A DNA stretch of 64,000 nucleotides from an uncultured Actinomycetes bacterium (GCA_903873715.1 CAIQPS010000094.1:1-64000); one strand, 5' to 3'; numbered from the stretch's first letter, positions 1 to 64,000 are shown. A program made the numbers and translations. The notes: a model not told the origin generated them from the letters alone.

Positions 1-336
1 AAGGGCCAGACGTGTCTGCAGACGGCGTGCGCCAAGTGCGAAGAGGCCTGTCCCGAGGGCGCCATCGAACGGCTCGCCATCGAGGTGACGGTGCCCGGTT
101 CGGACCCGGTCGCGGGATACGTGCTCAAGGTCAACGAAGCCCTGTGCACCAACTGCGGCGCCTGCTACGAGGCTTGCCCGTACGACATGATCCACGAGCA
201 CCCGGACCGCCCCGTGGCCTTCAAGTGCGACCTCTGCGACGGCGCGCCGCAATGCGTCACGTTCTGCCAGAACCCGCACGTGCTCGCCATCTCGCTGAAG
301 ACCAGCAAGATCGAGAAGTCGGCCGCGGTGGTCTGA
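1..336 (+). CDS. 4Fe-4S ferredoxin-type protein, 5'-truncated by window edge (probable electron-transfer subunit of an aldehyde:ferredoxin-oxidoreductase-like system)
   Basis: Frame +1 is open from base 1; CTNCGACYEACP and CDLCDGAPQCVTFC cysteine clusters; stop TGA at 334-336. Confidence 0.85.
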   Translation, partial: KGQTCLQTACAKCEEACPEGAIERLAIEVTVPGSDPVAGYVLKVNEALCTNCGACYEACPYDMIHEHPDRPVAFKCDLCDGAPQCVTFCQNPHVLAISLKTSKIEKSAAVV

Positions 337-347
337 GGGGAGCCGGC

Positions 348-617
348 GTGGCGACGGCGGTGATGAAGCTGCCTCCGGGCATCTCCGGCAAGGACGGTCC
401 CCGCACGATGCAGTGCGAGGGCCGGGACGTCGCCGAGGCTCTCGCCGATTGTGTCGCCAGGGAGCCCCGCTTCAAGGAACGGATCTTCCGCGAGGACGGC
501 TCCGTGTGGGTGGGCATCTTCGTCAACGGGCGCAACGTGCGTCAGTTGGGCGGGATGCAGACCCTGTTGGCCGATGGCGACGAGATCCGTCTGCTGCCGC
601 CCATCGCCGGCGGGTAG
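348..617 (+). CDS. MoaD/ThiS-like sulfur-carrier protein
   Basis: About 90 aa, VGIFVNGRNVRQLGGMQTLLADGDEIRLLPPIAGG with C-terminal GG; GTG start at 348. Confidence 0.85.
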   Translation: MATAVMKLPPGISGKDGPRTMQCEGRDVAEALADCVAREPRFKERIFREDGSVWVGIFVNGRNVRQLGGMQTLLADGDEIRLLPPIAGG

Positions 618-658
618 CCTGCCGGTGCGCCCGGCCGCGGTGCCTGACTGACGCCGAG

Positions 659-1480
659 ATGGACTGCGACCTCTACCAGCAGCCGGCCTTCCGCAGGGCG
701 GCCGGAGACGGCTTCCGCCCTGGTGGCCTTGCCCTCACCGATGAACTCGCCGCCGCCTGTGGCCTGCGGCCGGGCGAGCGGGTCCTCGACCTGGCCTGCG
801 GGGCCGGAGTCACGGCGGCACACCTGAGGGACTCTTACGGCGCGGTCGTCACCGGTGTCGACGCGTCGCCGGCGTTCCTCGAAGAGGCGCGCCTGCGCGA
901 CCCCGGCATCGAGTGGGTCCTCGGCTCCGCCGCCACCCTGCCGTTCGCGGCCGCTTCGTTCGATGCTGTCTTCGCGGAGTGTTTCCTATCGTCCCTTGCG
1001 GACCCTGCCCCGGTGCTCCGTGAGGTCCGCCGGGTCCTGCGCCCCGGCGGCCGCCTTGCGGTGACCGACATGTACCTCCGGGGACCGGGAGCCGCAGCGC
1101 CCGGCGCGGCGGCCCCAGAGGGCGCGGCCGCCCCAAGCGCCGCCGCCCCGCATCCCTCCACGTGTCTCACGGGCGCTCGAGGCAAGGAAGCCACCCTGGC
1201 CGCCTACGAGACGGCCGGCCTGCGGCCGCTCGTCTGGCGCGACCGCTCCGACACGCTGAAGGTGCTGCTTGCCTCCCTCATCATGGAATACGGCTCTGCG
1301 GCCGCGTTCTGGGAGGCGGCGGCCGGTGGGGGCGCGGGCTGCGCCGGCGCTCCGCCCGGCATGGCGGCTCCGGCGGCGCCCTCTCACAGTGGGCCCGCTG
1401 CCGCCGGCGCGGCGCTCGGGGCCGCCCGGCCGGGCTACTATCTCCTGGTCGCTGAAGCCGTGGAGGTCGGGAGTGTCTGA
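659..1480 (+). CDS. Class I SAM methyltransferase, DVU_1556/TrsM-like
   Basis: VLDLACGAGVTAAHL, RVLRPGGRLAVTDMY motifs; located between MoaD-like and radical SAM genes; stop overlaps next start. Confidence 0.75.
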   Translation: MDCDLYQQPAFRRAAGDGFRPGGLALTDELAAACGLRPGERVLDLACGAGVTAAHLRDSYGAVVTGVDASPAFLEEARLRDPGIEWVLGSAATLPFAAASFDAVFAECFLSSLADPAPVLREVRRVLRPGGRLAVTDMYLRGPGAAAPGAAAPEGAAAPSAAAPHPSTCLTGARGKEATLAAYETAGLRPLVWRDRSDTLKVLLASLIMEYGSAAAFWEAAAGGGAGCAGAPPGMAAPAAPSHSGPAAAGAALGAARPGYYLLVAEAVEVGSV

Positions 1481-2831
1481 GTTCATCCGTGCCACCGGGA
1501 GCCTGTGCCCAACGTGCCTCGAGCGCGTGCCTGCGCGGCTGGTGGCCGAAGGGGAGGACGTGACCCTCGAAGGCGAGTGCCTCAACCACGGTCCCTGGCG
1601 GACCACGGTCTGGTCGGGACCGCCCTCGTTCCGCTCGTGGTGCGGTGACGAGCCGGCGCCCGCGGCCCGGCAGGTCTGCACGGCGGTGGTCGAGGTCACG
1701 CGCGCCTGCGACTTGGGCTGCCCGGTCTGCTTCGCGGAGTCACCGGGGGAGCCGGCGGACGGAGCGGCCGCCGACCCGGCGGTGGCAGGGCTCGCCGAAC
1801 GCTTCCGCCGCCTGTTCGCCTCCGAAGGCCAGGTGAACGTACAGCTTTCCGGGGGTGAACCGACCACCCGGGACGATCTCCCCGAGATAGTCGCCGCCGC
1901 ATGTGCGGCCGGCTTCAGCTTCGTGCAACTCAACACGAACGGTCTGCGCATCGCGGCCGAGGGCGGCTACGCCGAGGCTCTCCGCGACGCGGGTCTGGCG
2001 TCGGTGTTCCTCCAGTTCGACGGTCTCTCCGACGATTCGTACGCAGCCATACGCGGGCGTCCGCTGCTGGCAGAGAAGCTCCGCGCGGTCGAGCGCTGCG
2101 CCGAAGCGGGCCTCGCCGTGGTGCTGGTACCGACGGTGGTACCCGGCGTCAACGACTCCGAACTCGGCGCCCTCGTGGACTTCGCCGCGTCGCGGCCTGG
2201 AGTCGTGCGGGGCCTTCACCTCCAGCCCATAAGCTACTTCGGACGGTACCCGGGCGGCGCGGCGGATGCCGCCGGCGCCATCCCCGCCTCGCCGCCACAC
2301 CTGACCCTTCCGGATCTGCTCCGCGCGCTCGAAGACCAGACCGGTGGCGCGGTCCGCGCCGCGGACTTCTCGGGGAGTTGCTGCGAACACGTCCGCTGTT
2401 CGTTCAGGGCCCGCTACTGGGTGCGGGATGGGGGGACAATCATGCCGCTGCGGGCCGCCTCGTCCTGTTGCGGATCCGACGCGGCCCCGAGCGTCCCCGC
2501 GGGCGAAGCGCCGCGCCGGGCCGTGGCCGCCACCTCCCGGCAGTGGAGCCGGCGGGACCGGCCGCCCGCGCCGGCCTGCGCGTGCTCGGGGGAGGGCGCC
2601 GCGCCGCCTGCGGTCCCCGACGGGCTCACCCGGTTCCTCGAGGACGCCGACCGCATCCTCGCCATCTCCGGGATGCTGTTCCAGGATGCCTGGAGCATCG
2701 ACATGGAGCGCATCGACCGCTGCTGTGTGCAGGTGGTGACCGAGCCGGGCGACCACAGCCCGGACGGCCTCGTGCCCTTCTGTCTGTGGAACCTGACCAG
2801 CGCGACCGGCGAGCGGCTGTACCCGCGATGA
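1473..2831 (+). CDS. Radical SAM protein, TrsS-like (Cys form), with N-terminal CPxC zinc-ribbon-like domain
   Basis: CDLGCPVC (CxxxCxxC) cluster, QLSGGEPT, N-terminal GSLCPTC...ECLNHGPW, C-terminal Cys-rich segments (SGSCCEHVRCSF, SSCCG). Confidence 0.75.
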   Translation: MSEFIRATGSLCPTCLERVPARLVAEGEDVTLEGECLNHGPWRTTVWSGPPSFRSWCGDEPAPAARQVCTAVVEVTRACDLGCPVCFAESPGEPADGAAADPAVAGLAERFRRLFASEGQVNVQLSGGEPTTRDDLPEIVAAACAAGFSFVQLNTNGLRIAAEGGYAEALRDAGLASVFLQFDGLSDDSYAAIRGRPLLAEKLRAVERCAEAGLAVVLVPTVVPGVNDSELGALVDFAASRPGVVRGLHLQPISYFGRYPGGAADAAGAIPASPPHLTLPDLLRALEDQTGGAVRAADFSGSCCEHVRCSFRARYWVRDGGTIMPLRAASSCCGSDAAPSVPAGEAPRRAVAATSRQWSRRDRPPAPACACSGEGAAPPAVPDGLTRFLEDADRILAISGMLFQDAWSIDMERIDRCCVQVVTEPGDHSPDGLVPFCLWNLTSATGERLYPR

Positions 2832-4195
2832 GTCCCCGCGGCGACCCCTCGGTCCCCATCAGCCCGCTCGAGGAGTGGACTGCCCGGCGCCTGGGGGTCG
2901 ACCGGCTCACGCGCGAAGAGGTAGGGCGCTGGCAACTCGAGCGGCTGCGCGAGGTCGTCGGATGGGCGCGCGAGCGCAGCCCGTACTACCGCCGGCTCTA
3001 CGAGTCTCTGCCGGACGGTGCCCCCGCCGGCTTCGATCGGATCGCCTTGCTGCCGCTGCTGGACAACTCCGTGGTCCGCGAACGCGGGCAGGAGTTGGTG
3101 TGCGTCTCCCTGAGCGACATCTCCCGGGTGGTGACGATGCCCACCTCGGGGAGCACCGGGGCTCCCAAGCGGCTGTACTTCACCACCGACGACCTGAGGC
3201 TCACCGCCGACCACTTCCGCCACGGCATGCGCGCCCTGGTGGGCCCGGGAGACCGGCTGGTGGTCCTGATGCCCGGTCAGACGCCGGGGAGCGTAGGCGC
3301 CCTGCTGCGTGACGGCCTCGGCCAGGACGGCGTCGACGTCCACTCCTACGGTTTCGTGGACGACTGCGCCGACGTGGCGGCCTGCATCGTCGGGTTCGAG
3401 GCCACCGCCCTGGTGGGGGTACCCGGCCAGGTGGTGCGGCTGGCCCGCTCCGCCGCGGGCAGGCGCGCGGGGAAGGGCCGTATCAGGAACGTGTTGCTCT
3501 CCGGCGACCACGTCACTCCGGCCATGCGCGCCGCCATCGAGGATGCGTGGGACTGCCGGGTGTTCGAGCACTACGGGTCCACCGAGATAGGCCTGGGCGG
3601 CGCGGTTCAATGCCGCGCCCACGCCGGGCTGCACGTCCGCGAGGCCGACCTCCTCTTCGAGGTGGTCGACCCGGTGACAGGCCGCCCGCTCCCCGACGGC
3701 TCCGAGGGAGAGCTCGTGGTCACCACCCTCACCCGCCGTGGCATGCCGATGATCCGCCTGCGCACCGGCGACCTCGTCCGCATGGCGGCCGAGCCCTGTC
3801 CCTGCGGCAGCGTGCTGCGCAGCATAGGGACGGTGGTGGGGCGGATGGGAGAACGCCTACCCTTGAAGGGCGGCGGCACTCCGACCGTGGCCGATCTAGA
3901 CGAGGCGGTCTTCGGGGTGGATGCCGTGATGGGGTTCGTCGCGACGCTCGAAGCCGATGCGGACGACCCGGCTGCGGCGCCCGGCGCGGGCGATCGCCTC
4001 ACGGTCAAGGTCGAGCTGCGGTCGGAAGAGCCGGTGCCGGCGCGAGAGGCCGCAGCGGCGGACGTGGCCGGAAGGGTCGCAACCATCCCGGCGGTGCGGT
4101 CGTCAGGGCTGCAGGTGAGGGTGGAGGAGTCCGCCGAAGCCGCCGATGTGGCCCCATCCGCCAAACAGCGCATCGTCGACAGGCGAGGGACCTAG
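2828..4195 (+). CDS. AMP-dependent CoA ligase, phenylacetate-CoA-ligase-like (DVU_1553-like)
   Basis: PTSGSTGAPKRLYFT, EHYGSTEIGLGG, RTGDLVRM motifs; ATG overlaps preceding TGA. Confidence 0.8.
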   Translation: MSPRGDPSVPISPLEEWTARRLGVDRLTREEVGRWQLERLREVVGWARERSPYYRRLYESLPDGAPAGFDRIALLPLLDNSVVRERGQELVCVSLSDISRVVTMPTSGSTGAPKRLYFTTDDLRLTADHFRHGMRALVGPGDRLVVLMPGQTPGSVGALLRDGLGQDGVDVHSYGFVDDCADVAACIVGFEATALVGVPGQVVRLARSAAGRRAGKGRIRNVLLSGDHVTPAMRAAIEDAWDCRVFEHYGSTEIGLGGAVQCRAHAGLHVREADLLFEVVDPVTGRPLPDGSEGELVVTTLTRRGMPMIRLRTGDLVRMAAEPCPCGSVLRSIGTVVGRMGERLPLKGGGTPTVADLDEAVFGVDAVMGFVATLEADADDPAAAPGAGDRLTVKVELRSEEPVPAREAAAADVAGRVATIPAVRSSGLQVRVEESAEAADVAPSAKQRIVDRRGT

Positions 4196-4406
4196 AGGTC
4201 GTCACACCTGTCCCGCGGGCATACGACTGGTACCGGATCCGATACCCCCGGCACCAGATCCGATACGGTCCATATGTCGGCGCGAGAACTGCGACACACT
4301 TCGAATGGCGGCCTCCGGCAGGGCGTCACGCTCCGCTCCGCGCCTCTGCGGTCCAGCGACCGCGCGACTCCGCGACCGCGCGACTCCGCGCCCGCGCGCC
4401 CCGGCC

Positions 4407-6317
4407 CTAGACCGACCGGCTGGCCTTCTTGCGCTCCTCGTTGTCGAGGATCGCCTTGCGCACCCGCACCGTCTTCGGCGTCACTTCCACGAGTTCGTCG
4501 GCCGCGATCCACTCGAGGGCCTGGTCCAGGGTCATCTCCCGCGGCACCTTGAGGCCCACATCGACCTCTTTGGTCTCGGACCGGTAGTTGCCCAGCTTCT
4601 TGGTCTTGGTGGGGTTGCAGGCCATGTCGCCCGCGCGGGAATGCTCGCCCACGATCATCCCGGCGTAGACCGGGTCCATCGGCGAGACGAACAGGGTGCC
4701 GCGCTGCTGCAGGTTCTCCAGGGAGTACCCGGTGGCCGGGCCGGTGTCCATGCTCACGAGCGATCCGCGGTCGCGGTGGGTGACCTCACCCCGCCACGGC
4801 TCGTAACCCGTGAAGCGGGAGGCCATGATACCCAGCCCCCGCGTGTCGGTGAGGAAGTCGCTGCGGTAGCCTATGAGGCCCCGCGTGGGGATGTTGAACT
4901 CCAGACGGACGATCCCCGTGCCGGCGTCGTGCATCGCGGTGATCTCGCCCTTGCGCTGGGCGAGCTTCTCGATGACGATGCCCTGATACTCGTTGGGCAC
5001 GTCGACGGTGAGCTGCTCCATCGGCTCCAGGATGTGGCCCTTGGCATCGGTGTGGGTGATGACCTCTGGCCGCGACACGCACAGTTCCATGCCCTCGCGC
5101 CGCATCTCCTCGATGAGGATGCCCAGGTGCAGTTCGCCGCGCCCCGACACCTTGACGCCGTCGGGCCGGCCAAGGTCTTCCACACGCAGCGCGACGTTCA
5201 CCCTCAGTTCGCGGTCGAGACGGTCCTTGATCTGGCGCAGGGTGGCCGCGTTGCCGTCCCGGCCGGAGAACGGGCCGTTGTTGGTGAGGAAGAACATGGA
5301 CACGGTCGGCTCTTCGATCTCGAGCGGCGGCAGCGCCGGGTCGGCGAGGTCGGGAGCGGACAGCGTGTCGCCGATGGTGACGTCGAACGGCCCGTTGAGC
5401 CAGACGATGTCGCCGGCCTGGACCTCGTCCACCTCTTCGCGCTCGAGCCCGCGGGTGACCCACAGGTGGGCGGTCCGCACCGACTCGGTGCCCGTCACCG
5501 ACCAATCGCCGGCGTCGCCGTCGGCGTCATGGTCCAGGCTGTTCCAGACCGTGGAGGTGCGGACCAGCTCCTCGCCCCTGCGATGCGTCCCCTCCAGCAC
5601 CCGGCCGCAGCCGATGCGGCCCAGGTAGTCGCTCCAGGCGAGCGTGGAGACCTGCATGCGGAACGGCGCGTCCAGCTTGGCCTTCGGCGGCGGCACCTCG
5701 GCGATGATGGTCTCGAAGAGGGCGTCCATGCCCTCGTGTTCGTCGGTATCGGGATCGCGGACGATCCAGCCCTCGAGGGCGGAGCCGTACACCACGGCGA
5801 AATCGGCCTGGTCATCGGTGGCGCCGAGCTCGAGGAAGAGGTCGAAGGTCTTGTCGAGGGCGCCGTGCGGGTCGGCGTGGGGGCGGTCCACCTTGTTGAC
5901 CACCACGATCGGCCGCAGGCCAAGGCGCAGCGCCCGCATGAGCACGTAGCGGGTCTGGGGCATGGGACCCTCGTTGGCGTCCACGAGGAGCAGCACGGAG
6001 TCGACCATCGACAGGACGCGCTCCACCTCGCCGGAGAAGTCGGCGTGTCCGGGCGTGTCCACGATGTTGATGAGGTAGCCGCCCCACTCGACCGTGCAGT
6101 GCTTGGAGCGGATGGTGATGCCCCGCTCGCGCTCCAGGTCGTTCGAGTCCATGACCCGCTCCTCGACGCGCTGATGGTCGCGGAACACGCGGGCGGCGCG
6201 GAAGATCGAGTCGATCAGCGTCGTCTTGCCGTGATCGATGTGGGCGATGATGGCGACGTTGCGGATCCTCTGCGCGCCTTCGGCGGCAACGTTCTCCGGT
6301 TTATGGCCAGGGTGCAT
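4407..6317 (-). CDS. typA: Translational GTPase TypA/BipA
   Basis: [41 protein letters not shown]; 636 aa. Confidence 0.95.
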
Positions 6318-6447
6318 GAAGCAGAGGACTCCTTGGTGTCATTTCGAGGACCTACCACCCCTCATAGGGGCGCTCACCGAGGGGCGGCGCCGGCAAGGGC
6401 ACGAGATTATACCTTCTTGGAAACCCTCTTGGCCGCTTCATGCGGAT

Positions 6448-6461
6448 AGTGAGCGCTTACT
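6448..6461. promoter_or_regulatory. Operator-like palindrome AGTGAGCGCTTACT
   Basis: 14-bp near-perfect palindrome (AGTRAGCGCTYACT) in typA/TetR divergent intergenic region. Confidence 0.45.
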
Positions 6462-6502
6462 CGCTCTTGCGCCCGCGCGCTTTCGGTGCTTCAATGGAAC
6501 GA

Positions 6503-6518
6503 CATTCTATTTAGAATG
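6503..6518. promoter_or_regulatory. Operator-like palindrome CATTCTATTTAGAATG
   Basis: 7-bp half-sites CATTCTA/TAGAATG separated by 2 nt, 22 bp upstream of the TetR start. Confidence 0.55.
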
Positions 6519-6540
6519 ACCTCAGGGGGATCGGGGAGAA

Positions 6541-7203
6541 GTGAGCAGGCCTTCCTTGGCCTTCAAGCCGCCCAGGCAGCGGCGCAGCCACGAGACACTC
6601 GAGCGCGTCCTCGACGCGGCCGAGTCCCTCATCCGCGAGCGCGGCTTCGAGAGCATGACCATCGCAGAGGTCGTCCAGCTCTCCGGGTCGTCCGTCGGCA
6701 GCATCTACGCGCGGTTCAACAACAAGATCGGCCTGCTGCAGGCGGTCCAGGTCCGCTACCACGCTCGCGTTCAAAACGCCATTTTTGCTGCATTCAGCGG
6801 TGATCATGGCAAGGATGAGTCTCTCGATGAGGCGGTGGCCCGAATCGTGCGCGAGATGTCCCGGCACGTGCTCAGCGATCCCCAGTTGTTCCGCGCATTC
6901 GTGGTCCAGGCGGTCTTCGACCCCGGGGTACGGGCGCGCGGCGAGCGGGTCAACGCCGAGCGGCGCGACAAGGTGACAGAGATCCTGCTGACGCATCGGG
7001 ACGAGATCAGGCATCCCGACCCCGAGAAAGCCGCCCGCTGGGTGTACTCCATGCTCATGGCCGCCCTTCGGGAGCGGGTCACCTACGGGGAGCGGGGTGA
7101 ACTGTCCGGAGAGTTCTCCGACGAGGAGATCGTAACGGAAATGACCCGCGTAGCGGCAAGTTATCTGACGATGGCGCCGAGTGCGCCGGATGTCGGTGAC
7201 TAA
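6541..7203 (+). CDS. TetR/AcrR family transcriptional regulator
   Basis: ERVLDAAESLIRERGFESMTIAEVVQLSGSSVGSIYARFNNKIGLL N-terminal HTH. Confidence 0.9.
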   Translation: MSRPSLAFKPPRQRRSHETLERVLDAAESLIRERGFESMTIAEVVQLSGSSVGSIYARFNNKIGLLQAVQVRYHARVQNAIFAAFSGDHGKDESLDEAVARIVREMSRHVLSDPQLFRAFVVQAVFDPGVRARGERVNAERRDKVTEILLTHRDEIRHPDPEKAARWVYSMLMAALRERVTYGERGELSGEFSDEEIVTEMTRVAASYLTMAPSAPDVGD

Positions 7204-7304
7204 TAGAACAGCATTTTAGTTCTGATTTTACCGGGAGGTGAGCGAGGACAGGGGATTCGTGGAGAAGTCGAGTCACGGTGTTTCTAAAGAGAGGGGTCGA
7301 ATCA

Positions 7305-8750
7305 ATGGAAGAGCGCACTGTAAGCCGTAGGGAATTCCTGAAGTATGCTGGGATCACCGGCGCCACTATCGGCGCAGCCGGTGGCCTGGGCGGTCTGCTT
7401 GCCGCCTGCGGAGGAACGGAAGAGACCACCACGACCGCTGCCGCCCCGGCGACTACCGCCACGACCGCGGCTGCGGCCAGCACCGACACCACGGCCGCTC
7501 CGGCCGAGACCACCACGACCGCGGCTTCTGTCGAGATGGGCCGCGAGATCAAGATCGGCGCAGTCTCCCCGATCACCGGCGGTCTGGCCTCGTTCGGGGG
7601 CCCGGACAAGTGGATCGTCAGCTACGTGGCCAAAGCCATCGGCGACGGCGTCGTCTGCGGCGACGGCAAGAAGCACCCCGTCACCATCGTCCAGTTGGAC
7701 AGCCAGTCCAGCCCGAACCGCGTGGCGGAAGTCACCCAGGACCTGATCTTCAACCAGAAGGTCGACATGATGGTGGCCTCGTCCAGCCCGGACACGGTCA
7801 ACCCGGCCGCCGACCAGTGCGAAGCCAACGGCATCCCGTTCCTGGCGAACTTCGTGCCGTGGCAGCCGTTCTACATGGGCCGCGGTGCCACCCCCGACAA
7901 GCCCTTCAAGTGGACCTACATGTACCACTTCGGTGTCGAGGACGCAGCGGACTGCCGTCTCAAGATGTGGGACCAGATCCAGACCAACAAGACCGTCGCC
8001 TACCTGTTCCCGAACGACGCGGACGGCCAGGCCTGGTTCAACCCGGAAAAAGGCCTCGAGCCCTTCCTGGTCAAGGGTGGATACAAGACCGGCGCCAAAC
8101 CGGACATGTACCAGCCGCCGTCGGAAGACTTCACCCAGCAGATCTCCCTGTTCAAGAAGACGGGCTGCGAAGTCTTCACCGGTAACCAGACTCCTCCGGA
8201 CTTCACCAACTTCTGGAAACAGGCTCTGCAGCAGGGCTTCAAGCCGAAGATCGCCAGCATGAGCAAGGCGACCCTGTTCCATCAGACCATCGAGGCTCTG
8301 GGCGACATCGCCATCGGCCTGTCCGACCACATGGTGTGGCACCCGAAATTCCCGTACAAGAGCTACCTCACCGGCCAGACCTGCGAGGAATACGCGGCGC
8401 AGTGGTCGCAGGAATCCGGCAAGCAGTGGACCCAGCCGCTCGGCCAGCTCGGCAAATATGAGTGGGCTGTCGACGTCCTCAAGCGCACCAAGGACATCGA
8501 GAACAAAGAGACCTACGTCGACGCCATCGTGAACACCAAGTTCGAAGGCATCAACGGCCCGGTGGACTACACCCTGCCCGCGAAACTCGGCACCTCCAAG
8601 CCGGTCCCGAACGTGTTCAAGATCAAGATCGCCGGTGGCCAGTGGGGCAAATCCGAAGATCCGAAGTACAAGTACGACATCTTCATCATCTACGGCCAGG
8701 ACCCGAACATGCCGGTCCAGACGAAGTTCCAGCCCATCACCTACGCCTAA
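7305..8750 (+). CDS. ABC transporter substrate-binding protein (branched-chain amino acid type), Tat/lipoprotein leader
   Basis: SRREFLK twin-arginine motif, LLAACGG lipobox, Thr/Ala linker, IKIGAVSPITGGLASFGGPD start of Peripla_BP_6-like domain. Confidence 0.88.
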   Translation: MEERTVSRREFLKYAGITGATIGAAGGLGGLLAACGGTEETTTTAAAPATTATTAAAASTDTTAAPAETTTTAASVEMGREIKIGAVSPITGGLASFGGPDKWIVSYVAKAIGDGVVCGDGKKHPVTIVQLDSQSSPNRVAEVTQDLIFNQKVDMMVASSSPDTVNPAADQCEANGIPFLANFVPWQPFYMGRGATPDKPFKWTYMYHFGVEDAADCRLKMWDQIQTNKTVAYLFPNDADGQAWFNPEKGLEPFLVKGGYKTGAKPDMYQPPSEDFTQQISLFKKTGCEVFTGNQTPPDFTNFWKQALQQGFKPKIASMSKATLFHQTIEALGDIAIGLSDHMVWHPKFPYKSYLTGQTCEEYAAQWSQESGKQWTQPLGQLGKYEWAVDVLKRTKDIENKETYVDAIVNTKFEGINGPVDYTLPAKLGTSKPVPNVFKIKIAGGQWGKSEDPKYKYDIFIIYGQDPNMPVQTKFQPITYA

Positions 8751-8794
8751 CGGCACGGTGAGTTCGAAACGAACCGGATGACTGAATGAGTGCG

Positions 8795-8821
8795 GGGGGC
8801 GGCCCACACCGGGCCGCCCCC
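8795..8821 (+). terminator. Hairpin terminator (no U tract)
   Basis: GGGGGCGGCCC-acacc-GGGCCGCCCCC 11-bp stem after substrate-binding protein. Confidence 0.65.
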
Positions 8822-8831
8822 ATCCTTGAAA

Positions 8832-9854
8832 GTGAGTCTGCGCGTGAAGACGATCGATCTAGAGAACCATTTCCTCACCCCCACCTGGCAGCAGGCGCTC
8901 GCCGCCAACACGAGCGGGTATCCGCGCGTCGGCGAACGCGGCCTGGGGTTCACCGAGGAAGCCTGGATGCCTCTCGGGGCTACCGGGGTCGATAAGAAGC
9001 TGCCCGACATGGGTGAGTACCGCCTCAGCTTGATGGACGAGGCGGGCGTCGATTTCGCCGTCTTGTCGCTCACGTCGCCAGGCGCGGAGCAGTTCGAGGT
9101 CGAGGTGGGCAAGAAGGTGGCGCGCGACGCCAACGACGTACTCGCCGCCGTGACGAAGAAGTACCCCGACCGCATCGGGGGGTTCGCCTCGCTGGCGCCC
9201 AAGGACCCCGAGTGGTCTGCCGCCGAGCTAGAGCGTTGCGTCAAAGAACTGGGCTTCAAAGGGTGGAACACCCACTCCAACTTCGGCGATTCCTACCTGG
9301 ACGATCCCAAGTACTGGCCGATCCTGGCCATGGCGGAGAAGCTCGACGTCCCCATCTACCTGCATCCGGCCGTCTCCATGATCAAGGAACTCAACGAGTT
9401 CGGGATCGTGCTCGGCGGACCGACGATGGGCTTCGGTGTGGACGTCACGTACTGCTTCATGCGGATGATCGTGCGCGGGGTCTTCGACGAATATCCCAAC
9501 CTCAAGATCGTCATGGGCCATCTCGGCGAAGCCCTGCCGTTCCTTCTCGACCGCGTCGACCGTGCCTGGATGCAGTTGCACGAGAAACCGAATCCTGGGA
9601 TGGGCCCGGGCTCCAAGGAGCGCGCGGGCTACTACCTCAGGAAGAACCTGTGGGTCACCACGAGCGGCAACTATCTGCCGGCGGCGCTGTACTGCACCCG
9701 TGACTCGCTGGGCATGGACAAGATCCTGCTCGGCACCGACTTCCCGTACGAGAGCATGAAGGACTGCATGGACTACCTGCGCAGCCTGCCGCTCACCACC
9801 GAGGAAGCGTACGCACTGTACGAAGGCAACGCGAAGGCCCTGTTAAAGATTTGA
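8832..9854 (+). CDS. Amidohydrolase family protein (ACMSD / gamma-resorcylate decarboxylase-like)
   Basis: HFLTP near N-terminus, YLHPAV, KIVMGHLGEALPF, LLGTDFPYE metal-dependent hydrolase motifs; GTG start at 8832 or 8844. Confidence 0.82.
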   Translation: MSLRVKTIDLENHFLTPTWQQALAANTSGYPRVGERGLGFTEEAWMPLGATGVDKKLPDMGEYRLSLMDEAGVDFAVLSLTSPGAEQFEVEVGKKVARDANDVLAAVTKKYPDRIGGFASLAPKDPEWSAAELERCVKELGFKGWNTHSNFGDSYLDDPKYWPILAMAEKLDVPIYLHPAVSMIKELNEFGIVLGGPTMGFGVDVTYCFMRMIVRGVFDEYPNLKIVMGHLGEALPFLLDRVDRAWMQLHEKPNPGMGPGSKERAGYYLRKNLWVTTSGNYLPAALYCTRDSLGMDKILLGTDFPYESMKDCMDYLRSLPLTTEEAYALYEGNAKALLKI

Positions 9855-10009
9855 CGGCTGCAGATGTGACGGAGCGGCGGTCTGCCGCGACGCACGTCTG
9901 ATCTCTCAGAAGCCTGCGGGGCGGCGCGGAGGGACCCGGAACCCTTCCGCGCCGTACCCGGGGTCGATACTCCTCCCGTTGTGGCGCCGCCTCCCCCCGG
10001 CGGCGCCGC

Positions 10010-11362
10010 TCAACGTGAGCTCAAGAACTGATCCAGCGCCGCCAACCCGGCGGCGAGATCCTCTCTACCCAGCCCCAGCCGGAAGAGCGAATCGCCGTAG
10101 CCGTACACGGTGGAGGGCAGGAGCAGCGCTCCGGTCCCTTCGAGGACGGCCGCGCAGAAAGCTTCGGCGCCGCCCGCCCGCCCGGCCGCTCGGTCATCCG
10201 CCGCCTCGGGCTGCCCGCCCGGTCCGTCATCGAGCAGCCGCGGGAAGCACACGGTGCCGGCCTGCGGCGGCACCCACCTGAACGTGTCGCGGTGCCGCTC
10301 GAAGAACTCGCCTGCGATCCCGGCGTTCCGCGCGATCCGCGCCCGGTTGGCGGCCAGGATGGGCTCCGGCGAGCGCAGGGCCATGAGAGCCAGAACCTCG
10401 CTGGGTCCCGCCGAGCAGATGGTGGTGTAGTCCTTGAGGGCTTTCATCCTCTCGAGGAGAGCCGCATCCCGGGTGGCCACCCACCCTATCCGCAGCCCGG
10501 CCAGTCCGTACGCCTTCGACATCCCCGACAGGGAGAGCGCGCGCTCGTACAGGTCGACGGCTGCAGGCAGCCGCGACTCGGCGTCCGGCTCCAGCAGCCG
10601 GTACATCTCGTCGGAGAAGAGCCAGGCGCCGCTCCGGGCGACCGCTCCGACCATGCGCGCGAAGTCTGCCGCCGCCGGCAGGGCGCCGGTGGGATTGTGC
10701 GGGAAGTTCCAGACGACCAGCTTGGTGGTGGGCCGCAGCAGCGCTTCCAGGTGCGCGGGGTCGAACCGCCAGCCGGGGGCCCCCGCCGCACCGCCGCCGC
10801 GTTGAGCGCCGCCCTGAACGGCGCTCGGCGCCTCGCCGGGTCCAGGCGCGCCGCCTGCCGCGTCCACCGCGCCGGCGCCCACGGTCTCGACCGGCTCCCA
10901 GAGGTCCACCTCGCACCCGATGCTCCGCGCCAGTTCGTAGAGCGACTGGTACCCCGGGAAGGTGCAGACCACGTGGTCGCCCGGGGAGAGCAGGGCGTGC
11001 ATCGCCAGGAATATCAGTTCCTCGGGGGCGGCGGTCAGGACCTGGTCCGCGGTCGGCGGGCCGGCCGTGCCGGCGGCCGCGCCGCCGCTTGGCCCCGCGT
11101 TCCCGCCGGGCGCTGCGGCGCCTGCCCCGGCTCCGCCAGGCCCTCCATACGTCGCCGCGATCGCCTCCCGCAACTCGGGCAGGCCCTGCGACTCGGTGTA
11201 GCCCAGGGTGAGCGTCTCCCAGCGGCGGCGCAGGTCGGGGTCGGCGCCGGCGACCAGTCCGGCCATCCCAGGGCCCTGGCAGTCGGAGGCCGACAGCAGA
11301 TAGCGGGCCGAGAACTCGTGCCGGGCGAAGAAGCGCTCGAGCGCAAAGGGCGCTGGATACAT
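10010..11362 (-). CDS. PLP-dependent aminotransferase class I/II with Gly/Ala/Pro-rich insertions
   Basis: NFPHNPTGALP, SGMSKAYGLAGLRIGW (PLP Lys); ATG at 11362 (MYPAPFALERFF). Confidence 0.85.
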   Translation of the reverse strand: MYPAPFALERFFARHEFSARYLLSASDCQGPGMAGLVAGADPDLRRRWETLTLGYTESQGLPELREAIAATYGGPGGAGAGAAAPGGNAGPSGGAAAGTAGPPTADQVLTAAPEELIFLAMHALLSPGDHVVCTFPGYQSLYELARSIGCEVDLWEPVETVGAGAVDAAGGAPGPGEAPSAVQGGAQRGGGAAGAPGWRFDPAHLEALLRPTTKLVVWNFPHNPTGALPAAADFARMVGAVARSGAWLFSDEMYRLLEPDAESRLPAAVDLYERALSLSGMSKAYGLAGLRIGWVATRDAALLERMKALKDYTTICSAGPSEVLALMALRSPEPILAANRARIARNAGIAGEFFERHRDTFRWVPPQAGTVCFPRLLDDGPGGQPEAADDRAAGRAGGAEAFCAAVLEGTGALLLPSTVYGYGDSLFRLGLGREDLAAGLAALDQFLSSR

Positions 11363-11434
11363 ATGGGCCTCCGGGGCGGGTAGGGGCGCGCCGACGGTCG
11401 GCAGCCACCGGTCAAAGATTGTACTCTCGTCGGT

Positions 11435-12679
11435 ATGTCTGCCAGAGAGTCCAAGGGGCCCGCCGCCGAGCGGGCCGGCCGCCCGCGGCGCCCCCATCCG
11501 GGCGGCGGGTCGCGCTCTGCGGCCGTCATCTATCCCAGCCAGGTGTTCGTCGGGGCGATGCTCATCACGCTGGGCCCCCTGCTGGACCCCATCCTGCGAG
11601 ACCTGCGTCTGCCTCTCACCGATGGCGGGTTGCTGTCCTTCGGGTTCTTCCTCGGCAGGTTGTTCGGGGTACTGCTCGTGAACTTCGGGCTCGCCCGGGT
11701 GCCGGTGAAGACCATCATGGTCGCGTGCGCATCGCTCCTCGCCCTCGGCTCCGTGGGCGCAGCCCTGCTGGGCGTGGGTCTCTGGCCGCTCATGGTGGCT
11801 CTCTTCCTCACCGGGATGGCAGGGGTCATCCCCAACACCCTGTCCGGGGTCTGGGTGGCCGCGCACGTGCGCAAGGGCCTGGAGAAGGCGATGTTGGGCA
11901 TCGGCGCCTACTTCGCGGTGGGGGTGGTGGTCGCCCCTCTGGTCGTCGGGGCCGCGCTCGACCTGGGCGCCACCTGGCGCTGGGTGTTCATCGGGCAGGC
12001 GGCCATCTCGGCGGCCATGGCGGTGGTCCTCTGGCTGCTCCCGATAGCCGACGTCCCGGAGCGCGAGAACCTTCGGGCCCGGCAACTCAAGGCCGTGGCG
12101 TCGTCGCACCCGACGCTGCTGGCCGTCATCATCGCGGCCACCTTCTTCTACGTCTTCATAGAGGGCACGCTCTACGTCTGGCTGGCGAAGCTTCACGTGG
12201 ACGTCTACTCGGCCGGTCACGAGACGGCCGCGCTCAGCGTGACCCTCCTGTGGGCCGGCATAACCGTGGGCCGCTACCTGGCAGGGCCGCTCACCCGGCT
12301 GGCCTCACCGGCCAGGCTGCTCACGATATTCGCGTCGATACTCGCGGTGTTCGTCGTCGGCATCGCCGTGGCGCCGAACCTGGCGGTGTCCGAGGCGTTC
12401 GCGTTCCTGGCCGGGTTCGGGGCGTCGGCCTGCTGGCCGCTGATCTCCTGCTACACGCCGCGCTTCCCGGGTTGGCAGGCGGGGGTCGTGTTCTCGGGGA
12501 TGATGCTGGCCGGCACCGCCGCCAACACGCTCTCGGGGTACGTGTTCGCCCCTACCGTCGCCGCTCTGGGCTATCGCGAGGCCATGGGGATCTGGGTGAT
12601 CCCCGTCCTGCTGCTCATCGCACTGGCGTTCCCGCTGGAAAAGGCGGCCAGGCGGATCGAGCGGGAGCAGGTGGTGTGA
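11435..12679 (+). CDS. MFS transporter
   Basis: 12-TM hydrophobic pattern, GATWRWVFIGQAA; paralogous to 17447-18685. Confidence 0.85.
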   Translation: MSARESKGPAAERAGRPRRPHPGGGSRSAAVIYPSQVFVGAMLITLGPLLDPILRDLRLPLTDGGLLSFGFFLGRLFGVLLVNFGLARVPVKTIMVACASLLALGSVGAALLGVGLWPLMVALFLTGMAGVIPNTLSGVWVAAHVRKGLEKAMLGIGAYFAVGVVVAPLVVGAALDLGATWRWVFIGQAAISAAMAVVLWLLPIADVPERENLRARQLKAVASSHPTLLAVIIAATFFYVFIEGTLYVWLAKLHVDVYSAGHETAALSVTLLWAGITVGRYLAGPLTRLASPARLLTIFASILAVFVVGIAVAPNLAVSEAFAFLAGFGASACWPLISCYTPRFPGWQAGVVFSGMMLAGTAANTLSGYVFAPTVAALGYREAMGIWVIPVLLLIALAFPLEKAARRIEREQVV

Positions 12680-12764
12680 CCGGAGCGTGACTCACGGTTG
12701 CGGCCCCCTCCGCCGAGGACTATTGTTGAAGGCGTCCGCAGAGCGATACACACGGGGGTGGGCC

Positions 12765-15700
12765 ATGATGACCGGTCTGGACCACGGCATGCGACTGCAC
12801 GGGCGGGGCGCGATCGTAGCCGCCGCTGCTGCGCTGCTGGTCCTGCTGCTCTTGACCGGCACGGTGGCCGTCGCCGCGCCTGGCGGCTCGCAGGGCTCCT
12901 CCGCTCCCCTGGCCCCCGCATTCGAGGCCGCGCAGAGCGCACCCAACTCGGCCACCACTCCTGACGGACGTCCACTGGGTTTCGTGCAGGGTCCGCAACA
13001 GCTCCCGCACTCGGCGAGCCCCTCGCCGGCGCTGGGGTCTCTCGGTGTCTTCGCTTCGTCGTTCGACCTGCGGACCTCGGGGGAGGTCACCAGCGTCAAG
13101 GACCAGGGCAATACCGGCACATGCTGGGCCTTCGCCACCTTCGGTTCGCTCGAATCCTACCTGCTGCCGGGGCAGAACCTGGACTTCTCCGAGGACCACA
13201 TGGCCCTCACCCACGGCTTCGACTATACGGGCGACATCTACATGCGCGGCGGGAACTACTTCATGTCCACCGCATATCTGGCCCGCTGGAGCGGCCCCAT
13301 CTACGAGTCTGACGACGACGGCTTCGGCAACGGCACCACGCCGGTCTCACCGACCGTCCGCAAGCACGTCCAGAACGTCGACTGGCTGCCGCTCCGCACC
13401 TCGGCCACCGACAACGACGCCATCAAGAGCGCCCTCACGCAGTCGGGAGCTGTGGCCGTGGCCATGAGGTTCGAGGGGAGCAGTTCGGGCTCCCAGTACT
13501 ACAGCGCGGCCAACCATGCGTACTACTTCAACATCCCCTATGACGACTCTGAGTCCACCGACGCGAACCACGGGGTGCTGATCGTGGGGTGGGACGACAG
13601 CTATCCTGCGTCGAACTTCGCCATCAACCCCGGCGCGAACGGCGCGTTCATAGTCAAGAACAGCTGGGGGAGCGGCTGGGGCGACTCCGGCTACTTCTAT
13701 ATTTCGTACTACGACACGATCCTCGGCAGGGTGCTGACGTCCGCGGTGTTCAACAGCGCCGTTTCCACGACCAACTACTCGAAGATCTACCAGTACGATC
13801 CGCTCGGCTGGGTGGACAGCTGGGGGTCCGGCACGAGCGGGACCCCGTGGTGGGGCGCCAACGTGTTCACTGCCACTTCCTCGGCGCCCTTGGCGGCCGT
13901 GGGCCTCTACACGCTTGTCCCCAACTCCACCTACGAAGTCTGGGCCGGGGCGAGCCTGGCGACGATCACCCAGCGCACGACCGGATCGTTCACGTCCAGT
14001 GGGTTCCACACCGTCTCTCTGCCCACGCCGATGGCCTTGACCAACGGGCAGCCGTTCGCGGTGGCGATCAAGATCACCTCCCCGGGTTACGGATGGCCCC
14101 TCGCGACAGAGTCTCCGCTGGCCGGCTACTCGTCGACCGCCACGGCGTCCGCCGGGCAGAGCTACCAAGGTCCCAACGGGACTACCTGGTATGACATGAC
14201 CACCGGATCGTCCAACACCAACGTCTGCCTAAAGGCCTATGCCGCCCCGGTGAGCGCCACCACGGTCACGGCCGTCAGCCCCACCTACGGGTCGACCTCC
14301 GGCGGCACCGCGGTGACCATCACCGGCACCAACCTGACCGGCGCATCGGCGGTCAAGTTCGGCGGCGTAGCCGCGACGAACGTGACGGTCGTCAACTCCA
14401 CCAGGATCACATGCACGTCTCCGGCCCACGCGGGCGGGCAGGTGGATGTCACGGTGACCACACCGCTCGGCACCTCGTCCGCCACGGGCACGGGCAACGA
14501 CTACACCTACGTCGCGTACTACGAACAGACGAGCAGCATGCTCGCCTACGGCGGGTCCTGGGTGGTCGACACCGCCTCCGGCTACAGCGGTGGCAGTCAG
14601 AAGCGCACGTACGGCGGCTGGGTGAGCGGGAAGTTCTACGGCACCGGCATCAAGTTCATCGGCGCGAAGGCGGCCGGATACGGGAAGGTCAATATCTACA
14701 TCGACGGGGTGCTCGACGGCACGTACGACCTGTACAGCGCGACCGCGGTCAACAAGTACGTCATCCGGACGAAGACCGGTCTCACCAAGGCCACCCACAC
14801 CTTCCGGCTCGAGTCGACCGGGCAGAAGAACGCCTCCTCGGCAGGGACGACCGTCAGCATCGACGCCGTGCAGGTGTGGGGCACACTGTCCTCCACCACG
14901 GCCGTCCAGCGCTCCCAGGAGACGAACTCGTATCTCGCATACATCGGCGGCAGCTCGTGGAGCTCGCAGTCATCCAGCAACTACTCCGGCAGCGCCATGA
15001 AGACCCTGGTGTCCACCGGTTCGGTCACCGCCAAGTTCAGCGGGACGGCGGTGGCCCTCATCGGCACGAAGGGCCCAGCTTTCGGCAAGGTCAAGGTGAC
15101 GCTCGACAATGCGCTGATCGGCTACTACGACGAGTACCGCAGCGCCCCGGCCTACCAGCAGATGATCTTCATGAAGACCGGTCTCTCGAATGCTTCCCAC
15201 ACGCTCAAGCTCGAGTTCGCCAACCAGATGAACGCGAACGCCACAAGCCCCAAGATCAATATCGACGCCCTCGACGTGGAGGGCACTCTGACCTCAGCGG
15301 CTGTCGTGAGCGTGTTCTTCACCGACGGCTTCGAGAGCGGCCTCGGCAAGTGGACGGTGCCCACCGCCTCCCCGAGTTGGGCGGTCACCACATACCGGCA
15401 TTCGGGCACCTCCGGTACCCATAGCGCCTACTGCATCGGGAGCAGTATCGCCGCTCCGGGCCCCTATCCGGACGACGTCTACTCCAAGATGTACACGCCG
15501 ACCGCGATCGACCTCACCTCCACCACCGTGGCCTTCCTGGACTTCGACATGTGGCTCGATTCGGAGTACGGGTATGACACCCTCGCCTACCTCGTCTCCA
15601 CGGACGGCATCAACTTCTACGGCGATGGGTGGTGGGGATACAGCAGCGGCTGGGTGCATCAGAGCATCGACCTGAAGGCCGTGGCCGACGGCGCCGGAGG

Positions 15701-15911
15701 GACGCGGAACGTGACGGGCCGGCCGATCTGGGTGATGTTCATGTTCGAGAGCGACTACCTCAACCTCGAATCGTACGAGGGCGCCTACGTCGACAACGTG
15801 CGGGTCGCCAAGACCGCGACCACCCTGGCCACCGCGCCGGCACTGCAGGGCGGCGCAGCGGGCATTCATAGGACCGGCCCGGTGACCGTCACGCTGAGCG
15901 GCGGGCAATGA
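12765..15911 (+). CDS. Secreted C1-family cysteine peptidase with IPT/TIG domain and tandem C-terminal beta-sandwich-like repeats
   Basis: SFDLRTSGEVTSVKDQGNTGTCWAFATFGSLE (Cys active site), DANHGVLIVGWDD, VKNSWGSGWGDSGYFYISY; IPT repeat VTAVSPTYGSTSGGTAVTITGTNL. Confidence 0.88.
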   Translation: MMTGLDHGMRLHGRGAIVAAAAALLVLLLLTGTVAVAAPGGSQGSSAPLAPAFEAAQSAPNSATTPDGRPLGFVQGPQQLPHSASPSPALGSLGVFASSFDLRTSGEVTSVKDQGNTGTCWAFATFGSLESYLLPGQNLDFSEDHMALTHGFDYTGDIYMRGGNYFMSTAYLARWSGPIYESDDDGFGNGTTPVSPTVRKHVQNVDWLPLRTSATDNDAIKSALTQSGAVAVAMRFEGSSSGSQYYSAANHAYYFNIPYDDSESTDANHGVLIVGWDDSYPASNFAINPGANGAFIVKNSWGSGWGDSGYFYISYYDTILGRVLTSAVFNSAVSTTNYSKIYQYDPLGWVDSWGSGTSGTPWWGANVFTATSSAPLAAVGLYTLVPNSTYEVWAGASLATITQRTTGSFTSSGFHTVSLPTPMALTNGQPFAVAIKITSPGYGWPLATESPLAGYSSTATASAGQSYQGPNGTTWYDMTTGSSNTNVCLKAYAAPVSATTVTAVSPTYGSTSGGTAVTITGTNLTGASAVKFGGVAATNVTVVNSTRITCTSPAHAGGQVDVTVTTPLGTSSATGTGNDYTYVAYYEQTSSMLAYGGSWVVDTASGYSGGSQKRTYGGWVSGKFYGTGIKFIGAKAAGYGKVNIYIDGVLDGTYDLYSATAVNKYVIRTKTGLTKATHTFRLESTGQKNASSAGTTVSIDAVQVWGTLSSTTAVQRSQETNSYLAYIGGSSWSSQSSSNYSGSAMKTLVSTGSVTAKFSGTAVALIGTKGPAFGKVKVTLDNALIGYYDEYRSAPAYQQMIFMKTGLSNASHTLKLEFANQMNANATSPKINIDALDVEGTLTSAAVVSVFFTDGFESGLGKWTVPTASPSWAVTTYRHSGTSGTHSAYCIGSSIAAPGPYPDDVYSKMYTPTAIDLTSTTVAFLDFDMWLDSEYGYDTLAYLVSTDGINFYGDGWWGYSSGWVHQSIDLKAVADGAGGTRNVTGRPIWVMFMFESDYLNLESYEGAYVDNVRVAKTATTLATAPALQGGAAGIHRTGPVTVTLSGGQ

Positions 15912-15959
15912 CGGAGCGACGCCCGGACCGTCCGGGCAGCAGGTGAGAGTGATGTGAAA

Positions 15960-15981
15960 AGGGGCGGCTTCGGCCGCCCCT
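15960..15981. terminator. UUCG-tetraloop hairpin terminator (possibly bidirectional)
   Basis: AGGGGCGGC-ttcg-GCCGCCCCT between convergent genes. Confidence 0.75.
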
Positions 15982-16030
15982 CTCATTCTGCCGGCCGCGC
16001 CCGTCCCGCGCCGGCCGCACGCCGGGTGGG

Positions 16031-17422
16031 TCAGTGGCCCTCCGGCTCGCCGGTGCCGGCGCGCGGCCCCACCAGCGCCCCCGCCATCCCGACGATGCAG
16101 AGCACCGTGAAGATGGCGAACGTGATGCGGATCGCGGTCAGCAGGCTGTGCAGGTCCTGCGTGGTTATCTCGTGCGGTCCCACGACGACCGCCAGCACGA
16201 GGGTCGCCAGACCGATGCTGATGCTCTGTCCGGTGAGCCGCGTCGTCCCGATGGCCGCCGAGGCCAGGCCCGTGTCCCGCCGGGGCACGCTGGCCAGGAT
16301 GGAGTGGACGATGGGCGTCGCGAAGAACCCGAAGCCGAGGCCGAGCACCGCGAGGGTGGTGATGATGTACCAGTACGGCGAATGCGGCCCCAGGAAGACG
16401 AAGGCCGCCAGCCCCAGCACGCAGACCCCCATGCCCGCTGTGGCCACGTAGCGGGCCGGGAGCCGGTCGGTGAGGCGGCCGGAGAACGGCGAGACGACGG
16501 TCTGAGCCACCGCCGCCGTGATGAGCACGAAGGCCGCATGCTCGGGGCTGAGGCCCATGTTGAAGCGCAGGTAGAGGCTCATCAGGAAGGTCATGGCGTA
16601 GGTGGCCGCGTAGTTGATGAACGAGGCCATGCTCGAGAAGGCGAACACCCGGTTGTACCGGAACAGATCGACACCGAGGACGGGTTCGGCGGTCTTGGTC
16701 TCCATCCACAGGAACCCCGCCAGCCCCACCACGCCGGCCACGATCATCGCCCATCCGGTCACCGTGGGCAGCAGCGAGAACCCGACCAGCATCACCGAGA
16801 GCGACACCGCCCAGGCGACCGACCCGCGGACGTCGAACGACGCCTTCCTCGGCTCCTTCCAGTCGGTGCCGGTGAGGCGCCACGCGGTGAGGACGATGTC
16901 GATGACCCCGATGATCCCCACCAGGACGAAGATGTAGCGCCACCCGAAGGCGCTCGTGATGAGCCCGCCGAGCACCGGTCCCAGCGTGAGCCCCAGGTAG
17001 ACGCCGGCCACCTGCATGCCCAGCGCCTTGCCCCGTTCCTCGGCGGGGTAGGCGAGGCTCACCATCGCGGTGGTGCACGAGAACAGGGCAGCGGTGGCGA
17101 AGCCCTGGAGCAGCCGCAGGGCTATCAGCACCGGGGCCGAGGGAGCCAGCGCCGCGGCGAGCACGAACAGGGAGAACGTCGAGATGCCGATGAGGAACAC
17201 CCGCTTGCGCCCGCTGAAGTCGGCGATGCGCCCCACGGGCATGAGCAGTGCCGCCGCCCCCAGGATGTAGGCGAGCTGCACCCACCCGAGCGTGACGGCG
17301 TTGAAGCCCAGTTGGTCCTGGATCTCGGGTAGTGCGACGTTCAGCGCCGATGCCATGAAGGTGCTCAGGAACCCGGCCGTGGTCACGACCAGGAGCACCA
17401 GTCTCTGCTTTGACCGTTCCAT
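16031..17422 (-). CDS. MFS drug-resistance-type transporter (DHA family)
   Basis: MERSKQRLVLLVVTTAGFLSTFMASALNVALPEIQ, MPVGRIADFSGRKRVFLIGI. Confidence 0.85.
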   Translation of the reverse strand: MERSKQRLVLLVVTTAGFLSTFMASALNVALPEIQDQLGFNAVTLGWVQLAYILGAAALLMPVGRIADFSGRKRVFLIGISTFSLFVLAAALAPSAPVLIALRLLQGFATAALFSCTTAMVSLAYPAEERGKALGMQVAGVYLGLTLGPVLGGLITSAFGWRYIFVLVGIIGVIDIVLTAWRLTGTDWKEPRKASFDVRGSVAWAVSLSVMLVGFSLLPTVTGWAMIVAGVVGLAGFLWMETKTAEPVLGVDLFRYNRVFAFSSMASFINYAATYAMTFLMSLYLRFNMGLSPEHAAFVLITAAVAQTVVSPFSGRLTDRLPARYVATAGMGVCVLGLAAFVFLGPHSPYWYIITTLAVLGLGFGFFATPIVHSILASVPRRDTGLASAAIGTTRLTGQSISIGLATLVLAVVVGPHEITTQDLHSLLTAIRITFAIFTVLCIVGMAGALVGPRAGTGEPEGH

Positions 17423-17446
17423 GAGGCTCCAGCGTATACTAAACCG

Positions 17447-18685
17447 GTGCACCACGATACCTCCAAGACAAGTCTGGCCTCGTACCTGCCTCTGTACGCC
17501 ACCCTGTTCATGGTGGGCGTCGTGGTCATCACCCTGGGGCCGGTCCTCGACCCGCTCACCAAGCAACTCGGCATCCCGCTGCAGCAGGCCGGGCTCATCT
17601 CGGTGGCGTTCGCCGTCGGGATGCTCGTCGGGGTGACGGCTCTCAACCTTCTCCTGGCCCGCGTGCCGGTCAAGTGGGCGCTCATCGGGGCCACGTGGCT
17701 GCAGGCGGTCGCTCTGGCCGTATCCGCGACCCTCACCCGGGGGCTCGCCTCCATGTTCGTCTCGTACTTCTTCGTAGGGCTCGGGTGCGTGATCCTCAAC
17801 AGTCTGCCCAGCATGTGGGTGGGCTCGCACGTGAAGGTGGACACGCACCGGACGATGGTCATCGTGCTGCTGTTCTTCGCCATCGGGATGACCGTGGCGC
17901 CCATCTTCATCGGCATCGCCCTCGGGCTGGGCGCCACCTGGCGCTGGGTCTACGGGGCGGAGGCGGTCCTCTCGGCGGTGCTGGCCCTCTTCCTCACCTG
18001 GCGGCCGGTCAGCGACATCCCTGGGCGGAAGAACCTCACCTGGGGCAGGTTGCGTGAGGTGGTCGGCTTCAGCCCCGCGCTCTTCTGGGCGGTGGTGGCG
18101 GCGTCCATCTTCTACATCGGGTCGGAGTTCATCTTCAACGTGTGGCTGCCCAAGTTCGCCATCGACACGTTCGACGTCAGCAAGACCACGGCCAGCATCG
18201 CGGTGGCGCTGTTCTGGCTGGGGCTCATCTTCGGGCGGCTGATAGTGGCCCGGCTCACCAAGCGCTTCGCCGCTTCCCGCATCCTGATGGGAGGGATGGC
18301 CGTGATGGCCGTCTTCGCGGGTGGGGTGGCCCTTTCGACATCCATCGCCTTGGTCATGGTCCTGGCGTTCATCGCCGGACTGGGCGCCGCGGCGGGCTTC
18401 CCGCTCATCATGGGCTTTGCCGGCAAGTTCCCGGCGTGGCATGCGGGAGTGGTGGTGTCGGCAGTGGTGTTCGCAGGCGCCGTAGGACGGATCGTCTTCC
18501 CCTACCTGGTCGGGCCCATCGCCCATTCGGCGGGGTTCCGCATAGCCATGGGTCTCGCGTTCATCCTCGCCGCCGCCGGGGCGGTGCTCGCGTTCTTCCT
18601 GCACGGGATATCTGGAGAAGGGGCAGCCGGAGAGGCGGTGGCGGAACATGCCGCTGCTATGCCGGCCGCCTCAGAAGAGGGCTGA
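17447..18685 (+). CDS. MFS transporter
   Basis: Hydrophobic multi-TM protein, ITLGPVLDPLTKQLGIPLQQAGLIS; GTG start. Confidence 0.85.
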   Translation: MHHDTSKTSLASYLPLYATLFMVGVVVITLGPVLDPLTKQLGIPLQQAGLISVAFAVGMLVGVTALNLLLARVPVKWALIGATWLQAVALAVSATLTRGLASMFVSYFFVGLGCVILNSLPSMWVGSHVKVDTHRTMVIVLLFFAIGMTVAPIFIGIALGLGATWRWVYGAEAVLSAVLALFLTWRPVSDIPGRKNLTWGRLREVVGFSPALFWAVVAASIFYIGSEFIFNVWLPKFAIDTFDVSKTTASIAVALFWLGLIFGRLIVARLTKRFAASRILMGGMAVMAVFAGGVALSTSIALVMVLAFIAGLGAAAGFPLIMGFAGKFPAWHAGVVVSAVVFAGAVGRIVFPYLVGPIAHSAGFRIAMGLAFILAAAGAVLAFFLHGISGEGAAGEAVAEHAAAMPAASEEG

Positions 18686-18694
18686 GGCGGCCGG
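18662..18694 (+). terminator. Terminator hairpin overlapping the stop codon of the MFS gene
   Basis: CCGGCCGCCTCAG-aagaggg-CTGAGGCGGCCGG, 13-bp perfect stem; TGA at 18683-18685 lies in the 3' arm. Confidence 0.6.
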
Positions 18695-18795
18695 GTGAAT
18701 CGGAGCCTCGTTCGGCGCGGCCGCACGGCGGCCGGCCGAGTTTAGTCCTGTATACTCCACTATTCCGTTTTCGGAAGAACAGCGAGGGATGAGTG

Positions 18796-20103
18796 ATGAG
18801 GGCCAACCTTGTAAGCCCGTCATCTTCACAGTTGTCGTACGCCATCCGCGAGATCGTCGCGTTCGGTGAGGTCGTCCGCCGCCACGGCGTGGATGTCACC
18901 TGGGAGAACATCGGAGACCCCATAGCCAAGGGCGAGAAGGTCGTCCCCTGGATCCGCGACATCGTGCACGAGGTCGTCGAGCTCGAGGACTCCTGGGGCT
19001 ACTGCCCCACCGAGGGCTTCATGGCCGCCCGCGAGGCGCTGGCCGAGCATGTCAACAACCGGTCTGGCGCCCGGGTGGAACCCAAGGACATCATCTTCTT
19101 CAACGGCGTCGCGGATGCGGTGGCCAAGGTCTACGGCTTCCTGAGCGCCCACGCTCGGGTGATCGGCCCGTCGCCGGCGTACAGCACTCATTCCTCGGCC
19201 GAGTCGGCGCACTGCGCCCTGCCGCACATCACCTACGACCTCGACCCCGAGAACGGCTGGATGCCCGACATCGCCGACCTGCGGCGCAAGATCGAGAGCT
19301 ATCCGTCCATCGCCGGGATCCTGATCATCAACCCCAACAACCCCACCGGCGCCGTCTACCCGCCCGAGATCCTCGAGCAGATCGTGGCGCTGGCCCGGGA
19401 GTTCGGGCTGTTCATCATCGCGGACGAGATCTACATCCACATGGTTTTCCCGGGCTGCAACACGGTGCATCTCTCCGAGATAGCCACCGATGTGCCGGCC
19501 CTGGTCATGCGCGGCATCTCCAAGGAACTGCCCTGGCCGGGGTCGCGCTGCGGCTGGCTGGAAGTGCTCAACCGCGACTGCGACCAGAACTTCTCAGCCT
19601 ACGTGGACACAGTCGTGGCGGCCAAGCGCCTCGAGGTGTGCTCCACCAGCGGCCCGCAGCTGACCGTGCCCCGTATCTTCGGCGACCCGCGCTACAGCGG
19701 CCACCTGGAGCAGCGCGCGGCCATGTTCGCCGCCCGTGGGGAGGAGGCCTATCAGGCACTGAGCGCGGTCCCGGGTCTCAAGATCAACCGGGCCCAGGGC
19801 GCCTTCTACATGACGGCCGTGTTCGAGCCGGGCGTGCTGGACGGCGTCAACCGGCTGCCCGTCGCGAACCCGGAACTGAGCGACATCGTGGAGCGGCAGT
19901 GCGTGGGCGCGGCCCTCGACTACCGCTTCGTCTACCACCTGCTGGCCTCCACCGGCATCTGCGTGGTGCCGCTGAGCGGCTTCTGCTCGCCGCACCCGGG
20001 CTTCCGCTTCACCCTGCTGGAGACGGACGACGAGAAGCGGCGGTGGATCTTCAAGACGATGGCCGAGGCGGTCACGGCCTACATCGAGAGCGGCTCCAAG
20101 TAG
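18796..20103 (+). CDS. PLP-dependent aminotransferase class I/II
   Basis: IINPNNPTGAVYPPEIL, IIADEIYIHM, GISKELPWPGSRCGW. Confidence 0.88.
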   Translation: MRANLVSPSSSQLSYAIREIVAFGEVVRRHGVDVTWENIGDPIAKGEKVVPWIRDIVHEVVELEDSWGYCPTEGFMAAREALAEHVNNRSGARVEPKDIIFFNGVADAVAKVYGFLSAHARVIGPSPAYSTHSSAESAHCALPHITYDLDPENGWMPDIADLRRKIESYPSIAGILIINPNNPTGAVYPPEILEQIVALAREFGLFIIADEIYIHMVFPGCNTVHLSEIATDVPALVMRGISKELPWPGSRCGWLEVLNRDCDQNFSAYVDTVVAAKRLEVCSTSGPQLTVPRIFGDPRYSGHLEQRAAMFAARGEEAYQALSAVPGLKINRAQGAFYMTAVFEPGVLDGVNRLPVANPELSDIVERQCVGAALDYRFVYHLLASTGICVVPLSGFCSPHPGFRFTLLETDDEKRRWIFKTMAEAVTAYIESGSK

Positions 20104-20167
20104 ACGGACGGGCCCGGCGGCGCGGCGCAGCCGGGCGGCCATGAGTCTCCGGCCGGCGGGGTGCGGC

Positions 20168-21400
20168 ATGAGGGTCTCTGATAGACCGGACTACAAGTAC
20201 GCGGTGCTGGTGACGGCCGTCCTGGTCGTCTTCGGCGCGCTCGGCCTGTCGCAGTTCAGCTATCCGGCCATCCTGCCGGCCATGCAGGCAGGGCTGCACA
20301 TCGACAACTCGCTCGCGGGGCTCATCGCCACGGCGAACCTGGCCGGCTACCTCATGATGGCCCTCGCGGCCGGCCCTCTGGCGTCGCGCTTCGGGCCCCG
20401 GGCGATCATCACGCTGGGGCTGCTCCTTGCCGCTTGCGGGATGGTGGTGACCGGTGTGGCGGACGGGTTCGCCGTCGCGGCCGCCGGGCGGTTCGTCACC
20501 GGGGTGGGGAGCGCGCTGGCCAGCGTGACGGCCCATCTGTTGCCCACCTACTGGTTCTCGGCGGAGCGGCGTGGGCTGGCCACCGGGGCGCTGCCTCTGG
20601 GTGCGTCGCTGGGGCTGGTGCTGTCCGGTCCGCTGGTACCGCGCCTGGTGGCGAGCTACGGCGCTTCGGGGTGGCGGCTGGCGTGGTTCGTCCTGGCGGG
20701 GATCAGCGCACTCTTCGCCGTCCTCGCCTTCGCGGTGGTGCGCAAGCGGGGGCCGTCGCTCCAGCGGCATCTGGCGGCGGCGAAGACCGCGGCGCAGCGC
20801 GCCGCCGATCGTCGGGCGATCTACCTGTCACCCCGCATCTGGCATCTCAACGCTGTGTACTTCGCGTTCGGCTTCGCCTACACGACCTTCATGACCTTCT
20901 TCACCAAGCGGCTCATCGCGGATGGCGGATATTCGGCGGCGGGAGCTGGCCGGCTCTTCATGGTGATGGGCCTGGTGAGCATCGTGTGCGGCGTCCTGTG
21001 GGGCTCGATATCCGACCGGGTGGGGCGCCGGCGGGCCCTCATCATGATCTTCGGCCTGCAGACGGTGGCCTATCTGCTGTTCGGACTGTGGGCGGCGCCG
21101 GCGGGCTTCACGCTGTCGGCGGTGCTGTTCGGGCTGACCGCCTGGGCGACGCCGGCCATCATGGCGACCATCGCCGGCGAGATCGTCGGGACCACGCTGG
21201 CTCCGGTGGCCTTCGGCTTCCTGACCGCGTTCCAGGGTCTGGGGCAGGCGACCGGCCCGTTCGTCGCAGGCAGTCTGGCCGATGGGCTGTCCTCGTTCAG
21301 GGTGTCGTACCTGGTGGTGGCGGTGATGGTGTTCCTGGCGCTGGTGGGGGCCACGTTGCTGCCACGGCGGAGGCCCGGCCCGGCCGCGACCGGACGGTAG
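20168..21400 (+). CDS. MFS transporter (YbfB/CynX-like)
   Basis: LGLSQFSYPAILPAMQAGLHIDNSLAGLIATANLAGYL. Confidence 0.8.
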   Translation: MRVSDRPDYKYAVLVTAVLVVFGALGLSQFSYPAILPAMQAGLHIDNSLAGLIATANLAGYLMMALAAGPLASRFGPRAIITLGLLLAACGMVVTGVADGFAVAAAGRFVTGVGSALASVTAHLLPTYWFSAERRGLATGALPLGASLGLVLSGPLVPRLVASYGASGWRLAWFVLAGISALFAVLAFAVVRKRGPSLQRHLAAAKTAAQRAADRRAIYLSPRIWHLNAVYFAFGFAYTTFMTFFTKRLIADGGYSAAGAGRLFMVMGLVSIVCGVLWGSISDRVGRRRALIMIFGLQTVAYLLFGLWAAPAGFTLSAVLFGLTAWATPAIMATIAGEIVGTTLAPVAFGFLTAFQGLGQATGPFVAGSLADGLSSFRVSYLVVAVMVFLALVGATLLPRRRPGPAATGR

Positions 21401-21445
21401 CGCCGGCCCCTGGGCGCGTGGCTGCGGCGCCGCCGGGTGGCCTGC

Positions 21446-22336
21446 TCAGTAGCGGTAGAGCGCGTCACACTCCTCGCGCAGCACGCCGCCCACCACGTCC
21501 ACCACCCGCGGCGACTTCTCCGCCATCTCCTTGGCGCTCACCAGGATGCGGCTGCGGCCCATGGCCGCCGTGTCCGCGATGGACGAGCCGTACATGATGG
21601 TCGTGATGCCCGCCCAGACCGCCAGACCGCTGCACATCGGACAGGGCTCGCACGTGGACACGAGCAGGGCGCCGGTGAGGTCGGGGCTGCCCCATTCCTG
21701 GATGGCCGCGAGGATGGCCGAGTGTTCGGCGTGCAGGCTGGGGTCGCCTGCGGTCATGCCGGTGTCGTGCGCCCGGGAAAGCTCCCGGCCGCCCATGAGC
21801 ACCACCGCCCCGTAACCCTTGTTGCCCTCCGCTTTCGCCACCCGGGCCTCGGCGATGGCTGCGCGCATCGCCCCCTCCACGTCCACCCGCACGATCGTCT
21901 CCCGGCAGTGCGGACCATGCGGCCGGATCGCCTCGTAATCGCGGACGAAGCGCAGCCGCGGGTCTAGGCGGCTGAGGAAGGTCTGCACCGGCCGCTCGGA
22001 GACCGCCCGGCACACCTCCCGGGTGTCCAGCCCCAGGATGCGGCAGGCATCCAGCGTGGGGCACGGGTTCGCGGACAGCCAGACGATGCGGTCCTCGCCC
22101 TCTTCCACTACCTGCAACTGCTCGGGCGTGCGGCCCATGTAGTCGTAGAAGAACAGCTCGAAGGCCTGGCGCGGCGAGACCGGGGTGACCGGCAGCGCGT
22201 CGCCCTTGCGCGGCAGGTGGCCATGGGCGGTCAACCAGGCGAGGCGCCTCTCGTTCCGCCGCTGCTCGACCGGGCCGTAGTCGCCGGTCCGCAGATCGGC
22301 GATCTCGCGCTCCAGGGCTTCTTCGAAGGGGCTCAT
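21446..22336 (-). CDS. Nucleoside/CMP-type deaminase with an N-terminal extension domain
   Basis: LHAEHSAILAA and STCEPCPMCSGLAVWAGI zinc deaminase motifs; ~160-aa N-terminal region with conserved-looking Cys (CPTLDACRILG, EVCRAVSE, HGPHCRETI). Confidence 0.8.
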   Translation of the reverse strand: MSPFEEALEREIADLRTGDYGPVEQRRNERRLAWLTAHGHLPRKGDALPVTPVSPRQAFELFFYDYMGRTPEQLQVVEEGEDRIVWLSANPCPTLDACRILGLDTREVCRAVSERPVQTFLSRLDPRLRFVRDYEAIRPHGPHCRETIVRVDVEGAMRAAIAEARVAKAEGNKGYGAVVLMGGRELSRAHDTGMTAGDPSLHAEHSAILAAIQEWGSPDLTGALLVSTCEPCPMCSGLAVWAGITTIMYGSSIADTAAMGRSRILVSAKEMAEKSPRVVDVVGGVLREECDALYRY

Positions 22337-22842
22337 GGTCCGGCCTTCCCGGCCGCCGGGGCTTCGCCCGCGGCTGCCGTCTCGTCGACGCTCTCCACCA
22401 GCTCGACGCAGATCCCGTCGGGATCGCGGAAGTAGCACCAGCGCCATACCGGGCGGCCGGGGTCGCGGACGGTCCTCACCGACGTGTGGAAGCGGACCCC
22501 CGCTGCCTGCAGGCGGCGGTACTCGCGCTCGATGTCCCGGGTCAGGATGGCCAGGTGGCCGGAGCCGGCCACAGATGGGTCGCCATGATAGGGCCGCGAC
22601 GCCGGGTCGACGTACTGGATGAACTCCACGCGCAGGCCGCCCAGCGCCATGTCGGCGATGAGGAGCTCGGCGGCGGCTTCCTCTTCAGGCGCAGCCGTGC
22701 CGAACAACGCCGTTCCCAGGTCGGCGCTCCGCCGGTGCTTGCGGCCCACCACGTCCATCCCCAGGACGTCCCGGTAGAACGCCACGGTCCGTTCCAGGTC
22801 GGTGACGGTGTAGCTCACATGGTGGACGCCGAGTATCGCCAC
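22333..22842 (-). CDS. VOC family (glyoxalase-like) protein
   Basis: LGVHHVSYTVTDLERTVAFYRDVLGM, WCYFRDPDGICVELVE. Confidence 0.88.
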   Translation of the reverse strand: MAILGVHHVSYTVTDLERTVAFYRDVLGMDVVGRKHRRSADLGTALFGTAAPEEEAAAELLIADMALGGLRVEFIQYVDPASRPYHGDPSVAGSGHLAILTRDIEREYRRLQAAGVRFHTSVRTVRDPGRPVWRWCYFRDPDGICVELVESVDETAAAGEAPAAGKAGP

Positions 22843-22890
22843 GCGACGGACCTCCGGATAGGGACTGCGGACCTGATTCTACCGCTCGTC

Positions 22891-23286
22891 TCAGCGTATG
22901 CCGGAGTCGTAGTCCACTTTCAGCGAGGTGACGAGGCCGGGTGAGACGCCGAACTCCTGGGGTGCCGGCGCGCTCAGATTGCTGCCCACCTGCGGTACCA
23001 GCCTGTAGCGCCCGGACGGCAGCTCCACCTTGAAGTAGCCGTTGGCGTCCGAGGTCACGATGGTCACCGTCTTCCCGTCCGCCGCCCGCTCGATCTTGAG
23101 GGTGGCCGAGTAGGGTCTGTCGTTGACGACCCCGGGCTGCTCCACCGGCGACACCGGCCCTATGCGGACGTCGCCCTGCACCCAGCCGGGCGGCGCCGGT
23201 GCCTCGCCACAGCCCAGCAGCGCGGCACTCAGCAGCGCGAGTGCTGCGAGAGCCATCCCCACACATGCCGATCGAAGAGACTTCAT
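22891..23286 (-). CDS. Small lipoprotein with carboxypeptidase-regulatory-like fold
   Basis: Signal peptide with LLGCGE lipobox; VTIVTSDANGYFKVELPSGRYRLVPQ; good SD (GGGGGAAG). Confidence 0.65.
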   Translation of the reverse strand: MKSLRSACVGMALAALALLSAALLGCGEAPAPPGWVQGDVRIGPVSPVEQPGVVNDRPYSATLKIERAADGKTVTIVTSDANGYFKVELPSGRYRLVPQVGSNLSAPAPQEFGVSPGLVTSLKVDYDSGIR

Positions 23287-23326
23287 GCTCTATCTTCCCC
23301 CCGTCTTGCCGGGTATCCTGGCCCGG

Positions 23327-24235
23327 ATGAACGATAGCATCCGTAAGAACAGAGCCGCCGGTGTGGCCATCAGCGTCTCGGCCTACGTGGTCGCCCTGGT
23401 CGTCGCCGTCCTCGCGGTCCGGGCCACCGGACTGTCCGGCGCGCTCGTCCAGACCGCCCTCGGGACCCTCGTGGCCACCGTAGTCATCTTCGTCTTCTCG
23501 GTGGCGCTCGACAACTCCAGCATGTACGACCCGTATTGGAGCGTGCAGCCGGTGGCCATCGCCGGATACTACGTCTGGACCGGCTGGGGCGCCGTCGGCG
23601 GCCGCCTCATCCTGGTGACCGTCCTCATGGTGCTCTACTCCGTCCGCCTGACCGGCAACTTCTACCGCGACTGGCCGGGCCTCTCCAAGGAGGATTTCCG
23701 CTACGTCGGCTTCCGTCGCAGTTCAGGACGGTTCTACTGGCCGGTGAGTTTCCTGGGGATCCACCTGTTCCCGACCATCATGGTGTTCCTCGGCTGCCTG
23801 CCGGTGTACGCGGTGTCCCGCGAGGGCGGGGATGGGTTGGGCTGGCTCGACGCTCTCGGCGCCATCGTGGTGATGGGAGCCGTGGTCCTGGCCTTCGTCG
23901 CCGACGAGCAGATGCGGGCGTTCCGCGACGTGCCGGCCAACCGGGGCCGCTCCATCCGCAGCGGTCTATGGGCGTACAGCCGCCATCCCAACTATCTCGG
24001 CGAGATCTCCACCTGGTGGGGGCTCTGGCTGATCGCGCTGGCGGCTTCGCCCGGCTACTGGTGGACCGTCGCCGGCGCTGCCGCGATAACGGTGATGTTC
24101 GTGTTCATCAGCGTCCCGATGATGGAGAAGCGGGCCCTCGCCACGAGGGAGGGCTATGCCGAGTACCGGGCCCGGACACCGATGCTCCTGCCCCGGCTGC
24201 GCAGCAAGTCTGAGGCAGCCGGCGCCGCGGACTGA
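23327..24235 (+). CDS. DUF1295 / steroid 5-alpha-reductase-like membrane protein
   Basis: YDPYWSVQPVAIAGYYVWTG, RSIRSGLWAYSRHPNYLGEISTWWGLWL; start may be at 23285. Confidence 0.85.
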   Translation: MNDSIRKNRAAGVAISVSAYVVALVVAVLAVRATGLSGALVQTALGTLVATVVIFVFSVALDNSSMYDPYWSVQPVAIAGYYVWTGWGAVGGRLILVTVLMVLYSVRLTGNFYRDWPGLSKEDFRYVGFRRSSGRFYWPVSFLGIHLFPTIMVFLGCLPVYAVSREGGDGLGWLDALGAIVVMGAVVLAFVADEQMRAFRDVPANRGRSIRSGLWAYSRHPNYLGEISTWWGLWLIALAASPGYWWTVAGAAAITVMFVFISVPMMEKRALATREGYAEYRARTPMLLPRLRSKSEAAGAAD

Positions 24236-24299
24236 CGCGCGGTGCGAGGCGGCGGCCCGCCTTCGCGTAGACGCATCCCGGGCCCAGCGGGGCCGCGGG

Positions 24300-24764
24300 C
24301 TACTTCTTCTCCCAGTCCTCTCCCACCTCGACCGTCGTCGCGTGCAGCGACTTGTTGATGTCGCGCACGAAGAAGAGCAGAGAGGCGATGAGGCACAGCA
24401 TGCTTATGATGAAGAACGCCACCACCAGCCAGGCGATGGCGACGTGGAACAGCGCGGTGATGAACAGGGTGATGACCACGAGTGCGTCGAACAGCACGCA
24501 GATGCCGGCCAGGAGGATGGCCATCCGGATGAGCCGAGCCCTGTCCCCGAGGATCTTCAACTGGGTGTGAGCGGCCGCCTCCGCCTGCCCCTCCGCCGTC
24601 CGTGCCTGGTGGGCGAGCAGCCGGGACCGGTCGACCACGCGGCCCAGCCGGTTGGTCATGGTGAGGAGCAGAAGCCCGACCCCGGATATCACTACCACCG
24701 GGCCGACGGCGCTCTGCAGCGCGGGGAGCAGCTGGGATGTCTCCAGAGTGTCGAGCATGTTCAC
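24300..24764 (-). CDS. DUF2721-like membrane protein
   Basis: AVGPVVVISGVGLLLLTMTNRLGRVVDRSRLL; ATGA overlap with upstream gene. Confidence 0.75.
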   Translation of the reverse strand: MNMLDTLETSQLLPALQSAVGPVVVISGVGLLLLTMTNRLGRVVDRSRLLAHQARTAEGQAEAAAHTQLKILGDRARLIRMAILLAGICVLFDALVVITLFITALFHVAIAWLVVAFFIISMLCLIASLLFFVRDINKSLHATTVEVGEDWEKK

Positions 24765-25279
24765 TCCACCAGGTCGAGGGCCTTTTTAACCCAGTAGTCC
24801 GTGGTCGAGGCCGCCCATTCCCGCACCTGGGTGACGGTGAGGCCGGTCTGCTGCGGCGCCGGCCGCGACTCGACCTGCATGCCGGGGTGGAGGGCCCACC
24901 AGTAGGCGGCCGAGCCGTCCACGGCCGGGTCCCAGTCGCCGCTGAGCTGGGCCGCCCACGCCTCGCGCTGGGCCCTCATGGCGTCCACCGCGTTCCCGAC
25001 GATGAGCTGCAGGCGGGTCTCCGCCGGGTTGGTTATGGCCATGTTGTTGACCTCGGACATGGCGACGGTGAGGGTCTTGCCGAACGCGTCGTAGGCCGCC
25101 TCTCCACTGCCGGTAGCCGCCGCCTGGGCCTCGGCCAGGGCGGCCACGGTGACCGTACCGCCCTTGCCTGGGTCGATGATCCCCGCCTCCTTCTGGTAGC
25201 TCGACATGACGAGCGTGACCACGGCGATCAGGATGATCACCACGGGGAGCAGGATCCAGCCTAGACGCTTCTTTTGCAT
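24761..25279 (-). CDS. Hypothetical membrane-anchored protein
   Basis: N-terminal TM (LGWILLPVVIILIAVVTLVMSS); operonic overlap with DUF2721 gene. Confidence 0.6.
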   Translation of the reverse strand: MQKKRLGWILLPVVIILIAVVTLVMSSYQKEAGIIDPGKGGTVTVAALAEAQAAATGSGEAAYDAFGKTLTVAMSEVNNMAITNPAETRLQLIVGNAVDAMRAQREAWAAQLSGDWDPAVDGSAAYWWALHPGMQVESRPAPQQTGLTVTQVREWAASTTDYWVKKALDLVE

Positions 25280-25299
25280 ACGGTGCGATAATAGCCCTT

Positions 25300-25956
25300 A
25301 TGAGCGATTGGGAACTGGAATCTCCCGCAAATCAGGCTTCTTCGGAGCAGCGGTCCGCCGGGCGCACCGGCGGCGGTCCGGGGGCGCGGCGTACAGCGGG
25401 CTCCCCGCCGCCCGCGAGCCCGGGCGCTACCGCGCCTCAGACGCCGTCTCCCGCCCGAAAGCGGAAGCCGTTCCCCTTCGCCTGGCTGGGCATAGCGGCC
25501 ATCGCGCTCCTCATCGGCCTGATGGCAGGGTTCTTCATCGGCCGGTCGCAGTCTTCGGAATCCACCACCGCGCTGCTCAGCGCGAACGCCCGCATGGCCG
25601 AACTACAGTCCGCCCTCACGCGTTCGGAAGACCGCAACGAGGCCTACTACCGGCAGATATCCGGCCTCAAGACCGAATTGGAGCAGGCCACGGCCTCCAC
25701 CTCCACCACCATCGGCCCGAGCGGTCACCGCGACAGCTACTCGGACGGCGTCTATCTGGTGGGCAAGGACATCCCCGCCGGCACCTACAAGGGCGTGGTC
25801 AACGGCGCTCTCGGCTATTGGGCGCGGCTCAAGGGGACCGACGGCTCGATCTCGTCGATCATCGAGAACGCCATCCCCAAGGGCCCGTTCGTCCTCACCC
25901 TCGCCTCGGCCGACATGGCCGTCGAACTGCGCGGGGTCACGCTCACCCCGCAATGA
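25300..25956 (+). CDS. Hypothetical protein, Pro-rich N-terminus, single TM, C-terminal DGVYLVGKDIPAGTYKG domain
   Basis: TM AWLGIAAIALLIGLMAGFFIG; coiled region; beta-rich C-terminal domain. Confidence 0.65.
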   Translation: MSDWELESPANQASSEQRSAGRTGGGPGARRTAGSPPPASPGATAPQTPSPARKRKPFPFAWLGIAAIALLIGLMAGFFIGRSQSSESTTALLSANARMAELQSALTRSEDRNEAYYRQISGLKTELEQATASTSTTIGPSGHRDSYSDGVYLVGKDIPAGTYKGVVNGALGYWARLKGTDGSISSIIENAIPKGPFVLTLASADMAVELRGVTLTPQ

Positions 25957-25991
25957 CCCGCGCGCCCGGCCGCTGAGCAGCCGAGCCGGGG

Positions 25992-26351
25992 CTAGCGGCA
26001 GAAGCCTATCGTCGCGGCGTAGAACTTGGCGCCGAGCCCGCCCAGCAACTCTTTGACTTCCGCGTTCGGGTCGCCGAGCACGATCATCTCCTGCAGGGGC
26101 GAGATCGCCAGCATGTCGTGCAGCTTGGGGCCCAGGCCCTTGAAGTGCAGCAGGAAGTCCTCGGAGCTGCCGTAGTACTCGTTGAGATAGCAGCTGGTAC
26201 CGGCCTCGTCGACGAACCACTCGTAGCCCAGCGTGGTGGGCTCGTTCTCTTCCACGCCGCAGGTGAGCGCTTCGGCCAACTTCTTGAACTCGTCGAGCTT
26301 GCCCGGCATGATGCCCTGGCGGACGATCAGACGTATCGAACCAGCTGCCAT
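25992..26351 (-). CDS. Antibiotic biosynthesis monooxygenase-like (ABM fold) protein
   Basis: IRLIVRQGIMPGKLDEFKKLAEAL ... EPTTLGYEWFVDE. Confidence 0.65.
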   Translation of the reverse strand: MAAGSIRLIVRQGIMPGKLDEFKKLAEALTCGVEENEPTTLGYEWFVDEAGTSCYLNEYYGSSEDFLLHFKGLGPKLHDMLAISPLQEMIVLGDPNAEVKELLGGLGAKFYAATIGFCR

Positions 26352-26515
26352 CGGATGTCTCCTTCAGGTGTGTGGGACACGGCCGGCCAGCGCCGCTCGA
26401 AGCGGGCGGCCGGGGCTCTCCATGCTAGCAGCGTGGTGCGCCGGGGTCGAGAGGGGGTACACTTGCCGCGTGAATGGGCACGGTGGCCTGGGGTGAACGG
26501 AGCAGGGAGGACGGA

Positions 26516-27454
26516 GTGGCCGAGCTTATCGACATCGCGATCGTGGGCGGGGGACCGGCGGGTCTGACCGCGGCTATCTACGGCGCGAGGGCGAAGATGA
26601 ACACCGCCGTCTTCGAGACGGCCTTCCCCGGAGGCCAGATCGTCTCCGCTTCGTGGGTCGAGAACTATCCCGGCTTCCCGGATGGGGTGAGCGGCGCCGA
26701 TCTCGGCGACCTCTTCGCCAAGCAGGCCGAGAACGCCGGAGCCGTGTTCCACAACCTCTCCCCGGTCGAAGCCATCCGCCGGGAGGGCGACCACTTCGTG
26801 CTCACCGTCGGCAAGGACGAAGTCCCGTCCCGCGTGGTCATCCTGGCCACCGGCGCCATCCCGAAGAAGCTGGGCATCCCCGGCGAGGCCGATTTCACCG
26901 GCCGCGGAGTGTCCTGGTGCGCCACCTGCGACGGCCCGCTCTATCGCGGCAAGACCGTTGCGGTCATCGGCGGCGGTGACTCCGCCACCCAGGAAGCCCT
27001 CTATCTCACCAAGATCGCGGACCAGGTGCACCTCATCCACCGCCGGGAGGAGCTGCGGGCCACCCAGTGTCTGCAGGACGAGTGCTTCTTCCACCCGCAG
27101 ATAGAGATGCACCTCAACTACAACATCCTCGAGATCACCGGCGAGAACGGCAAGGTCGCGGGCGTGCGCCTGCGTTCCAAGGCCGACGATACCGAGAAGC
27201 TCATCCCGGTCGACGGCGTGTTCGAGTTCGTCGGGGTGGATGCCAAGAGCGAGCTTGTCAAAGACCTCTGCGACCTGGACGCGGCCGGCTTCGTGAAGGT
27301 CGACCTGAACGGCGCCACGTCGTGCCCCGGCCTCTATGCCGCCGGTGACGTCACCATATACGAGCTCAAACAGGTGGTCACCGCCTGCGCCCGCGGGGCG
27401 TTCGCGGCGTTCCATGCGGCCCACTGGCTGGAGACGCGCGGGCGCGGAGCCTGA
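26516..27454 (+). CDS. trxB: Thioredoxin-disulfide reductase
   Basis: IVGGGPAGLTAAIYGARA, WCATCDGPLY (CxxC), VAVIGGGDSATQEALYL, GLYAAGDV. Confidence 0.92.
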   Translation: MAELIDIAIVGGGPAGLTAAIYGARAKMNTAVFETAFPGGQIVSASWVENYPGFPDGVSGADLGDLFAKQAENAGAVFHNLSPVEAIRREGDHFVLTVGKDEVPSRVVILATGAIPKKLGIPGEADFTGRGVSWCATCDGPLYRGKTVAVIGGGDSATQEALYLTKIADQVHLIHRREELRATQCLQDECFFHPQIEMHLNYNILEITGENGKVAGVRLRSKADDTEKLIPVDGVFEFVGVDAKSELVKDLCDLDAAGFVKVDLNGATSCPGLYAAGDVTIYELKQVVTACARGAFAAFHAAHWLETRGRGA

Positions 27455-27553
27455 GCCACCCGGCCCGAGCGGCCGGTATAGCGGGACCTCCGGCGCCACC
27501 GGGCGGCGAAGCACATCCGACGGCGAAACGCGGCCGACGGCGCCGCTGCTACG

Positions 27554-28954
27554 CTACTTCGATCGCCCGCGGAGTTCCTCGGCGCACAGCTCGCTGATGT
27601 TCTTCACCTTGGCGGTGCTGCCCGCGCGCTTGAGGCCGTACGACAGCTGCATCATGCATGACGGGCACTCGGTGGCCACGACTGTGGCGCCGGTGTCCTG
27701 GATGAAGCCGGTCTTCCGGTCGATGATGGCTCCGGACGTCTCCGGGTGCAGTATGCCGTAGGTGCCGGCGGCGCCGCAGCACGAATCCGACTCCATGGCT
27801 TCGCGGAACTCGTAGCCGTCGAGCGAGCGCAGGATCTGCCGGGGCTGGGCGGTGACGTTCTGATAGCGTTTGCCCAGGTGGCAGGACTCGTGGTAGGTGA
27901 CGATGATCTTGGTGCCGGGGGCGCCGATGCCGCCCGCCGCTTCGCTGCCGGTTGCCGCCGCGCCGGCCGACAGCCCACCGGTCTCCTGGACGAACTCGCT
28001 GAAGCTGCGCATCTTGGCTTTGAGGGCTTCGGCGCGGGCGAGCCACTCGGGATCGTCGGCCAGAAGTTCCGCGTATTCCTTGAGATGTCCCGAGCAACTC
28101 CCGCACTCCGACACGATGGCGGTGAAGCGGTCGACGTCGCCGATGCGGCGCAGATTCTCCCGGGCGAGTTCTTTCGCGGCTTCGACGTCGCCGTACCCAT
28201 AGGCGGCCAGGCCGCAGCAGCAGTTGTCGAGGGGCGCCACCCTGTTGCCGAGCGCCTCGAGGACGTCGAGCGTGGCGATGCCCACCTCGGGCAGCACGTA
28301 GTTGTAGCCGCAGGAGATCCAGTAGCCCACGAGCGGGGCGTCCGCGGCGGGGGCCGTGCCTGCAGCGGCCTTGCCCCGCTTCTTGATGCGCGAGGTCAGC
28401 AGCGCTCCGGGCGTCCCCCCGCCCAGTTCCATGGCCCGCTGGATCTTCGGGTTGATCATCCCGATGACGCCGGTACGGCGCAGCAGGTCGGGGATGCCGG
28501 TGCGGCGCAGTGCCCAGACGGTCCGCACCAGTCCGCGCATGAGCCTGGGACGGGGGAGCAGGTGATGGAACACCGCCCGCTGGATCATCCCTCTGCCGAA
28601 GCGGCCGGCGTACGCATGGCGGTACGACACCACCACTTTGTCGGTCTTCACCGCGGAGAAGCAGGCTTCGGTGCAGGCCCGGCAGAGCAGGCAGTTGTCG
28701 AAGGCGTCCTTGGTGTCGGGCTCCAGTTCGGTGCGGTCCTCCAGCATGTTGCGGAAGAGGGCCACCTTGCCCCGGGCCACGTTGGCCTCCCGCCCGGTCG
28801 CCCGGAAGATGGGGCACACCGGCTGGCAGAAGCCGCACTTGCCGCAGGTGATGACGTGGTCGTAGAGGGCCTGGAACTCCTCGGGCGCCGCGTTCTTGGT
28901 GGCGCCGCCCGCAACGGCCGGACCGCCCGCGCCGCGCTCGGTCACGGTGCTCAT
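27554..28954 (-). CDS. glcF: Glycolate oxidase iron-sulfur subunit-like protein
   Basis: CGKCGFCQPVCP, CLLCRACTEAC, CCRG-type motifs YHESCHLGK, SDSCCGAAGTYG. Confidence 0.85.
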   Translation of the reverse strand: MSTVTERGAGGPAVAGGATKNAAPEEFQALYDHVITCGKCGFCQPVCPIFRATGREANVARGKVALFRNMLEDRTELEPDTKDAFDNCLLCRACTEACFSAVKTDKVVVSYRHAYAGRFGRGMIQRAVFHHLLPRPRLMRGLVRTVWALRRTGIPDLLRRTGVIGMINPKIQRAMELGGGTPGALLTSRIKKRGKAAAGTAPAADAPLVGYWISCGYNYVLPEVGIATLDVLEALGNRVAPLDNCCCGLAAYGYGDVEAAKELARENLRRIGDVDRFTAIVSECGSCSGHLKEYAELLADDPEWLARAEALKAKMRSFSEFVQETGGLSAGAAATGSEAAGGIGAPGTKIIVTYHESCHLGKRYQNVTAQPRQILRSLDGYEFREAMESDSCCGAAGTYGILHPETSGAIIDRKTGFIQDTGATVVATECPSCMMQLSYGLKRAGSTAKVKNISELCAEELRGRSK

Positions 28955-30234
28955 CAGATCCCTCCCACGAAGCGGCCGGGTGCCAGTATCCCGTTGGGGT
29001 CGAACCGCTCCTTGATGCGTCTCATGATGGCCACGGCCCCGCCGGCGTCGCCCCAGGCGTCGTAGCCCTCGGGGAGCAGGGCCGCCCCGCCGGTCACGAA
29101 CAGCGAGCCGCCCATGTCCACGGCCTGCGCACGCAGGTGAGCCGGGCAGGCGCCGAAGCGCGCCGCGCCGCCGTCTGCGCCGGCCGCGGCATTCGTGCCC
29201 TCGCCACGCAGTGTCAGATCCACTCGCCCGCGGGCCGCCCCGGCCCGGTAGCCGAGGGTCAGCCCGTTCGCGGCGGCATAGGTCTGAGCGGCGGCCAGGA
29301 CGTCGATGGTGCGGCTGATGGGGACGCTCGCGCGGAGCGCCAAGGTGCCGCCGCTTGCTGCGGCGCCGTCCGCCAGGTGTCCGTACATCGCCGAGGCTTC
29401 CTCTTCGTGCAGGACGCGGGGTGCGGCACCGGGAACGGTCTCCGTCACCTCCCGCACGGAGCGGTCGACGGCAGCGCGGTGTCCGCCGAACCCGGCCAAG
29501 AGTACCGGGGCGCCGGCTGGGCCTGCGCCGGCCGCGTCGCCGCCAGGCAGCGCATCCGCCGACACCACTTCGAGGGCCAGTGGCTGCAGATAGGAGCCGA
29601 GCACCCCGGCGGTGACCCGCTTCGCGTCGTCCAATGAAGCCAGCGGCAGGATCAGCAGCGCCTGCGAGTCGTAGCGCGGGAGCAGCCGGAACGTGACCTC
29701 GGTGATGGCGCCCAGGGCGCCGAACGAGCCCACGAAGAGCTTGGTCATGTCGTAGCCGGTGACGTTCTTCATCGTCCGGCCTCCGAACTTGACGGCGCTG
29801 CCGTCGGCCAGAAGGGCCCGCACGCCGAGGACCACGTCCCGCAGCCCACCGTATCCGGCGGCGCGCGGGCCGTTGTCGCCGGCCGCCACGACCCCGCCGA
29901 TGGTGGCCTCTCCGGGCTGCCCCGGGTCGATGGGCAGTATCCTCCCGACCGCTTCAGCCTGAGCGCGCGCTTCCGCGACGGTGGTCCCGGCCATGGCGGA
30001 CAGGGTGAGGTTGTCCGGGTCGACGTCGGTGCAGCCGGACAGCGCACCGGTGCGCACGAGCAGGTCCAGGTGGGCCGGGGCCGCGCCCCAGTCCTGCTTG
30101 GTCAGCCCGCCCGCGAGGTAGCAGACGTCGCCGTCGGCGTTCGCCTTCGCCAGGATGTCGGACAGGTCGGCCTCGCCGGCCGGCCGCAGTTCGTCCCTCG
30201 GGGCCAGTCCGCGGATCTCCGTGGTACTAGACAC
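28954..30234 (-). CDS. glcE: FAD-binding glycolate oxidase subunit-like protein
   Basis: FAD-binding PCMH-like GDNGPRAAGYGGLRDVVLGVRALLADGSAVKFGGRTMKNVTGYDMTKL. Confidence 0.85.
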   Translation of the reverse strand: MSSTTEIRGLAPRDELRPAGEADLSDILAKANADGDVCYLAGGLTKQDWGAAPAHLDLLVRTGALSGCTDVDPDNLTLSAMAGTTVAEARAQAEAVGRILPIDPGQPGEATIGGVVAAGDNGPRAAGYGGLRDVVLGVRALLADGSAVKFGGRTMKNVTGYDMTKLFVGSFGALGAITEVTFRLLPRYDSQALLILPLASLDDAKRVTAGVLGSYLQPLALEVVSADALPGGDAAGAGPAGAPVLLAGFGGHRAAVDRSVREVTETVPGAAPRVLHEEEASAMYGHLADGAAASGGTLALRASVPISRTIDVLAAAQTYAAANGLTLGYRAGAARGRVDLTLRGEGTNAAAGADGGAARFGACPAHLRAQAVDMGGSLFVTGGAALLPEGYDAWGDAGGAVAIMRRIKERFDPNGILAPGRFVGGI

Positions 30235-31723
30235 CAGCCGTCACCTCCACGTGGTCATCACTGGGCGCGCCCGCGACCGCCTGGGCCCCGCCGTCCGCCG
30301 GTGCCGTGCCGGCTGCGTGGCCGCCCGCCCGCAGTGCTTTGCCCGGGTTCGCCCAGCCCCTCGGGTCGAAGGCCTCTTTGACGAAGCCCTGCGCCCGCAG
30401 ATCGTCGTCGGTGAACACCAGCGGTAGCGCATCGAGCTTCTCGATGCCAATGCCGTGCTCCCCGCTCACCGTCCCGCCGAGGTCGGCGCAGACCTTGAGG
30501 ACTTCCATCCCCGCGGCCATGACCTTCTCCCGGTCCGCCGGGTCGCGGCTATCGAAGAGTAACAGGGGGTGCAGGTTGCCGTCGCCGGCGTGGAACACGC
30601 TCGCGATGGGCAGGTCGTATCTCCGGCCGATGTCGGCCACCCTGCGGAGGGCTTCGGGGAGCTTGGTGCGCGGCACCGTGCCGTCGGCCACCATGTAGTT
30701 CGGCGCCAGGCGGGACAGGGCCCCGAACGCTCCTTTTCGCCCCCGCCAGAGCGCTTGGCGCTCCTCCTCGTCCTTGGCGATCCGCACCTCGCGCACCCCG
30801 CTCGCTTTGCAGATGGCGGTGATGGCCTCGGCCATCTCCTCCATGCCGTCGCGGAGGCCGTCCAGTTCTATGAGCAACACTGCCGCCGCGTCCCGGGGGA
30901 AGCCGCAGGCCATGCTGTCCTCGATGGCGTTGATGGTCTTGTTGTCCACCATCTCCAGAGTGGCCGGCACCAGTCCCGCCGCCACGATGGCCGAGACCAC
31001 GTTACCCCCGTCCTCGAGGGAATCGCACACTGCGAGCAGGGTCTTGACCGCCTCCGGCTTGCGCAGGATGCGAAGGATGGCGGTGGTCGCTATCCCCAGG
31101 GTCCCTTCGCTGCCGACGAACGCGCCGGTGAGGTCCAGGCCGAGAACATCGGCATCCTTACCCCCCAACCAGACGGTCTCGCCGCCGGCGAGCACCACCT
31201 CCAACCCGAGCACGTGATTGGACGTGACCCCGTATTTGAAGCAGTGCGGCCCGCCCGCGTTCTCGGCGATGTTGCCGCCCAGGGAGCAGGCCTTCTGGCT
31301 GGCCGGATCGGGCGCGTAGTAGTAGCCGAGGGGGGAGAGGATCGTGGAGATGTCGAGGTTGAAGATGCCCACCTGCACTGTCATGCGCTGGTTCGGGATG
31401 TCGATGTCGAGCACCTTGTTCATACGGCCCATCTCGAGCACCACGGCGCCGTCCAGGGCCAGCGAGCCGCCGCTCAGATTGGTGCCGCACCCCCGGGGGA
31501 CGAACGGGACCCGCTCTTCGGCCAGGATCCCGAGCACTGCGGATACCTGGGCCGTCGTTTCCACGAACACCACCGCCCGGGGCATCGCCCGCTCAAGGTA
31601 GGCGTCGTATTCGTAGGTCTGGAGTTGGACGGGCCGGTCGAGCACGTTCTTCGCCCCGACGACCCCTCGCAGCCTCTCCCCTAGTGGTGTGGTCAACGCA
31701 GAAACCCCCGCTCGTTGCCGCAA
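30227..31723 (-). CDS. glcD: FAD-linked glycolate/lactate oxidase subunit
   Basis: FVPRGCGTNLSGGSLALDGAVVLEMGRMNKVLDID, ENAGGPHCFKYGVTSNHVLGLEVVL; probable TTG start (uncertain). Confidence 0.9.
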   Translation of the reverse strand: MRQRAGVSALTTPLGERLRGVVGAKNVLDRPVQLQTYEYDAYLERAMPRAVVFVETTAQVSAVLGILAEERVPFVPRGCGTNLSGGSLALDGAVVLEMGRMNKVLDIDIPNQRMTVQVGIFNLDISTILSPLGYYYAPDPASQKACSLGGNIAENAGGPHCFKYGVTSNHVLGLEVVLAGGETVWLGGKDADVLGLDLTGAFVGSEGTLGIATTAILRILRKPEAVKTLLAVCDSLEDGGNVVSAIVAAGLVPATLEMVDNKTINAIEDSMACGFPRDAAAVLLIELDGLRDGMEEMAEAITAICKASGVREVRIAKDEEERQALWRGRKGAFGALSRLAPNYMVADGTVPRTKLPEALRRVADIGRRYDLPIASVFHAGDGNLHPLLLFDSRDPADREKVMAAGMEVLKVCADLGGTVSGEHGIGIEKLDALPLVFTDDDLRAQGFVKEAFDPRGWANPGKALRAGGHAAGTAPADGGAQAVAGAPSDDHVEVTAGV

Positions 31724-31794
31724 TGGCGTCTCCGCCTGCTATCTTACCGTAGTGCGTACTCACCGGCGCTCGCCGGCCGTCAGGAGGCCTTGAA

Positions 31795-32988
31795 ATGCCA
31801 GGACCAGACATCAGCAGCTACCGCGACCTCGACCCCGTCACCCGCATCCTCATGGGGCCCGGTCCCAGCGACGTTCCGCCCCGTGTGCTGCGGGCTATGG
31901 CCGCTCCGACGCTCGGTCATCTGGATCCTGATTTCCTCACCATCATGTCGGAGACGCAGCAGTTGCTCCGCGACGTCATGCAGACCGAGAACGCGCTGAC
32001 CATCCCCGTGTCCGGCACCGGCAGCTCCGGTATGGAGGCCTGCTTCGTCAACCTCGTCGAGCCGGGCGACCAGGTGGCCGTCGTGGTGAACGGGGTCTTC
32101 GGCACCCGCATGGTGGACTGCGCCGGGCGCCTCGGGGCCGACATCATCCAGATCGACGCCGACTGGGGCCGTGCCGTTCAGCCCGAGGCGGTGGAAGCGG
32201 CCCTCAAGGGCAAGCAGCCCAAGCTCTTCGCCGTCGTCCACGCCGAGACGTCCACCGGGGTCCGGCAGCCGCTCGCCGACATCGTCAAGATCGTCAAGGA
32301 TTCCGGCGCCCTCATGATGCTCGACTGCGTCACCTCCCTGGGCGGCGTGGAGGTCAAGCTGGACGCCTGGGGCATCGACGCGGCCTTCAGCGGCACGCAG
32401 AAATGCCTGTCCTGCCCGCCCGGGTTGGCGCCGCTGTCGTTCAACGAGAAGGCCGTCGCCAAGCTCAACGCGCGCTCGAGCAAGGTGCCGTCGTGGTACC
32501 TCGACCTCACCATGGTCGGCGACTATTGGGGGTCGGCGCGCAAGTACCACCACACTGCGCCCATCAACATGATCTATGCGCTCCGCGAGTCGCTGCGCAT
32601 CATCCTCGAAGAGGGGCTGGAAGGCCGGTTCGCCCGTCACCAGCGCAACAGCGAGGCACTCATAGCCGGTCTCGAGACCATGGGCATGAAGATGCTCGTT
32701 CCCGCCGAGGAGCGGCTGGCCAGCCTGAACACGGTGCTCATCCCCGAAGGCGCGGACGACGTGGCCACCCGCAAGGCGCTGCTCAAGCAGTACGGCTTGG
32801 AGATCGGCGCCGGGCTGGGTCCGCTGGCCGGCAAGATGTGGCGGGTGGGCCTGCAGGGCCATTCCTCCTCGGAGCGCAACGTGCTGCTCTTCCTGACGGC
32901 GCTCGAGTCGGTGCTGTCGGCGCAGGGCGTCAAGGTGCAGCCGGGTGGGGCGGCCGCGGCCGAGGCGGTGTTCGCGAAGGCGAGGTAG
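31795..32988 (+). CDS. Class V aminotransferase (alanine-glyoxylate / serine-glyoxylate aminotransferase-like)
   Basis: [61 protein letters not shown]. Confidence 0.9.
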
Positions 32989-33073
32989 GCGGCACCGGGC
33001 GCGGAAGGCGCAGCAAGCCGGCCGCAGCCGGGCGGCGGCGCCCAGACCGGCGGCCCGCTGAAAAGGAGGGACC

Positions 33074-33832
33074 GTGTTCCAGGTACGAGCGACGGTCGTC
33101 GGCTTCTTGGGGGACCTCTCCGTCTACCCCTGCCATTTCGGAAGCCAGGTGGGCGACCAGGTGGTCTTCGACGGGGCAGAGCTGCACGGCCGCTTCTGCC
33201 CTGCCGTCTGGGCTGTCGTCGTCCCCAAGATGATGACCATGCACGCCGCCGGTCCCCGGTACGTCGAGCCTGCCTCCTACTACCCGTTCTGGTATGCGGC
33301 CAACAGTGTGGTCGACCCGGGCTGTGCGCCGCGTGACGGCCAAGGGCTCCGCAACGTGCTCGAGAGCATCGAGCCCCCGCCGTTCGACATGGCCCGCTTG
33401 CAGCCGCCGGGCGCGTTCCGGTGGCCGCCGAGCGACAAGCCGGGCATAGCGGCGGCACCCACGATCATCTGCCCCGATTCGCGATCGTCGATGGTCCTCG
33501 CCCTCGAGGCTTTCGACCTGAGCGAGAAAGGCTTCGACACGCCGTATTTCCGGCGGCAGATGGCCATCCTGGCGAAGCTGGCCAGGAGCGGGCCGGTGCA
33601 GGCAGAGGCGATCATCGGGCTGTTCACGCGGCAAGAGGCCGAGGAGATCTATCCCCCGCTCTCGCCTGTCATGGTCGCGATGCTCGTGGAGGAGTTGCAG
33701 CTGCTGGACTATGTGGGGAAGCCCGGCGCCGACGGCCTGTCGGCGATCACCCCTGCGGGTGAGGCGAAGCTCGGGTCCTTCAAGGCCGGGCTGCCGCCCG
33801 ATCACCTCAGGGCGTTCGAGGACTATACGTAG
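33074..33832 (+). CDS. Hypothetical protein, TIGR04076-like N-terminus with extra C-terminal wHTH-like region
   Basis: N-terminal ~80 aa with CHFGSQVGDQVVFDGAELHG...CPAVW; C-terminal region helical. Confidence 0.5.
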   Translation: MFQVRATVVGFLGDLSVYPCHFGSQVGDQVVFDGAELHGRFCPAVWAVVVPKMMTMHAAGPRYVEPASYYPFWYAANSVVDPGCAPRDGQGLRNVLESIEPPPFDMARLQPPGAFRWPPSDKPGIAAAPTIICPDSRSSMVLALEAFDLSEKGFDTPYFRRQMAILAKLARSGPVQAEAIIGLFTRQEAEEIYPPLSPVMVAMLVEELQLLDYVGKPGADGLSAITPAGEAKLGSFKAGLPPDHLRAFEDYT

Positions 33833-34697
33833 CCACCGTCACCGAGAGGGTGGCGGTGAGCGGCCCGCCGAGCGCGGCCAGCCGGGTCCGGAGCTCGTCG
33901 GCGCTCAGGTGTCGGGCGCTCGGTCCCATCTCGACCACGGCTGCCGCCTCCGCCGCGCCGAGTAGCAGCAGCTCTTCATATCCCTCGCTCGACACCGGTG
34001 CGAAATCCGCGCCCAGAGCCTGCTCCAGCCTCTCGGCCTTTCGCTCGTCGACGGTCACGAGGCCCAGGGCGGCGACGAGTTCGCGGAGATGGCCGGCGGT
34101 AGGCGTCACGACCAGCAGCCGGCCATCGGGCCGCAGGATGCGCCGGAACTCGGCGGGATTGCGCGGCGCGAACACGTCCAGCACCAGATCGGCGGCCCCA
34201 TCGGTGATGGGTAGGGCCTTCCATGCGTCGCACACCACCGCGGCCATCCGTTCGTGGGCGCGCGCCGCGCGGCGCGCCGCGAACTTGGATATGTCGAGCG
34301 CCAACCCCACTGCGCCCGGGAGATGGTCCAGCACCCCGGCCAGGTAGTAGCCCGTGCCGGCGCCCACCTCCACGATGCAGCCACCGGCCGCGTCGCTACC
34401 GCCTGCGCCCGCGCCCGAGCCGCCGCCCGCTTCAGCCACCGCTCTCCCGGCCGCCTCTGCGATGAGTCGCCGCAAACCCGCGAAGTGCCCCGACTCCAGG
34501 AAGCCCTCCCTGGCCGCCACCATATCGGCGGTGTCGGCGGTGCCGGGCCGGGCATCGCCCGGCAGCAGGTTCACGTAGCCCTGGCGGGCGATGTCGTAGC
34601 TGTGCCCGGTCTCGCAGCGCAGAGAGTGGTCGGCGACCGAGAACCCCGTGCCGCACACGGGGCAGCGTAGAAACGAGAGGGCCGCTGCCGGGAACAC
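33807..34697 (-). CDS. RlmA-like 23S rRNA (guanine-N1)-methyltransferase
   Basis: LRCPVCGTGFSVADHSLRCETGHSYDIARQGYVNLLPG zinc finger plus SAM-binding VEVGAGTGYYL. Confidence 0.85.
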   Translation of the reverse strand: MFPAAALSFLRCPVCGTGFSVADHSLRCETGHSYDIARQGYVNLLPGDARPGTADTADMVAAREGFLESGHFAGLRRLIAEAAGRAVAEAGGGSGAGAGGSDAAGGCIVEVGAGTGYYLAGVLDHLPGAVGLALDISKFAARRAARAHERMAAVVCDAWKALPITDGAADLVLDVFAPRNPAEFRRILRPDGRLLVVTPTAGHLRELVAALGLVTVDERKAERLEQALGADFAPVSSEGYEELLLLGAAEAAAVVEMGPSARHLSADELRTRLAALGGPLTATLSVTVATYSPRTP

Positions 34698-34706
34698 GCC
34701 GCGGCC

Positions 34707-35738
34707 TCAGGCGCGGAAGCGTAGGCGCCGGCGCTCCACGCTGACCTTCAACGGCAGGGTGCCGAGCGCATCGCCGTCGACGTCGAGATAGAGCCGGCGC
34801 TCCGCCTCGGGGTCTCCCATCCGCAGTTCTAGAGCCGAGCAGGAGAAATGGTTCACGCTGGGGATGTCGAGATGCTTGCCCTCGTACACGCTCTTGATGT
34901 TGCGCAGCAGGTAGGGCTTGGTGGGGGAGGCGACGGTGACCACTTCGAGCCGCCCGTCGTCAGGCTCCGCCATCGGCGCGACGTCCATGCCGCCGCCGAA
35001 CCACCGCCCGTTGCAGACCGCGAAGAGGTACGCGGGGATGACTTCCTCGCGGGTCTCGCCGTCCGACAGGATCCGCGCGGTCACCGGCTGCTGGGTGCTT
35101 ACCGCTGCGGCGCGCAGCGCCGCCATGTGGTATCCGATGCGGCCCGGCACGAAGGAGGGAGTCGACTCGATGTAGCGATCCACGAGCCCGCCCAGACCGG
35201 CCGAGATCACGTTGATGACGTAGCGGCTCACCGGCTGCCCGTCGTTGCCTCGGAACTCCGCCCGGATGACGTCGAGAAGCCGCTCCCTGCCGGAGGCCAT
35301 GGTCTCCAGCGACGCCTCTATGCCGGTGCCGATCCCCAGGGTCCGGCGGAAGTCACCGCCTGTCCCTATGCTCACCAGGCCGACGGCGGGCCCTGCCGGC
35401 GCCGGCTCCTCGGAAGACGTCGCTTCTCCGTCCGCGGCCAGGCCGCCCGGCCGCTCCGCGCCGCCCGTTCCCGTCTCGGCCGTCCGGGCCTCATCCTCCG
35501 CCCGCAGCACGCCGTTCACGACCTCGCTGAGGGTCCCGTCGCCGCCCACCGCTACAATGAGAGGGTGCCCGGCGGCCGCGCCCGCGTGGGCCAGATCCTC
35601 GGCGTGACCGCGGCGCTCCGTGTAGACCACGGCCACTTCCCCGAAGAGGTGGCCCACCCTCGCCAGGAGCTTGGCGATCTCGTCGGCGGCCTTGCTGGTG
35701 CCGCATTTCGGGTTTATCACGAAGAGTGGAGGCTGCAT
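34707..35738 (-). CDS. Diacylglycerol kinase / YegS-like lipid kinase
   Basis: FVINPKCGTSKAADEI, IVAVGGDGTLSEVVNGVL, SIGTGGDFRRTLGI. Confidence 0.88.
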   Translation of the reverse strand: MQPPLFVINPKCGTSKAADEIAKLLARVGHLFGEVAVVYTERRGHAEDLAHAGAAAGHPLIVAVGGDGTLSEVVNGVLRAEDEARTAETGTGGAERPGGLAADGEATSSEEPAPAGPAVGLVSIGTGGDFRRTLGIGTGIEASLETMASGRERLLDVIRAEFRGNDGQPVSRYVINVISAGLGGLVDRYIESTPSFVPGRIGYHMAALRAAAVSTQQPVTARILSDGETREEVIPAYLFAVCNGRWFGGGMDVAPMAEPDDGRLEVVTVASPTKPYLLRNIKSVYEGKHLDIPSVNHFSCSALELRMGDPEAERRLYLDVDGDALGTLPLKVSVERRRLRFRA

Positions 35739-36729
35739 GTCCTCAGGCTATCAAGCTTTCGAAGGAGTGAGTTGGCGCCCGCTTCAGGCCGCCGATCTTC
35801 ACGGCGTGTTCGAGATAGAGGCCGCCAGCGAGGCCTTCGACGACGGCGCGGTGGAGGTCTCGGAGTCCGACCTGCAGGGCGACTGGGACCGTCCCGACTT
35901 CGACCCGGAGCGCATGAGCCTGGGTGGTCTCGTCGACGGACGCTTGGTGGCCTACGTGCAGGTGTTCCAGGGCCGGGCGGAGGGTGCGGTACATCCCGAC
36001 TACCGTGGCCGCGGCCTCGGCGAGCACCTCGCCCGCTGGACCTGGGAGGTGGCCCGCTCCGAAGGCCGGGAACGTGTCGGCCAGACGATCTCCGACAACG
36101 AGCGGTCGGCTGCGACCCTGTTCGGATCCCTCGGCTACGAGCGGGGCCACACTGCCTGGATACTCCGCCGCGACATCTCCGCGCCTCTGCCGGCCCCGGT
36201 CTTGCCTGCCGGCTACCGTTTCCGCGAGTACGTTCCCGGCGCCGACGACCGCTCCGTATACGACCTCATCGACCGCGCCTTCAGCGAGTGGCGCAACGCC
36301 GACAGCGAGCCCATGGGCTTCGAGAACTGGTTGTCGTGCACGCTGCGCGACGTCCGGGCCGACTTCGTCGTCTTGTTGGAGTACGAGCCGCCGGCCGTCG
36401 GCGGTGCGGCGGGCGGTGCTGCCCAGCGGGCCCCGGCCTCGGGTGCCTCTGTGCCGGCGCCCGGTGCCCACCTCGTCGGCACCCTCGTGGGCCACGACTA
36501 CGACGAAGAGGACGAAGGCTGGATAGAGCAGGTGGCCGTGCAGCGCGACCACCGGGGCAAGGGTCTGGGCGGAGCACTGCTGGCCGAGAGTTTCCGCCGT
36601 TTCCGGGAAGCCGGGCGCGGGGTGGGCGGCGTCTCCACCGATTCGCGTACGGGCGCCCTCGGCCTCTACGAGCATGCGGGCATGAAGGTGGTGCGCAGCT
36701 ACACCAGGTGGGTCAAGACGGGGCTGTGA
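35737..36729 (+). CDS. GNAT family N-acetyltransferase (tandem GNAT domains)
   Basis: VHPDYRGRGLGEHLARWTWEVA and VQRDHRGKGLGGALLAESFRRFREAG. Confidence 0.85.
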   Translation: MSSGYQAFEGVSWRPLQAADLHGVFEIEAASEAFDDGAVEVSESDLQGDWDRPDFDPERMSLGGLVDGRLVAYVQVFQGRAEGAVHPDYRGRGLGEHLARWTWEVARSEGRERVGQTISDNERSAATLFGSLGYERGHTAWILRRDISAPLPAPVLPAGYRFREYVPGADDRSVYDLIDRAFSEWRNADSEPMGFENWLSCTLRDVRADFVVLLEYEPPAVGGAAGGAAQRAPASGASVPAPGAHLVGTLVGHDYDEEDEGWIEQVAVQRDHRGKGLGGALLAESFRRFREAGRGVGGVSTDSRTGALGLYEHAGMKVVRSYTRWVKTGL

Positions 36730-36840
36730 TCGGGGCAGCGGCGCCGGTCGCGAGGTCGCTCCGGCGTCTCATCGCGCAGCCGAGCGGCCGCCGCGCGCAG
36801 GTCCGGCGCCCGGTCGGGCCGCGGCGCGCCCAACGCCGCG

Positions 36841-38142
36841 TCAGCTCTTGGCTGCCTCCAGCATCAACATCAGCGGGAGCCTCTGGGCCCACGGCCCGTT
36901 CCAGTGCTCCATGATCATGCGGAGGGTGGCCAGTTCCACTGTCTGGGCCGCGATGATCGGCACCGACCCGATGGTGGTCTCGTCCTGCAGGAGCTCAAGT
37001 TCTCCCAGCAGCTGGCCGGCAGCGACCGGCAACTTCACCTTCTTGGCGAGCTTCACCTGGGCCGTCACCTCGCCGTCGCCCAAGAGCCGCCGGGCGAACG
37101 GCGCGGCAGTCACCAGCCTCACCGTGCGGTCCAGGCAGTCGGCCACCGGCAACTCCGCCACGATGGCCCCGCCGTCGACGAGATTCTGCATCCGGCAATG
37201 CTCGAAGCCGTACTCGAGCAGCGCCCGGCTCTCCATCTCCCGGGTGTCCTGGTCTTTGGCGCCGAGCACGACGCTGATGAGGGTCAGCCCGTCCTTGGTC
37301 GCCGAAGCCACGAGGCAGTAGCCCGCCCAGGGGGTGGAGCCTGTCTTGATGCCGTTGACCCAGTCGTAGTCCTGAAGCAGTTCGTTGCTGTTCTTGATGA
37401 CCCGATCGCGCACGCCGCCCACCGTCTTCGCGCCCAGGGTGAACTCCTTGGTGGAAACGATCTTCCTGAACAGCGGGTCGCGCATGGCCACCGCCGCGAT
37501 CTTCGTCAGGTCGCTCGCCGAGGAGTAATGGTCCTCCACGTGCAGACCCCACGCGTTCTCGAAGTGCGTGTTCTTGAGGCCCATCTCCTGGGCGCGCTCG
37601 TTCATCTTGGCCACGAACGCCTTCACGCTGCCCGCCTCGGCCACCGCCAGGGTGATGGCGGCGTCGTTGGCGCTGGGCACGAGCAGCATGTAGAGGAGCT
37701 CCTCGACGGTGAACGACTCGCCCCGCTGCAGCCCCAGGGCCGACCCGGACGTGCCCACGGCCGCGGCCGGCACTTTGATCACTTTGTCGAGCGGGAGGGA
37801 TTCGAGGATGAGGATGGCCGTCATCATCTTGGTGGTGGAGGCCATCTCCAACCGCTTGTCCGCGTTGCGGCTGTAGAGCACGGCCCCCGTCTCCATGTCG
37901 ACGACGATGGCCGCCTTGGAGGTCACCCGCGGAGTGATGTCCTGGCCGGGGTCGGCGGCGGGCTTGATGACCACCGGCTCGGAGATGTCGGTGAACATCA
38001 CCTGGTCCGACGCCCAGGAAGCGTAGGCAGGGCCGGGCATGAGGACGAGGAGCGCCGCGGCGATGACCGCGGCGAGCACCACCAGGGCCGGCCAGACCTG
38101 ATGCCTCGGCAGGCTCGTGGTTGTGCCTCCCCTCGTCCTCAC
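36841..38142 (-). CDS. dacA: D-alanyl-D-alanine carboxypeptidase (serine type)
   Basis: ASTTKMMTAIL (SxxK), SAND (SxN), KTGSTPWAG (KTG); GTG start at 38142. Confidence 0.92.
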   Translation of the reverse strand: MRTRGGTTTSLPRHQVWPALVVLAAVIAAALLVLMPGPAYASWASDQVMFTDISEPVVIKPAADPGQDITPRVTSKAAIVVDMETGAVLYSRNADKRLEMASTTKMMTAILILESLPLDKVIKVPAAAVGTSGSALGLQRGESFTVEELLYMLLVPSANDAAITLAVAEAGSVKAFVAKMNERAQEMGLKNTHFENAWGLHVEDHYSSASDLTKIAAVAMRDPLFRKIVSTKEFTLGAKTVGGVRDRVIKNSNELLQDYDWVNGIKTGSTPWAGYCLVASATKDGLTLISVVLGAKDQDTREMESRALLEYGFEHCRMQNLVDGGAIVAELPVADCLDRTVRLVTAAPFARRLLGDGEVTAQVKLAKKVKLPVAAGQLLGELELLQDETTIGSVPIIAAQTVELATLRMIMEHWNGPWAQRLPLMLMLEAAKS

Positions 38143-38156
38143 GGCACGGCCTTCGG

Positions 38157-38672
38157 TTACTCCTCGGTGGACGCCTTCGTGATGACGATGGCTTTGACCG
38201 GCACGTCGCGGTGCGGCCCGTGGGACCCGGTCTGCGCCTGGGCGATGGTGTCGACCACGCCCATGCCATCGGTGACCTTGCCGAACACGGCGTAGCCCCA
38301 ACCCTGCGGGTTCTTGGCGGTGTGGTCGAGGAAGTCGTTGTCCTTCAGGTTGATGAAGAACTGGGCGGTCGCGCTGTTCGGGTCCATGGTGCGGGCCATG
38401 GCGATGGTGCCGCGCAGGTTCTTGAGGCCGTTGTCGGCTTCGTTCTGGATGGGGGCGCCCGTGGACTTCTGGTCCATGTCGGCGGTGAAACCGCCACCCT
38501 GGATCATGAAGTTGGGGATGACCCGGTGGAAGATGGTGCCGTCGAAGTGGCCCGAGGTGACGTAGGAGATGAAGTTCTCCACCGTCGCGGGAGCTTTGGC
38601 TTTGTCGAGTTCGATGGTGATCTTGCCGTACGTCGTATCCAAGACCACGCTGGGGTTCGTCTGTTCCGCCAT
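38157..38672 (-). CDS. ppiB: Cyclophilin-type peptidyl-prolyl cis-trans isomerase
   Basis: [43 protein letters not shown]. Confidence 0.92.
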
Positions 38673-38786
38673 CGTCGATCGCCTTTCTGATTTAGTGCGG
38701 GAGCGGGTCTATATTCGCACATACCCGGGCAGCAGAAAGGGCAGGAGAGTCCCGGCCCTTTCCCGTGTTCGGTCCGCGTCAGTGGC

Positions 38787-40265
38787 TCATGCGGCCGGTC
38801 GCAGGGTCCCACCTCCTGTGAGCGTGTAGGTCTGGCCTCCGAGTGCGCTGTTCGCCGAATCGGTCGCGTCGTAGTAGACGGTGTGGCCGTTGCCGGTGAT
38901 GTTGGCGATGGTCGTGCCTGAGATCCCGCCGGTCAGCGTGATGCTGGTGAGGTAGGAGTCGGCAGTGACGTTCCAGGTGCTGCTCGCGTCGAGGGTGAGG
39001 GTGGCTGCCTTGGCCGCCTTGTCGGCGTTGATGCTGCCGGACAGGGACGAGCCGTTCTGGAGAGTGACGTTCGCGCTGCTGATGCTGTCGGCCACCACAT
39101 TGCCGGTGAGGGCCTGGCCGTCGGCCACCAGGCTCGCGGTGCCGCCGTTGGCGCCGTTGGCGCCCCAGTTGCCGGCCGCGGCCTTGAGCAGGATGCCGGA
39201 GGCCACGTTGACGGTCACGCCTTTGAGGGTGATGTCGGCCGTGGTGTTGGTGACGTAGAAGAGCGGGCCGCCCGCACCCGAGTAGTCGAGCGATCTGCCG
39301 GTCATGGTGAACGTGCCCTGGGAGCCCTCGGCGTCGCCCGACATGCTCTGGTAGATCATGACGCCCCACTTGTCGGCGAAGGTGGAGGAGAGGGTGACAT
39401 CGTTCAGGATGATGCTGTTGGCGCCCTCGATGACCGCCGCTTCGGCGCCGGTGGCCTTGTAGGTGCCGCCGTTCACCGTGATGGTGCCGGTCGAGTACAG
39501 GGCCGGGGAATCCTGGCCGGTGGCCACGGCGCTGCCACCGGTGGCCGTGATTGTGCCGCCGCCGCGGTCGGTGGCGAGAGGGGCGGAGTTCTTGCCGGCC
39601 GTGGTGATGACCACATCGGTGAGGGTGGCGGTGCCGCCCTGGGTGGCCATGACACCGTGCCCTCCGCCGCCCGTCGCGTCGATCGTGACGTTCTTGAGGG
39701 TCACCGAGGAGCCGTCGCCCGTGGCGAACGCACCGTTGGCGCCCGACCCGGTGGTGCTGACGGAGCTGTCGCTGAGGCCGACGGTGCTGCCGTCGGTGGC
39801 GACGACTGCGGCGTTGAGGCCGTAGAAGCTACTGCTGTCGTTACTGGAAGTGTCGCCGCTCGTCTTGATGGTGGCGTTGGCGACGGTCAAGGTGCCGCTG
39901 CCGCTCACCAGGATCGCCGACTGGTCCTGCTCGGTGGCGGTGTAGGTCTGGCCGTCCGCCGTCTTGGTGCCGCCGCTCTGGGTGCATGCGGCGGTGGTGG
40001 GTTTCACGGCGCTGCTGTCGCTGCCGCCAGGGGCCCCACCGGAACTGCTGCCGCTCGGAGGCGCGGCCGGCGCTCCGCTGCTGGATCCACTCGTTGATCC
40101 CGACGTCGTCGCGGCCGCTGCCGCAGTTGTCGCGCTCGTCTGGGCCGTCGCCCCCGCGCTTGCCGCTCCCGTGGTGCCGTTGCCGCAGGCAGCCAACGAG
40201 ATCCCGGCAAGGAGAATGGCAAGGGCGATGGCCAGCGCGAAGATGATCTTCCTCCGTCTGCTCAC
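38787..40265 (-). CDS. Secreted lipoprotein with Ser/Thr linker and beta-helix-like repeats
   Basis: LAGISLAACGNG lipobox; repeated short beta-strand motifs (GSTVGLSDSSVSTTG, GTATLTDVVITTAG, GTITVNGGTYKATG). Confidence 0.75.
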   Translation of the reverse strand: MSRRRKIIFALAIALAILLAGISLAACGNGTTGAASAGATAQTSATTAAAAATTSGSTSGSSSGAPAAPPSGSSSGGAPGGSDSSAVKPTTAACTQSGGTKTADGQTYTATEQDQSAILVSGSGTLTVANATIKTSGDTSSNDSSSFYGLNAAVVATDGSTVGLSDSSVSTTGSGANGAFATGDGSSVTLKNVTIDATGGGGHGVMATQGGTATLTDVVITTAGKNSAPLATDRGGGTITATGGSAVATGQDSPALYSTGTITVNGGTYKATGAEAAVIEGANSIILNDVTLSSTFADKWGVMIYQSMSGDAEGSQGTFTMTGRSLDYSGAGGPLFYVTNTTADITLKGVTVNVASGILLKAAAGNWGANGANGGTASLVADGQALTGNVVADSISSANVTLQNGSSLSGSINADKAAKAATLTLDASSTWNVTADSYLTSITLTGGISGTTIANITGNGHTVYYDATDSANSALGGQTYTLTGGGTLRPAA

Positions 40266-40350
40266 CTCGTCATCTCCTTTCCCTGTCCGTGGCGCCCGGC
40301 GGGCGCCTTGCCCTTCGAACATATCCCCGGGGTGATAAGGAGAGGGTAAA

Positions 40351-40439
40351 TCGCACTAACGGCTAAACCTACTAACCATTCGGTAGGCGGCAACGGCCTC
40401 GGTTCCGCTTAGGCGATCACACGCTGGTTGAAGCGTGTG
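40351..40439. other. Candidate structured RNA / leader element
   Basis: Closing stem TCGC-a-CTAA (40351-40359)/TTAGGCGA (40409-40416) enclosing CCTAC/GTAGG and GGC/GCC hairpins, followed by CACACGCT/AGCGTGTG hairpin (40418-40439). Confidence 0.35.
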
Positions 40440-40660
40440 CGAAAGCCCGGCGGCGGCCGCTTTTCGCCCACAGCACAATACAGCGCTGCTGCTGGAGGCG
40501 CGCTGGGAAAGTGAGAACGTCATATCACCTCTGAAATAGTTCGTTTTTGCTGGGTGGAATTGCGATACAGCCAGTCCGGACAAAGCCGGAAGAACGAAGA
40601 AAGACCGCGTCGATTCGGACGGTCCACGCTTAAGTTACGCGATTCTTCTAGGGACAGAAA

Positions 40661-40678
40661 TGTGATATTAGTTAACTA
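40661..40678 (+). promoter_or_regulatory. Operator/promoter-like element TGTGATATTAGTTAACTA
   Basis: 12-mer TGTGATATTAGT shared with 48887-48898 (reverse strand) and palindrome TAGTTAACTA at 40669-40678. Confidence 0.45.
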
Positions 40679-40704
40679 GCGATCGAGCGGAAAGGGGTAT
40701 TGGG

Positions 40705-41499
40705 GTGGGCCAGCAACAGATGTCTCTCTCAGCGTTGGGAAGGCTCTTCGATCTCAGTGGCAAGGTCGCTGTCATCAGCGGTTCGAGCGGGGCGTTTGGC
40801 AACGCCATCGCTAGAGGACTGGCTGCCCATGGAGCCGACGTGGCGCTGTTGGACCGTGTCGGTCCGGTCTCCGCGACAGTGGGCGAGATCGAGTCGCTCG
40901 GCCGCCGGGCCTTGGCGCTCACCTGCGACGTCACCGACGAGCAGAGCGTGGAGGCCGCCATGGATGCGGTTGCCAAGGACTTGGGCAAGATCGACGCCTT
41001 GTTCGCGGTGGCAGGCATCGCGGTGCGCCGGGCCTCGGAAGAACTATCGCTCCCCGATTGGCAGAGGGTCATGGATGTGAATGTGAAAGGTACCTGGCTT
41101 TGCTGCACCGCTGCGGGGAGGCACATGATCCGCCAGGGCCATGGCGGAAAGATAGTGACGATCGGGTCGGTGCGCGGCTTTCTGGGCCACCCGGCAGGGT
41201 ATGGGGCCTACGGTACGTCCAAAGGCGCCGTACATCTTTTGACTAAGCAACTCGCTACGGAATGGGCGAAGTACGGGATCAACGTGAATTCCATCGCGCC
41301 CTCCGTCTTCTACACCACGCTCAACACGCCCATCATGGAGAACCAGGAACTGAGCGATCTTTTCCTCTCGAGGATCCCGATGCACCGTTTCGGCCAGCCG
41401 GACGAACTCGTCGGCGCCTCGGTGTTTCTGGCTTCGCCAGCCTCAGACTACGTCACCGGTCTGATTCTGTCCGTCGACGGTGGCGCGGTCGCCGGGTAG
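40705..41499 (+). CDS. SDR family oxidoreductase
   Basis: KVAVISGSSGAFGNAIARGLA, YGAYGTSKGAVHLLTKQLA. Confidence 0.9.
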   Translation: MGQQQMSLSALGRLFDLSGKVAVISGSSGAFGNAIARGLAAHGADVALLDRVGPVSATVGEIESLGRRALALTCDVTDEQSVEAAMDAVAKDLGKIDALFAVAGIAVRRASEELSLPDWQRVMDVNVKGTWLCCTAAGRHMIRQGHGGKIVTIGSVRGFLGHPAGYGAYGTSKGAVHLLTKQLATEWAKYGINVNSIAPSVFYTTLNTPIMENQELSDLFLSRIPMHRFGQPDELVGASVFLASPASDYVTGLILSVDGGAVAG

Positions 41500-41559
41500 T
41501 CGTCCCATGTCCGTCGTCAGCATCGTTTTGACACTTCTTGCGCCTACGGAGGTGCGCGG

Positions 41560-42693
41560 ATGAGAGCCATCAGGCTACATGGCAGAGGCGATATCCGTTT
41601 GGAGGATGTCCCGGCCCCTGGCAGCCTCGGGCCGCGGGACGTTCTTATCAAGCCCCGGTTCTGCGGTATTTGCGGGACCGACCTTCACGAGTACGTGGAG
41701 GGGGCGCGCGTAGTGCCGAGCAAGCCCCATCCCATGACCGGCGCGATGCTTCCCCAGATCCTGGGTCACGAGTTGAGTGCCGATGTCGTGGAGGTCGGCA
41801 CGGATGTCGTCAACACCAAGCCGGGCGATCGCATAGCAGTGATGCCCGAGATCTCCTGCGGCCGCTGCTACTACTGCCAGCGCGGCTGGAATCATCTGTG
41901 CACTCTCCATGCGTGCGTCGGTCTCAGTTGGGCGTGGGGAGGCTTTTCGGAATATGCGGTCGTACCCGACTACAGCGCGGTTGTGCTGCCAGACGCAGTC
42001 TCGTACGAACAGGGAGCACTTCTCGAACCCACCGCCGTCGCCGCGTACGCAGTGGAACGGGGCCACCTTCAAGGAGGGGGGTCGATCCTCATCGCCGGTG
42101 CGGGCCCCATCGGCATCCTTGCCGCGCTCTACGCTCGGGCGATCGGGGCGGGTGCGGTCTACATCACGGAGACCAACGTGAAGCGCCTCGATCTGGCACG
42201 GTCTCTGGGCGTGTCCGAGGTTTTCAACCCAGCGGCCCCTGAGCGGGCCGCCGCCCGGAAACAGGGGAGAGACACGGCCACCGGCGTGTTCGACCCGTCG
42301 AAGAGTTGGGTGGTGGACGCACTTCGCGAGCGCACCGGAGGGGTCGGGGTCGATGTGGCTGTCGACTGTACGGGGAACGAGTTCGGGTTGAACACATGCA
42401 TCAACGCAGTCAGGAGTCGCGGGACGGTCGTCGAGTCGGCGCTGCACGTTCAGTCGCCTACCGTGGACATGTATGCGCTCGGTCTGAAGGACGCGAGCCT
42501 CGAAGCCACTTGGTGCTTCAACGTCTACGACTTCCCCAGGTACGCCTCTCTCATCGCGGCAGGCCGGCTACCGGTGGAGAAGGCGATCAGCGCGAAGATC
42601 CCGCTGGAGGACGTGGACGAAAAGGGTTTCAAGGTGCTCACCGACCCGAGCGGCGGCGCGACCAAGATCCTGGTGTACCCGGAGGCACACTAG
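41560..42693 (+). CDS. Zinc-dependent alcohol dehydrogenase (butanediol dehydrogenase-like MDR)
   Basis: CGICGTDLHEY, GHELSADVVEVG, CGRCYYCQRGWNHLC. Confidence 0.9.
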   Translation: MRAIRLHGRGDIRLEDVPAPGSLGPRDVLIKPRFCGICGTDLHEYVEGARVVPSKPHPMTGAMLPQILGHELSADVVEVGTDVVNTKPGDRIAVMPEISCGRCYYCQRGWNHLCTLHACVGLSWAWGGFSEYAVVPDYSAVVLPDAVSYEQGALLEPTAVAAYAVERGHLQGGGSILIAGAGPIGILAALYARAIGAGAVYITETNVKRLDLARSLGVSEVFNPAAPERAAARKQGRDTATGVFDPSKSWVVDALRERTGGVGVDVAVDCTGNEFGLNTCINAVRSRGTVVESALHVQSPTVDMYALGLKDASLEATWCFNVYDFPRYASLIAAGRLPVEKAISAKIPLEDVDEKGFKVLTDPSGGATKILVYPEAH

Positions 42694-42701
42694 ACCCGGC
42701 G

Positions 42702-43634
42702 ATGCAGTTCGGCACTGACACCCGGGCGGGCGGTCCACGTTCTCGTCTGCGCATCTCAGCCGGTAGTCTGGCCTTGGTGGTTCTCCCTCTCGTCTGGGCG
42801 TACGGCTGGACCGCGGCGAAGATAGGCGTGGCGTCGGCGGAACCCTTCATGGTGGGTGCACTACGCAATCTGGGGGCTGCGGTCGTCATCCTCGCCGTCG
42901 CCGCCTTCGCCCGGCGACCTCTTCGTCCGAGACCATTGGGCTGGCTGATCCTGCTTGGAGTCCTCCAGACCAGCGGGATGGTCGGTCTGTCAATGTGGGC
43001 TCTGCAACAAGGAGGCGCGGGTAAGGTCTCCGTACTCGCCTACACGATGCCGTTCTGGCTGCTGCTGCTCGCCGCGGTGTTCCTAGGCGAACGCATCCAC
43101 GGTGTGCAGTGGGCCGCAGTGGTGTGTGCGCTGGCCGGACTCGTGGCGATCATCGCGCCGTGGCGTCTCGCTGGGGTCGGCGGCAGTCTTCTCGCCGTGG
43201 GAAGCGGCTTGTTCTGGGCTGCCGGAGCGGTGGTGGTTAAAGTCATACGGAGCCGCTACGAGTGCGATCTTCTGGCGCTTACCGGCTGGCAGATGCTGTT
43301 CGGTGTGATTCCGCTGGCCCTCGTGGCTGCTCTGACCTTCCGTGAGGCTCCCCACTGGAACGGCTCGTTCATAGCCGCGTTGGGCTATCTCGTGGTGTTC
43401 TCCGAGGCGCTCGGTTGGTGCCTGTGGGTGTACGTGCTGAGGAAGATGCCTGCTTCCACGGCGGGTATAACGGTGCTCGCCACGCCGGTCATCGCGATAC
43501 TAATGTCCTGGGCACAACTGGGGGAGCGGCCGGGCGGGATGGAGGCGGTGGGGATGGCGCTGGTGGTGGTGGCGCTCTTCCTCATAACGGTCGGCGCCGT
43601 TATTGCGAGAAGAAGCGATAAAGGCGTGGGCTGA
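42702..43634 (+). CDS. EamA/DMT family transporter
   Basis: Ten hydrophobic segments; VWAYGWTAAKIGVASAEPFMVGALRNLGA. Confidence 0.85.
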   Translation: MQFGTDTRAGGPRSRLRISAGSLALVVLPLVWAYGWTAAKIGVASAEPFMVGALRNLGAAVVILAVAAFARRPLRPRPLGWLILLGVLQTSGMVGLSMWALQQGGAGKVSVLAYTMPFWLLLLAAVFLGERIHGVQWAAVVCALAGLVAIIAPWRLAGVGGSLLAVGSGLFWAAGAVVVKVIRSRYECDLLALTGWQMLFGVIPLALVAALTFREAPHWNGSFIAALGYLVVFSEALGWCLWVYVLRKMPASTAGITVLATPVIAILMSWAQLGERPGGMEAVGMALVVVALFLITVGAVIARRSDKGVG

Positions 43635-43637
43635 GAC

Positions 43638-44216
43638 CTATCTCGAGGGAACTCCCTCGGGATCGGACGTCGGATAGCCGATGGCAGAAACTCGAGACGC
43701 CACACTCTCCATCCGCAGCCGGCGTTTGGACAAGCGCAGGGCCAACTCGTCTGCGAGAGACCCTGCCCAAGCCATTTCCTTGTCTCGGAGGCTAGCCAGG
43801 TACCGGCCGGTGGCCTCGAGGTCGGCGAGGAACCGAGCGCGGACGTCACCGGGCTCGAAGCCGAGGTCTACTGCATACGTGAAGACCCAACGGTCACCCT
43901 TGATGGCGAGTGGCACGTCGAACTCCGCCGAGGGAAGATAATTGACAAGGAATCCAGCGGGCATGACGGTCTTGACGTGGAACATGAGTTCCACTCGCGG
44001 GTTGACGGCCGACGCGATCTCGAGATGGTCGAGCCAGATGCACTCTTCGCACAACTGCGGTACCCCGACGCGGCGTCCAGTCACCAGCGAGACCGCCTGG
44101 GCCTGGAGGTCGGCGTCCGGGTGGGGGTCCACCTCGAACTGGTCCGCTTCCGCCCTGGCATCGTCCGCGGATCGGGCAAGCAAACCATCCAGCATGACGT
44201 TGTTGAATGTCAGCAT
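43638..44216 (-). CDS. Hypothetical protein
   Basis: 192-aa ORF on minus strand, in frame without alternatives, between island genes; LCEECIWLDHLEIAS. Confidence 0.6.
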   Translation of the reverse strand: MLTFNNVMLDGLLARSADDARAEADQFEVDPHPDADLQAQAVSLVTGRRVGVPQLCEECIWLDHLEIASAVNPRVELMFHVKTVMPAGFLVNYLPSAEFDVPLAIKGDRWVFTYAVDLGFEPGDVRARFLADLEATGRYLASLRDKEMAWAGSLADELALRLSKRRLRMESVASRVSAIGYPTSDPEGVPSR

Positions 44217-44299
44217 CTCGTGTCCTCCGAACTGTGGTGCGAAGCGAGCATCGCGGTGACTATGATAGATTGCCGGCCGACAGATAGGGTGGGTCCCCG

Positions 44300-45118
44300 T
44301 TGAAACGCAGTCTCTTCAAAGCTCCAGCCCCCCGCTTTCACTCCTGGCCCCAGGTCCTTGCCGAACCCGCGTATTGGCGCGCTGACGAGTTCATGGTCGC
44401 CAGCACCGCGCTTGAGCACGCGGCCGCATACCTGCTTCGGCGGTATGTGTCGCGGTCGCCCGCTGGGGCGGATGACACTGCGGGTCTTGGCCGCCACATC
44501 ATCATGACCGGCGCAGTCGCCGGTCGCTCTATGCAGCAGGCGGCGCACTCCCGGAACGGCGCTCCGCCGAAGTCGGGTCAGGCAAGCATCGACTCGTCTG
44601 CCGTCGACTCGGTGCTCTTCACGCATATGCATGCCCCGCAGGTCTCCGCTCTTCGCGGGACCGAACGCAGCATGCTGTGCTTGTCCGGCAACGCAGAGCG
44701 GCCATCGGGCGGATTCCGGTCCTTCCCATTCGATCCCCTGTCCTTCGCGGCCCGCCTCGAGGAGTTCGATTTCGAGCGAGCCCCGGAGATGGCGCCACTC
44801 GGCCCGTGCATCGACGTCCTGGGTGACGGGAGCCTCTGGGCCATCTCCACCCCAGGCCCGACGATCGGATGTGTGTCGTACCTGGTGCTGACCGTGGGCG
44901 GTCCCCTTCTTGTCGCCGGTCTTCTCGCCGAGGCTCTCAGGTCCGGCGAGCCCGCTGTGGCCGGGCGTCACAAAGAGTTGGGCCGTTTTAGCCTCCAGCG
45001 CCTGCGCGCGTTTCTCGACTTCTATCCCGCCGTCCGCGTAGCACCTGGGACCGGCTACGAGAGCCCGACTTCGAGGATGGTGGATGGCGAGGAAGTCACC
45101 CAGGGTCTGTTCGAGTAG
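44300..45118 (+). CDS. Metallo-beta-lactamase (lactonase)-fold-like protein with degenerate metal ligands
   Basis: VDSVLFTHMHAPQVSALRG and DVLGDGSLWAISTPGPTIGCVSYLVLT match the MBL layout but lack DH and PGHTxGH residues. Confidence 0.6.
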   Translation: MKRSLFKAPAPRFHSWPQVLAEPAYWRADEFMVASTALEHAAAYLLRRYVSRSPAGADDTAGLGRHIIMTGAVAGRSMQQAAHSRNGAPPKSGQASIDSSAVDSVLFTHMHAPQVSALRGTERSMLCLSGNAERPSGGFRSFPFDPLSFAARLEEFDFERAPEMAPLGPCIDVLGDGSLWAISTPGPTIGCVSYLVLTVGGPLLVAGLLAEALRSGEPAVAGRHKELGRFSLQRLRAFLDFYPAVRVAPGTGYESPTSRMVDGEEVTQGLFE

Positions 45119-45150
45119 CGGACCGGGAGGCAGGTCTGCGGGATCCGTGG

Positions 45151-46215
45151 TCAGAAAACCACCATGACCTTTACCGCCTCGGCCTTATGCGAAACGGCGA
45201 TGTCTACCGCTCCATGAAGGTCCGCGAACGGCACGCGATGCGAGATGAGAGTGGTGAAATCGGCCGTTCTGCGCGCACGGTCCATGAACCGGATCGTGCG
45301 CGGGGTGAAGTCCGAGACGCCGCCCTGTCCGTAGATCGACATACCTCTCCAAAGGGTCTTGCCGATCTCCACCGGCACTTTGTGGCCCACCGTGTGCCCT
45401 ATCAGCCGGACTCGGCACTGGAAGCCGGCGACATCGAAGACCGAGGCGACCGCACCATCGTTCCCCGATGCCTCCACCACCAGGCTGGGACCTCTTCCCG
45501 CAACACACACCTGGGCGATCTGCGGGGCCAACTCCCCGGCCGGTGGTGGTGTCAGGGTGACATCGGCTCCCAACCGCGTAGCGAGGGCCAGCCGGTTGGG
45601 CAGCGGATCGACCACCACCACTCGAGCTCCAGCCGTCTTGCAGGTAATCAGCGCGCTCAGCCCGATGGGGCCCGCGCCGAAGATCACCACGTCATCGCTC
45701 GCGTCCACCCAGCCACCGGGCCCCCATATACCGTAGTAGCCGACGCCGAACGGCTCCACCAAAGCACCTTCTTCGGCCGTCCAATCATCTGGGAGCCTGT
45801 GCAAGTAGCTGTCTTCGATAACCAGATACTCGCCCCACGCTCCGGGGGAATCCGGCCGGAAACCGGCCTCCCGCATGTTCAGGCAGGCCGCGGGCATCAG
45901 GCCCTGCTTGCAGTTGGCGCATCTGAAGCATTTGAGGACGCAGTCTCCGGTCACCTTGTCGCCGACGGCGAATCCGGAGACCATATCTCCCAGCGCGGCA
46001 ACCTGACCGGCCCATTCGTGTCCGGGGGTGTAGGGAGCGAGGTCGTATCGCCCTTCCTTGGATTCGCCCTCGAAGCATTCGACGTCCGACCCGCAGATGC
46101 CGGCCGCCTGAACACGAACGAGCACCTGGCCCGGCCCCGGGTCGGGGATGGCCAGGTGCTCGATTCTCAAGTCGTGCGGACCATGCAGGAACGCGACTTG
46201 TTGTGTTCGGGGCAT
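45151..46215 (-). CDS. Zinc-dependent alcohol dehydrogenase (MDR)
   Basis: GICGSDVECFEG, GHEWAGQVAALG, CFRCANCKQGL, VVIFGAGPIGLSAL. Confidence 0.9.
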   Translation of the reverse strand: MPRTQQVAFLHGPHDLRIEHLAIPDPGPGQVLVRVQAAGICGSDVECFEGESKEGRYDLAPYTPGHEWAGQVAALGDMVSGFAVGDKVTGDCVLKCFRCANCKQGLMPAACLNMREAGFRPDSPGAWGEYLVIEDSYLHRLPDDWTAEEGALVEPFGVGYYGIWGPGGWVDASDDVVIFGAGPIGLSALITCKTAGARVVVVDPLPNRLALATRLGADVTLTPPPAGELAPQIAQVCVAGRGPSLVVEASGNDGAVASVFDVAGFQCRVRLIGHTVGHKVPVEIGKTLWRGMSIYGQGGVSDFTPRTIRFMDRARRTADFTTLISHRVPFADLHGAVDIAVSHKAEAVKVMVVF

Positions 46216-46222
46216 CGTGCTG

Positions 46223-48277
46223 TCAGACCTTGCAGGCGGTCTCCCGCGCTTCGGTCAGCGCGTTGATTATCAGCGACGAATCCACACCGTTGCCGCAACC
46301 GATGCTGTAGACCTCGGGGACGTCCCCGTCTATCTCGTGCTTGAGCCGGTCGTTCGCGCCCGGAGGAAGCAGGACCATGACAGTGTCGGCCGCTAGGGCG
46401 CGCTTCGTGCCGTCTTTCAACGTGATGTCGACGCCGCTGTCCGTGATCTTGTCATAGGTGACCCCGGTCAGCACTTCGACGCCCTCCTTGGCCAGCCAGG
46501 GCAGCGTCCGCTTGATGTAACGCGGAGGCATGCGACCGCCAAGACTCTCCGACTCCTCGAGGACCGTCACCGTGCGCCCTCTCTTCTTCAGGAAGACCGC
46601 GCCCTGCAACCCTTCGATCTGGCCGCCGATGATCACCACCCGCTTGCCGACGCCCGGCAGGGCTATGTTCGAGAGCTTGCCGACGGCATTGGCACCCAGC
46701 ATGCGAAGTGGCCGCTCAGCGGTCCGGGCCAGGCTCGCGACTCCTTCGACGTTCCGGTTCAAGATGCCCGGTATGTCCTCGGGCAGCACGTAGTTGCCGC
46801 CCACTGCCAGTATCACCACGTCAGGTTTGTTCGCCAGCACCACGTGCTTGTCGGCTTCCACGCCTGTCTTGATGGTTATGGGCAGACGCTGGACCTGACG
46901 CGACAGGTAGTCGATGACCGTGGTGACGTCGTCGAAGTCGGTCCCCTTCAGCATCGCGGCAAGGTGCAACTTGCCTCCCAGGTGGCCACTCCTCTCTAGG
47001 AGAATCACGTCATGACCACGAAGGGCGGCCACGCGGGCAGCTTCCATGCCAGCCGGCCCTGCCCCGACCACCAGGACCTTCTTCTTCGTGGGAGCGGGGG
47101 TGATAGCCAGTTCTTTTTCACGGCCAAGAGCCGGGTTCACGCGGCAGCGGCGAGGCCCGTCTTGCGGGTCTTCGCAGGTGGCGCAGCGGCAGCACCTGAC
47201 GATGTCTTCCCTGTTCCCCGCCAGCACCTTGTTGGGCAACTCGTGGTCGGCCCACAAGCCTCGGCCGAGCAGGATCAGATCGGCCTTGCCATCCTTCAGG
47301 ATCTCCTCACCCAAGTCCTCATCCAGGCGGCCGACAGCGATGACTGGGATGCCGACCGACTTCTTGACGGTCGCGGCACTCGGCACCAGGAGACCCGTCT
47401 TGAACTGCTTCACGTACGGTTTCATGAAATCGTCCGGTTCCGGATACGGCCAGTAATCCGGGACGTACTGGAATGGGGCCTTGCCGTACCCATACCCCGC
47501 CAGGCTGATGTAGTGGGCTCCGGCGCGCTCGAACCACGTCCCGGCCTCGGCGGCCTCCGCCGGCGTCATGGCTTTCGGATGGCCGAACTCCTGCCCGTTG
47601 ATCCGCACTCCGATGACGAAGTCCTCGCCGCACCGCTCTTTGATCCCCGCGATGATCTCCCGGTGCAAACGGGTGCGGTTCTCCATGCTTTGCGGCCCGT
47701 ACTGGTCGGTACGATAGTTCCACGCCCTGCTGAGGAAGCTCATCAAGAAATAGCCGTTCGCCGAGTGGCACTCGATGCCGTCGAAACCGCATTTCTTCGC
47801 ACGCACCGCGGCCTCGATGTAGTCGGCCTTCATGGCTTCGATCTCCTCGGTGGTCACGCCGTGCGTGGGAGCGAGATAGTCGAGAGGCAACTGGTCGACG
47901 GTCAGCGTCGTAGAGGCGAGAGGGGTGTAGGTCGTTGAGATGGGCGCCGGCCCAGGGTGATGCAGTTGCGCGAGTATGTGGCAGTCGTGTTTGTGCACGG
48001 CCGCGGCCAGTTCGGTCATCCCTGGGATGTGGCGGTCTTGTGAGAGCCCGCCGAAAAGGAAGGGCAGTTCCGGCTCCGCCGGCTGGAACAGGATGGCGCC
48101 GACGAGGATCATGCTCGCCCCGCCCTCCGCGATACCTTCATACAGATCGATCACCCGGTTGGTGATCATTTGCCCCTCGAGCCAGTACTCGCTCGACTGT
48201 GGAGCCTTGACGATGCGGTTCTTCAGCGTCAGGCTTCCGACCTGCAAGGGGGAAAAGAGCCTCTCGTAATTCTTCAA
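46223..48277 (-). CDS. FMN/FAD/4Fe-4S oxidoreductase, old yellow enzyme / 2,4-dienoyl-CoA reductase-like
   Basis: LFSPLQVGSLTLKNRIVKAP, CCRCATCEDPQDGPRRCRVNPALGRE, VVGAGPAGMEAARVAALRGHDV. Confidence 0.9.
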   Translation of the reverse strand: MKNYERLFSPLQVGSLTLKNRIVKAPQSSEYWLEGQMITNRVIDLYEGIAEGGASMILVGAILFQPAEPELPFLFGGLSQDRHIPGMTELAAAVHKHDCHILAQLHHPGPAPISTTYTPLASTTLTVDQLPLDYLAPTHGVTTEEIEAMKADYIEAAVRAKKCGFDGIECHSANGYFLMSFLSRAWNYRTDQYGPQSMENRTRLHREIIAGIKERCGEDFVIGVRINGQEFGHPKAMTPAEAAEAGTWFERAGAHYISLAGYGYGKAPFQYVPDYWPYPEPDDFMKPYVKQFKTGLLVPSAATVKKSVGIPVIAVGRLDEDLGEEILKDGKADLILLGRGLWADHELPNKVLAGNREDIVRCCRCATCEDPQDGPRRCRVNPALGREKELAITPAPTKKKVLVVGAGPAGMEAARVAALRGHDVILLERSGHLGGKLHLAAMLKGTDFDDVTTVIDYLSRQVQRLPITIKTGVEADKHVVLANKPDVVILAVGGNYVLPEDIPGILNRNVEGVASLARTAERPLRMLGANAVGKLSNIALPGVGKRVVIIGGQIEGLQGAVFLKKRGRTVTVLEESESLGGRMPPRYIKRTLPWLAKEGVEVLTGVTYDKITDSGVDITLKDGTKRALAADTVMVLLPPGANDRLKHEIDGDVPEVYSIGCGNGVDSSLIINALTEARETACKV

Positions 48278-48322
48278 CGTGTTCTCCCTCGTGTTGCTAC
48301 CCGTGCCAGTACCAGGTCTCGG

Positions 48323-48784
48323 CTAGCCCTCGGACTCGACCAGCTCCAGGCAGATGCCGTCGGGGTCTCTGAAGTAGCACCATTTCCAGTCGGGCTTCCC
48401 AGTCTCCTTGAAGACATTGATGGGAGAGTGGAACTCGACGCCCAGATCTTCAAGACGCTTGCGTTCTGCCGCCACGTCGTCGACTCTGAGAGCCAGGTGG
48501 GCCGATCCTGCGATCGAGGGGTTCATATGATAGGGCTGGCAGGCCGGGTCCTTGTACTGGATGAACTCGATCCGATTGCCGGCCAGTTCCATCACCGCGA
48601 TCTCGAGTTCCGCATGGGACTGGCTGAGGCCCCACTTCGTTCCGAAGAGCGCGGTGCCCAGTCCGTCGTACTCGTTGCGGCTGCGGGAGCGCAGCGTCAA
48701 CCCGAGCACATCCTTGTAGAAGTGCACGGTGTCCTCGATATCCGTGACCGAGAAGCTCATGTGGTGCGCGCCTAGAATTGACAC
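48323..48784 (-). CDS. VOC family (glyoxalase-like) protein
   Basis: SILGAHHMSFSVTDIEDTVHFYKDVLGL, WCYFRDPDGICLELVESEG; GTG start at 48784. Confidence 0.88.
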   Translation of the reverse strand: MSILGAHHMSFSVTDIEDTVHFYKDVLGLTLRSRSRNEYDGLGTALFGTKWGLSQSHAELEIAVMELAGNRIEFIQYKDPACQPYHMNPSIAGSAHLALRVDDVAAERKRLEDLGVEFHSPINVFKETGKPDWKWCYFRDPDGICLELVESEG

Positions 48785-48886
48785 TCGATCTCCCTTCTCG
48801 CCGGCGCAGATGTTCGGCGTGTTGATGCCTTGCGCCGGGTCCTCGGGTGTTCTGCCGCCGATTGTTCTTGCTCTGCCCGGTGTTTT

Positions 48887-48898
48887 ACTAATATCACA
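48887..48898 (-). promoter_or_regulatory. TGTGATATTAGT element
   Basis: Reverse complement ACTAATATCACA; identical 12-mer at 40661-40672. Confidence 0.4.
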
Positions 48899-48907
48899 GC
48901 AATGGCG

Positions 48908-48927
48908 AAGTGTGAATACCCACACTT
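48908..48927. promoter_or_regulatory. Operator-like palindrome AAGTGTG-aatacc-CACACTT
   Basis: 7-bp perfect inverted repeat with 6-nt spacer upstream of VOC/OYE operon. Confidence 0.45.
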
Positions 48928-49138
48928 AAAGGACGAGAGGCACGTGCGGTAGGCTGACTCGTCTCCGAATCGCCCGACGTCCGGTAGACCCGAAGCGCCT
49001 CTTGCTGCATGAAATTGCTGTAAATCATGGGTTTATTGGCAGCCGCAAACCCGTGGGTCGCGGTAGACATACCAGGGGGAGCCCGTGCCAGGGAGATTGT
49101 TTCCCCAAAGAAAATTCCCGTCTCAGAATTCGCAACTA

Positions 49139-49179
49139 GTTAAACTCCTCTTGACTTTTGTTTAACCCAGCCCTATGGT
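49139..49179 (+). promoter_or_regulatory. Promoter with overlapping inverted-repeat operator for the SDR/ABC operon
   Basis: TTGACT (49151-49156), 17-nt spacer, TATGGT (49174-49179); GTTAAAC (49139-49145)/GTTTAAC (49160-49166) inverted repeat spanning the -35 box. Confidence 0.6.
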
Positions 49180-49217
49180 GTCCACGGTGGTGAACACCTG
49201 ACGGAGGGGAATTCCTG

Positions 49218-50018
49218 ATGACCCAAGCGGGTTACAAAGGCTTGAAGGGCAAAGTCTGCGTCGTCACAGGTGCGGCTCAAGGGATCGGTCGGGGGATCGC
49301 CACGCGGCTGGCCCAGGAGGGCTGCTCGGTCATCTTCGCCGATCTCAAGACTGCGGATGTGGAATCCGCCGCTGAAGCCGCTCGGGCTGCTGGAGGCCGG
49401 GCGGCCTCCTTCACCGTCGACGTCACCGAACGCTCGTCCGTGGCAGGCTTGGTGCAGTATGCAGCAGAGACCTTCGGCGCTCTCGACGTCATGTTCAACA
49501 ACGCCGGCATCACCCACGGGTGCGACTTCCTTGATCTTCACGAACGGGATTTCGACCGGGTGATGAGGGTGAACGGCTTAGGAGTGCTCTTCGGCATCCA
49601 GGAAGCCGCCAAACAGATGATCAGCCAAGGGACAGGCGGCAAGATCGTCAACACCAACTCTCAAGCGGGCAAGACGGCGTGGCCAGACTATGCCGGCTAC
49701 TGCGCGAGCAAGTTCGTGGTGAGTTCCTTGACGCAATCGGGTGCCCGAGCACTCGCCAAGCACCGGATAACAGTCAATTCCTTCGCCCCCGGCCTGGCGC
49801 GGACTCCCATTTGGGAAGTGCTCGAGGCCGATGCCATGGCTGCCGGGCAGATCCATGAGCGGGGGGAGATGGTCAAGGAGTTCGAAAAGGGCATCTTGCT
49901 GGGACGCGGTCAAGAGCCAGGGGAGTTCGGGGGCATCGCCTGCTATCTCGCCTCTGAGGATTCCGACTGGATCACGGGGCAGACCATCATGATCGATGGC
50001 GGGATGGTCTTCCTGTAG
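49218..50018 (+). CDS. SDR family oxidoreductase
   Basis: KVCVVTGAAQGIGRGIATRLAQEG, NNAGITHGCD, YAGYCASKFVVSSLTQ. Confidence 0.92.
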   Translation: MTQAGYKGLKGKVCVVTGAAQGIGRGIATRLAQEGCSVIFADLKTADVESAAEAARAAGGRAASFTVDVTERSSVAGLVQYAAETFGALDVMFNNAGITHGCDFLDLHERDFDRVMRVNGLGVLFGIQEAAKQMISQGTGGKIVNTNSQAGKTAWPDYAGYCASKFVVSSLTQSGARALAKHRITVNSFAPGLARTPIWEVLEADAMAAGQIHERGEMVKEFEKGILLGRGQEPGEFGGIACYLASEDSDWITGQTIMIDGGMVFL

Positions 50019-50115
50019 CGGGTGTTTTCGGGTCGATGTGATAAGGGGGTGACTTGCAGCCTGTCAGAGGCGAAGGGTTCAGGGCAACTGAGCGATCAAC
50101 AAGGGAGGGCGAGTT

Positions 50116-51534
50116 GTGAGTGACGAGATCAAGAACGTAAGTCGTCGAGAGTTCCTGAAACTGGCCGGCATCGCCGGTGCCACGCTCGGCGTGGGTGCCG
50201 GAGTCGGTGGTTTCCTTGCTTCGTGCGGCGGCGAGACCACTACGACCACCGGTGCCACCACGGCCACTACCGCGGCTGCCACCAGCAGCACCGCGGGTGT
50301 TGCCACCACGGCCGTGTCGGCCGGCACCGAGACGACCGCTGCTGCCGCGCAGCTGGCCATTCCGCTCGGCTCGGGCCAGCATATGGTCAACATCGCCGAG
50401 ACCGCGGCGAACGACTACTTCAAAGAATGGCAGAGGGGCGCCCAGCAGGCCTGCGACGCTCTCGGCCTGACCCAGGACTATCTGTCCAGCAATATGGACG
50501 CCAACCTTGCTCTGAGCCAGATGGAGACCGCTGGTACTCAGGGCGTCAAGCTGGCTGTCAGCTGCACCCCCGGCCCCGGCCCGCTCCCGCAGGTCGCCGC
50601 CGCTGCCAACAAGTACAAGATCTCCTACTGCAACACCTGGGACTGCCCGGAGTGGGTGCTTCCCCAGGACATGGGCTTCGAGAACGAGAACAGCTACTTC
50701 GTCACCTACTTCTCGCCTCTGGCCTTCAAGATCCATTACCTCAAGACCAAGCTGCTGTTCGACAAGATGGGCGGCGAGGGCGGCCTCGTCCACATCTCTG
50801 GTCTGCCCGGCGGCTCGGCTGACTGGCACCGCACCGTGGCCTGCGACATGGCGCTGAAGGAATATCCCAAGATCAAACTGCTGTACCGGGAGGCGGGTTC
50901 CTGGGTGCGTGACAAGTCCCAGACCGCCATGGAAGCCGCCATCGCCCGCTTCGGCAAGGACATCAAGGGCGTCATCGGCCAGAACGACGACGAAGCGGCC
51001 GGTTGCATCGCAGCCCTCGACGCCGCGAACATGACCGACGTCCCGGTGGTGGGCTCCGACGGTACGTCCGAAGCTCTCAACTTCATCAAGAGCGGTCGCA
51101 TGCTTGCTACCGTGATGGACATCGCCACCTGGCAGGCCGGCTACATGGTCGTCCGCGCCTTCGACCGCGCGAATGGCTGGATGCCGTCCCCGGTGGAGCG
51201 CATCATGAACTCCGAGGGCATCCTCGCCACCACGGACAACGTCCAGCAGATCATGGACAAGTTTATCAACAACAAAGAACCGGCCTTCGACTTCAAACTC
51301 ATGTCTCAGGTGCTCCATCCGGACGATTGGGATGTCCAGAACGGTCTGGTGTGCCTGCGTCCGGATGACTGGTGGGGCCCGGGGCCGGTCGCCAAACCGG
51401 CCGATTGGGACGCCAAACATCCCGAGTACGTGGCCGCAGTCAAAGCCGGCGACTACGACAAGTACGACAAGCTGTACGCGGATCACTACAAGAAAAAGAC
51501 GTACGACGGCATCCCCAAGGCCATCTACGGCTAG
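50116..51534 (+). CDS. Sugar-type ABC transporter substrate-binding protein with Tat/lipoprotein leader
   Basis: SRREFLKLAG, FLASCGG lipobox, Thr/Ala linker, periplasmic-binding domain (KGVIGQNDDEAAGCIAALDAANM). Confidence 0.88.
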   Translation: MSDEIKNVSRREFLKLAGIAGATLGVGAGVGGFLASCGGETTTTTGATTATTAAATSSTAGVATTAVSAGTETTAAAAQLAIPLGSGQHMVNIAETAANDYFKEWQRGAQQACDALGLTQDYLSSNMDANLALSQMETAGTQGVKLAVSCTPGPGPLPQVAAAANKYKISYCNTWDCPEWVLPQDMGFENENSYFVTYFSPLAFKIHYLKTKLLFDKMGGEGGLVHISGLPGGSADWHRTVACDMALKEYPKIKLLYREAGSWVRDKSQTAMEAAIARFGKDIKGVIGQNDDEAAGCIAALDAANMTDVPVVGSDGTSEALNFIKSGRMLATVMDIATWQAGYMVVRAFDRANGWMPSPVERIMNSEGILATTDNVQQIMDKFINNKEPAFDFKLMSQVLHPDDWDVQNGLVCLRPDDWWGPGPVAKPADWDAKHPEYVAAVKAGDYDKYDKLYADHYKKKTYDGIPKAIYG

Positions 51535-51547
51535 AACGCGCCCCGAT

Positions 51548-51580
51548 GGTGCACCCGAGGCCTGGGGCCTCGGGTGCACC
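51548..51580 (+). terminator. Hairpin terminator
   Basis: GGTGCACCCGAGGCC-tgg-GGCCTCGGGTGCACC, 15-bp perfect stem downstream of SBP; may also attenuate SBP to transporter ratio. Confidence 0.75.
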
Positions 51581-51685
51581 GGCTTGTTAGTATGTTGAAA
51601 CGACCGTCCACAAACATGTGCTTCCATCCGAAATCTCCGCTCGGAGATGTTCTGAGAGCACATATTTCTCGGAGGACCGCCGAAG

Positions 51686-53209
51686 ATGGCTGAGATTCAT
51701 CTGACCGCACGGGGTCTTACCAAGGACTATCCAGGCGTGCGAGCGCTCGATGATGTCAGCATCGACATCTACGAGAACGAAGTCGTCGGACTCATAGGTG
51801 AGAACGGCGCGGGCAAGTCGACGTTCCTCAACGTCGCAAGCGGCATCACGAAGGCCACTCACGGCGAGATGCTGCTACGTGGCCAGCCATTCCAGCCGAT
51901 CGGCTATCACAGTTCGATGCTGCAAGGCGTGGACCGCGTGTTTCAGGAACAGGCCCTCGTCCCGAACCTCAGGGTCTACGAGAACATGTTCCTGTCGCAC
52001 GAGAAGCACTTCAAGAAATGGGGCGTCCTGCTCGACCAGCGGAAGATGGCGGACAGCGCGCGCAAGGAACTGTCGCTGCTCGGCCTGGACATCGATCCCA
52101 CCAGCCTGACCGAGAACTTCAATACCGCCACCCGGCAACTTATCGAGATCGCCCGAGCGTGCACGATGTCCGCCTGGCTGGGCATCGACCGGCCACTGAT
52201 CCTCTTGGACGAGCCGACCGCCTCGCTTCCTGCCGCTGACGTGGACATACTGTTCGACGTCGTCCGCAGGCTCAAACAACGGGCGTCCTTCGTGTTCGTC
52301 TCACACCGCCTGCCCGAGGTCCTGGCTCTGAGCGACCGGATTTATGTGATGAAGGACGGGAGGGTCGTCGCAGAGACGACTCCGGGTGCCGCCTCCGAAG
52401 GCACGCTCCACGCACTGATGGTGGGCCGTGAGCGAGTGGCGGACTACTACAGAGAATCACGACAGACCTGCTCTTTCGGGGATGAGGTCCTACGGGTCGA
52501 AGGGCTTTCGATCTCCGGAGTGTTCTCCGATGTGAGTCTGTCCGTGAGGTCCGGTGAGATCGTGGGTATCGGCGGCGTGCTGGGTTCCGGCAAGACCGAG
52601 GTCGGCCGGGCTATCGCCGGTGTGCTCTCTGGCGCGACGGGCGAGATGACGGTCTGCGGCGACATGCACGTGAGCCGGAGCGTTGCCGATGCCATGGAGC
52701 GGGGCGTCGCCTACATGCCTCCCGAGCGTCACACCGAGGGCGTCATGCTCGGCGAGCCTGTCGATTGGAACATGTCCCTCGCTTGCCTGGCGAAGGGATT
52801 CGGCCGCAACGGCTGGCTGGATGTGGGGCATGAGCGCAAGCAGGTGGAGGAATACATCCACCTGCTGGGCGTGAAGACCCCGAGCCGACGGACCCAACTG
52901 CTCAGCTTGAGCGGCGGCAACCAGCAGAAGGTAGTTCTCGCCAAATGGCTGCTGACCGATCCCAAGGTCTTGATCCTCGACAACCCCACTCATGGGATCG
53001 ACGCCGGCGCCAAAGAGGAGATCTACGAGTTGCTCCGCAACTTGGCCGATCAAGGGGTCGCGATCCTCGTCATCACCGATGACCTGGCCGAACTCATCGG
53101 CCTGAGCGATCGCATCCTGGTCATGAGAGACGGAACGATCACTTGGCAGGGAGACACTCCCTGCGGAGCCAAGCCGTCCGAGAAAAACGTCATTGCGAAC
53201 ATGGTCTAA
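51686..53209 (+). CDS. Sugar ABC transporter ATP-binding protein (two ABC domains, RbsA-like)
   Basis: GENGAGKSTFLNVASG, LILLDEPTASLP, LSGGNQQKVVLAKWL. Confidence 0.93.
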   Translation: MAEIHLTARGLTKDYPGVRALDDVSIDIYENEVVGLIGENGAGKSTFLNVASGITKATHGEMLLRGQPFQPIGYHSSMLQGVDRVFQEQALVPNLRVYENMFLSHEKHFKKWGVLLDQRKMADSARKELSLLGLDIDPTSLTENFNTATRQLIEIARACTMSAWLGIDRPLILLDEPTASLPAADVDILFDVVRRLKQRASFVFVSHRLPEVLALSDRIYVMKDGRVVAETTPGAASEGTLHALMVGRERVADYYRESRQTCSFGDEVLRVEGLSISGVFSDVSLSVRSGEIVGIGGVLGSGKTEVGRAIAGVLSGATGEMTVCGDMHVSRSVADAMERGVAYMPPERHTEGVMLGEPVDWNMSLACLAKGFGRNGWLDVGHERKQVEEYIHLLGVKTPSRRTQLLSLSGGNQQKVVLAKWLLTDPKVLILDNPTHGIDAGAKEEIYELLRNLADQGVAILVITDDLAELIGLSDRILVMRDGTITWQGDTPCGAKPSEKNVIANMV

Positions 53210-53227
53210 GGCGCCGAGGAGGAAACG

Positions 53228-54223
53228 GTGAGTAGTGAAGTGACGACAACGGCATCAGCCACTGTCGGGTCGACGAAAGCCCGGAGGATCCGGCTCCAGG
53301 GACCTGTGTTGGCTCTGATGTCTCTCGTGCTGCTGTTGATAGTGTTCTCCGCCTTGAACGCCAGGTTCTTCAGCGTGGACAACCTCTACAACATCTTGAG
53401 AGGCACGTCCGTGCTCCTCGTGGCCGCTTCCGGTGCCACGTTCATCATCATGATGGGCAGTATCGACCTGTCTGTCGGCGCGGTGGTGGGCGGGGTCGGC
53501 ATCGTCGCCGGCGTCCTCCTGCGTGACTATGGGACCGGGGCCTGGACGATCCTGATCGTATTGGTCCTTGGATTGATCATCGGCGCCTTCAACGGCTTTC
53601 TCTTCGCCTACATAAAGCTTCCCAGCTTCCTGGTGACACTCGGCTCGCTCAGTATCGTCGTCGGCCTCTCGGACGTGCTGGTGAACGGCGTCCCGGTGCA
53701 AGTCGATCGGCACCAGGCGTTCGTGAAGATCCTCGGAGGGACGATCAACAACTTCCCGATCATCGCCCTCTGGGCCATCTTCGTGGTGATCGTCTGCATA
53801 ATCGTTGCCTTCAGGACCAGGTTCGGCCGCTACATGTTCGCGCTGGGCGGCGGCGAGAGGGTGGCCGCGCTGGCCGGTCTGCCTGTTCGGCGTTACAAGC
53901 TGTACGCCTTCCTGGTGGCCGGCGTACTGGCCGCTTTCGCGGCTTGCCTGCTGACCGCCCGCCTATCCTCGGGCTCGCCGGGCATGGGCGACTCCTATCT
54001 GCTCGACTCGATCGCGGCTGTCGTCATGGGCGGCACGGCTCTGAGCGGCGGCGTCGGCGGCCCGCACCGGACCATCCTGGGGGCGCTCATCATCGGCGTC
54101 CTAAGCAACGGTCTGAACCTGGTCGGCGTGGACCCGTTCTGGCAGATGGTCGTAAAAGGCTTCGTCGTGATCGTTGCGGTCATCATGAGCATCGACCGGT
54201 CGAAGATCCAGATCGTCAAGTAA
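53228..54223 (+). CDS. Sugar ABC transporter permease (RbsC-like)
   Basis: Multi-TM; GSIDLSVGAVVGGVG, GGTALSGGVGGPHRTILGALIIGVLSNGLNL. Confidence 0.92.
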   Translation: MSSEVTTTASATVGSTKARRIRLQGPVLALMSLVLLLIVFSALNARFFSVDNLYNILRGTSVLLVAASGATFIIMMGSIDLSVGAVVGGVGIVAGVLLRDYGTGAWTILIVLVLGLIIGAFNGFLFAYIKLPSFLVTLGSLSIVVGLSDVLVNGVPVQVDRHQAFVKILGGTINNFPIIALWAIFVVIVCIIVAFRTRFGRYMFALGGGERVAALAGLPVRRYKLYAFLVAGVLAAFAACLLTARLSSGSPGMGDSYLLDSIAAVVMGGTALSGGVGGPHRTILGALIIGVLSNGLNLVGVDPFWQMVVKGFVVIVAVIMSIDRSKIQIVK

Positions 54224-54334
54224 GACCGTCGCTCCACCGGCCGGGCCGGATCAGCGACTTGCTCGAGAGAACACCAGGGGCGGGGGTCCCGCTGCTGGGT
54301 CGCTCCACCCAGACACAGATACTAGGAGGACACC

Positions 54335-55357
54335 TTGAAAGGCTTCGTCATCACCGCCCCGAACGAGTACGCGTACCAGGACTTCCCCGATCCGGTCATC
54401 AGCGACGACGAGGTCCTCATCAAGTCCCGGGCGAGTGGTATCTGCCATTCGGACTACGAACTGATCTCCGGGCAGTACATCATCCCGTTCACGTACCCCG
54501 TGATCCCGGGCCACGAGTGGTCCGGAGAAGTGGTGGACGTAGGCAGGAACGTCACCCGGTTCAAGGCCGGCGACCGGGTCGTGGGCGAGTGCGTCATCGG
54601 TTGCGGAGCGTGCCCCATCTGCCAGAGCGGGAACTTCACCAACTGCCCGACTTCCGATCACTTCGGTTTCACCATCAACGGCGCCCATGCTGAATACCTG
54701 AAAGCGAAGCCTGAGTGGCTGCACAAGCTGCCGGACGCCGTCTCCTACAAGCAAGGAGCGCTCATCGAGCCGTTCAGCGTGGCCTACCACGCGATCGTGG
54801 CCAACGGGGGAACCGACGCCAGCGAGGTCGTGGCTGTTCTGGGCGGCGGCCCCATCGGCCAGGCTGCCGTTGCCGCGGCCAGTGGTATGGGTGCACGGGT
54901 CGTGCTCATCGAGCCGTTGGCCCATCGTCAGGAGATCGGCAAGAAACTGGGCGCGACGACGGTCGTCGACCCGACCTCGGCTGACGCGGTAGAAGTGGTC
55001 AAGGAGATGACCGGAGGCTTCGGTGCTGACCTCGTGATCGAATCGGCCGGTGTAGACGCTTCGCTGGCATCGGCGTTCAACCTGCCTAGGAACAACGGGC
55101 GCATCTCGTTCGTGGGTATCAATATCGGCAAGGTCATCCCGGTGGAACTGGGCAAGATCCAGGCAAGAGGCCTACAGGTCAAGGGGATGGTCGGCTCTCC
55201 ATACGTCTGGGAACGGTGCATCGCTTTCCTCGCGCACAGCGGCAAAGACATCTCTCCGATCGTTACCCACGAGTTCAAGTTGGACGAGGTGGAGGATGCG
55301 TTCACCCTTGCTTCAAAACGTTCCGAGTGCATCAAGGTGATGGTGTTCAACGACTAG
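54335..55357 (+). CDS. Zinc-dependent alcohol dehydrogenase (MDR)
   Basis: GICHSDYELISG, GHEWSGEVVDVG, CGACPICQSGNFTNC. Confidence 0.9.
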   Translation: MKGFVITAPNEYAYQDFPDPVISDDEVLIKSRASGICHSDYELISGQYIIPFTYPVIPGHEWSGEVVDVGRNVTRFKAGDRVVGECVIGCGACPICQSGNFTNCPTSDHFGFTINGAHAEYLKAKPEWLHKLPDAVSYKQGALIEPFSVAYHAIVANGGTDASEVVAVLGGGPIGQAAVAAASGMGARVVLIEPLAHRQEIGKKLGATTVVDPTSADAVEVVKEMTGGFGADLVIESAGVDASLASAFNLPRNNGRISFVGINIGKVIPVELGKIQARGLQVKGMVGSPYVWERCIAFLAHSGKDISPIVTHEFKLDEVEDAFTLASKRSECIKVMVFND

Positions 55358-55477
55358 AGCCGCCTGCGCTTGCTAACGCGCGGCATGGTGAGTGTGTAAA
55401 CTAAAGGTTGAAAGCTGAGGCTTGCTCAGGTATGCCAACGAAGTTTGTGGACTGAGCGATGGGGTGCGCACGAAGAG

Positions 55478-56167
55478 ATGGCTGAAGATCAAGAAATGCC
55501 TGCAGTCGTAGAGCGTCTGACCCAGCTGGGCCTGAAGATCCGCGAGGCTCGCCGCATGCGCGGCCTGACTCTCCAGGAGCTTGCAGGGAAGGTCGGCCTC
55601 ACGGCGAGCCACATCAGCCAGATAGAACGTGGGCTCACGAGCCCGTCTGTGAGTGCGCTCTTGAGCATCGCAGGTGCGCTCGATCTCCCCATGGAGCACT
55701 TTTTCGCCCACGAGCAAGACGCCCCGATGATCGCACGCTCGGTCCTTTCAGCTCACGCGCTCCTCACCAGACAACCGGCCCCTGGCAACGGCTCGCAGGG
55801 TGCCGAGGCCTCGACGCGCTCACGAAGCGGTGAGAAGAGCCCAGTGGTCATCCCCGAGGACCGGGAGACCATCAACATCATCGGCGGCATCCAGTGGCAG
55901 CGGCTGACGCCGACCAACGAGGAGGCAATCGAGTTCCTCGAGTTGCACTACGCGCCGGGTGCGTCGAGCGGGGAACACGCATATGCTCACCGCGGGAGAG
56001 AGTTCGGCCGTGTGCTACAGGGCACGCTGCTCGTCGAGCTCGGTTTCTCTAGGTACACGCTTCACGAAGGCGATGCCATCACCTTCGATTGCAGCATTCC
56101 GCATCGTTTCACCAACATAGGCGACGATCCGTTCATCGGTGTGTGGGTGATCCTCGATCGGCTGTAG
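55478..56167 (+). CDS. XRE-family transcriptional regulator with C-terminal cupin sensor domain
   Basis: REARRMRGLTLQELAGKVGLTASHISQIERGLTSPSVSALLSIAGAL; cupin HAYAHRGREFGRVLQGTLLVELG. Confidence 0.92.
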   Translation: MAEDQEMPAVVERLTQLGLKIREARRMRGLTLQELAGKVGLTASHISQIERGLTSPSVSALLSIAGALDLPMEHFFAHEQDAPMIARSVLSAHALLTRQPAPGNGSQGAEASTRSRSGEKSPVVIPEDRETINIIGGIQWQRLTPTNEEAIEFLELHYAPGASSGEHAYAHRGREFGRVLQGTLLVELGFSRYTLHEGDAITFDCSIPHRFTNIGDDPFIGVWVILDRL

Positions 56168-56203
56168 CCCGGGGCCTCACCGGCCCCGAGCTACAGCCGA
56201 TCG
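56155..56203 (+). terminator. Long hairpin terminator containing the XRE-cupin stop codon
   Basis: CGATCGGCTGTAGC..CGGGGCC-tcacc-GGCCCCG..GCTACAGCCGATCG, ~22-bp stem with one mismatch. Confidence 0.75.
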
Positions 56204-56308
56204 TCATACGTCTCTGACCCGAACTGGGTTCTCTTTCTCCACAATCGTCCTCCGGCGCTTGTAGCTCCTGTGCACGCAACCGTCAGATTGCGCTCCCATG
56301 AGTTTGGG

Positions 56309-56372
56309 TCAGCTGAAATTCATCCTGTCAGTTGAAATGCTAGTTGAATTATTGGTGGCTACGTTGTAATTT
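56309..56372 (+). promoter_or_regulatory. Promoter with direct-repeat regulator site
   Basis: TCAGCTGAAAT (56309-56319) and TCAGTTGAAAT (56328-56338), AGTTGAA (56342-56348) overlapping -35 TTGAAT (56344-56349), 17-nt spacer, -10 TAATTT (56367-56372). Confidence 0.5.
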
Positions 56373-56435
56373 GGCATTCGTACCCAGGTAATGCCGATGT
56401 CTCCCGCGATGACGGGGACCGAGGAGGCGATCTGC

Positions 56436-56795
56436 ATGTCAGGCAAGCTCTGCAAAGTCACCAAGGACAGCACGTGGGTGACCGAAGTGCCCAATCACAT
56501 CGCGTACCGCTTGACCCCGATGGTGAGCCCCAAGACCTGCCCTGGCGCGCAGATCGAATTCTATGTAGGGGAGTTCGAACCGGGCAAAGGGGGGGCGATC
56601 CCGCATACCCACGCCAAAGAGGACCATGTCTTCTACGTGCTTTCCGGCCGCGCGACCTCCAAGGTTGGCGACGAGGTCCACATGTGCGAGCCCGGTGACG
56701 CCCTATGGGTCCCGGCGGGCGAGATGCACGACTTCGACGTGGTCGGCGGCGAGACCTTCCGCGTCATCGCCATCTTCTCGCCGCCTCGCGCGTAG
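56436..56795 (+). CDS. Cupin domain protein
   Basis: IPHTHAKEDHVFYVLSGRATSKVGDEVHMCEPGDALWVPAGEMHDF. Confidence 0.88.
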   Translation: MSGKLCKVTKDSTWVTEVPNHIAYRLTPMVSPKTCPGAQIEFYVGEFEPGKGGAIPHTHAKEDHVFYVLSGRATSKVGDEVHMCEPGDALWVPAGEMHDFDVVGGETFRVIAIFSPPRA

Positions 56796-56837
56796 GCCAC
56801 GTATCCCGCATCTCCGGCTGCGAAGGAAAGGATTGAC

Positions 56838-57740
56838 ATGGGAACGGTAGGTTTCGTTGGCGTCGGCAAGATGGGATCGCGGATGGCCAACAGGCTCATC
56901 GACGCCGGACACCAACTCACGGTCTGGAACCGGCAGGACCCGTTCTTCGAGGAGAACGTGAGGCCTCTGGCGGCCAAGGGCGCCACGATCGCGTCGAGCC
57001 CCGCTGAGGCGGCCGACTCGAAAGACATCTGTTTCGTGAACGTCGCCGATGGTCCCAGTCTGAAGGAAGTGTGCCTGGGAGCCGGCGGGATCCTTTCGGC
57101 GGTCACTCTGCCCAAGCTGCTCGTCGACATGGCGACAGTCGGGCCTTGGGAGTCTGAGGAGATCGCGGCCGCGGCGGCTGCCAAGGGTGTGGGGTTCCTG
57201 CGCTCACCCGTGAGCGGTAGCACCGTGCTTGCCGAAGCGGGCAAGCTCACGGTCATCGCGTCGGGCGCGAAGGAAGACTACGATGCGGCGGATCCCTATC
57301 TCGCCTCCATCGGTGAGATCCGGTACTACGTGGGCCCGGGCGAGAACGCCCGCTACCTGAAGCTCATCTTCAATCTGAACATCTTCGCCCAGATGCAGAT
57401 CCTTGCGGAGAGCGCTGTGCTCGGTGAAAAAGGCGGCCTCGACTGGAGCGAGATGTTGGAGGTCATCACCTCGAGCGTAGCGGCTTCTCCGTTCGTCAAG
57501 TACAAGATCCCGCCGATGCAGAAGAGGGACTACAGCCCGGCCTTCACCCTCGGTCTGGCGCGGAAGGATGTCAAGCTCGCTCTCGAGGCCGCACGCCGGG
57601 CAGGCGTCGACATGCCGGTGACAGAGCTGGTGCTGAACCTGCAGGAGCAGGCCATGGACGAGGGCCTCGCCGATCTCGACGTGGCTGCCGTGACTCTTTG
57701 GTACCAGAAGAAGGCGGGGCTCGAGGCTAACGACCAGTAG
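56838..57740 (+). CDS. NAD(P)-dependent 3-hydroxyisobutyrate dehydrogenase-family oxidoreductase
   Basis: VGFVGVGKMGSRMANRLIDAGHQLTVWNR, FLRSPVSGSTVLAEAGKLTVIASG. Confidence 0.9.
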   Translation: MGTVGFVGVGKMGSRMANRLIDAGHQLTVWNRQDPFFEENVRPLAAKGATIASSPAEAADSKDICFVNVADGPSLKEVCLGAGGILSAVTLPKLLVDMATVGPWESEEIAAAAAAKGVGFLRSPVSGSTVLAEAGKLTVIASGAKEDYDAADPYLASIGEIRYYVGPGENARYLKLIFNLNIFAQMQILAESAVLGEKGGLDWSEMLEVITSSVAASPFVKYKIPPMQKRDYSPAFTLGLARKDVKLALEAARRAGVDMPVTELVLNLQEQAMDEGLADLDVAAVTLWYQKKAGLEANDQ

Positions 57741-57872
57741 ACGGCGGCCGTATTCGTCTCCTCCTTTTGAGCGCCCCGCCTATGTGGAGGCGGCGTGTGC
57801 TCTCAGTCAGACCCCTCGCCGCCCGTCCCCTTCCGGCGAGGGGTCTTCTCCTTCCACGAGAAAGGCGCGACG

Positions 57873-58574
57873 GTGAAACGACCCAGATTGATCGATCTCA
57901 GCCAGGAGATCTTCGAAGGCGCCCCGGTGTTCTCCGGCCACCCAGAGACCAAGATACGGGTGGCGGATACCTTCGAGCAGACGCGGCTGCGCTATGAAGA
58001 AGGCTACGGGTATGTCACCGAGACCATCGACATGAGTACCCACGGAACCACTCACGTCGACTCGATAAGTCACATCGATCCGTCCCCGGGCGCCTCCACG
58101 ATAGACCGGATCCCGCTTGAATGGTTCTACACGGAGGCCGTCTGCCTCGACATCTCCGGCTCTCCCGCTCGGACCTACTTCACCGTGCCCATGATAGAAG
58201 CAGCTCTGCTCAAGGATGATCTCGACATCCGCCCGGGGGACACGGTGCTGATCAATTCGGGGCATTACGAACGGCGCTGGGGCACGCCCGCGTGGCTCAC
58301 CGATTATCCGGGGCTCACCCGAGAAGCTGCCGAGTTCATCTTCGGCAAGGGCGCGGTGAACATCGGCCAAGATGCTCCGAGCATAGACTGCGTTCTCACC
58401 AGGAGCTTTCCGGCGCATCAGGTCTGCCGCGAGATGCAAAGGATCAACACTGAGAATCTCGCCGATCTGAGGCCGATCACCGGCCGCCGGTTCATATTCT
58501 GCGCGTTCCCGCTCAAGATCCGCGGCGGCAGCGGGTCACCCGTGCGCGCGGTGGCCTTCATCGAGGAAGAGTAG
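57873..58574 (+). CDS. Cyclase family protein (PF04199, kynurenine-formamidase-like)
   Basis: RLIDLSQEIFEGAPVFSGHP, STHGTTHVDSISHIDP metal site; GTG start. Confidence 0.88.
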   Translation: MKRPRLIDLSQEIFEGAPVFSGHPETKIRVADTFEQTRLRYEEGYGYVTETIDMSTHGTTHVDSISHIDPSPGASTIDRIPLEWFYTEAVCLDISGSPARTYFTVPMIEAALLKDDLDIRPGDTVLINSGHYERRWGTPAWLTDYPGLTREAAEFIFGKGAVNIGQDAPSIDCVLTRSFPAHQVCREMQRINTENLADLRPITGRRFIFCAFPLKIRGGSGSPVRAVAFIEEE

Positions 58575-58597
58575 ACCCCCTCACCAAGGAGCAGCCG

Positions 58598-59677
58598 ATG
58601 GCTGGACCGGGCACAGAAATGAAAGCTGTCGTGTTGGATGGACCAGGGAGCTTCCAGGCGCGCCCGCTCCCCATCCCGGAGCCGCGCGGCGACGAAGTGC
58701 TTTGCCGGGTGATGTCGGTCGCGATCTGTGGCTCCGACCCGAAGATCGTCAAAGGAGCCACCCGGCCTACATGGCCGCCGTCCTACCCGTTCGTCATCGG
58801 ACACGAGTGGGCCGGCGAGGTGGTCGGTGGCTCGGCCGATCTCGCTGCCAGTCAGGCCGCGAAGTTCCGCCCCGGGACGAGGGTGGCCGGCGAGGCGCAT
58901 AAGGGCTGCGGGTCCTGCGAGAACTGCCTGCGGGGTAGATACAACCTTTGCCTCGACTATGGGAATGAGGCGGCCGGGCACAGGCACTACGGATTCACGT
59001 CTCAGGGCGCGTACGCGGAATACATCGCGGTCTCCATCCAAGCTCTCCATCTCCTTCCTGACGCGATCTCTTTCGACCAGGCCGCGATGCTCGACACTGC
59101 AGGGGTGGCGGTGCATGCGGTCCAGCGGGGCCGCATCGGCATCGGGGACACCGTAGTGGTCGTCGGGGACGGGCCGATCGGGATCCTGACCATGCAGTAC
59201 GCGCGCACTGCGGGAGCCGGCGAGGTCATCGTCGTCGGTTCCGGACCCCGGTTACAGATGGCCCGAGAACTGGGGGCTACCGGCGTCGATTTCACCGACG
59301 TCGGCGGGTCGATCGACCGAGTGGTCACACTCACCGGAGGCATGGGAGCCGACGTGGTGTTCGAGTGCGCGGGTATCCGCTCGTCCTGCGAGCAGTCGGT
59401 GATGATGGTGCGAAAGGGCGGCCGGCTGGTGATGGTTGGCAATCCTATCGAGCCAGCGACGATACCCTGGGGCAAGGTCAGCTTGGACGAGATCGAACTC
59501 ATAGGCTGCCGGGCGAACCCGAATGTCTCCGACCGCGCGCTACGGCTGATCTCGACCGGGGTGATACGCGTGGAGGGCCTCATCACACACAACTTCCCTC
59601 TGGACGACTTCGGCGAGGCGTTGGCCACCTTTGTCGAGCAACGGGACGGGGCCATGAAGGTGGTAGTGAACCCATAG
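58598..59677 (+). CDS. Zinc-dependent alcohol dehydrogenase (MDR)
   Basis: AICGSDPKIVKG, GHEWAGEVVGG, CGSCENCLRGRYNLC. Confidence 0.9.
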   Translation: MAGPGTEMKAVVLDGPGSFQARPLPIPEPRGDEVLCRVMSVAICGSDPKIVKGATRPTWPPSYPFVIGHEWAGEVVGGSADLAASQAAKFRPGTRVAGEAHKGCGSCENCLRGRYNLCLDYGNEAAGHRHYGFTSQGAYAEYIAVSIQALHLLPDAISFDQAAMLDTAGVAVHAVQRGRIGIGDTVVVVGDGPIGILTMQYARTAGAGEVIVVGSGPRLQMARELGATGVDFTDVGGSIDRVVTLTGGMGADVVFECAGIRSSCEQSVMMVRKGGRLVMVGNPIEPATIPWGKVSLDEIELIGCRANPNVSDRALRLISTGVIRVEGLITHNFPLDDFGEALATFVEQRDGAMKVVVNP

Positions 59678-59697
59678 CGCTCGAGGAGCGGATACCG

Positions 59698-60111
59698 ATG
59701 GGATCGAGTGCAGAGCGACTTGCGATCATGAACGCACTCAGCAGTTACGCGTGGGGCAACGACACGCGGGATCTCGCACTTCTGGCCGATTGCTTCACCG
59801 AGGATGCGATATGCAGCGGGTACGTGGAGGAGCAGTTGTGCTGGGGACCGATCGCTGGCCGTGACAACATCGTCAGAGAACTGTCCGCCCGCGTCCCGGC
59901 CGAAGGGATACGCCGCCACCACATCGGCAGTATCCGCTTCGTCAAGGTCGAGGATGGAGAGGCCCATGTGGTCTCCTACATGGTCGTCACGCACGCACAG
60001 GATGGGAAGGCGACGCTCGAGACGACCGGCTGGTACAAGGACACCCTCATAGGTGAAGGAGACAGTTGGCGCTTCAAGGAGAAGGAGTGGCACATCGACT
60101 GTGCCGTGTGA
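59698..60111 (+). CDS. SnoaL/NTF2-like domain protein
   Basis: MNALSSYAWGNDTRDLALLADCFTEDAICSG, GRDNIVREL, HHIGSIRFVKVEDGEAHVVSYMVV. Confidence 0.8.
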   Translation: MGSSAERLAIMNALSSYAWGNDTRDLALLADCFTEDAICSGYVEEQLCWGPIAGRDNIVRELSARVPAEGIRRHHIGSIRFVKVEDGEAHVVSYMVVTHAQDGKATLETTGWYKDTLIGEGDSWRFKEKEWHIDCAV

Positions 60112-60736
60112 CCCCGGCGGGAATCGGGAAGTCTTCAGCTCTCTGAACGCCGGGACCAGGGCCGAACGTCGACCAGAGGGCTTTTCCCATCCCGGAAGCA
60201 AATGGGATCGCTACCGCTGCGGCTGTCGCCTGCACCGGGTCGACGTCCGGGCGCGCCCGTCCCAGCCGTTGCTCGGCCGCGATGTATCTGGCCACCATGG
60301 CCACGGGCTCCGGCCGTTCGAAGCCTGCCTGCGCCTGGTAACCGGCATATCCGTGGAAGCTGCGGCCCGGTTCCGGATCGGCCCATATCGACGCCATCTT
60401 GGATGAGAGGCCGGACTGCATCTGCCCGATGAGCGTGAAGATGTGAGCCGGGTTGTCGCGGAGGGCCAGTTCGGCGCCGATATCCACCACGAGCGAGAAG
60501 AACACCCGGCGGAACAACTCGTACTTGTCCGCGAAATGGCGGTACATCGTGCCCTCGGACAGTCCCGCCCGGCGGGCTATCTCGCGGGTGGTGGCGCGGG
60601 CGAAGCCTCGCTCCGGTACTATTGAAGGCAGGCCGATTGGATCCCGTTCGAGGGAGGGGCTATGCGTTACCCGTTCGGCGTCCTCTGGGTGGTGTTCGCA
60701 GTCCTCTGGATCGCCTCGTCCAGCACCCTCGGCCAC
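60074..60736 (-). CDS. TetR family regulator, start codon unresolved (possibly N-terminally degraded)
   Basis: ERGFARATTREIARRAGLSEGTMYRHFADKYELF HTH; nearest in-frame ATG/GTG upstream of the HTH is GTG at 60736, inside the divergent ORF. Confidence 0.65.
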   Translation of the reverse strand: MAEGAGRGDPEDCEHHPEDAERVTHSPSLERDPIGLPSIVPERGFARATTREIARRAGLSEGTMYRHFADKYELFRRVFFSLVVDIGAELALRDNPAHIFTLIGQMQSGLSSKMASIWADPEPGRSFHGYAGYQAQAGFERPEPVAMVARYIAAEQRLGRARPDVDPVQATAAAVAIPFASGMGKALWSTFGPGPGVQRAEDFPIPAGVTRHSRCATPSP

Positions 60737-60958
60737 ATCTACGACTGGATCGTGGGGCTGCCGCTCGTCCTTGAGGTAATCTTCTGGATAGTGTTCCTGC
60801 CGTGGGTGGGGTCGCTGTACATCTGGCATTCCGACTTGTCTCTGTGGCTCAGGATCATCCTCATCGCCGTCGTCGCAGTGGCGACCACCGGGGGTGTGGG
60901 GGCCGGCCGGACCGCCAGGCGGCAGTGGCGCGACTACGCGCGGGGGACGCGAGTCTAG
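60662..60958 (+). CDS. Small hypothetical membrane protein
   Basis: Three hydrophobic segments (PFGVLWVVFAVLWIASS, LPLVLEVIFWIVFLPWVGSLYI, LRIILIAVVAVATTGG). Confidence 0.6.
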   Translation: MRYPFGVLWVVFAVLWIASSSTLGHIYDWIVGLPLVLEVIFWIVFLPWVGSLYIWHSDLSLWLRIILIAVVAVATTGGVGAGRTARRQWRDYARGTRV

Positions 60959-61020
60959 ATGGTCGCCGGGACGTTGCCCCGGCCGCCAGGTACCGACCAC
61001 CTCCGACCAAGGAGACCGAC

Positions 61021-61803
61021 GTGTCCGAGCACAGGCTGGACCCAGACAAGCTGCCCGATCATGCCGCAGCAAACCGCGACGCCTGGAACTCCGACTCGGA
61101 CACCTACCAGGCCGACCATGGCCCTCAGCTGAAGGCGTCCGGGGGTATGGCGTGGGGTGTATGGCAGATTCCTGAGAAGAGCCTGCAGGTCCTCGGCGAC
61201 GTCAAGGGCAAGGACATCCTGGAGTTCGGCTGCGGCGCCGCCCAGTGGTCCATCGCGCTGGCTCAGGCCGGGGCCCGGCCCGTCGCGCTCGATCTGTCCG
61301 AGAAGCAACTGGAGCATGCCCGCAAGCTGATGATCGACGCCGATGTCGACTTCCCCATCCTGCACGCGAGCGCCGAGATGGTGCCGCTCCCCGATGAAAG
61401 TTTCGACATCGTCTTCTGCGACTACGGCGCCATGACCTTCGCCGACCCGTACGCCACCGTGGCCGAAGCGGCCCGTCTGCTACGGCCGGGCGGCCTGCTC
61501 GCGTTCTGCGGAGCCACTCCCATCATCGAGATGTGCTACGAGGAGGACAGCGAGCATCCGAGCGACCATCTCCGCGAGGACTACTTCGGCATGTGGTCGC
61601 TCCCGTGGGAGGGCTACGTGGAGTTCATGCTGCCCTACGGCGCCTGGATCCGCCTGTTCCGCGCCCACGGCTTCATGATCGACGACCTCATCGAGCTACG
61701 GCCCACTCCCGACGCCGTCAGCAGCTACCGCGACGACGTCGACCGGGAGTGGTACCGGCGTTGGCCGGGCGAGATGATCTGGAAGGTGCGCAAGGAGCAC
61801 TAG
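61021..61803 (+). CDS. Class I SAM-dependent methyltransferase
   Basis: ILEFGCGAAQWSIALAQAGARPVALDLSEKQLEHA, ARLLRPGGLLAFCG. Confidence 0.9.
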   Translation: MSEHRLDPDKLPDHAAANRDAWNSDSDTYQADHGPQLKASGGMAWGVWQIPEKSLQVLGDVKGKDILEFGCGAAQWSIALAQAGARPVALDLSEKQLEHARKLMIDADVDFPILHASAEMVPLPDESFDIVFCDYGAMTFADPYATVAEAARLLRPGGLLAFCGATPIIEMCYEEDSEHPSDHLREDYFGMWSLPWEGYVEFMLPYGAWIRLFRAHGFMIDDLIELRPTPDAVSSYRDDVDREWYRRWPGEMIWKVRKEH

Positions 61804-63065
61804 TCGCAGGCGGGGTGCTTGCCCTCCAGTTCCGCCACCAGTTCGTCGAGGAACAACCCCACGTCGGTGACGATGCCTATGGTCTGGAAGCTGCCCCTGT
61901 CGGCCAGCTTGGTAACCGCCGCGGGGTTGATGTCCACGCAGACCGTGTGCACTTCGGCGGCGAGCAGGTTGCCCGTGGCGATGGAGTGCAGCATGCTGCA
62001 CAGCATCAGGCAGAGGCCCGCGTCGCGAACGTGCTCGCGCATGGACTGTTGGGCCACCATCGTGTCGGTGATGACGTCCGGCAGCGGGCCGTCGTCGCGG
62101 ATGGAGCCCGCCAGCACGTAGGGGACGTCTTTCTTGACGATGTCGTAGAAGAGGCCCTTGGTCAGCACCCCTTGCTCCACCGCCTGGCGGATGCCTCCGG
62201 CCCGGCGGATCTTGTTGATGGCGCGCAGATGATGTTCGTGCCCGCCCTCCACCGAGTCGCCCTTTTCGAGGTTGATCCCCAGCGAGGTGCCGAAGAAGGC
62301 CGATTCGATGTCGTGGGTGGCCACGGCGTTGCCGCCGAACACCACGTCGATCCAGCCGGCCTTCACCAGCCGCGCGAACGCCGGCGCCGCGCCGGTGTGG
62401 ATGATCGCCGGGCCGAGCACCGCCACGATGCGCTTGCCGGCCGCCCGGTTGTCGCGCATCAGCTTCGCCACCCGGTTGACCACCAGGCGCTTCGGTTTCT
62501 CCGAGGACACCTCGGAGTTCATGAACTCGAACGCTCCCGAGACCCGCTGGTCGCGCCCGAGCGGGATCACCCGGATGCCGCGATGCCCCACGACGATCGG
62601 GTCGCCGGCCTTGACCTGGATGAGCGGGATGGTGCGCGCGGTCCCGGCCGTCGAGTCGAGCAGCACTCCGCAGTCCATCTCCGACCACTGCACCGGGATC
62701 CAGCGCCCGTTGAAGCGGACGAACGTGTCCATGTTGGTGGTGGAGTAGAAGGCCTCGGGGAACACAGCGTCCGCCGGTGCAGGCTCGGTCTGCGCGTCGC
62801 CCTGCTCGAGCAGTTCGGCCCCCCTGCGCTGCACGGCTTTGAGGATCTCGTCGAGCCCGGCTTCATCCGCCGCGGTGACCCGCACGACGGCCAGCGACGG
62901 GTCGTCCTTCTCCACGCCTATCGTGAACTGCAGGATGCGGTATTCGCCGCCCCGCTCAAGGATGTCGTCGAGGACCCGCGGCAGCAGCAGCGAGTCGATG
63001 ATCTGGCCTTCTAGTCTGATGTCCTCGTAGATGCTCAACGGTAGTCCTGATGCTTTCCGTCGCAC
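61800..63065 (-). CDS. TIGR00300 / LOR-SDH bifunctional conserved-domain protein (archaeal-type ornithine cyclodeaminase-like)
   Basis: YEDIRLEGQIIDSLLLPRVLDDIL, GPAIIHTGAAPAFARLVKAGWIDVVFGGNAVATHDIESAFFGTSLG; alternative TTG start at 63038 gives TTGA overlap with the CDGSH stop. Confidence 0.82.
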   Translation of the reverse strand: MRRKASGLPLSIYEDIRLEGQIIDSLLLPRVLDDILERGGEYRILQFTIGVEKDDPSLAVVRVTAADEAGLDEILKAVQRRGAELLEQGDAQTEPAPADAVFPEAFYSTTNMDTFVRFNGRWIPVQWSEMDCGVLLDSTAGTARTIPLIQVKAGDPIVVGHRGIRVIPLGRDQRVSGAFEFMNSEVSSEKPKRLVVNRVAKLMRDNRAAGKRIVAVLGPAIIHTGAAPAFARLVKAGWIDVVFGGNAVATHDIESAFFGTSLGINLEKGDSVEGGHEHHLRAINKIRRAGGIRQAVEQGVLTKGLFYDIVKKDVPYVLAGSIRDDGPLPDVITDTMVAQQSMREHVRDAGLCLMLCSMLHSIATGNLLAAEVHTVCVDINPAAVTKLADRGSFQTIGIVTDVGLFLDELVAELEGKHPACD

Positions 63066-63277
63066 TGCGGCGCCTTGTCGCTCAACCCGCAGTTGCAGAT
63101 GGACGTGGTGCCGCGTCCCTTCACCTCGAACGCCAACGGCTCGATGCCGGTGCCCTTGTGGGCGCCGTCACAGAACGGGACGTTGGCGGTCTTGCCGCAT
63201 TGGCACCAGTGATAGGTACCCGGCTCCAGCCGGTGCATCGACGGGAACGTCTGGCCCTTCGCATTCTCGAACTTCAT
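63035..63277 (-). CDS. CDGSH-type iron-sulfur protein (two CDGSH-like motifs)
   Basis: CQCGKTANVPFCDGAHKG and CNCGLSDKAPQCDGKH. Confidence 0.88.
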   Translation of the reverse strand: MKFENAKGQTFPSMHRLEPGTYHWCQCGKTANVPFCDGAHKGTGIEPLAFEVKGRGTTSICNCGLSDKAPQCDGKHQDYR

Positions 63278-63315
63278 AAAGGATCTCCCGGTGTGAGCGG
63301 CGCCGCCGCTTGGCT

Positions 63316-63891
63316 CTAGTACGCTTCTACCCAGAGCTCGTAGTAGGACTGGGCATGTTTGCAGGCCGGGCACACCTTGGGCGCCTCCGGGCCCTCGTGG
63401 ATGTACCCGCAGTTGCGGCAATGCCACTTGACCGTGGTCTCGCGCTTGAACACCCTGCCGGCTTCGACGTTGGCGAGCAGCTTGCGGTAGCGCATCTCGT
63501 GCTGCTCTTCCACCTCGGCGATCTCGGTGAAGGATTCGGCCACCTTGTCGAAGCCCTCCTCCTTCGCGATGGCGGCGAAGCCTGGGTAGAGCGTGCCCCA
63601 TTCCTCCAGTTCGCCGTCGGCGGCGAGGAGCAGGTTGGCGGCCGTGGATGCCGTCACGCCGGCGGGGTAGGTGGCGGTGATCTCCACCGGGCCGCCTTCG
63701 AGATGGTTGAAGAACACCTGGGCGTGTTCCTTCTCGTTGCCCGCCGTCTCCTCGAAGATGGCGGCTATCTGCTCGAAGCCCTCTTTGCGGGCTTTGCTGG
63801 CGAAGAAGGTGTAGCGGTTGCGTGCCTGGCTCTCCCCGGCGAACGCCTTCAGAAGGTTCTGTTCCGTCCTGGATCCCTTGATGCTGCCCAT
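63316..63891 (-). CDS. Rubrerythrin
   Basis: LLKAFAGESQARNRYTFFASKA, EKEHAQVFFNHL, C-terminal rubredoxin-like CRNCGYIHEGPEAPKVCPACKH. Confidence 0.93.
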   Translation of the reverse strand: MGSIKGSRTEQNLLKAFAGESQARNRYTFFASKARKEGFEQIAAIFEETAGNEKEHAQVFFNHLEGGPVEITATYPAGVTASTAANLLLAADGELEEWGTLYPGFAAIAKEEGFDKVAESFTEIAEVEEQHEMRYRKLLANVEAGRVFKRETTVKWHCRNCGYIHEGPEAPKVCPACKHAQSYYELWVEAY

Positions 63892-64000
63892 GGCCTGAGT
63901 CTCCTTTCCCAAGCGAAGCCTACCCGGCGATGTGTCTGTGCATAAAAGGATGGCATATGCACGGGAGGTTGTCACACCTTTTTGGGCTGCGCCGCCGGCC

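Follow-up and report, generated by a model that had tools for sequence, protein, structure and literature searches.

A Probable Horizontally Acquired Gene Block with a PF04199 Cyclase in an Uncultured Actinomycetes Bacterium: Candidate Genes for the Catabolism of a Cyclitol-Like Ring

Gene Content and Layout of the Block

The window analyzed here is a 64,000-nucleotide stretch of DNA from an uncultured Actinomycetes bacterium and represents nearly all of contig C94 (64,062 bases) in a draft genome of 3.33 Mb (G000). Positions 40705–60111 were described in the original prediction as a catabolic island, and the families listed there are found in their places by open reading frame and Pfam analysis. 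All of the genes named in this interval are open frames, and Pfam models fit all but two of them. On the plus strand, the block starts with SDR1 (40705–41499; PF13561/PF00106), a member of the PGR clade of SDRs, followed by the zinc MDR dehydrogenase ADH1 (41560–42693; PF08240 and PF00107), in which the zinc motifs are intact, and an EamA/DMT transporter (42690–43634; PF00892). The two genes with zero Pfam matches lie next to these. One encodes a family-less 192-aa protein on the minus strand (43638–44216), which also has zero matches in NCBIfam and a structure prediction (pLDDT 44) too low for use. The other is a plus-strand frame (44300–45118) that had been called MBL-like; its motifs (THMHAPQ and TPGPTIG) are degenerate and contain no metal ligands, and it is a candidate degenerate MBL-like gene or remnant. 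A minus-strand frame at 44210–44971 was rejected as spurious. The adjoining minus-strand operon contains the zinc MDR ADH2 (45151–46215; PF08240 and PF00107), a 684-aa OYE-type 4Fe-4S flavoenzyme with a dienoyl-CoA reductase/BaiCD-like architecture (46223–48277; PF00724 and PF07992), and a VOC-fold enzyme (48323–48925; PF00903). The flavoenzyme scores below the equivalog cut-offs for both BaiCD (349 of 793 bits) and the mycofactocin OYE (313 of 825 bits).

The remaining genes are all located on the plus strand. SDR2 (49218–50018; PF13561), whose nearest NCBIfam models are acetoin reductase and L-iditol 2-dehydrogenase (both under cut-off), precedes a CUT2 importer set in one operon, which includes a Peripla_BP_4 substrate-binding lipoprotein with a twin-arginine signal (50116–51534; PF13407), an RbsA-like double ATPase (51686–53209; PF00005 in two stretches), and an RbsC-like BPD_transp_2 permease (53228–54223; PF02653). 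The solved chains nearest to the substrate-binding protein are the CUT2 binding proteins 4rs3, 5hko, and 4rsm, which we take to be mycobacterial polyol-binding proteins. Within the family, the closest relative of the importer (37%) is located among genes for acyl-CoA enzymes and not among sugar genes. The importer genes are followed by the zinc MDR ADH3 (54335–55357) and an XRE-cupin regulator (55445–56167; PF01381 and PF07883), at the 3' end of which folding energies reveal a strong plus-strand hairpin (56155–56203; −51.3 kcal/mol for an 81-nt stretch, z = −8.9). Downstream of the hairpin are a single-domain cupin (56391–56795; PF07883), a HIBADH-family β-hydroxyacid dehydrogenase (56838–57740; PF03446 and PF14833), a PF04199 cyclase that is a predicted cyclic 1,3-diketone hydrolase (57795–58574), the zinc MDR ADH4 (58598–59677), which starts 23 bp after the end of the cyclase gene, and a SnoaL/NTF2-like protein (59698–60111; PF13577). 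The start of the last gene had been placed at 59365 and is corrected to approximately 59698 by the reading frame. Judging from gene spacing, transcription seems to run from SDR2 to the XRE-cupin gene and, beyond the hairpin, from the cupin gene to the SnoaL-like gene; the hairpin is probably the end of the first of these units.

It had also been claimed that zinc motifs are intact in all four MDRs. This holds for the catalytic GHE and Cys motifs, which are present in 4/4 (ADH1–ADH4), while the structural lobe has the standard C-x2-C-x2-C-x7-C spacing in three of the four and ends with x8 in ADH2. All four score below the NCBIfam cut-off for the IolM equivalog (at least 450 bits), with 196 bits for ADH1, 191 for ADH2, 242 for ADH3, and 174 for ADH4; IolM is the best NCBIfam model for ADH3.

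Insertion Relative to Same-Family Genomes

The block of about 20 genes is a true insertion relative to two genomes of the same family. In G046, only 250 bp separate the matches to window positions 38552 and 61835; in G097, the matches to positions 38621 and 61150 are separated by 0.43 kb. About 22 kb of the window is thus missing between the joined flanks in each case. Because the flanks are joined in both genomes, the interval 38673–61017 is missing from this site in both. The order of the flanking genes is kept in G046, including an ArgZ-like gene (61800–63065), a PPIase-type frame read directly from the sequence (near 38157–38672), and PBP/DAGK genes, and a methyltransferase gene (approximately 61018) adjoins ArgZ in G097 as well. 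The base composition of the block also deviates: GC3 is 0.790 in the island genes versus 0.885 in 24 flanking genes (Mann-Whitney p = 1.6e-7), and intergenic GC is 0.58 versus 0.64, the latter from few spacers. The earlier observation of AT-richer intergenic DNA is thus reproduced, and the two empty sites together with the deviant GC3 support the acquisition that it had been taken to reflect. No integrase was found among the annotated genes, nor were a tRNA gene or convincing border repeats found. The best match to the cyclase outside its own genome in the class and phylum samples is only 44% identical, whereas relatives at 64–71% occur in Chloroflexota and one Desulfarculaceae MAG; consequently, it is likelier that the island was gained horizontally than that it was lost by the relatives.

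Relatives of ADH4 and of the Cyclase

The inositol pathway of Thermotoga maritima (operon TM0411–TM0416) consists of IolG, IolM, IolN, and IolO, and the Thermotoga IolN is a diketo-inositol hydrolase of the creatininase type. Orthologs of ADH4 (55–60% identity) are found in only five of 199 genomes of the class (G070, G086, G038, G050, and G076), and ADH4 forms a clade with the MDRs of IolN/IolO clusters (100/100). The NCBIfam model for IolN (NF041098) is above cut-off in exactly the same five genomes among the 109 searched, an overlap with a hypergeometric p = 9e-9 that assumes independent genomes and ignores relatedness. The distance between IolN and the ADH4 ortholog is 2–3 kb in four of these genomes; in G050, the two genes are found on different contigs, both of them short. 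The same model gave no match in the host genome, and the Thermotoga control was positive. Other members of the IolN clusters are a split transketolase, an IclR regulator, and an epimerase resembling IolO (253–258 bits against a cut-off of 300). Furthermore, in G038 and G050 the ADH4 ortholog is adjoined by a cupin with 44–51% identity to that of the island, and the DMT transporter is 47% identical to one adjoining the IolN cluster of G086 and 48% identical to one on the host contig C84. With orthologs of ADH4 neighboring IolN, the island is not wholly undescribed, and the suggestions of a catabolic island and of a cyclic polyol gain evidence from the insertion and from the occurrence of these orthologs in inositol-type IolN/IolO clusters. 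The original prediction held that four dehydrogenases imply successive oxidations; ADH4, the sole MDR with informative orthologs, lends this some support, but ADH1–ADH3 have no conserved context in this analysis. Clusters for phenolic rings adjoin the IolN clusters of G070, G038, and G050, and in G070 a phloroglucinol cluster adjoins the IolN cluster directly.

The cyclase retains the metal residues H83, H87, D89, H93, H208, and E220, of which H83, H87, and D89 form the H-x3-H-x-D metal site of enzymes of the dihydrophloroglucinol cyclohydrolase (DPGC) type. Its predicted structure (pTM 0.71) has the fold of isatin hydrolase, and isatin hydrolases are, together with kynurenine formamidase, its closest matches among solved structures. 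For the DPGC of Clostridium scatologenes, also a PF04199 member, Mn2+-dependent hydrolysis of a cyclic 1,3-diketone by a retro-Claisen reaction has been proven; this enzyme has Trp20 and Tyr22 as pocket residues and belongs to a phloroglucinol pathway with PGR, TfD, and TAL (PMC10470551). These two pocket residues are not present in the window cyclase, which reads APVFSGH at this position, while the W-P-Y motif is kept in the DPGCs of the host contigs C69 (PRWPY) and C84 and in L040. This difference in the pocket motif suggests that the substrate of the window cyclase is probably not that of DPGC.

In three Chloroflexota, the closest relatives of the cyclase lie in a cluster with the order VOC, cyclase, PGR-like SDR, and MDR, so that relatives of genes dispersed over the island are packed together with a cyclase elsewhere. 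In L019–L021, the gene immediately upstream of the cyclase encodes a VOC with 31–33% identity to the island VOC, and SDR1 is 45–51% identical to the cyclase-adjacent SDR of the same loci. In L020, the cyclase cluster contains a split transketolase with 46–52% identity to its counterparts in the IolN clusters, and the cyclase cluster of L018 includes a CUT2 importer; the island importer protein had zero matches in the four genomes with the closest cyclases. Neighborhood conservation, which had been named as a check on the island, is seen for ADH4 with IolN clusters and for the cyclase partners in Chloroflexota, but the whole block is found in no relative. A literature search on inositol clusters containing a cyclase returned nothing relevant.

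Proposed Route and Competing Explanations

Taken together, we tentatively favor the view, held at somewhat less than even confidence, that the island was acquired horizontally and serves the catabolism of a cyclitol or a comparable ring with several hydroxyl groups, which would be oxidized to a cyclic 1,3-diketone and opened hydrolytically. First, the CUT2 ABC importer (50116–54223) would import the ring compound. Next, SDR2, ADH1, or ADH3 may catalyze a first oxidation and ADH4 a second, in which, by analogy with the Thermotoga IolM, the ketocyclitol would become a cyclic 1,3-diketone. The cyclase would then add water in a retro-Claisen ring opening similar to that of DPGC, standing in for IolN. 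Finally, SDR1, the cupin, and the HIBADH-type enzyme could act on the resulting open-chain keto acid. Counted in favor of the cyclitol route are the co-occurrence of ADH4 orthologs and IolN, the lack of IolN in the host genome, the 23-bp spacing of the cyclase and ADH4 genes, the relatives of the cupin and DMT transporter, the cyclase partners, the metal site and isatin hydrolase fold, the PF04199 precedent, and the importer relatives. Counted against it are MDR scores under the IolM cut-off, the placement of SDR1 in an aromatic-ring-reducing clade, the importer relative among acyl-CoA enzymes, the lack in the island itself of a Gfo/Idh myo-inositol 2-dehydrogenase, an IolO-like epimerase, and a sugar-acid kinase or aldolase, and the location of IolN clusters beside phenolic-ring clusters.

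A more specific version, in which we place slightly less confidence, is that this represents a new catabolism of cyclitols or keto-cyclitols wherein the diketocyclitol is hydrolyzed by a PF04199 cyclase instead of the creatininase-type IolN, and that a module of this cyclase with a PGR-like SDR, a VOC, and an MDR has spread between phyla. Similar to the Thermotoga pathway, the island is predicted to use zinc-MDR dehydrogenation to a 1,3-diketocyclitol followed by ring hydrolysis, and the orthologs of ADH4 in sister genomes accompany IolN and IolO-like genes. In contrast to that pathway, the island contains no IolN, IolO, or Gfo/Idh enzyme, its hydrolase is a PF04199 cyclase and not of the creatininase type, its MDRs score far under the IolM cut-off, and its importer is a CUT2 system. 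The plain Thermotoga inositol pathway was rejected on the absence of IolN and the low IolM scores. The analysis narrows the candidate substrates to a short list of defined compounds. If the proposal is correct, the large PF04199 family, whose cyclases are mostly unassigned, would gain a second carbocycle-opening role, the clusters of cyclase, SDR, and MDR in uncultured Chloroflexota and Desulfobacterota would become readable, and unrelated enzymes would be shown to perform interchangeable chemistry when they open reduced phenols and oxidized cyclitols by hydrolysis.

The main rival to the cyclitol route is a phenolic or flavonoid-like substrate, since SDR1 groups with SDRs of the phloroglucinol reductase type. 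According to this explanation, the OYE and SDR1 would reduce the ring or enone in the manner of phloroglucinol or isoflavone metabolism, the VOC enzyme would act as an epimerase, and the cyclase would cleave the resulting cyclic 1,3-diketone. SDR1 is 52–59% identical to the SDRs of phloroglucinol clusters and is nested among them (96/94); it groups with SDRs of PGR-DPGC-BKACE clusters in a set of 8 rows (96/94) inside a set of 18 (98/93). The host lineage clearly carries phloroglucinol and transhydroxylase genes: contig C69 contains a complete phloroglucinol cluster in one operon (PGR, 3HCDH, cyclase, and BKACE), a type of cluster that is likewise conserved in many members of the family and in Acetoanaerobium, and on C84 a transhydroxylase adjoins a DPGC-type cyclase. 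Contig C132 unites a CUT2 importer, a xanthine-dehydrogenase-type enzyme, an OYE, and a DPGC-like cyclase, and OYE homologs in the family (38–42% identity) often adjoin transhydroxylase-like molybdoenzymes. The island and the C. scatologenes pathway also share the metal site of their PF04199 hydrolases, a PGR-clade SDR, and, by prediction, cyclic 1,3-diketone chemistry. However, the window cyclase does not have the W-P-Y motif that the host's own DPGCs keep, Pfam finds no BKACE or 3-hydroxyacyl dehydrogenase of the TfD type in the island, and the relatives of ADH4, the cupin, and the DMT transporter point to IolN clusters. A phenolic substrate is considered less likely than a cyclitol, if still the strongest of the rivals. 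The plain phloroglucinol pathway was rejected for the island on the missing W-P-Y motif, 3HCDH, and BKACE, the true cluster being that on C69. The earlier statement that the genes match no standard pathway is too strong in that their predicted logic is that of the Thermotoga inositol and phloroglucinol routes, but the hydrolase is different and neither gene set is complete.

It is less probable still that the block is a mosaic of genes gained independently of each other (SDR1-ADH1-DMT, VOC-OYE-ADH2, the transporter operon, and the cupin-to-SnoaL operon) with no common substrate. The four blocks in two directions, the strong internal hairpin, and the different neighbors of each homolog would fit this explanation, as would the fact that no relative with the whole block was found, but three Chloroflexota have relatives of the VOC, PGR-like SDR, MDR, and cyclase packed into a single cluster, GC3 is lowered uniformly over the block, and two relatives lack the entire block. 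The least probable explanation, which we regard as improbable, is amidase or lactonase activity of the cyclase, similar to that of isatin hydrolase or kynurenine formamidase, on an N-containing ring or lactone, with the dehydrogenases serving a heterocycle pathway; fold, metal ligands, and the xanthine-dehydrogenase-type genes that accompany the relatives in L018, L019, and L021 and are typical of heterocycle oxidation agree with this, whereas identity is low (about 25% to isatin hydrolase and about 20–25% for isatin hydrolase and kynurenine formamidase together), the island contains no deaminase, amidase, or nitrogen-assimilation gene, its context is carbocycle-linked, and ADH4 orthology points to IolN partners.

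The VOC-OYE-ADH2 genes are not accounted for by the cyclitol route, and an OYE and a VOC are out of place in a plain inositol route; these genes may form a side branch for an unsaturated ketone. The equol pathway contains daidzein reductase, dihydrodaidzein racemase, and an SDR, that is, an OYE and a VOC-type enzyme with a ketone reductase partner. By family description, the island has the same three components, with the difference that its ketone reductase is an MDR and nothing here indicates a flavonoid substrate. The plasmid neighborhoods of importer and cyclase homologs are mixed, without a common pathway, and a single Paracoccus plasmid record has a 41% identical cyclase together with both a CUT2 transporter and a cupin.

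Phloroglucinol-type clusters of the genome

The genome of the window (G000) itself holds a full phloroglucinol-type cluster (L029, G000:C69:880-7399), which encodes an SDR of the phloroglucinol reductase (PGR) clade, a 3HCDH, a dihydrophloroglucinol cyclohydrolase (DPGC) cyclase with the W-P-Y motif, a BKACE protein and a transhydroxylase-like FeS protein. This operon recurs in a 2.6 Mb Acetoanaerobium record (L040) that carries no annotation and is classed as a plasmid. Another DPGC, 71% to that of C69, lies on contig C84 (L030), where it adjoins large and small subunits that are pyrogallol hydroxytransferase-like. The whole 3.3 Mb genome contains eight PF04199 cyclases, spread over several subfamilies.

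Related gene neighbourhoods

The phloroglucinol and diketo-inositol gene sets are joined in a relative of the same class (L147, G070:C69:18000-36000), in which PGR, IclR, BKACE, IolO-like, IolN, transketolase and ADH4-ortholog genes are consecutive on a single strand. Contig C132 of G000 (L095/L028) carries a possible sister pathway, in which consecutive genes encode a B12-binding protein, a CUT2 importer, an OYE, a fused protein resembling molybdopterin aldehyde oxidoreductase, a DPGC-like cyclase and a radical SAM protein. The fused protein scores 1104 bits, exceeding its cut-off. Transhydroxylase-like molybdoenzymes repeatedly adjoin the OYE homologs of the family (L097, L101, L102, L105), suggesting that phenol-modifying clusters are numerous.

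Minor genes of the window

The minus-strand gene at 38787-40322 encodes a Ser/Thr/Gly-rich lipoprotein with repeated beta-helix-like segments; its GC3 is backbone-like, although it lies within the interval absent in relatives. The plus-strand gene at 44300-45118 lacks metal ligands and seems to be the decayed form of a metallo-beta-lactamase-fold gene.
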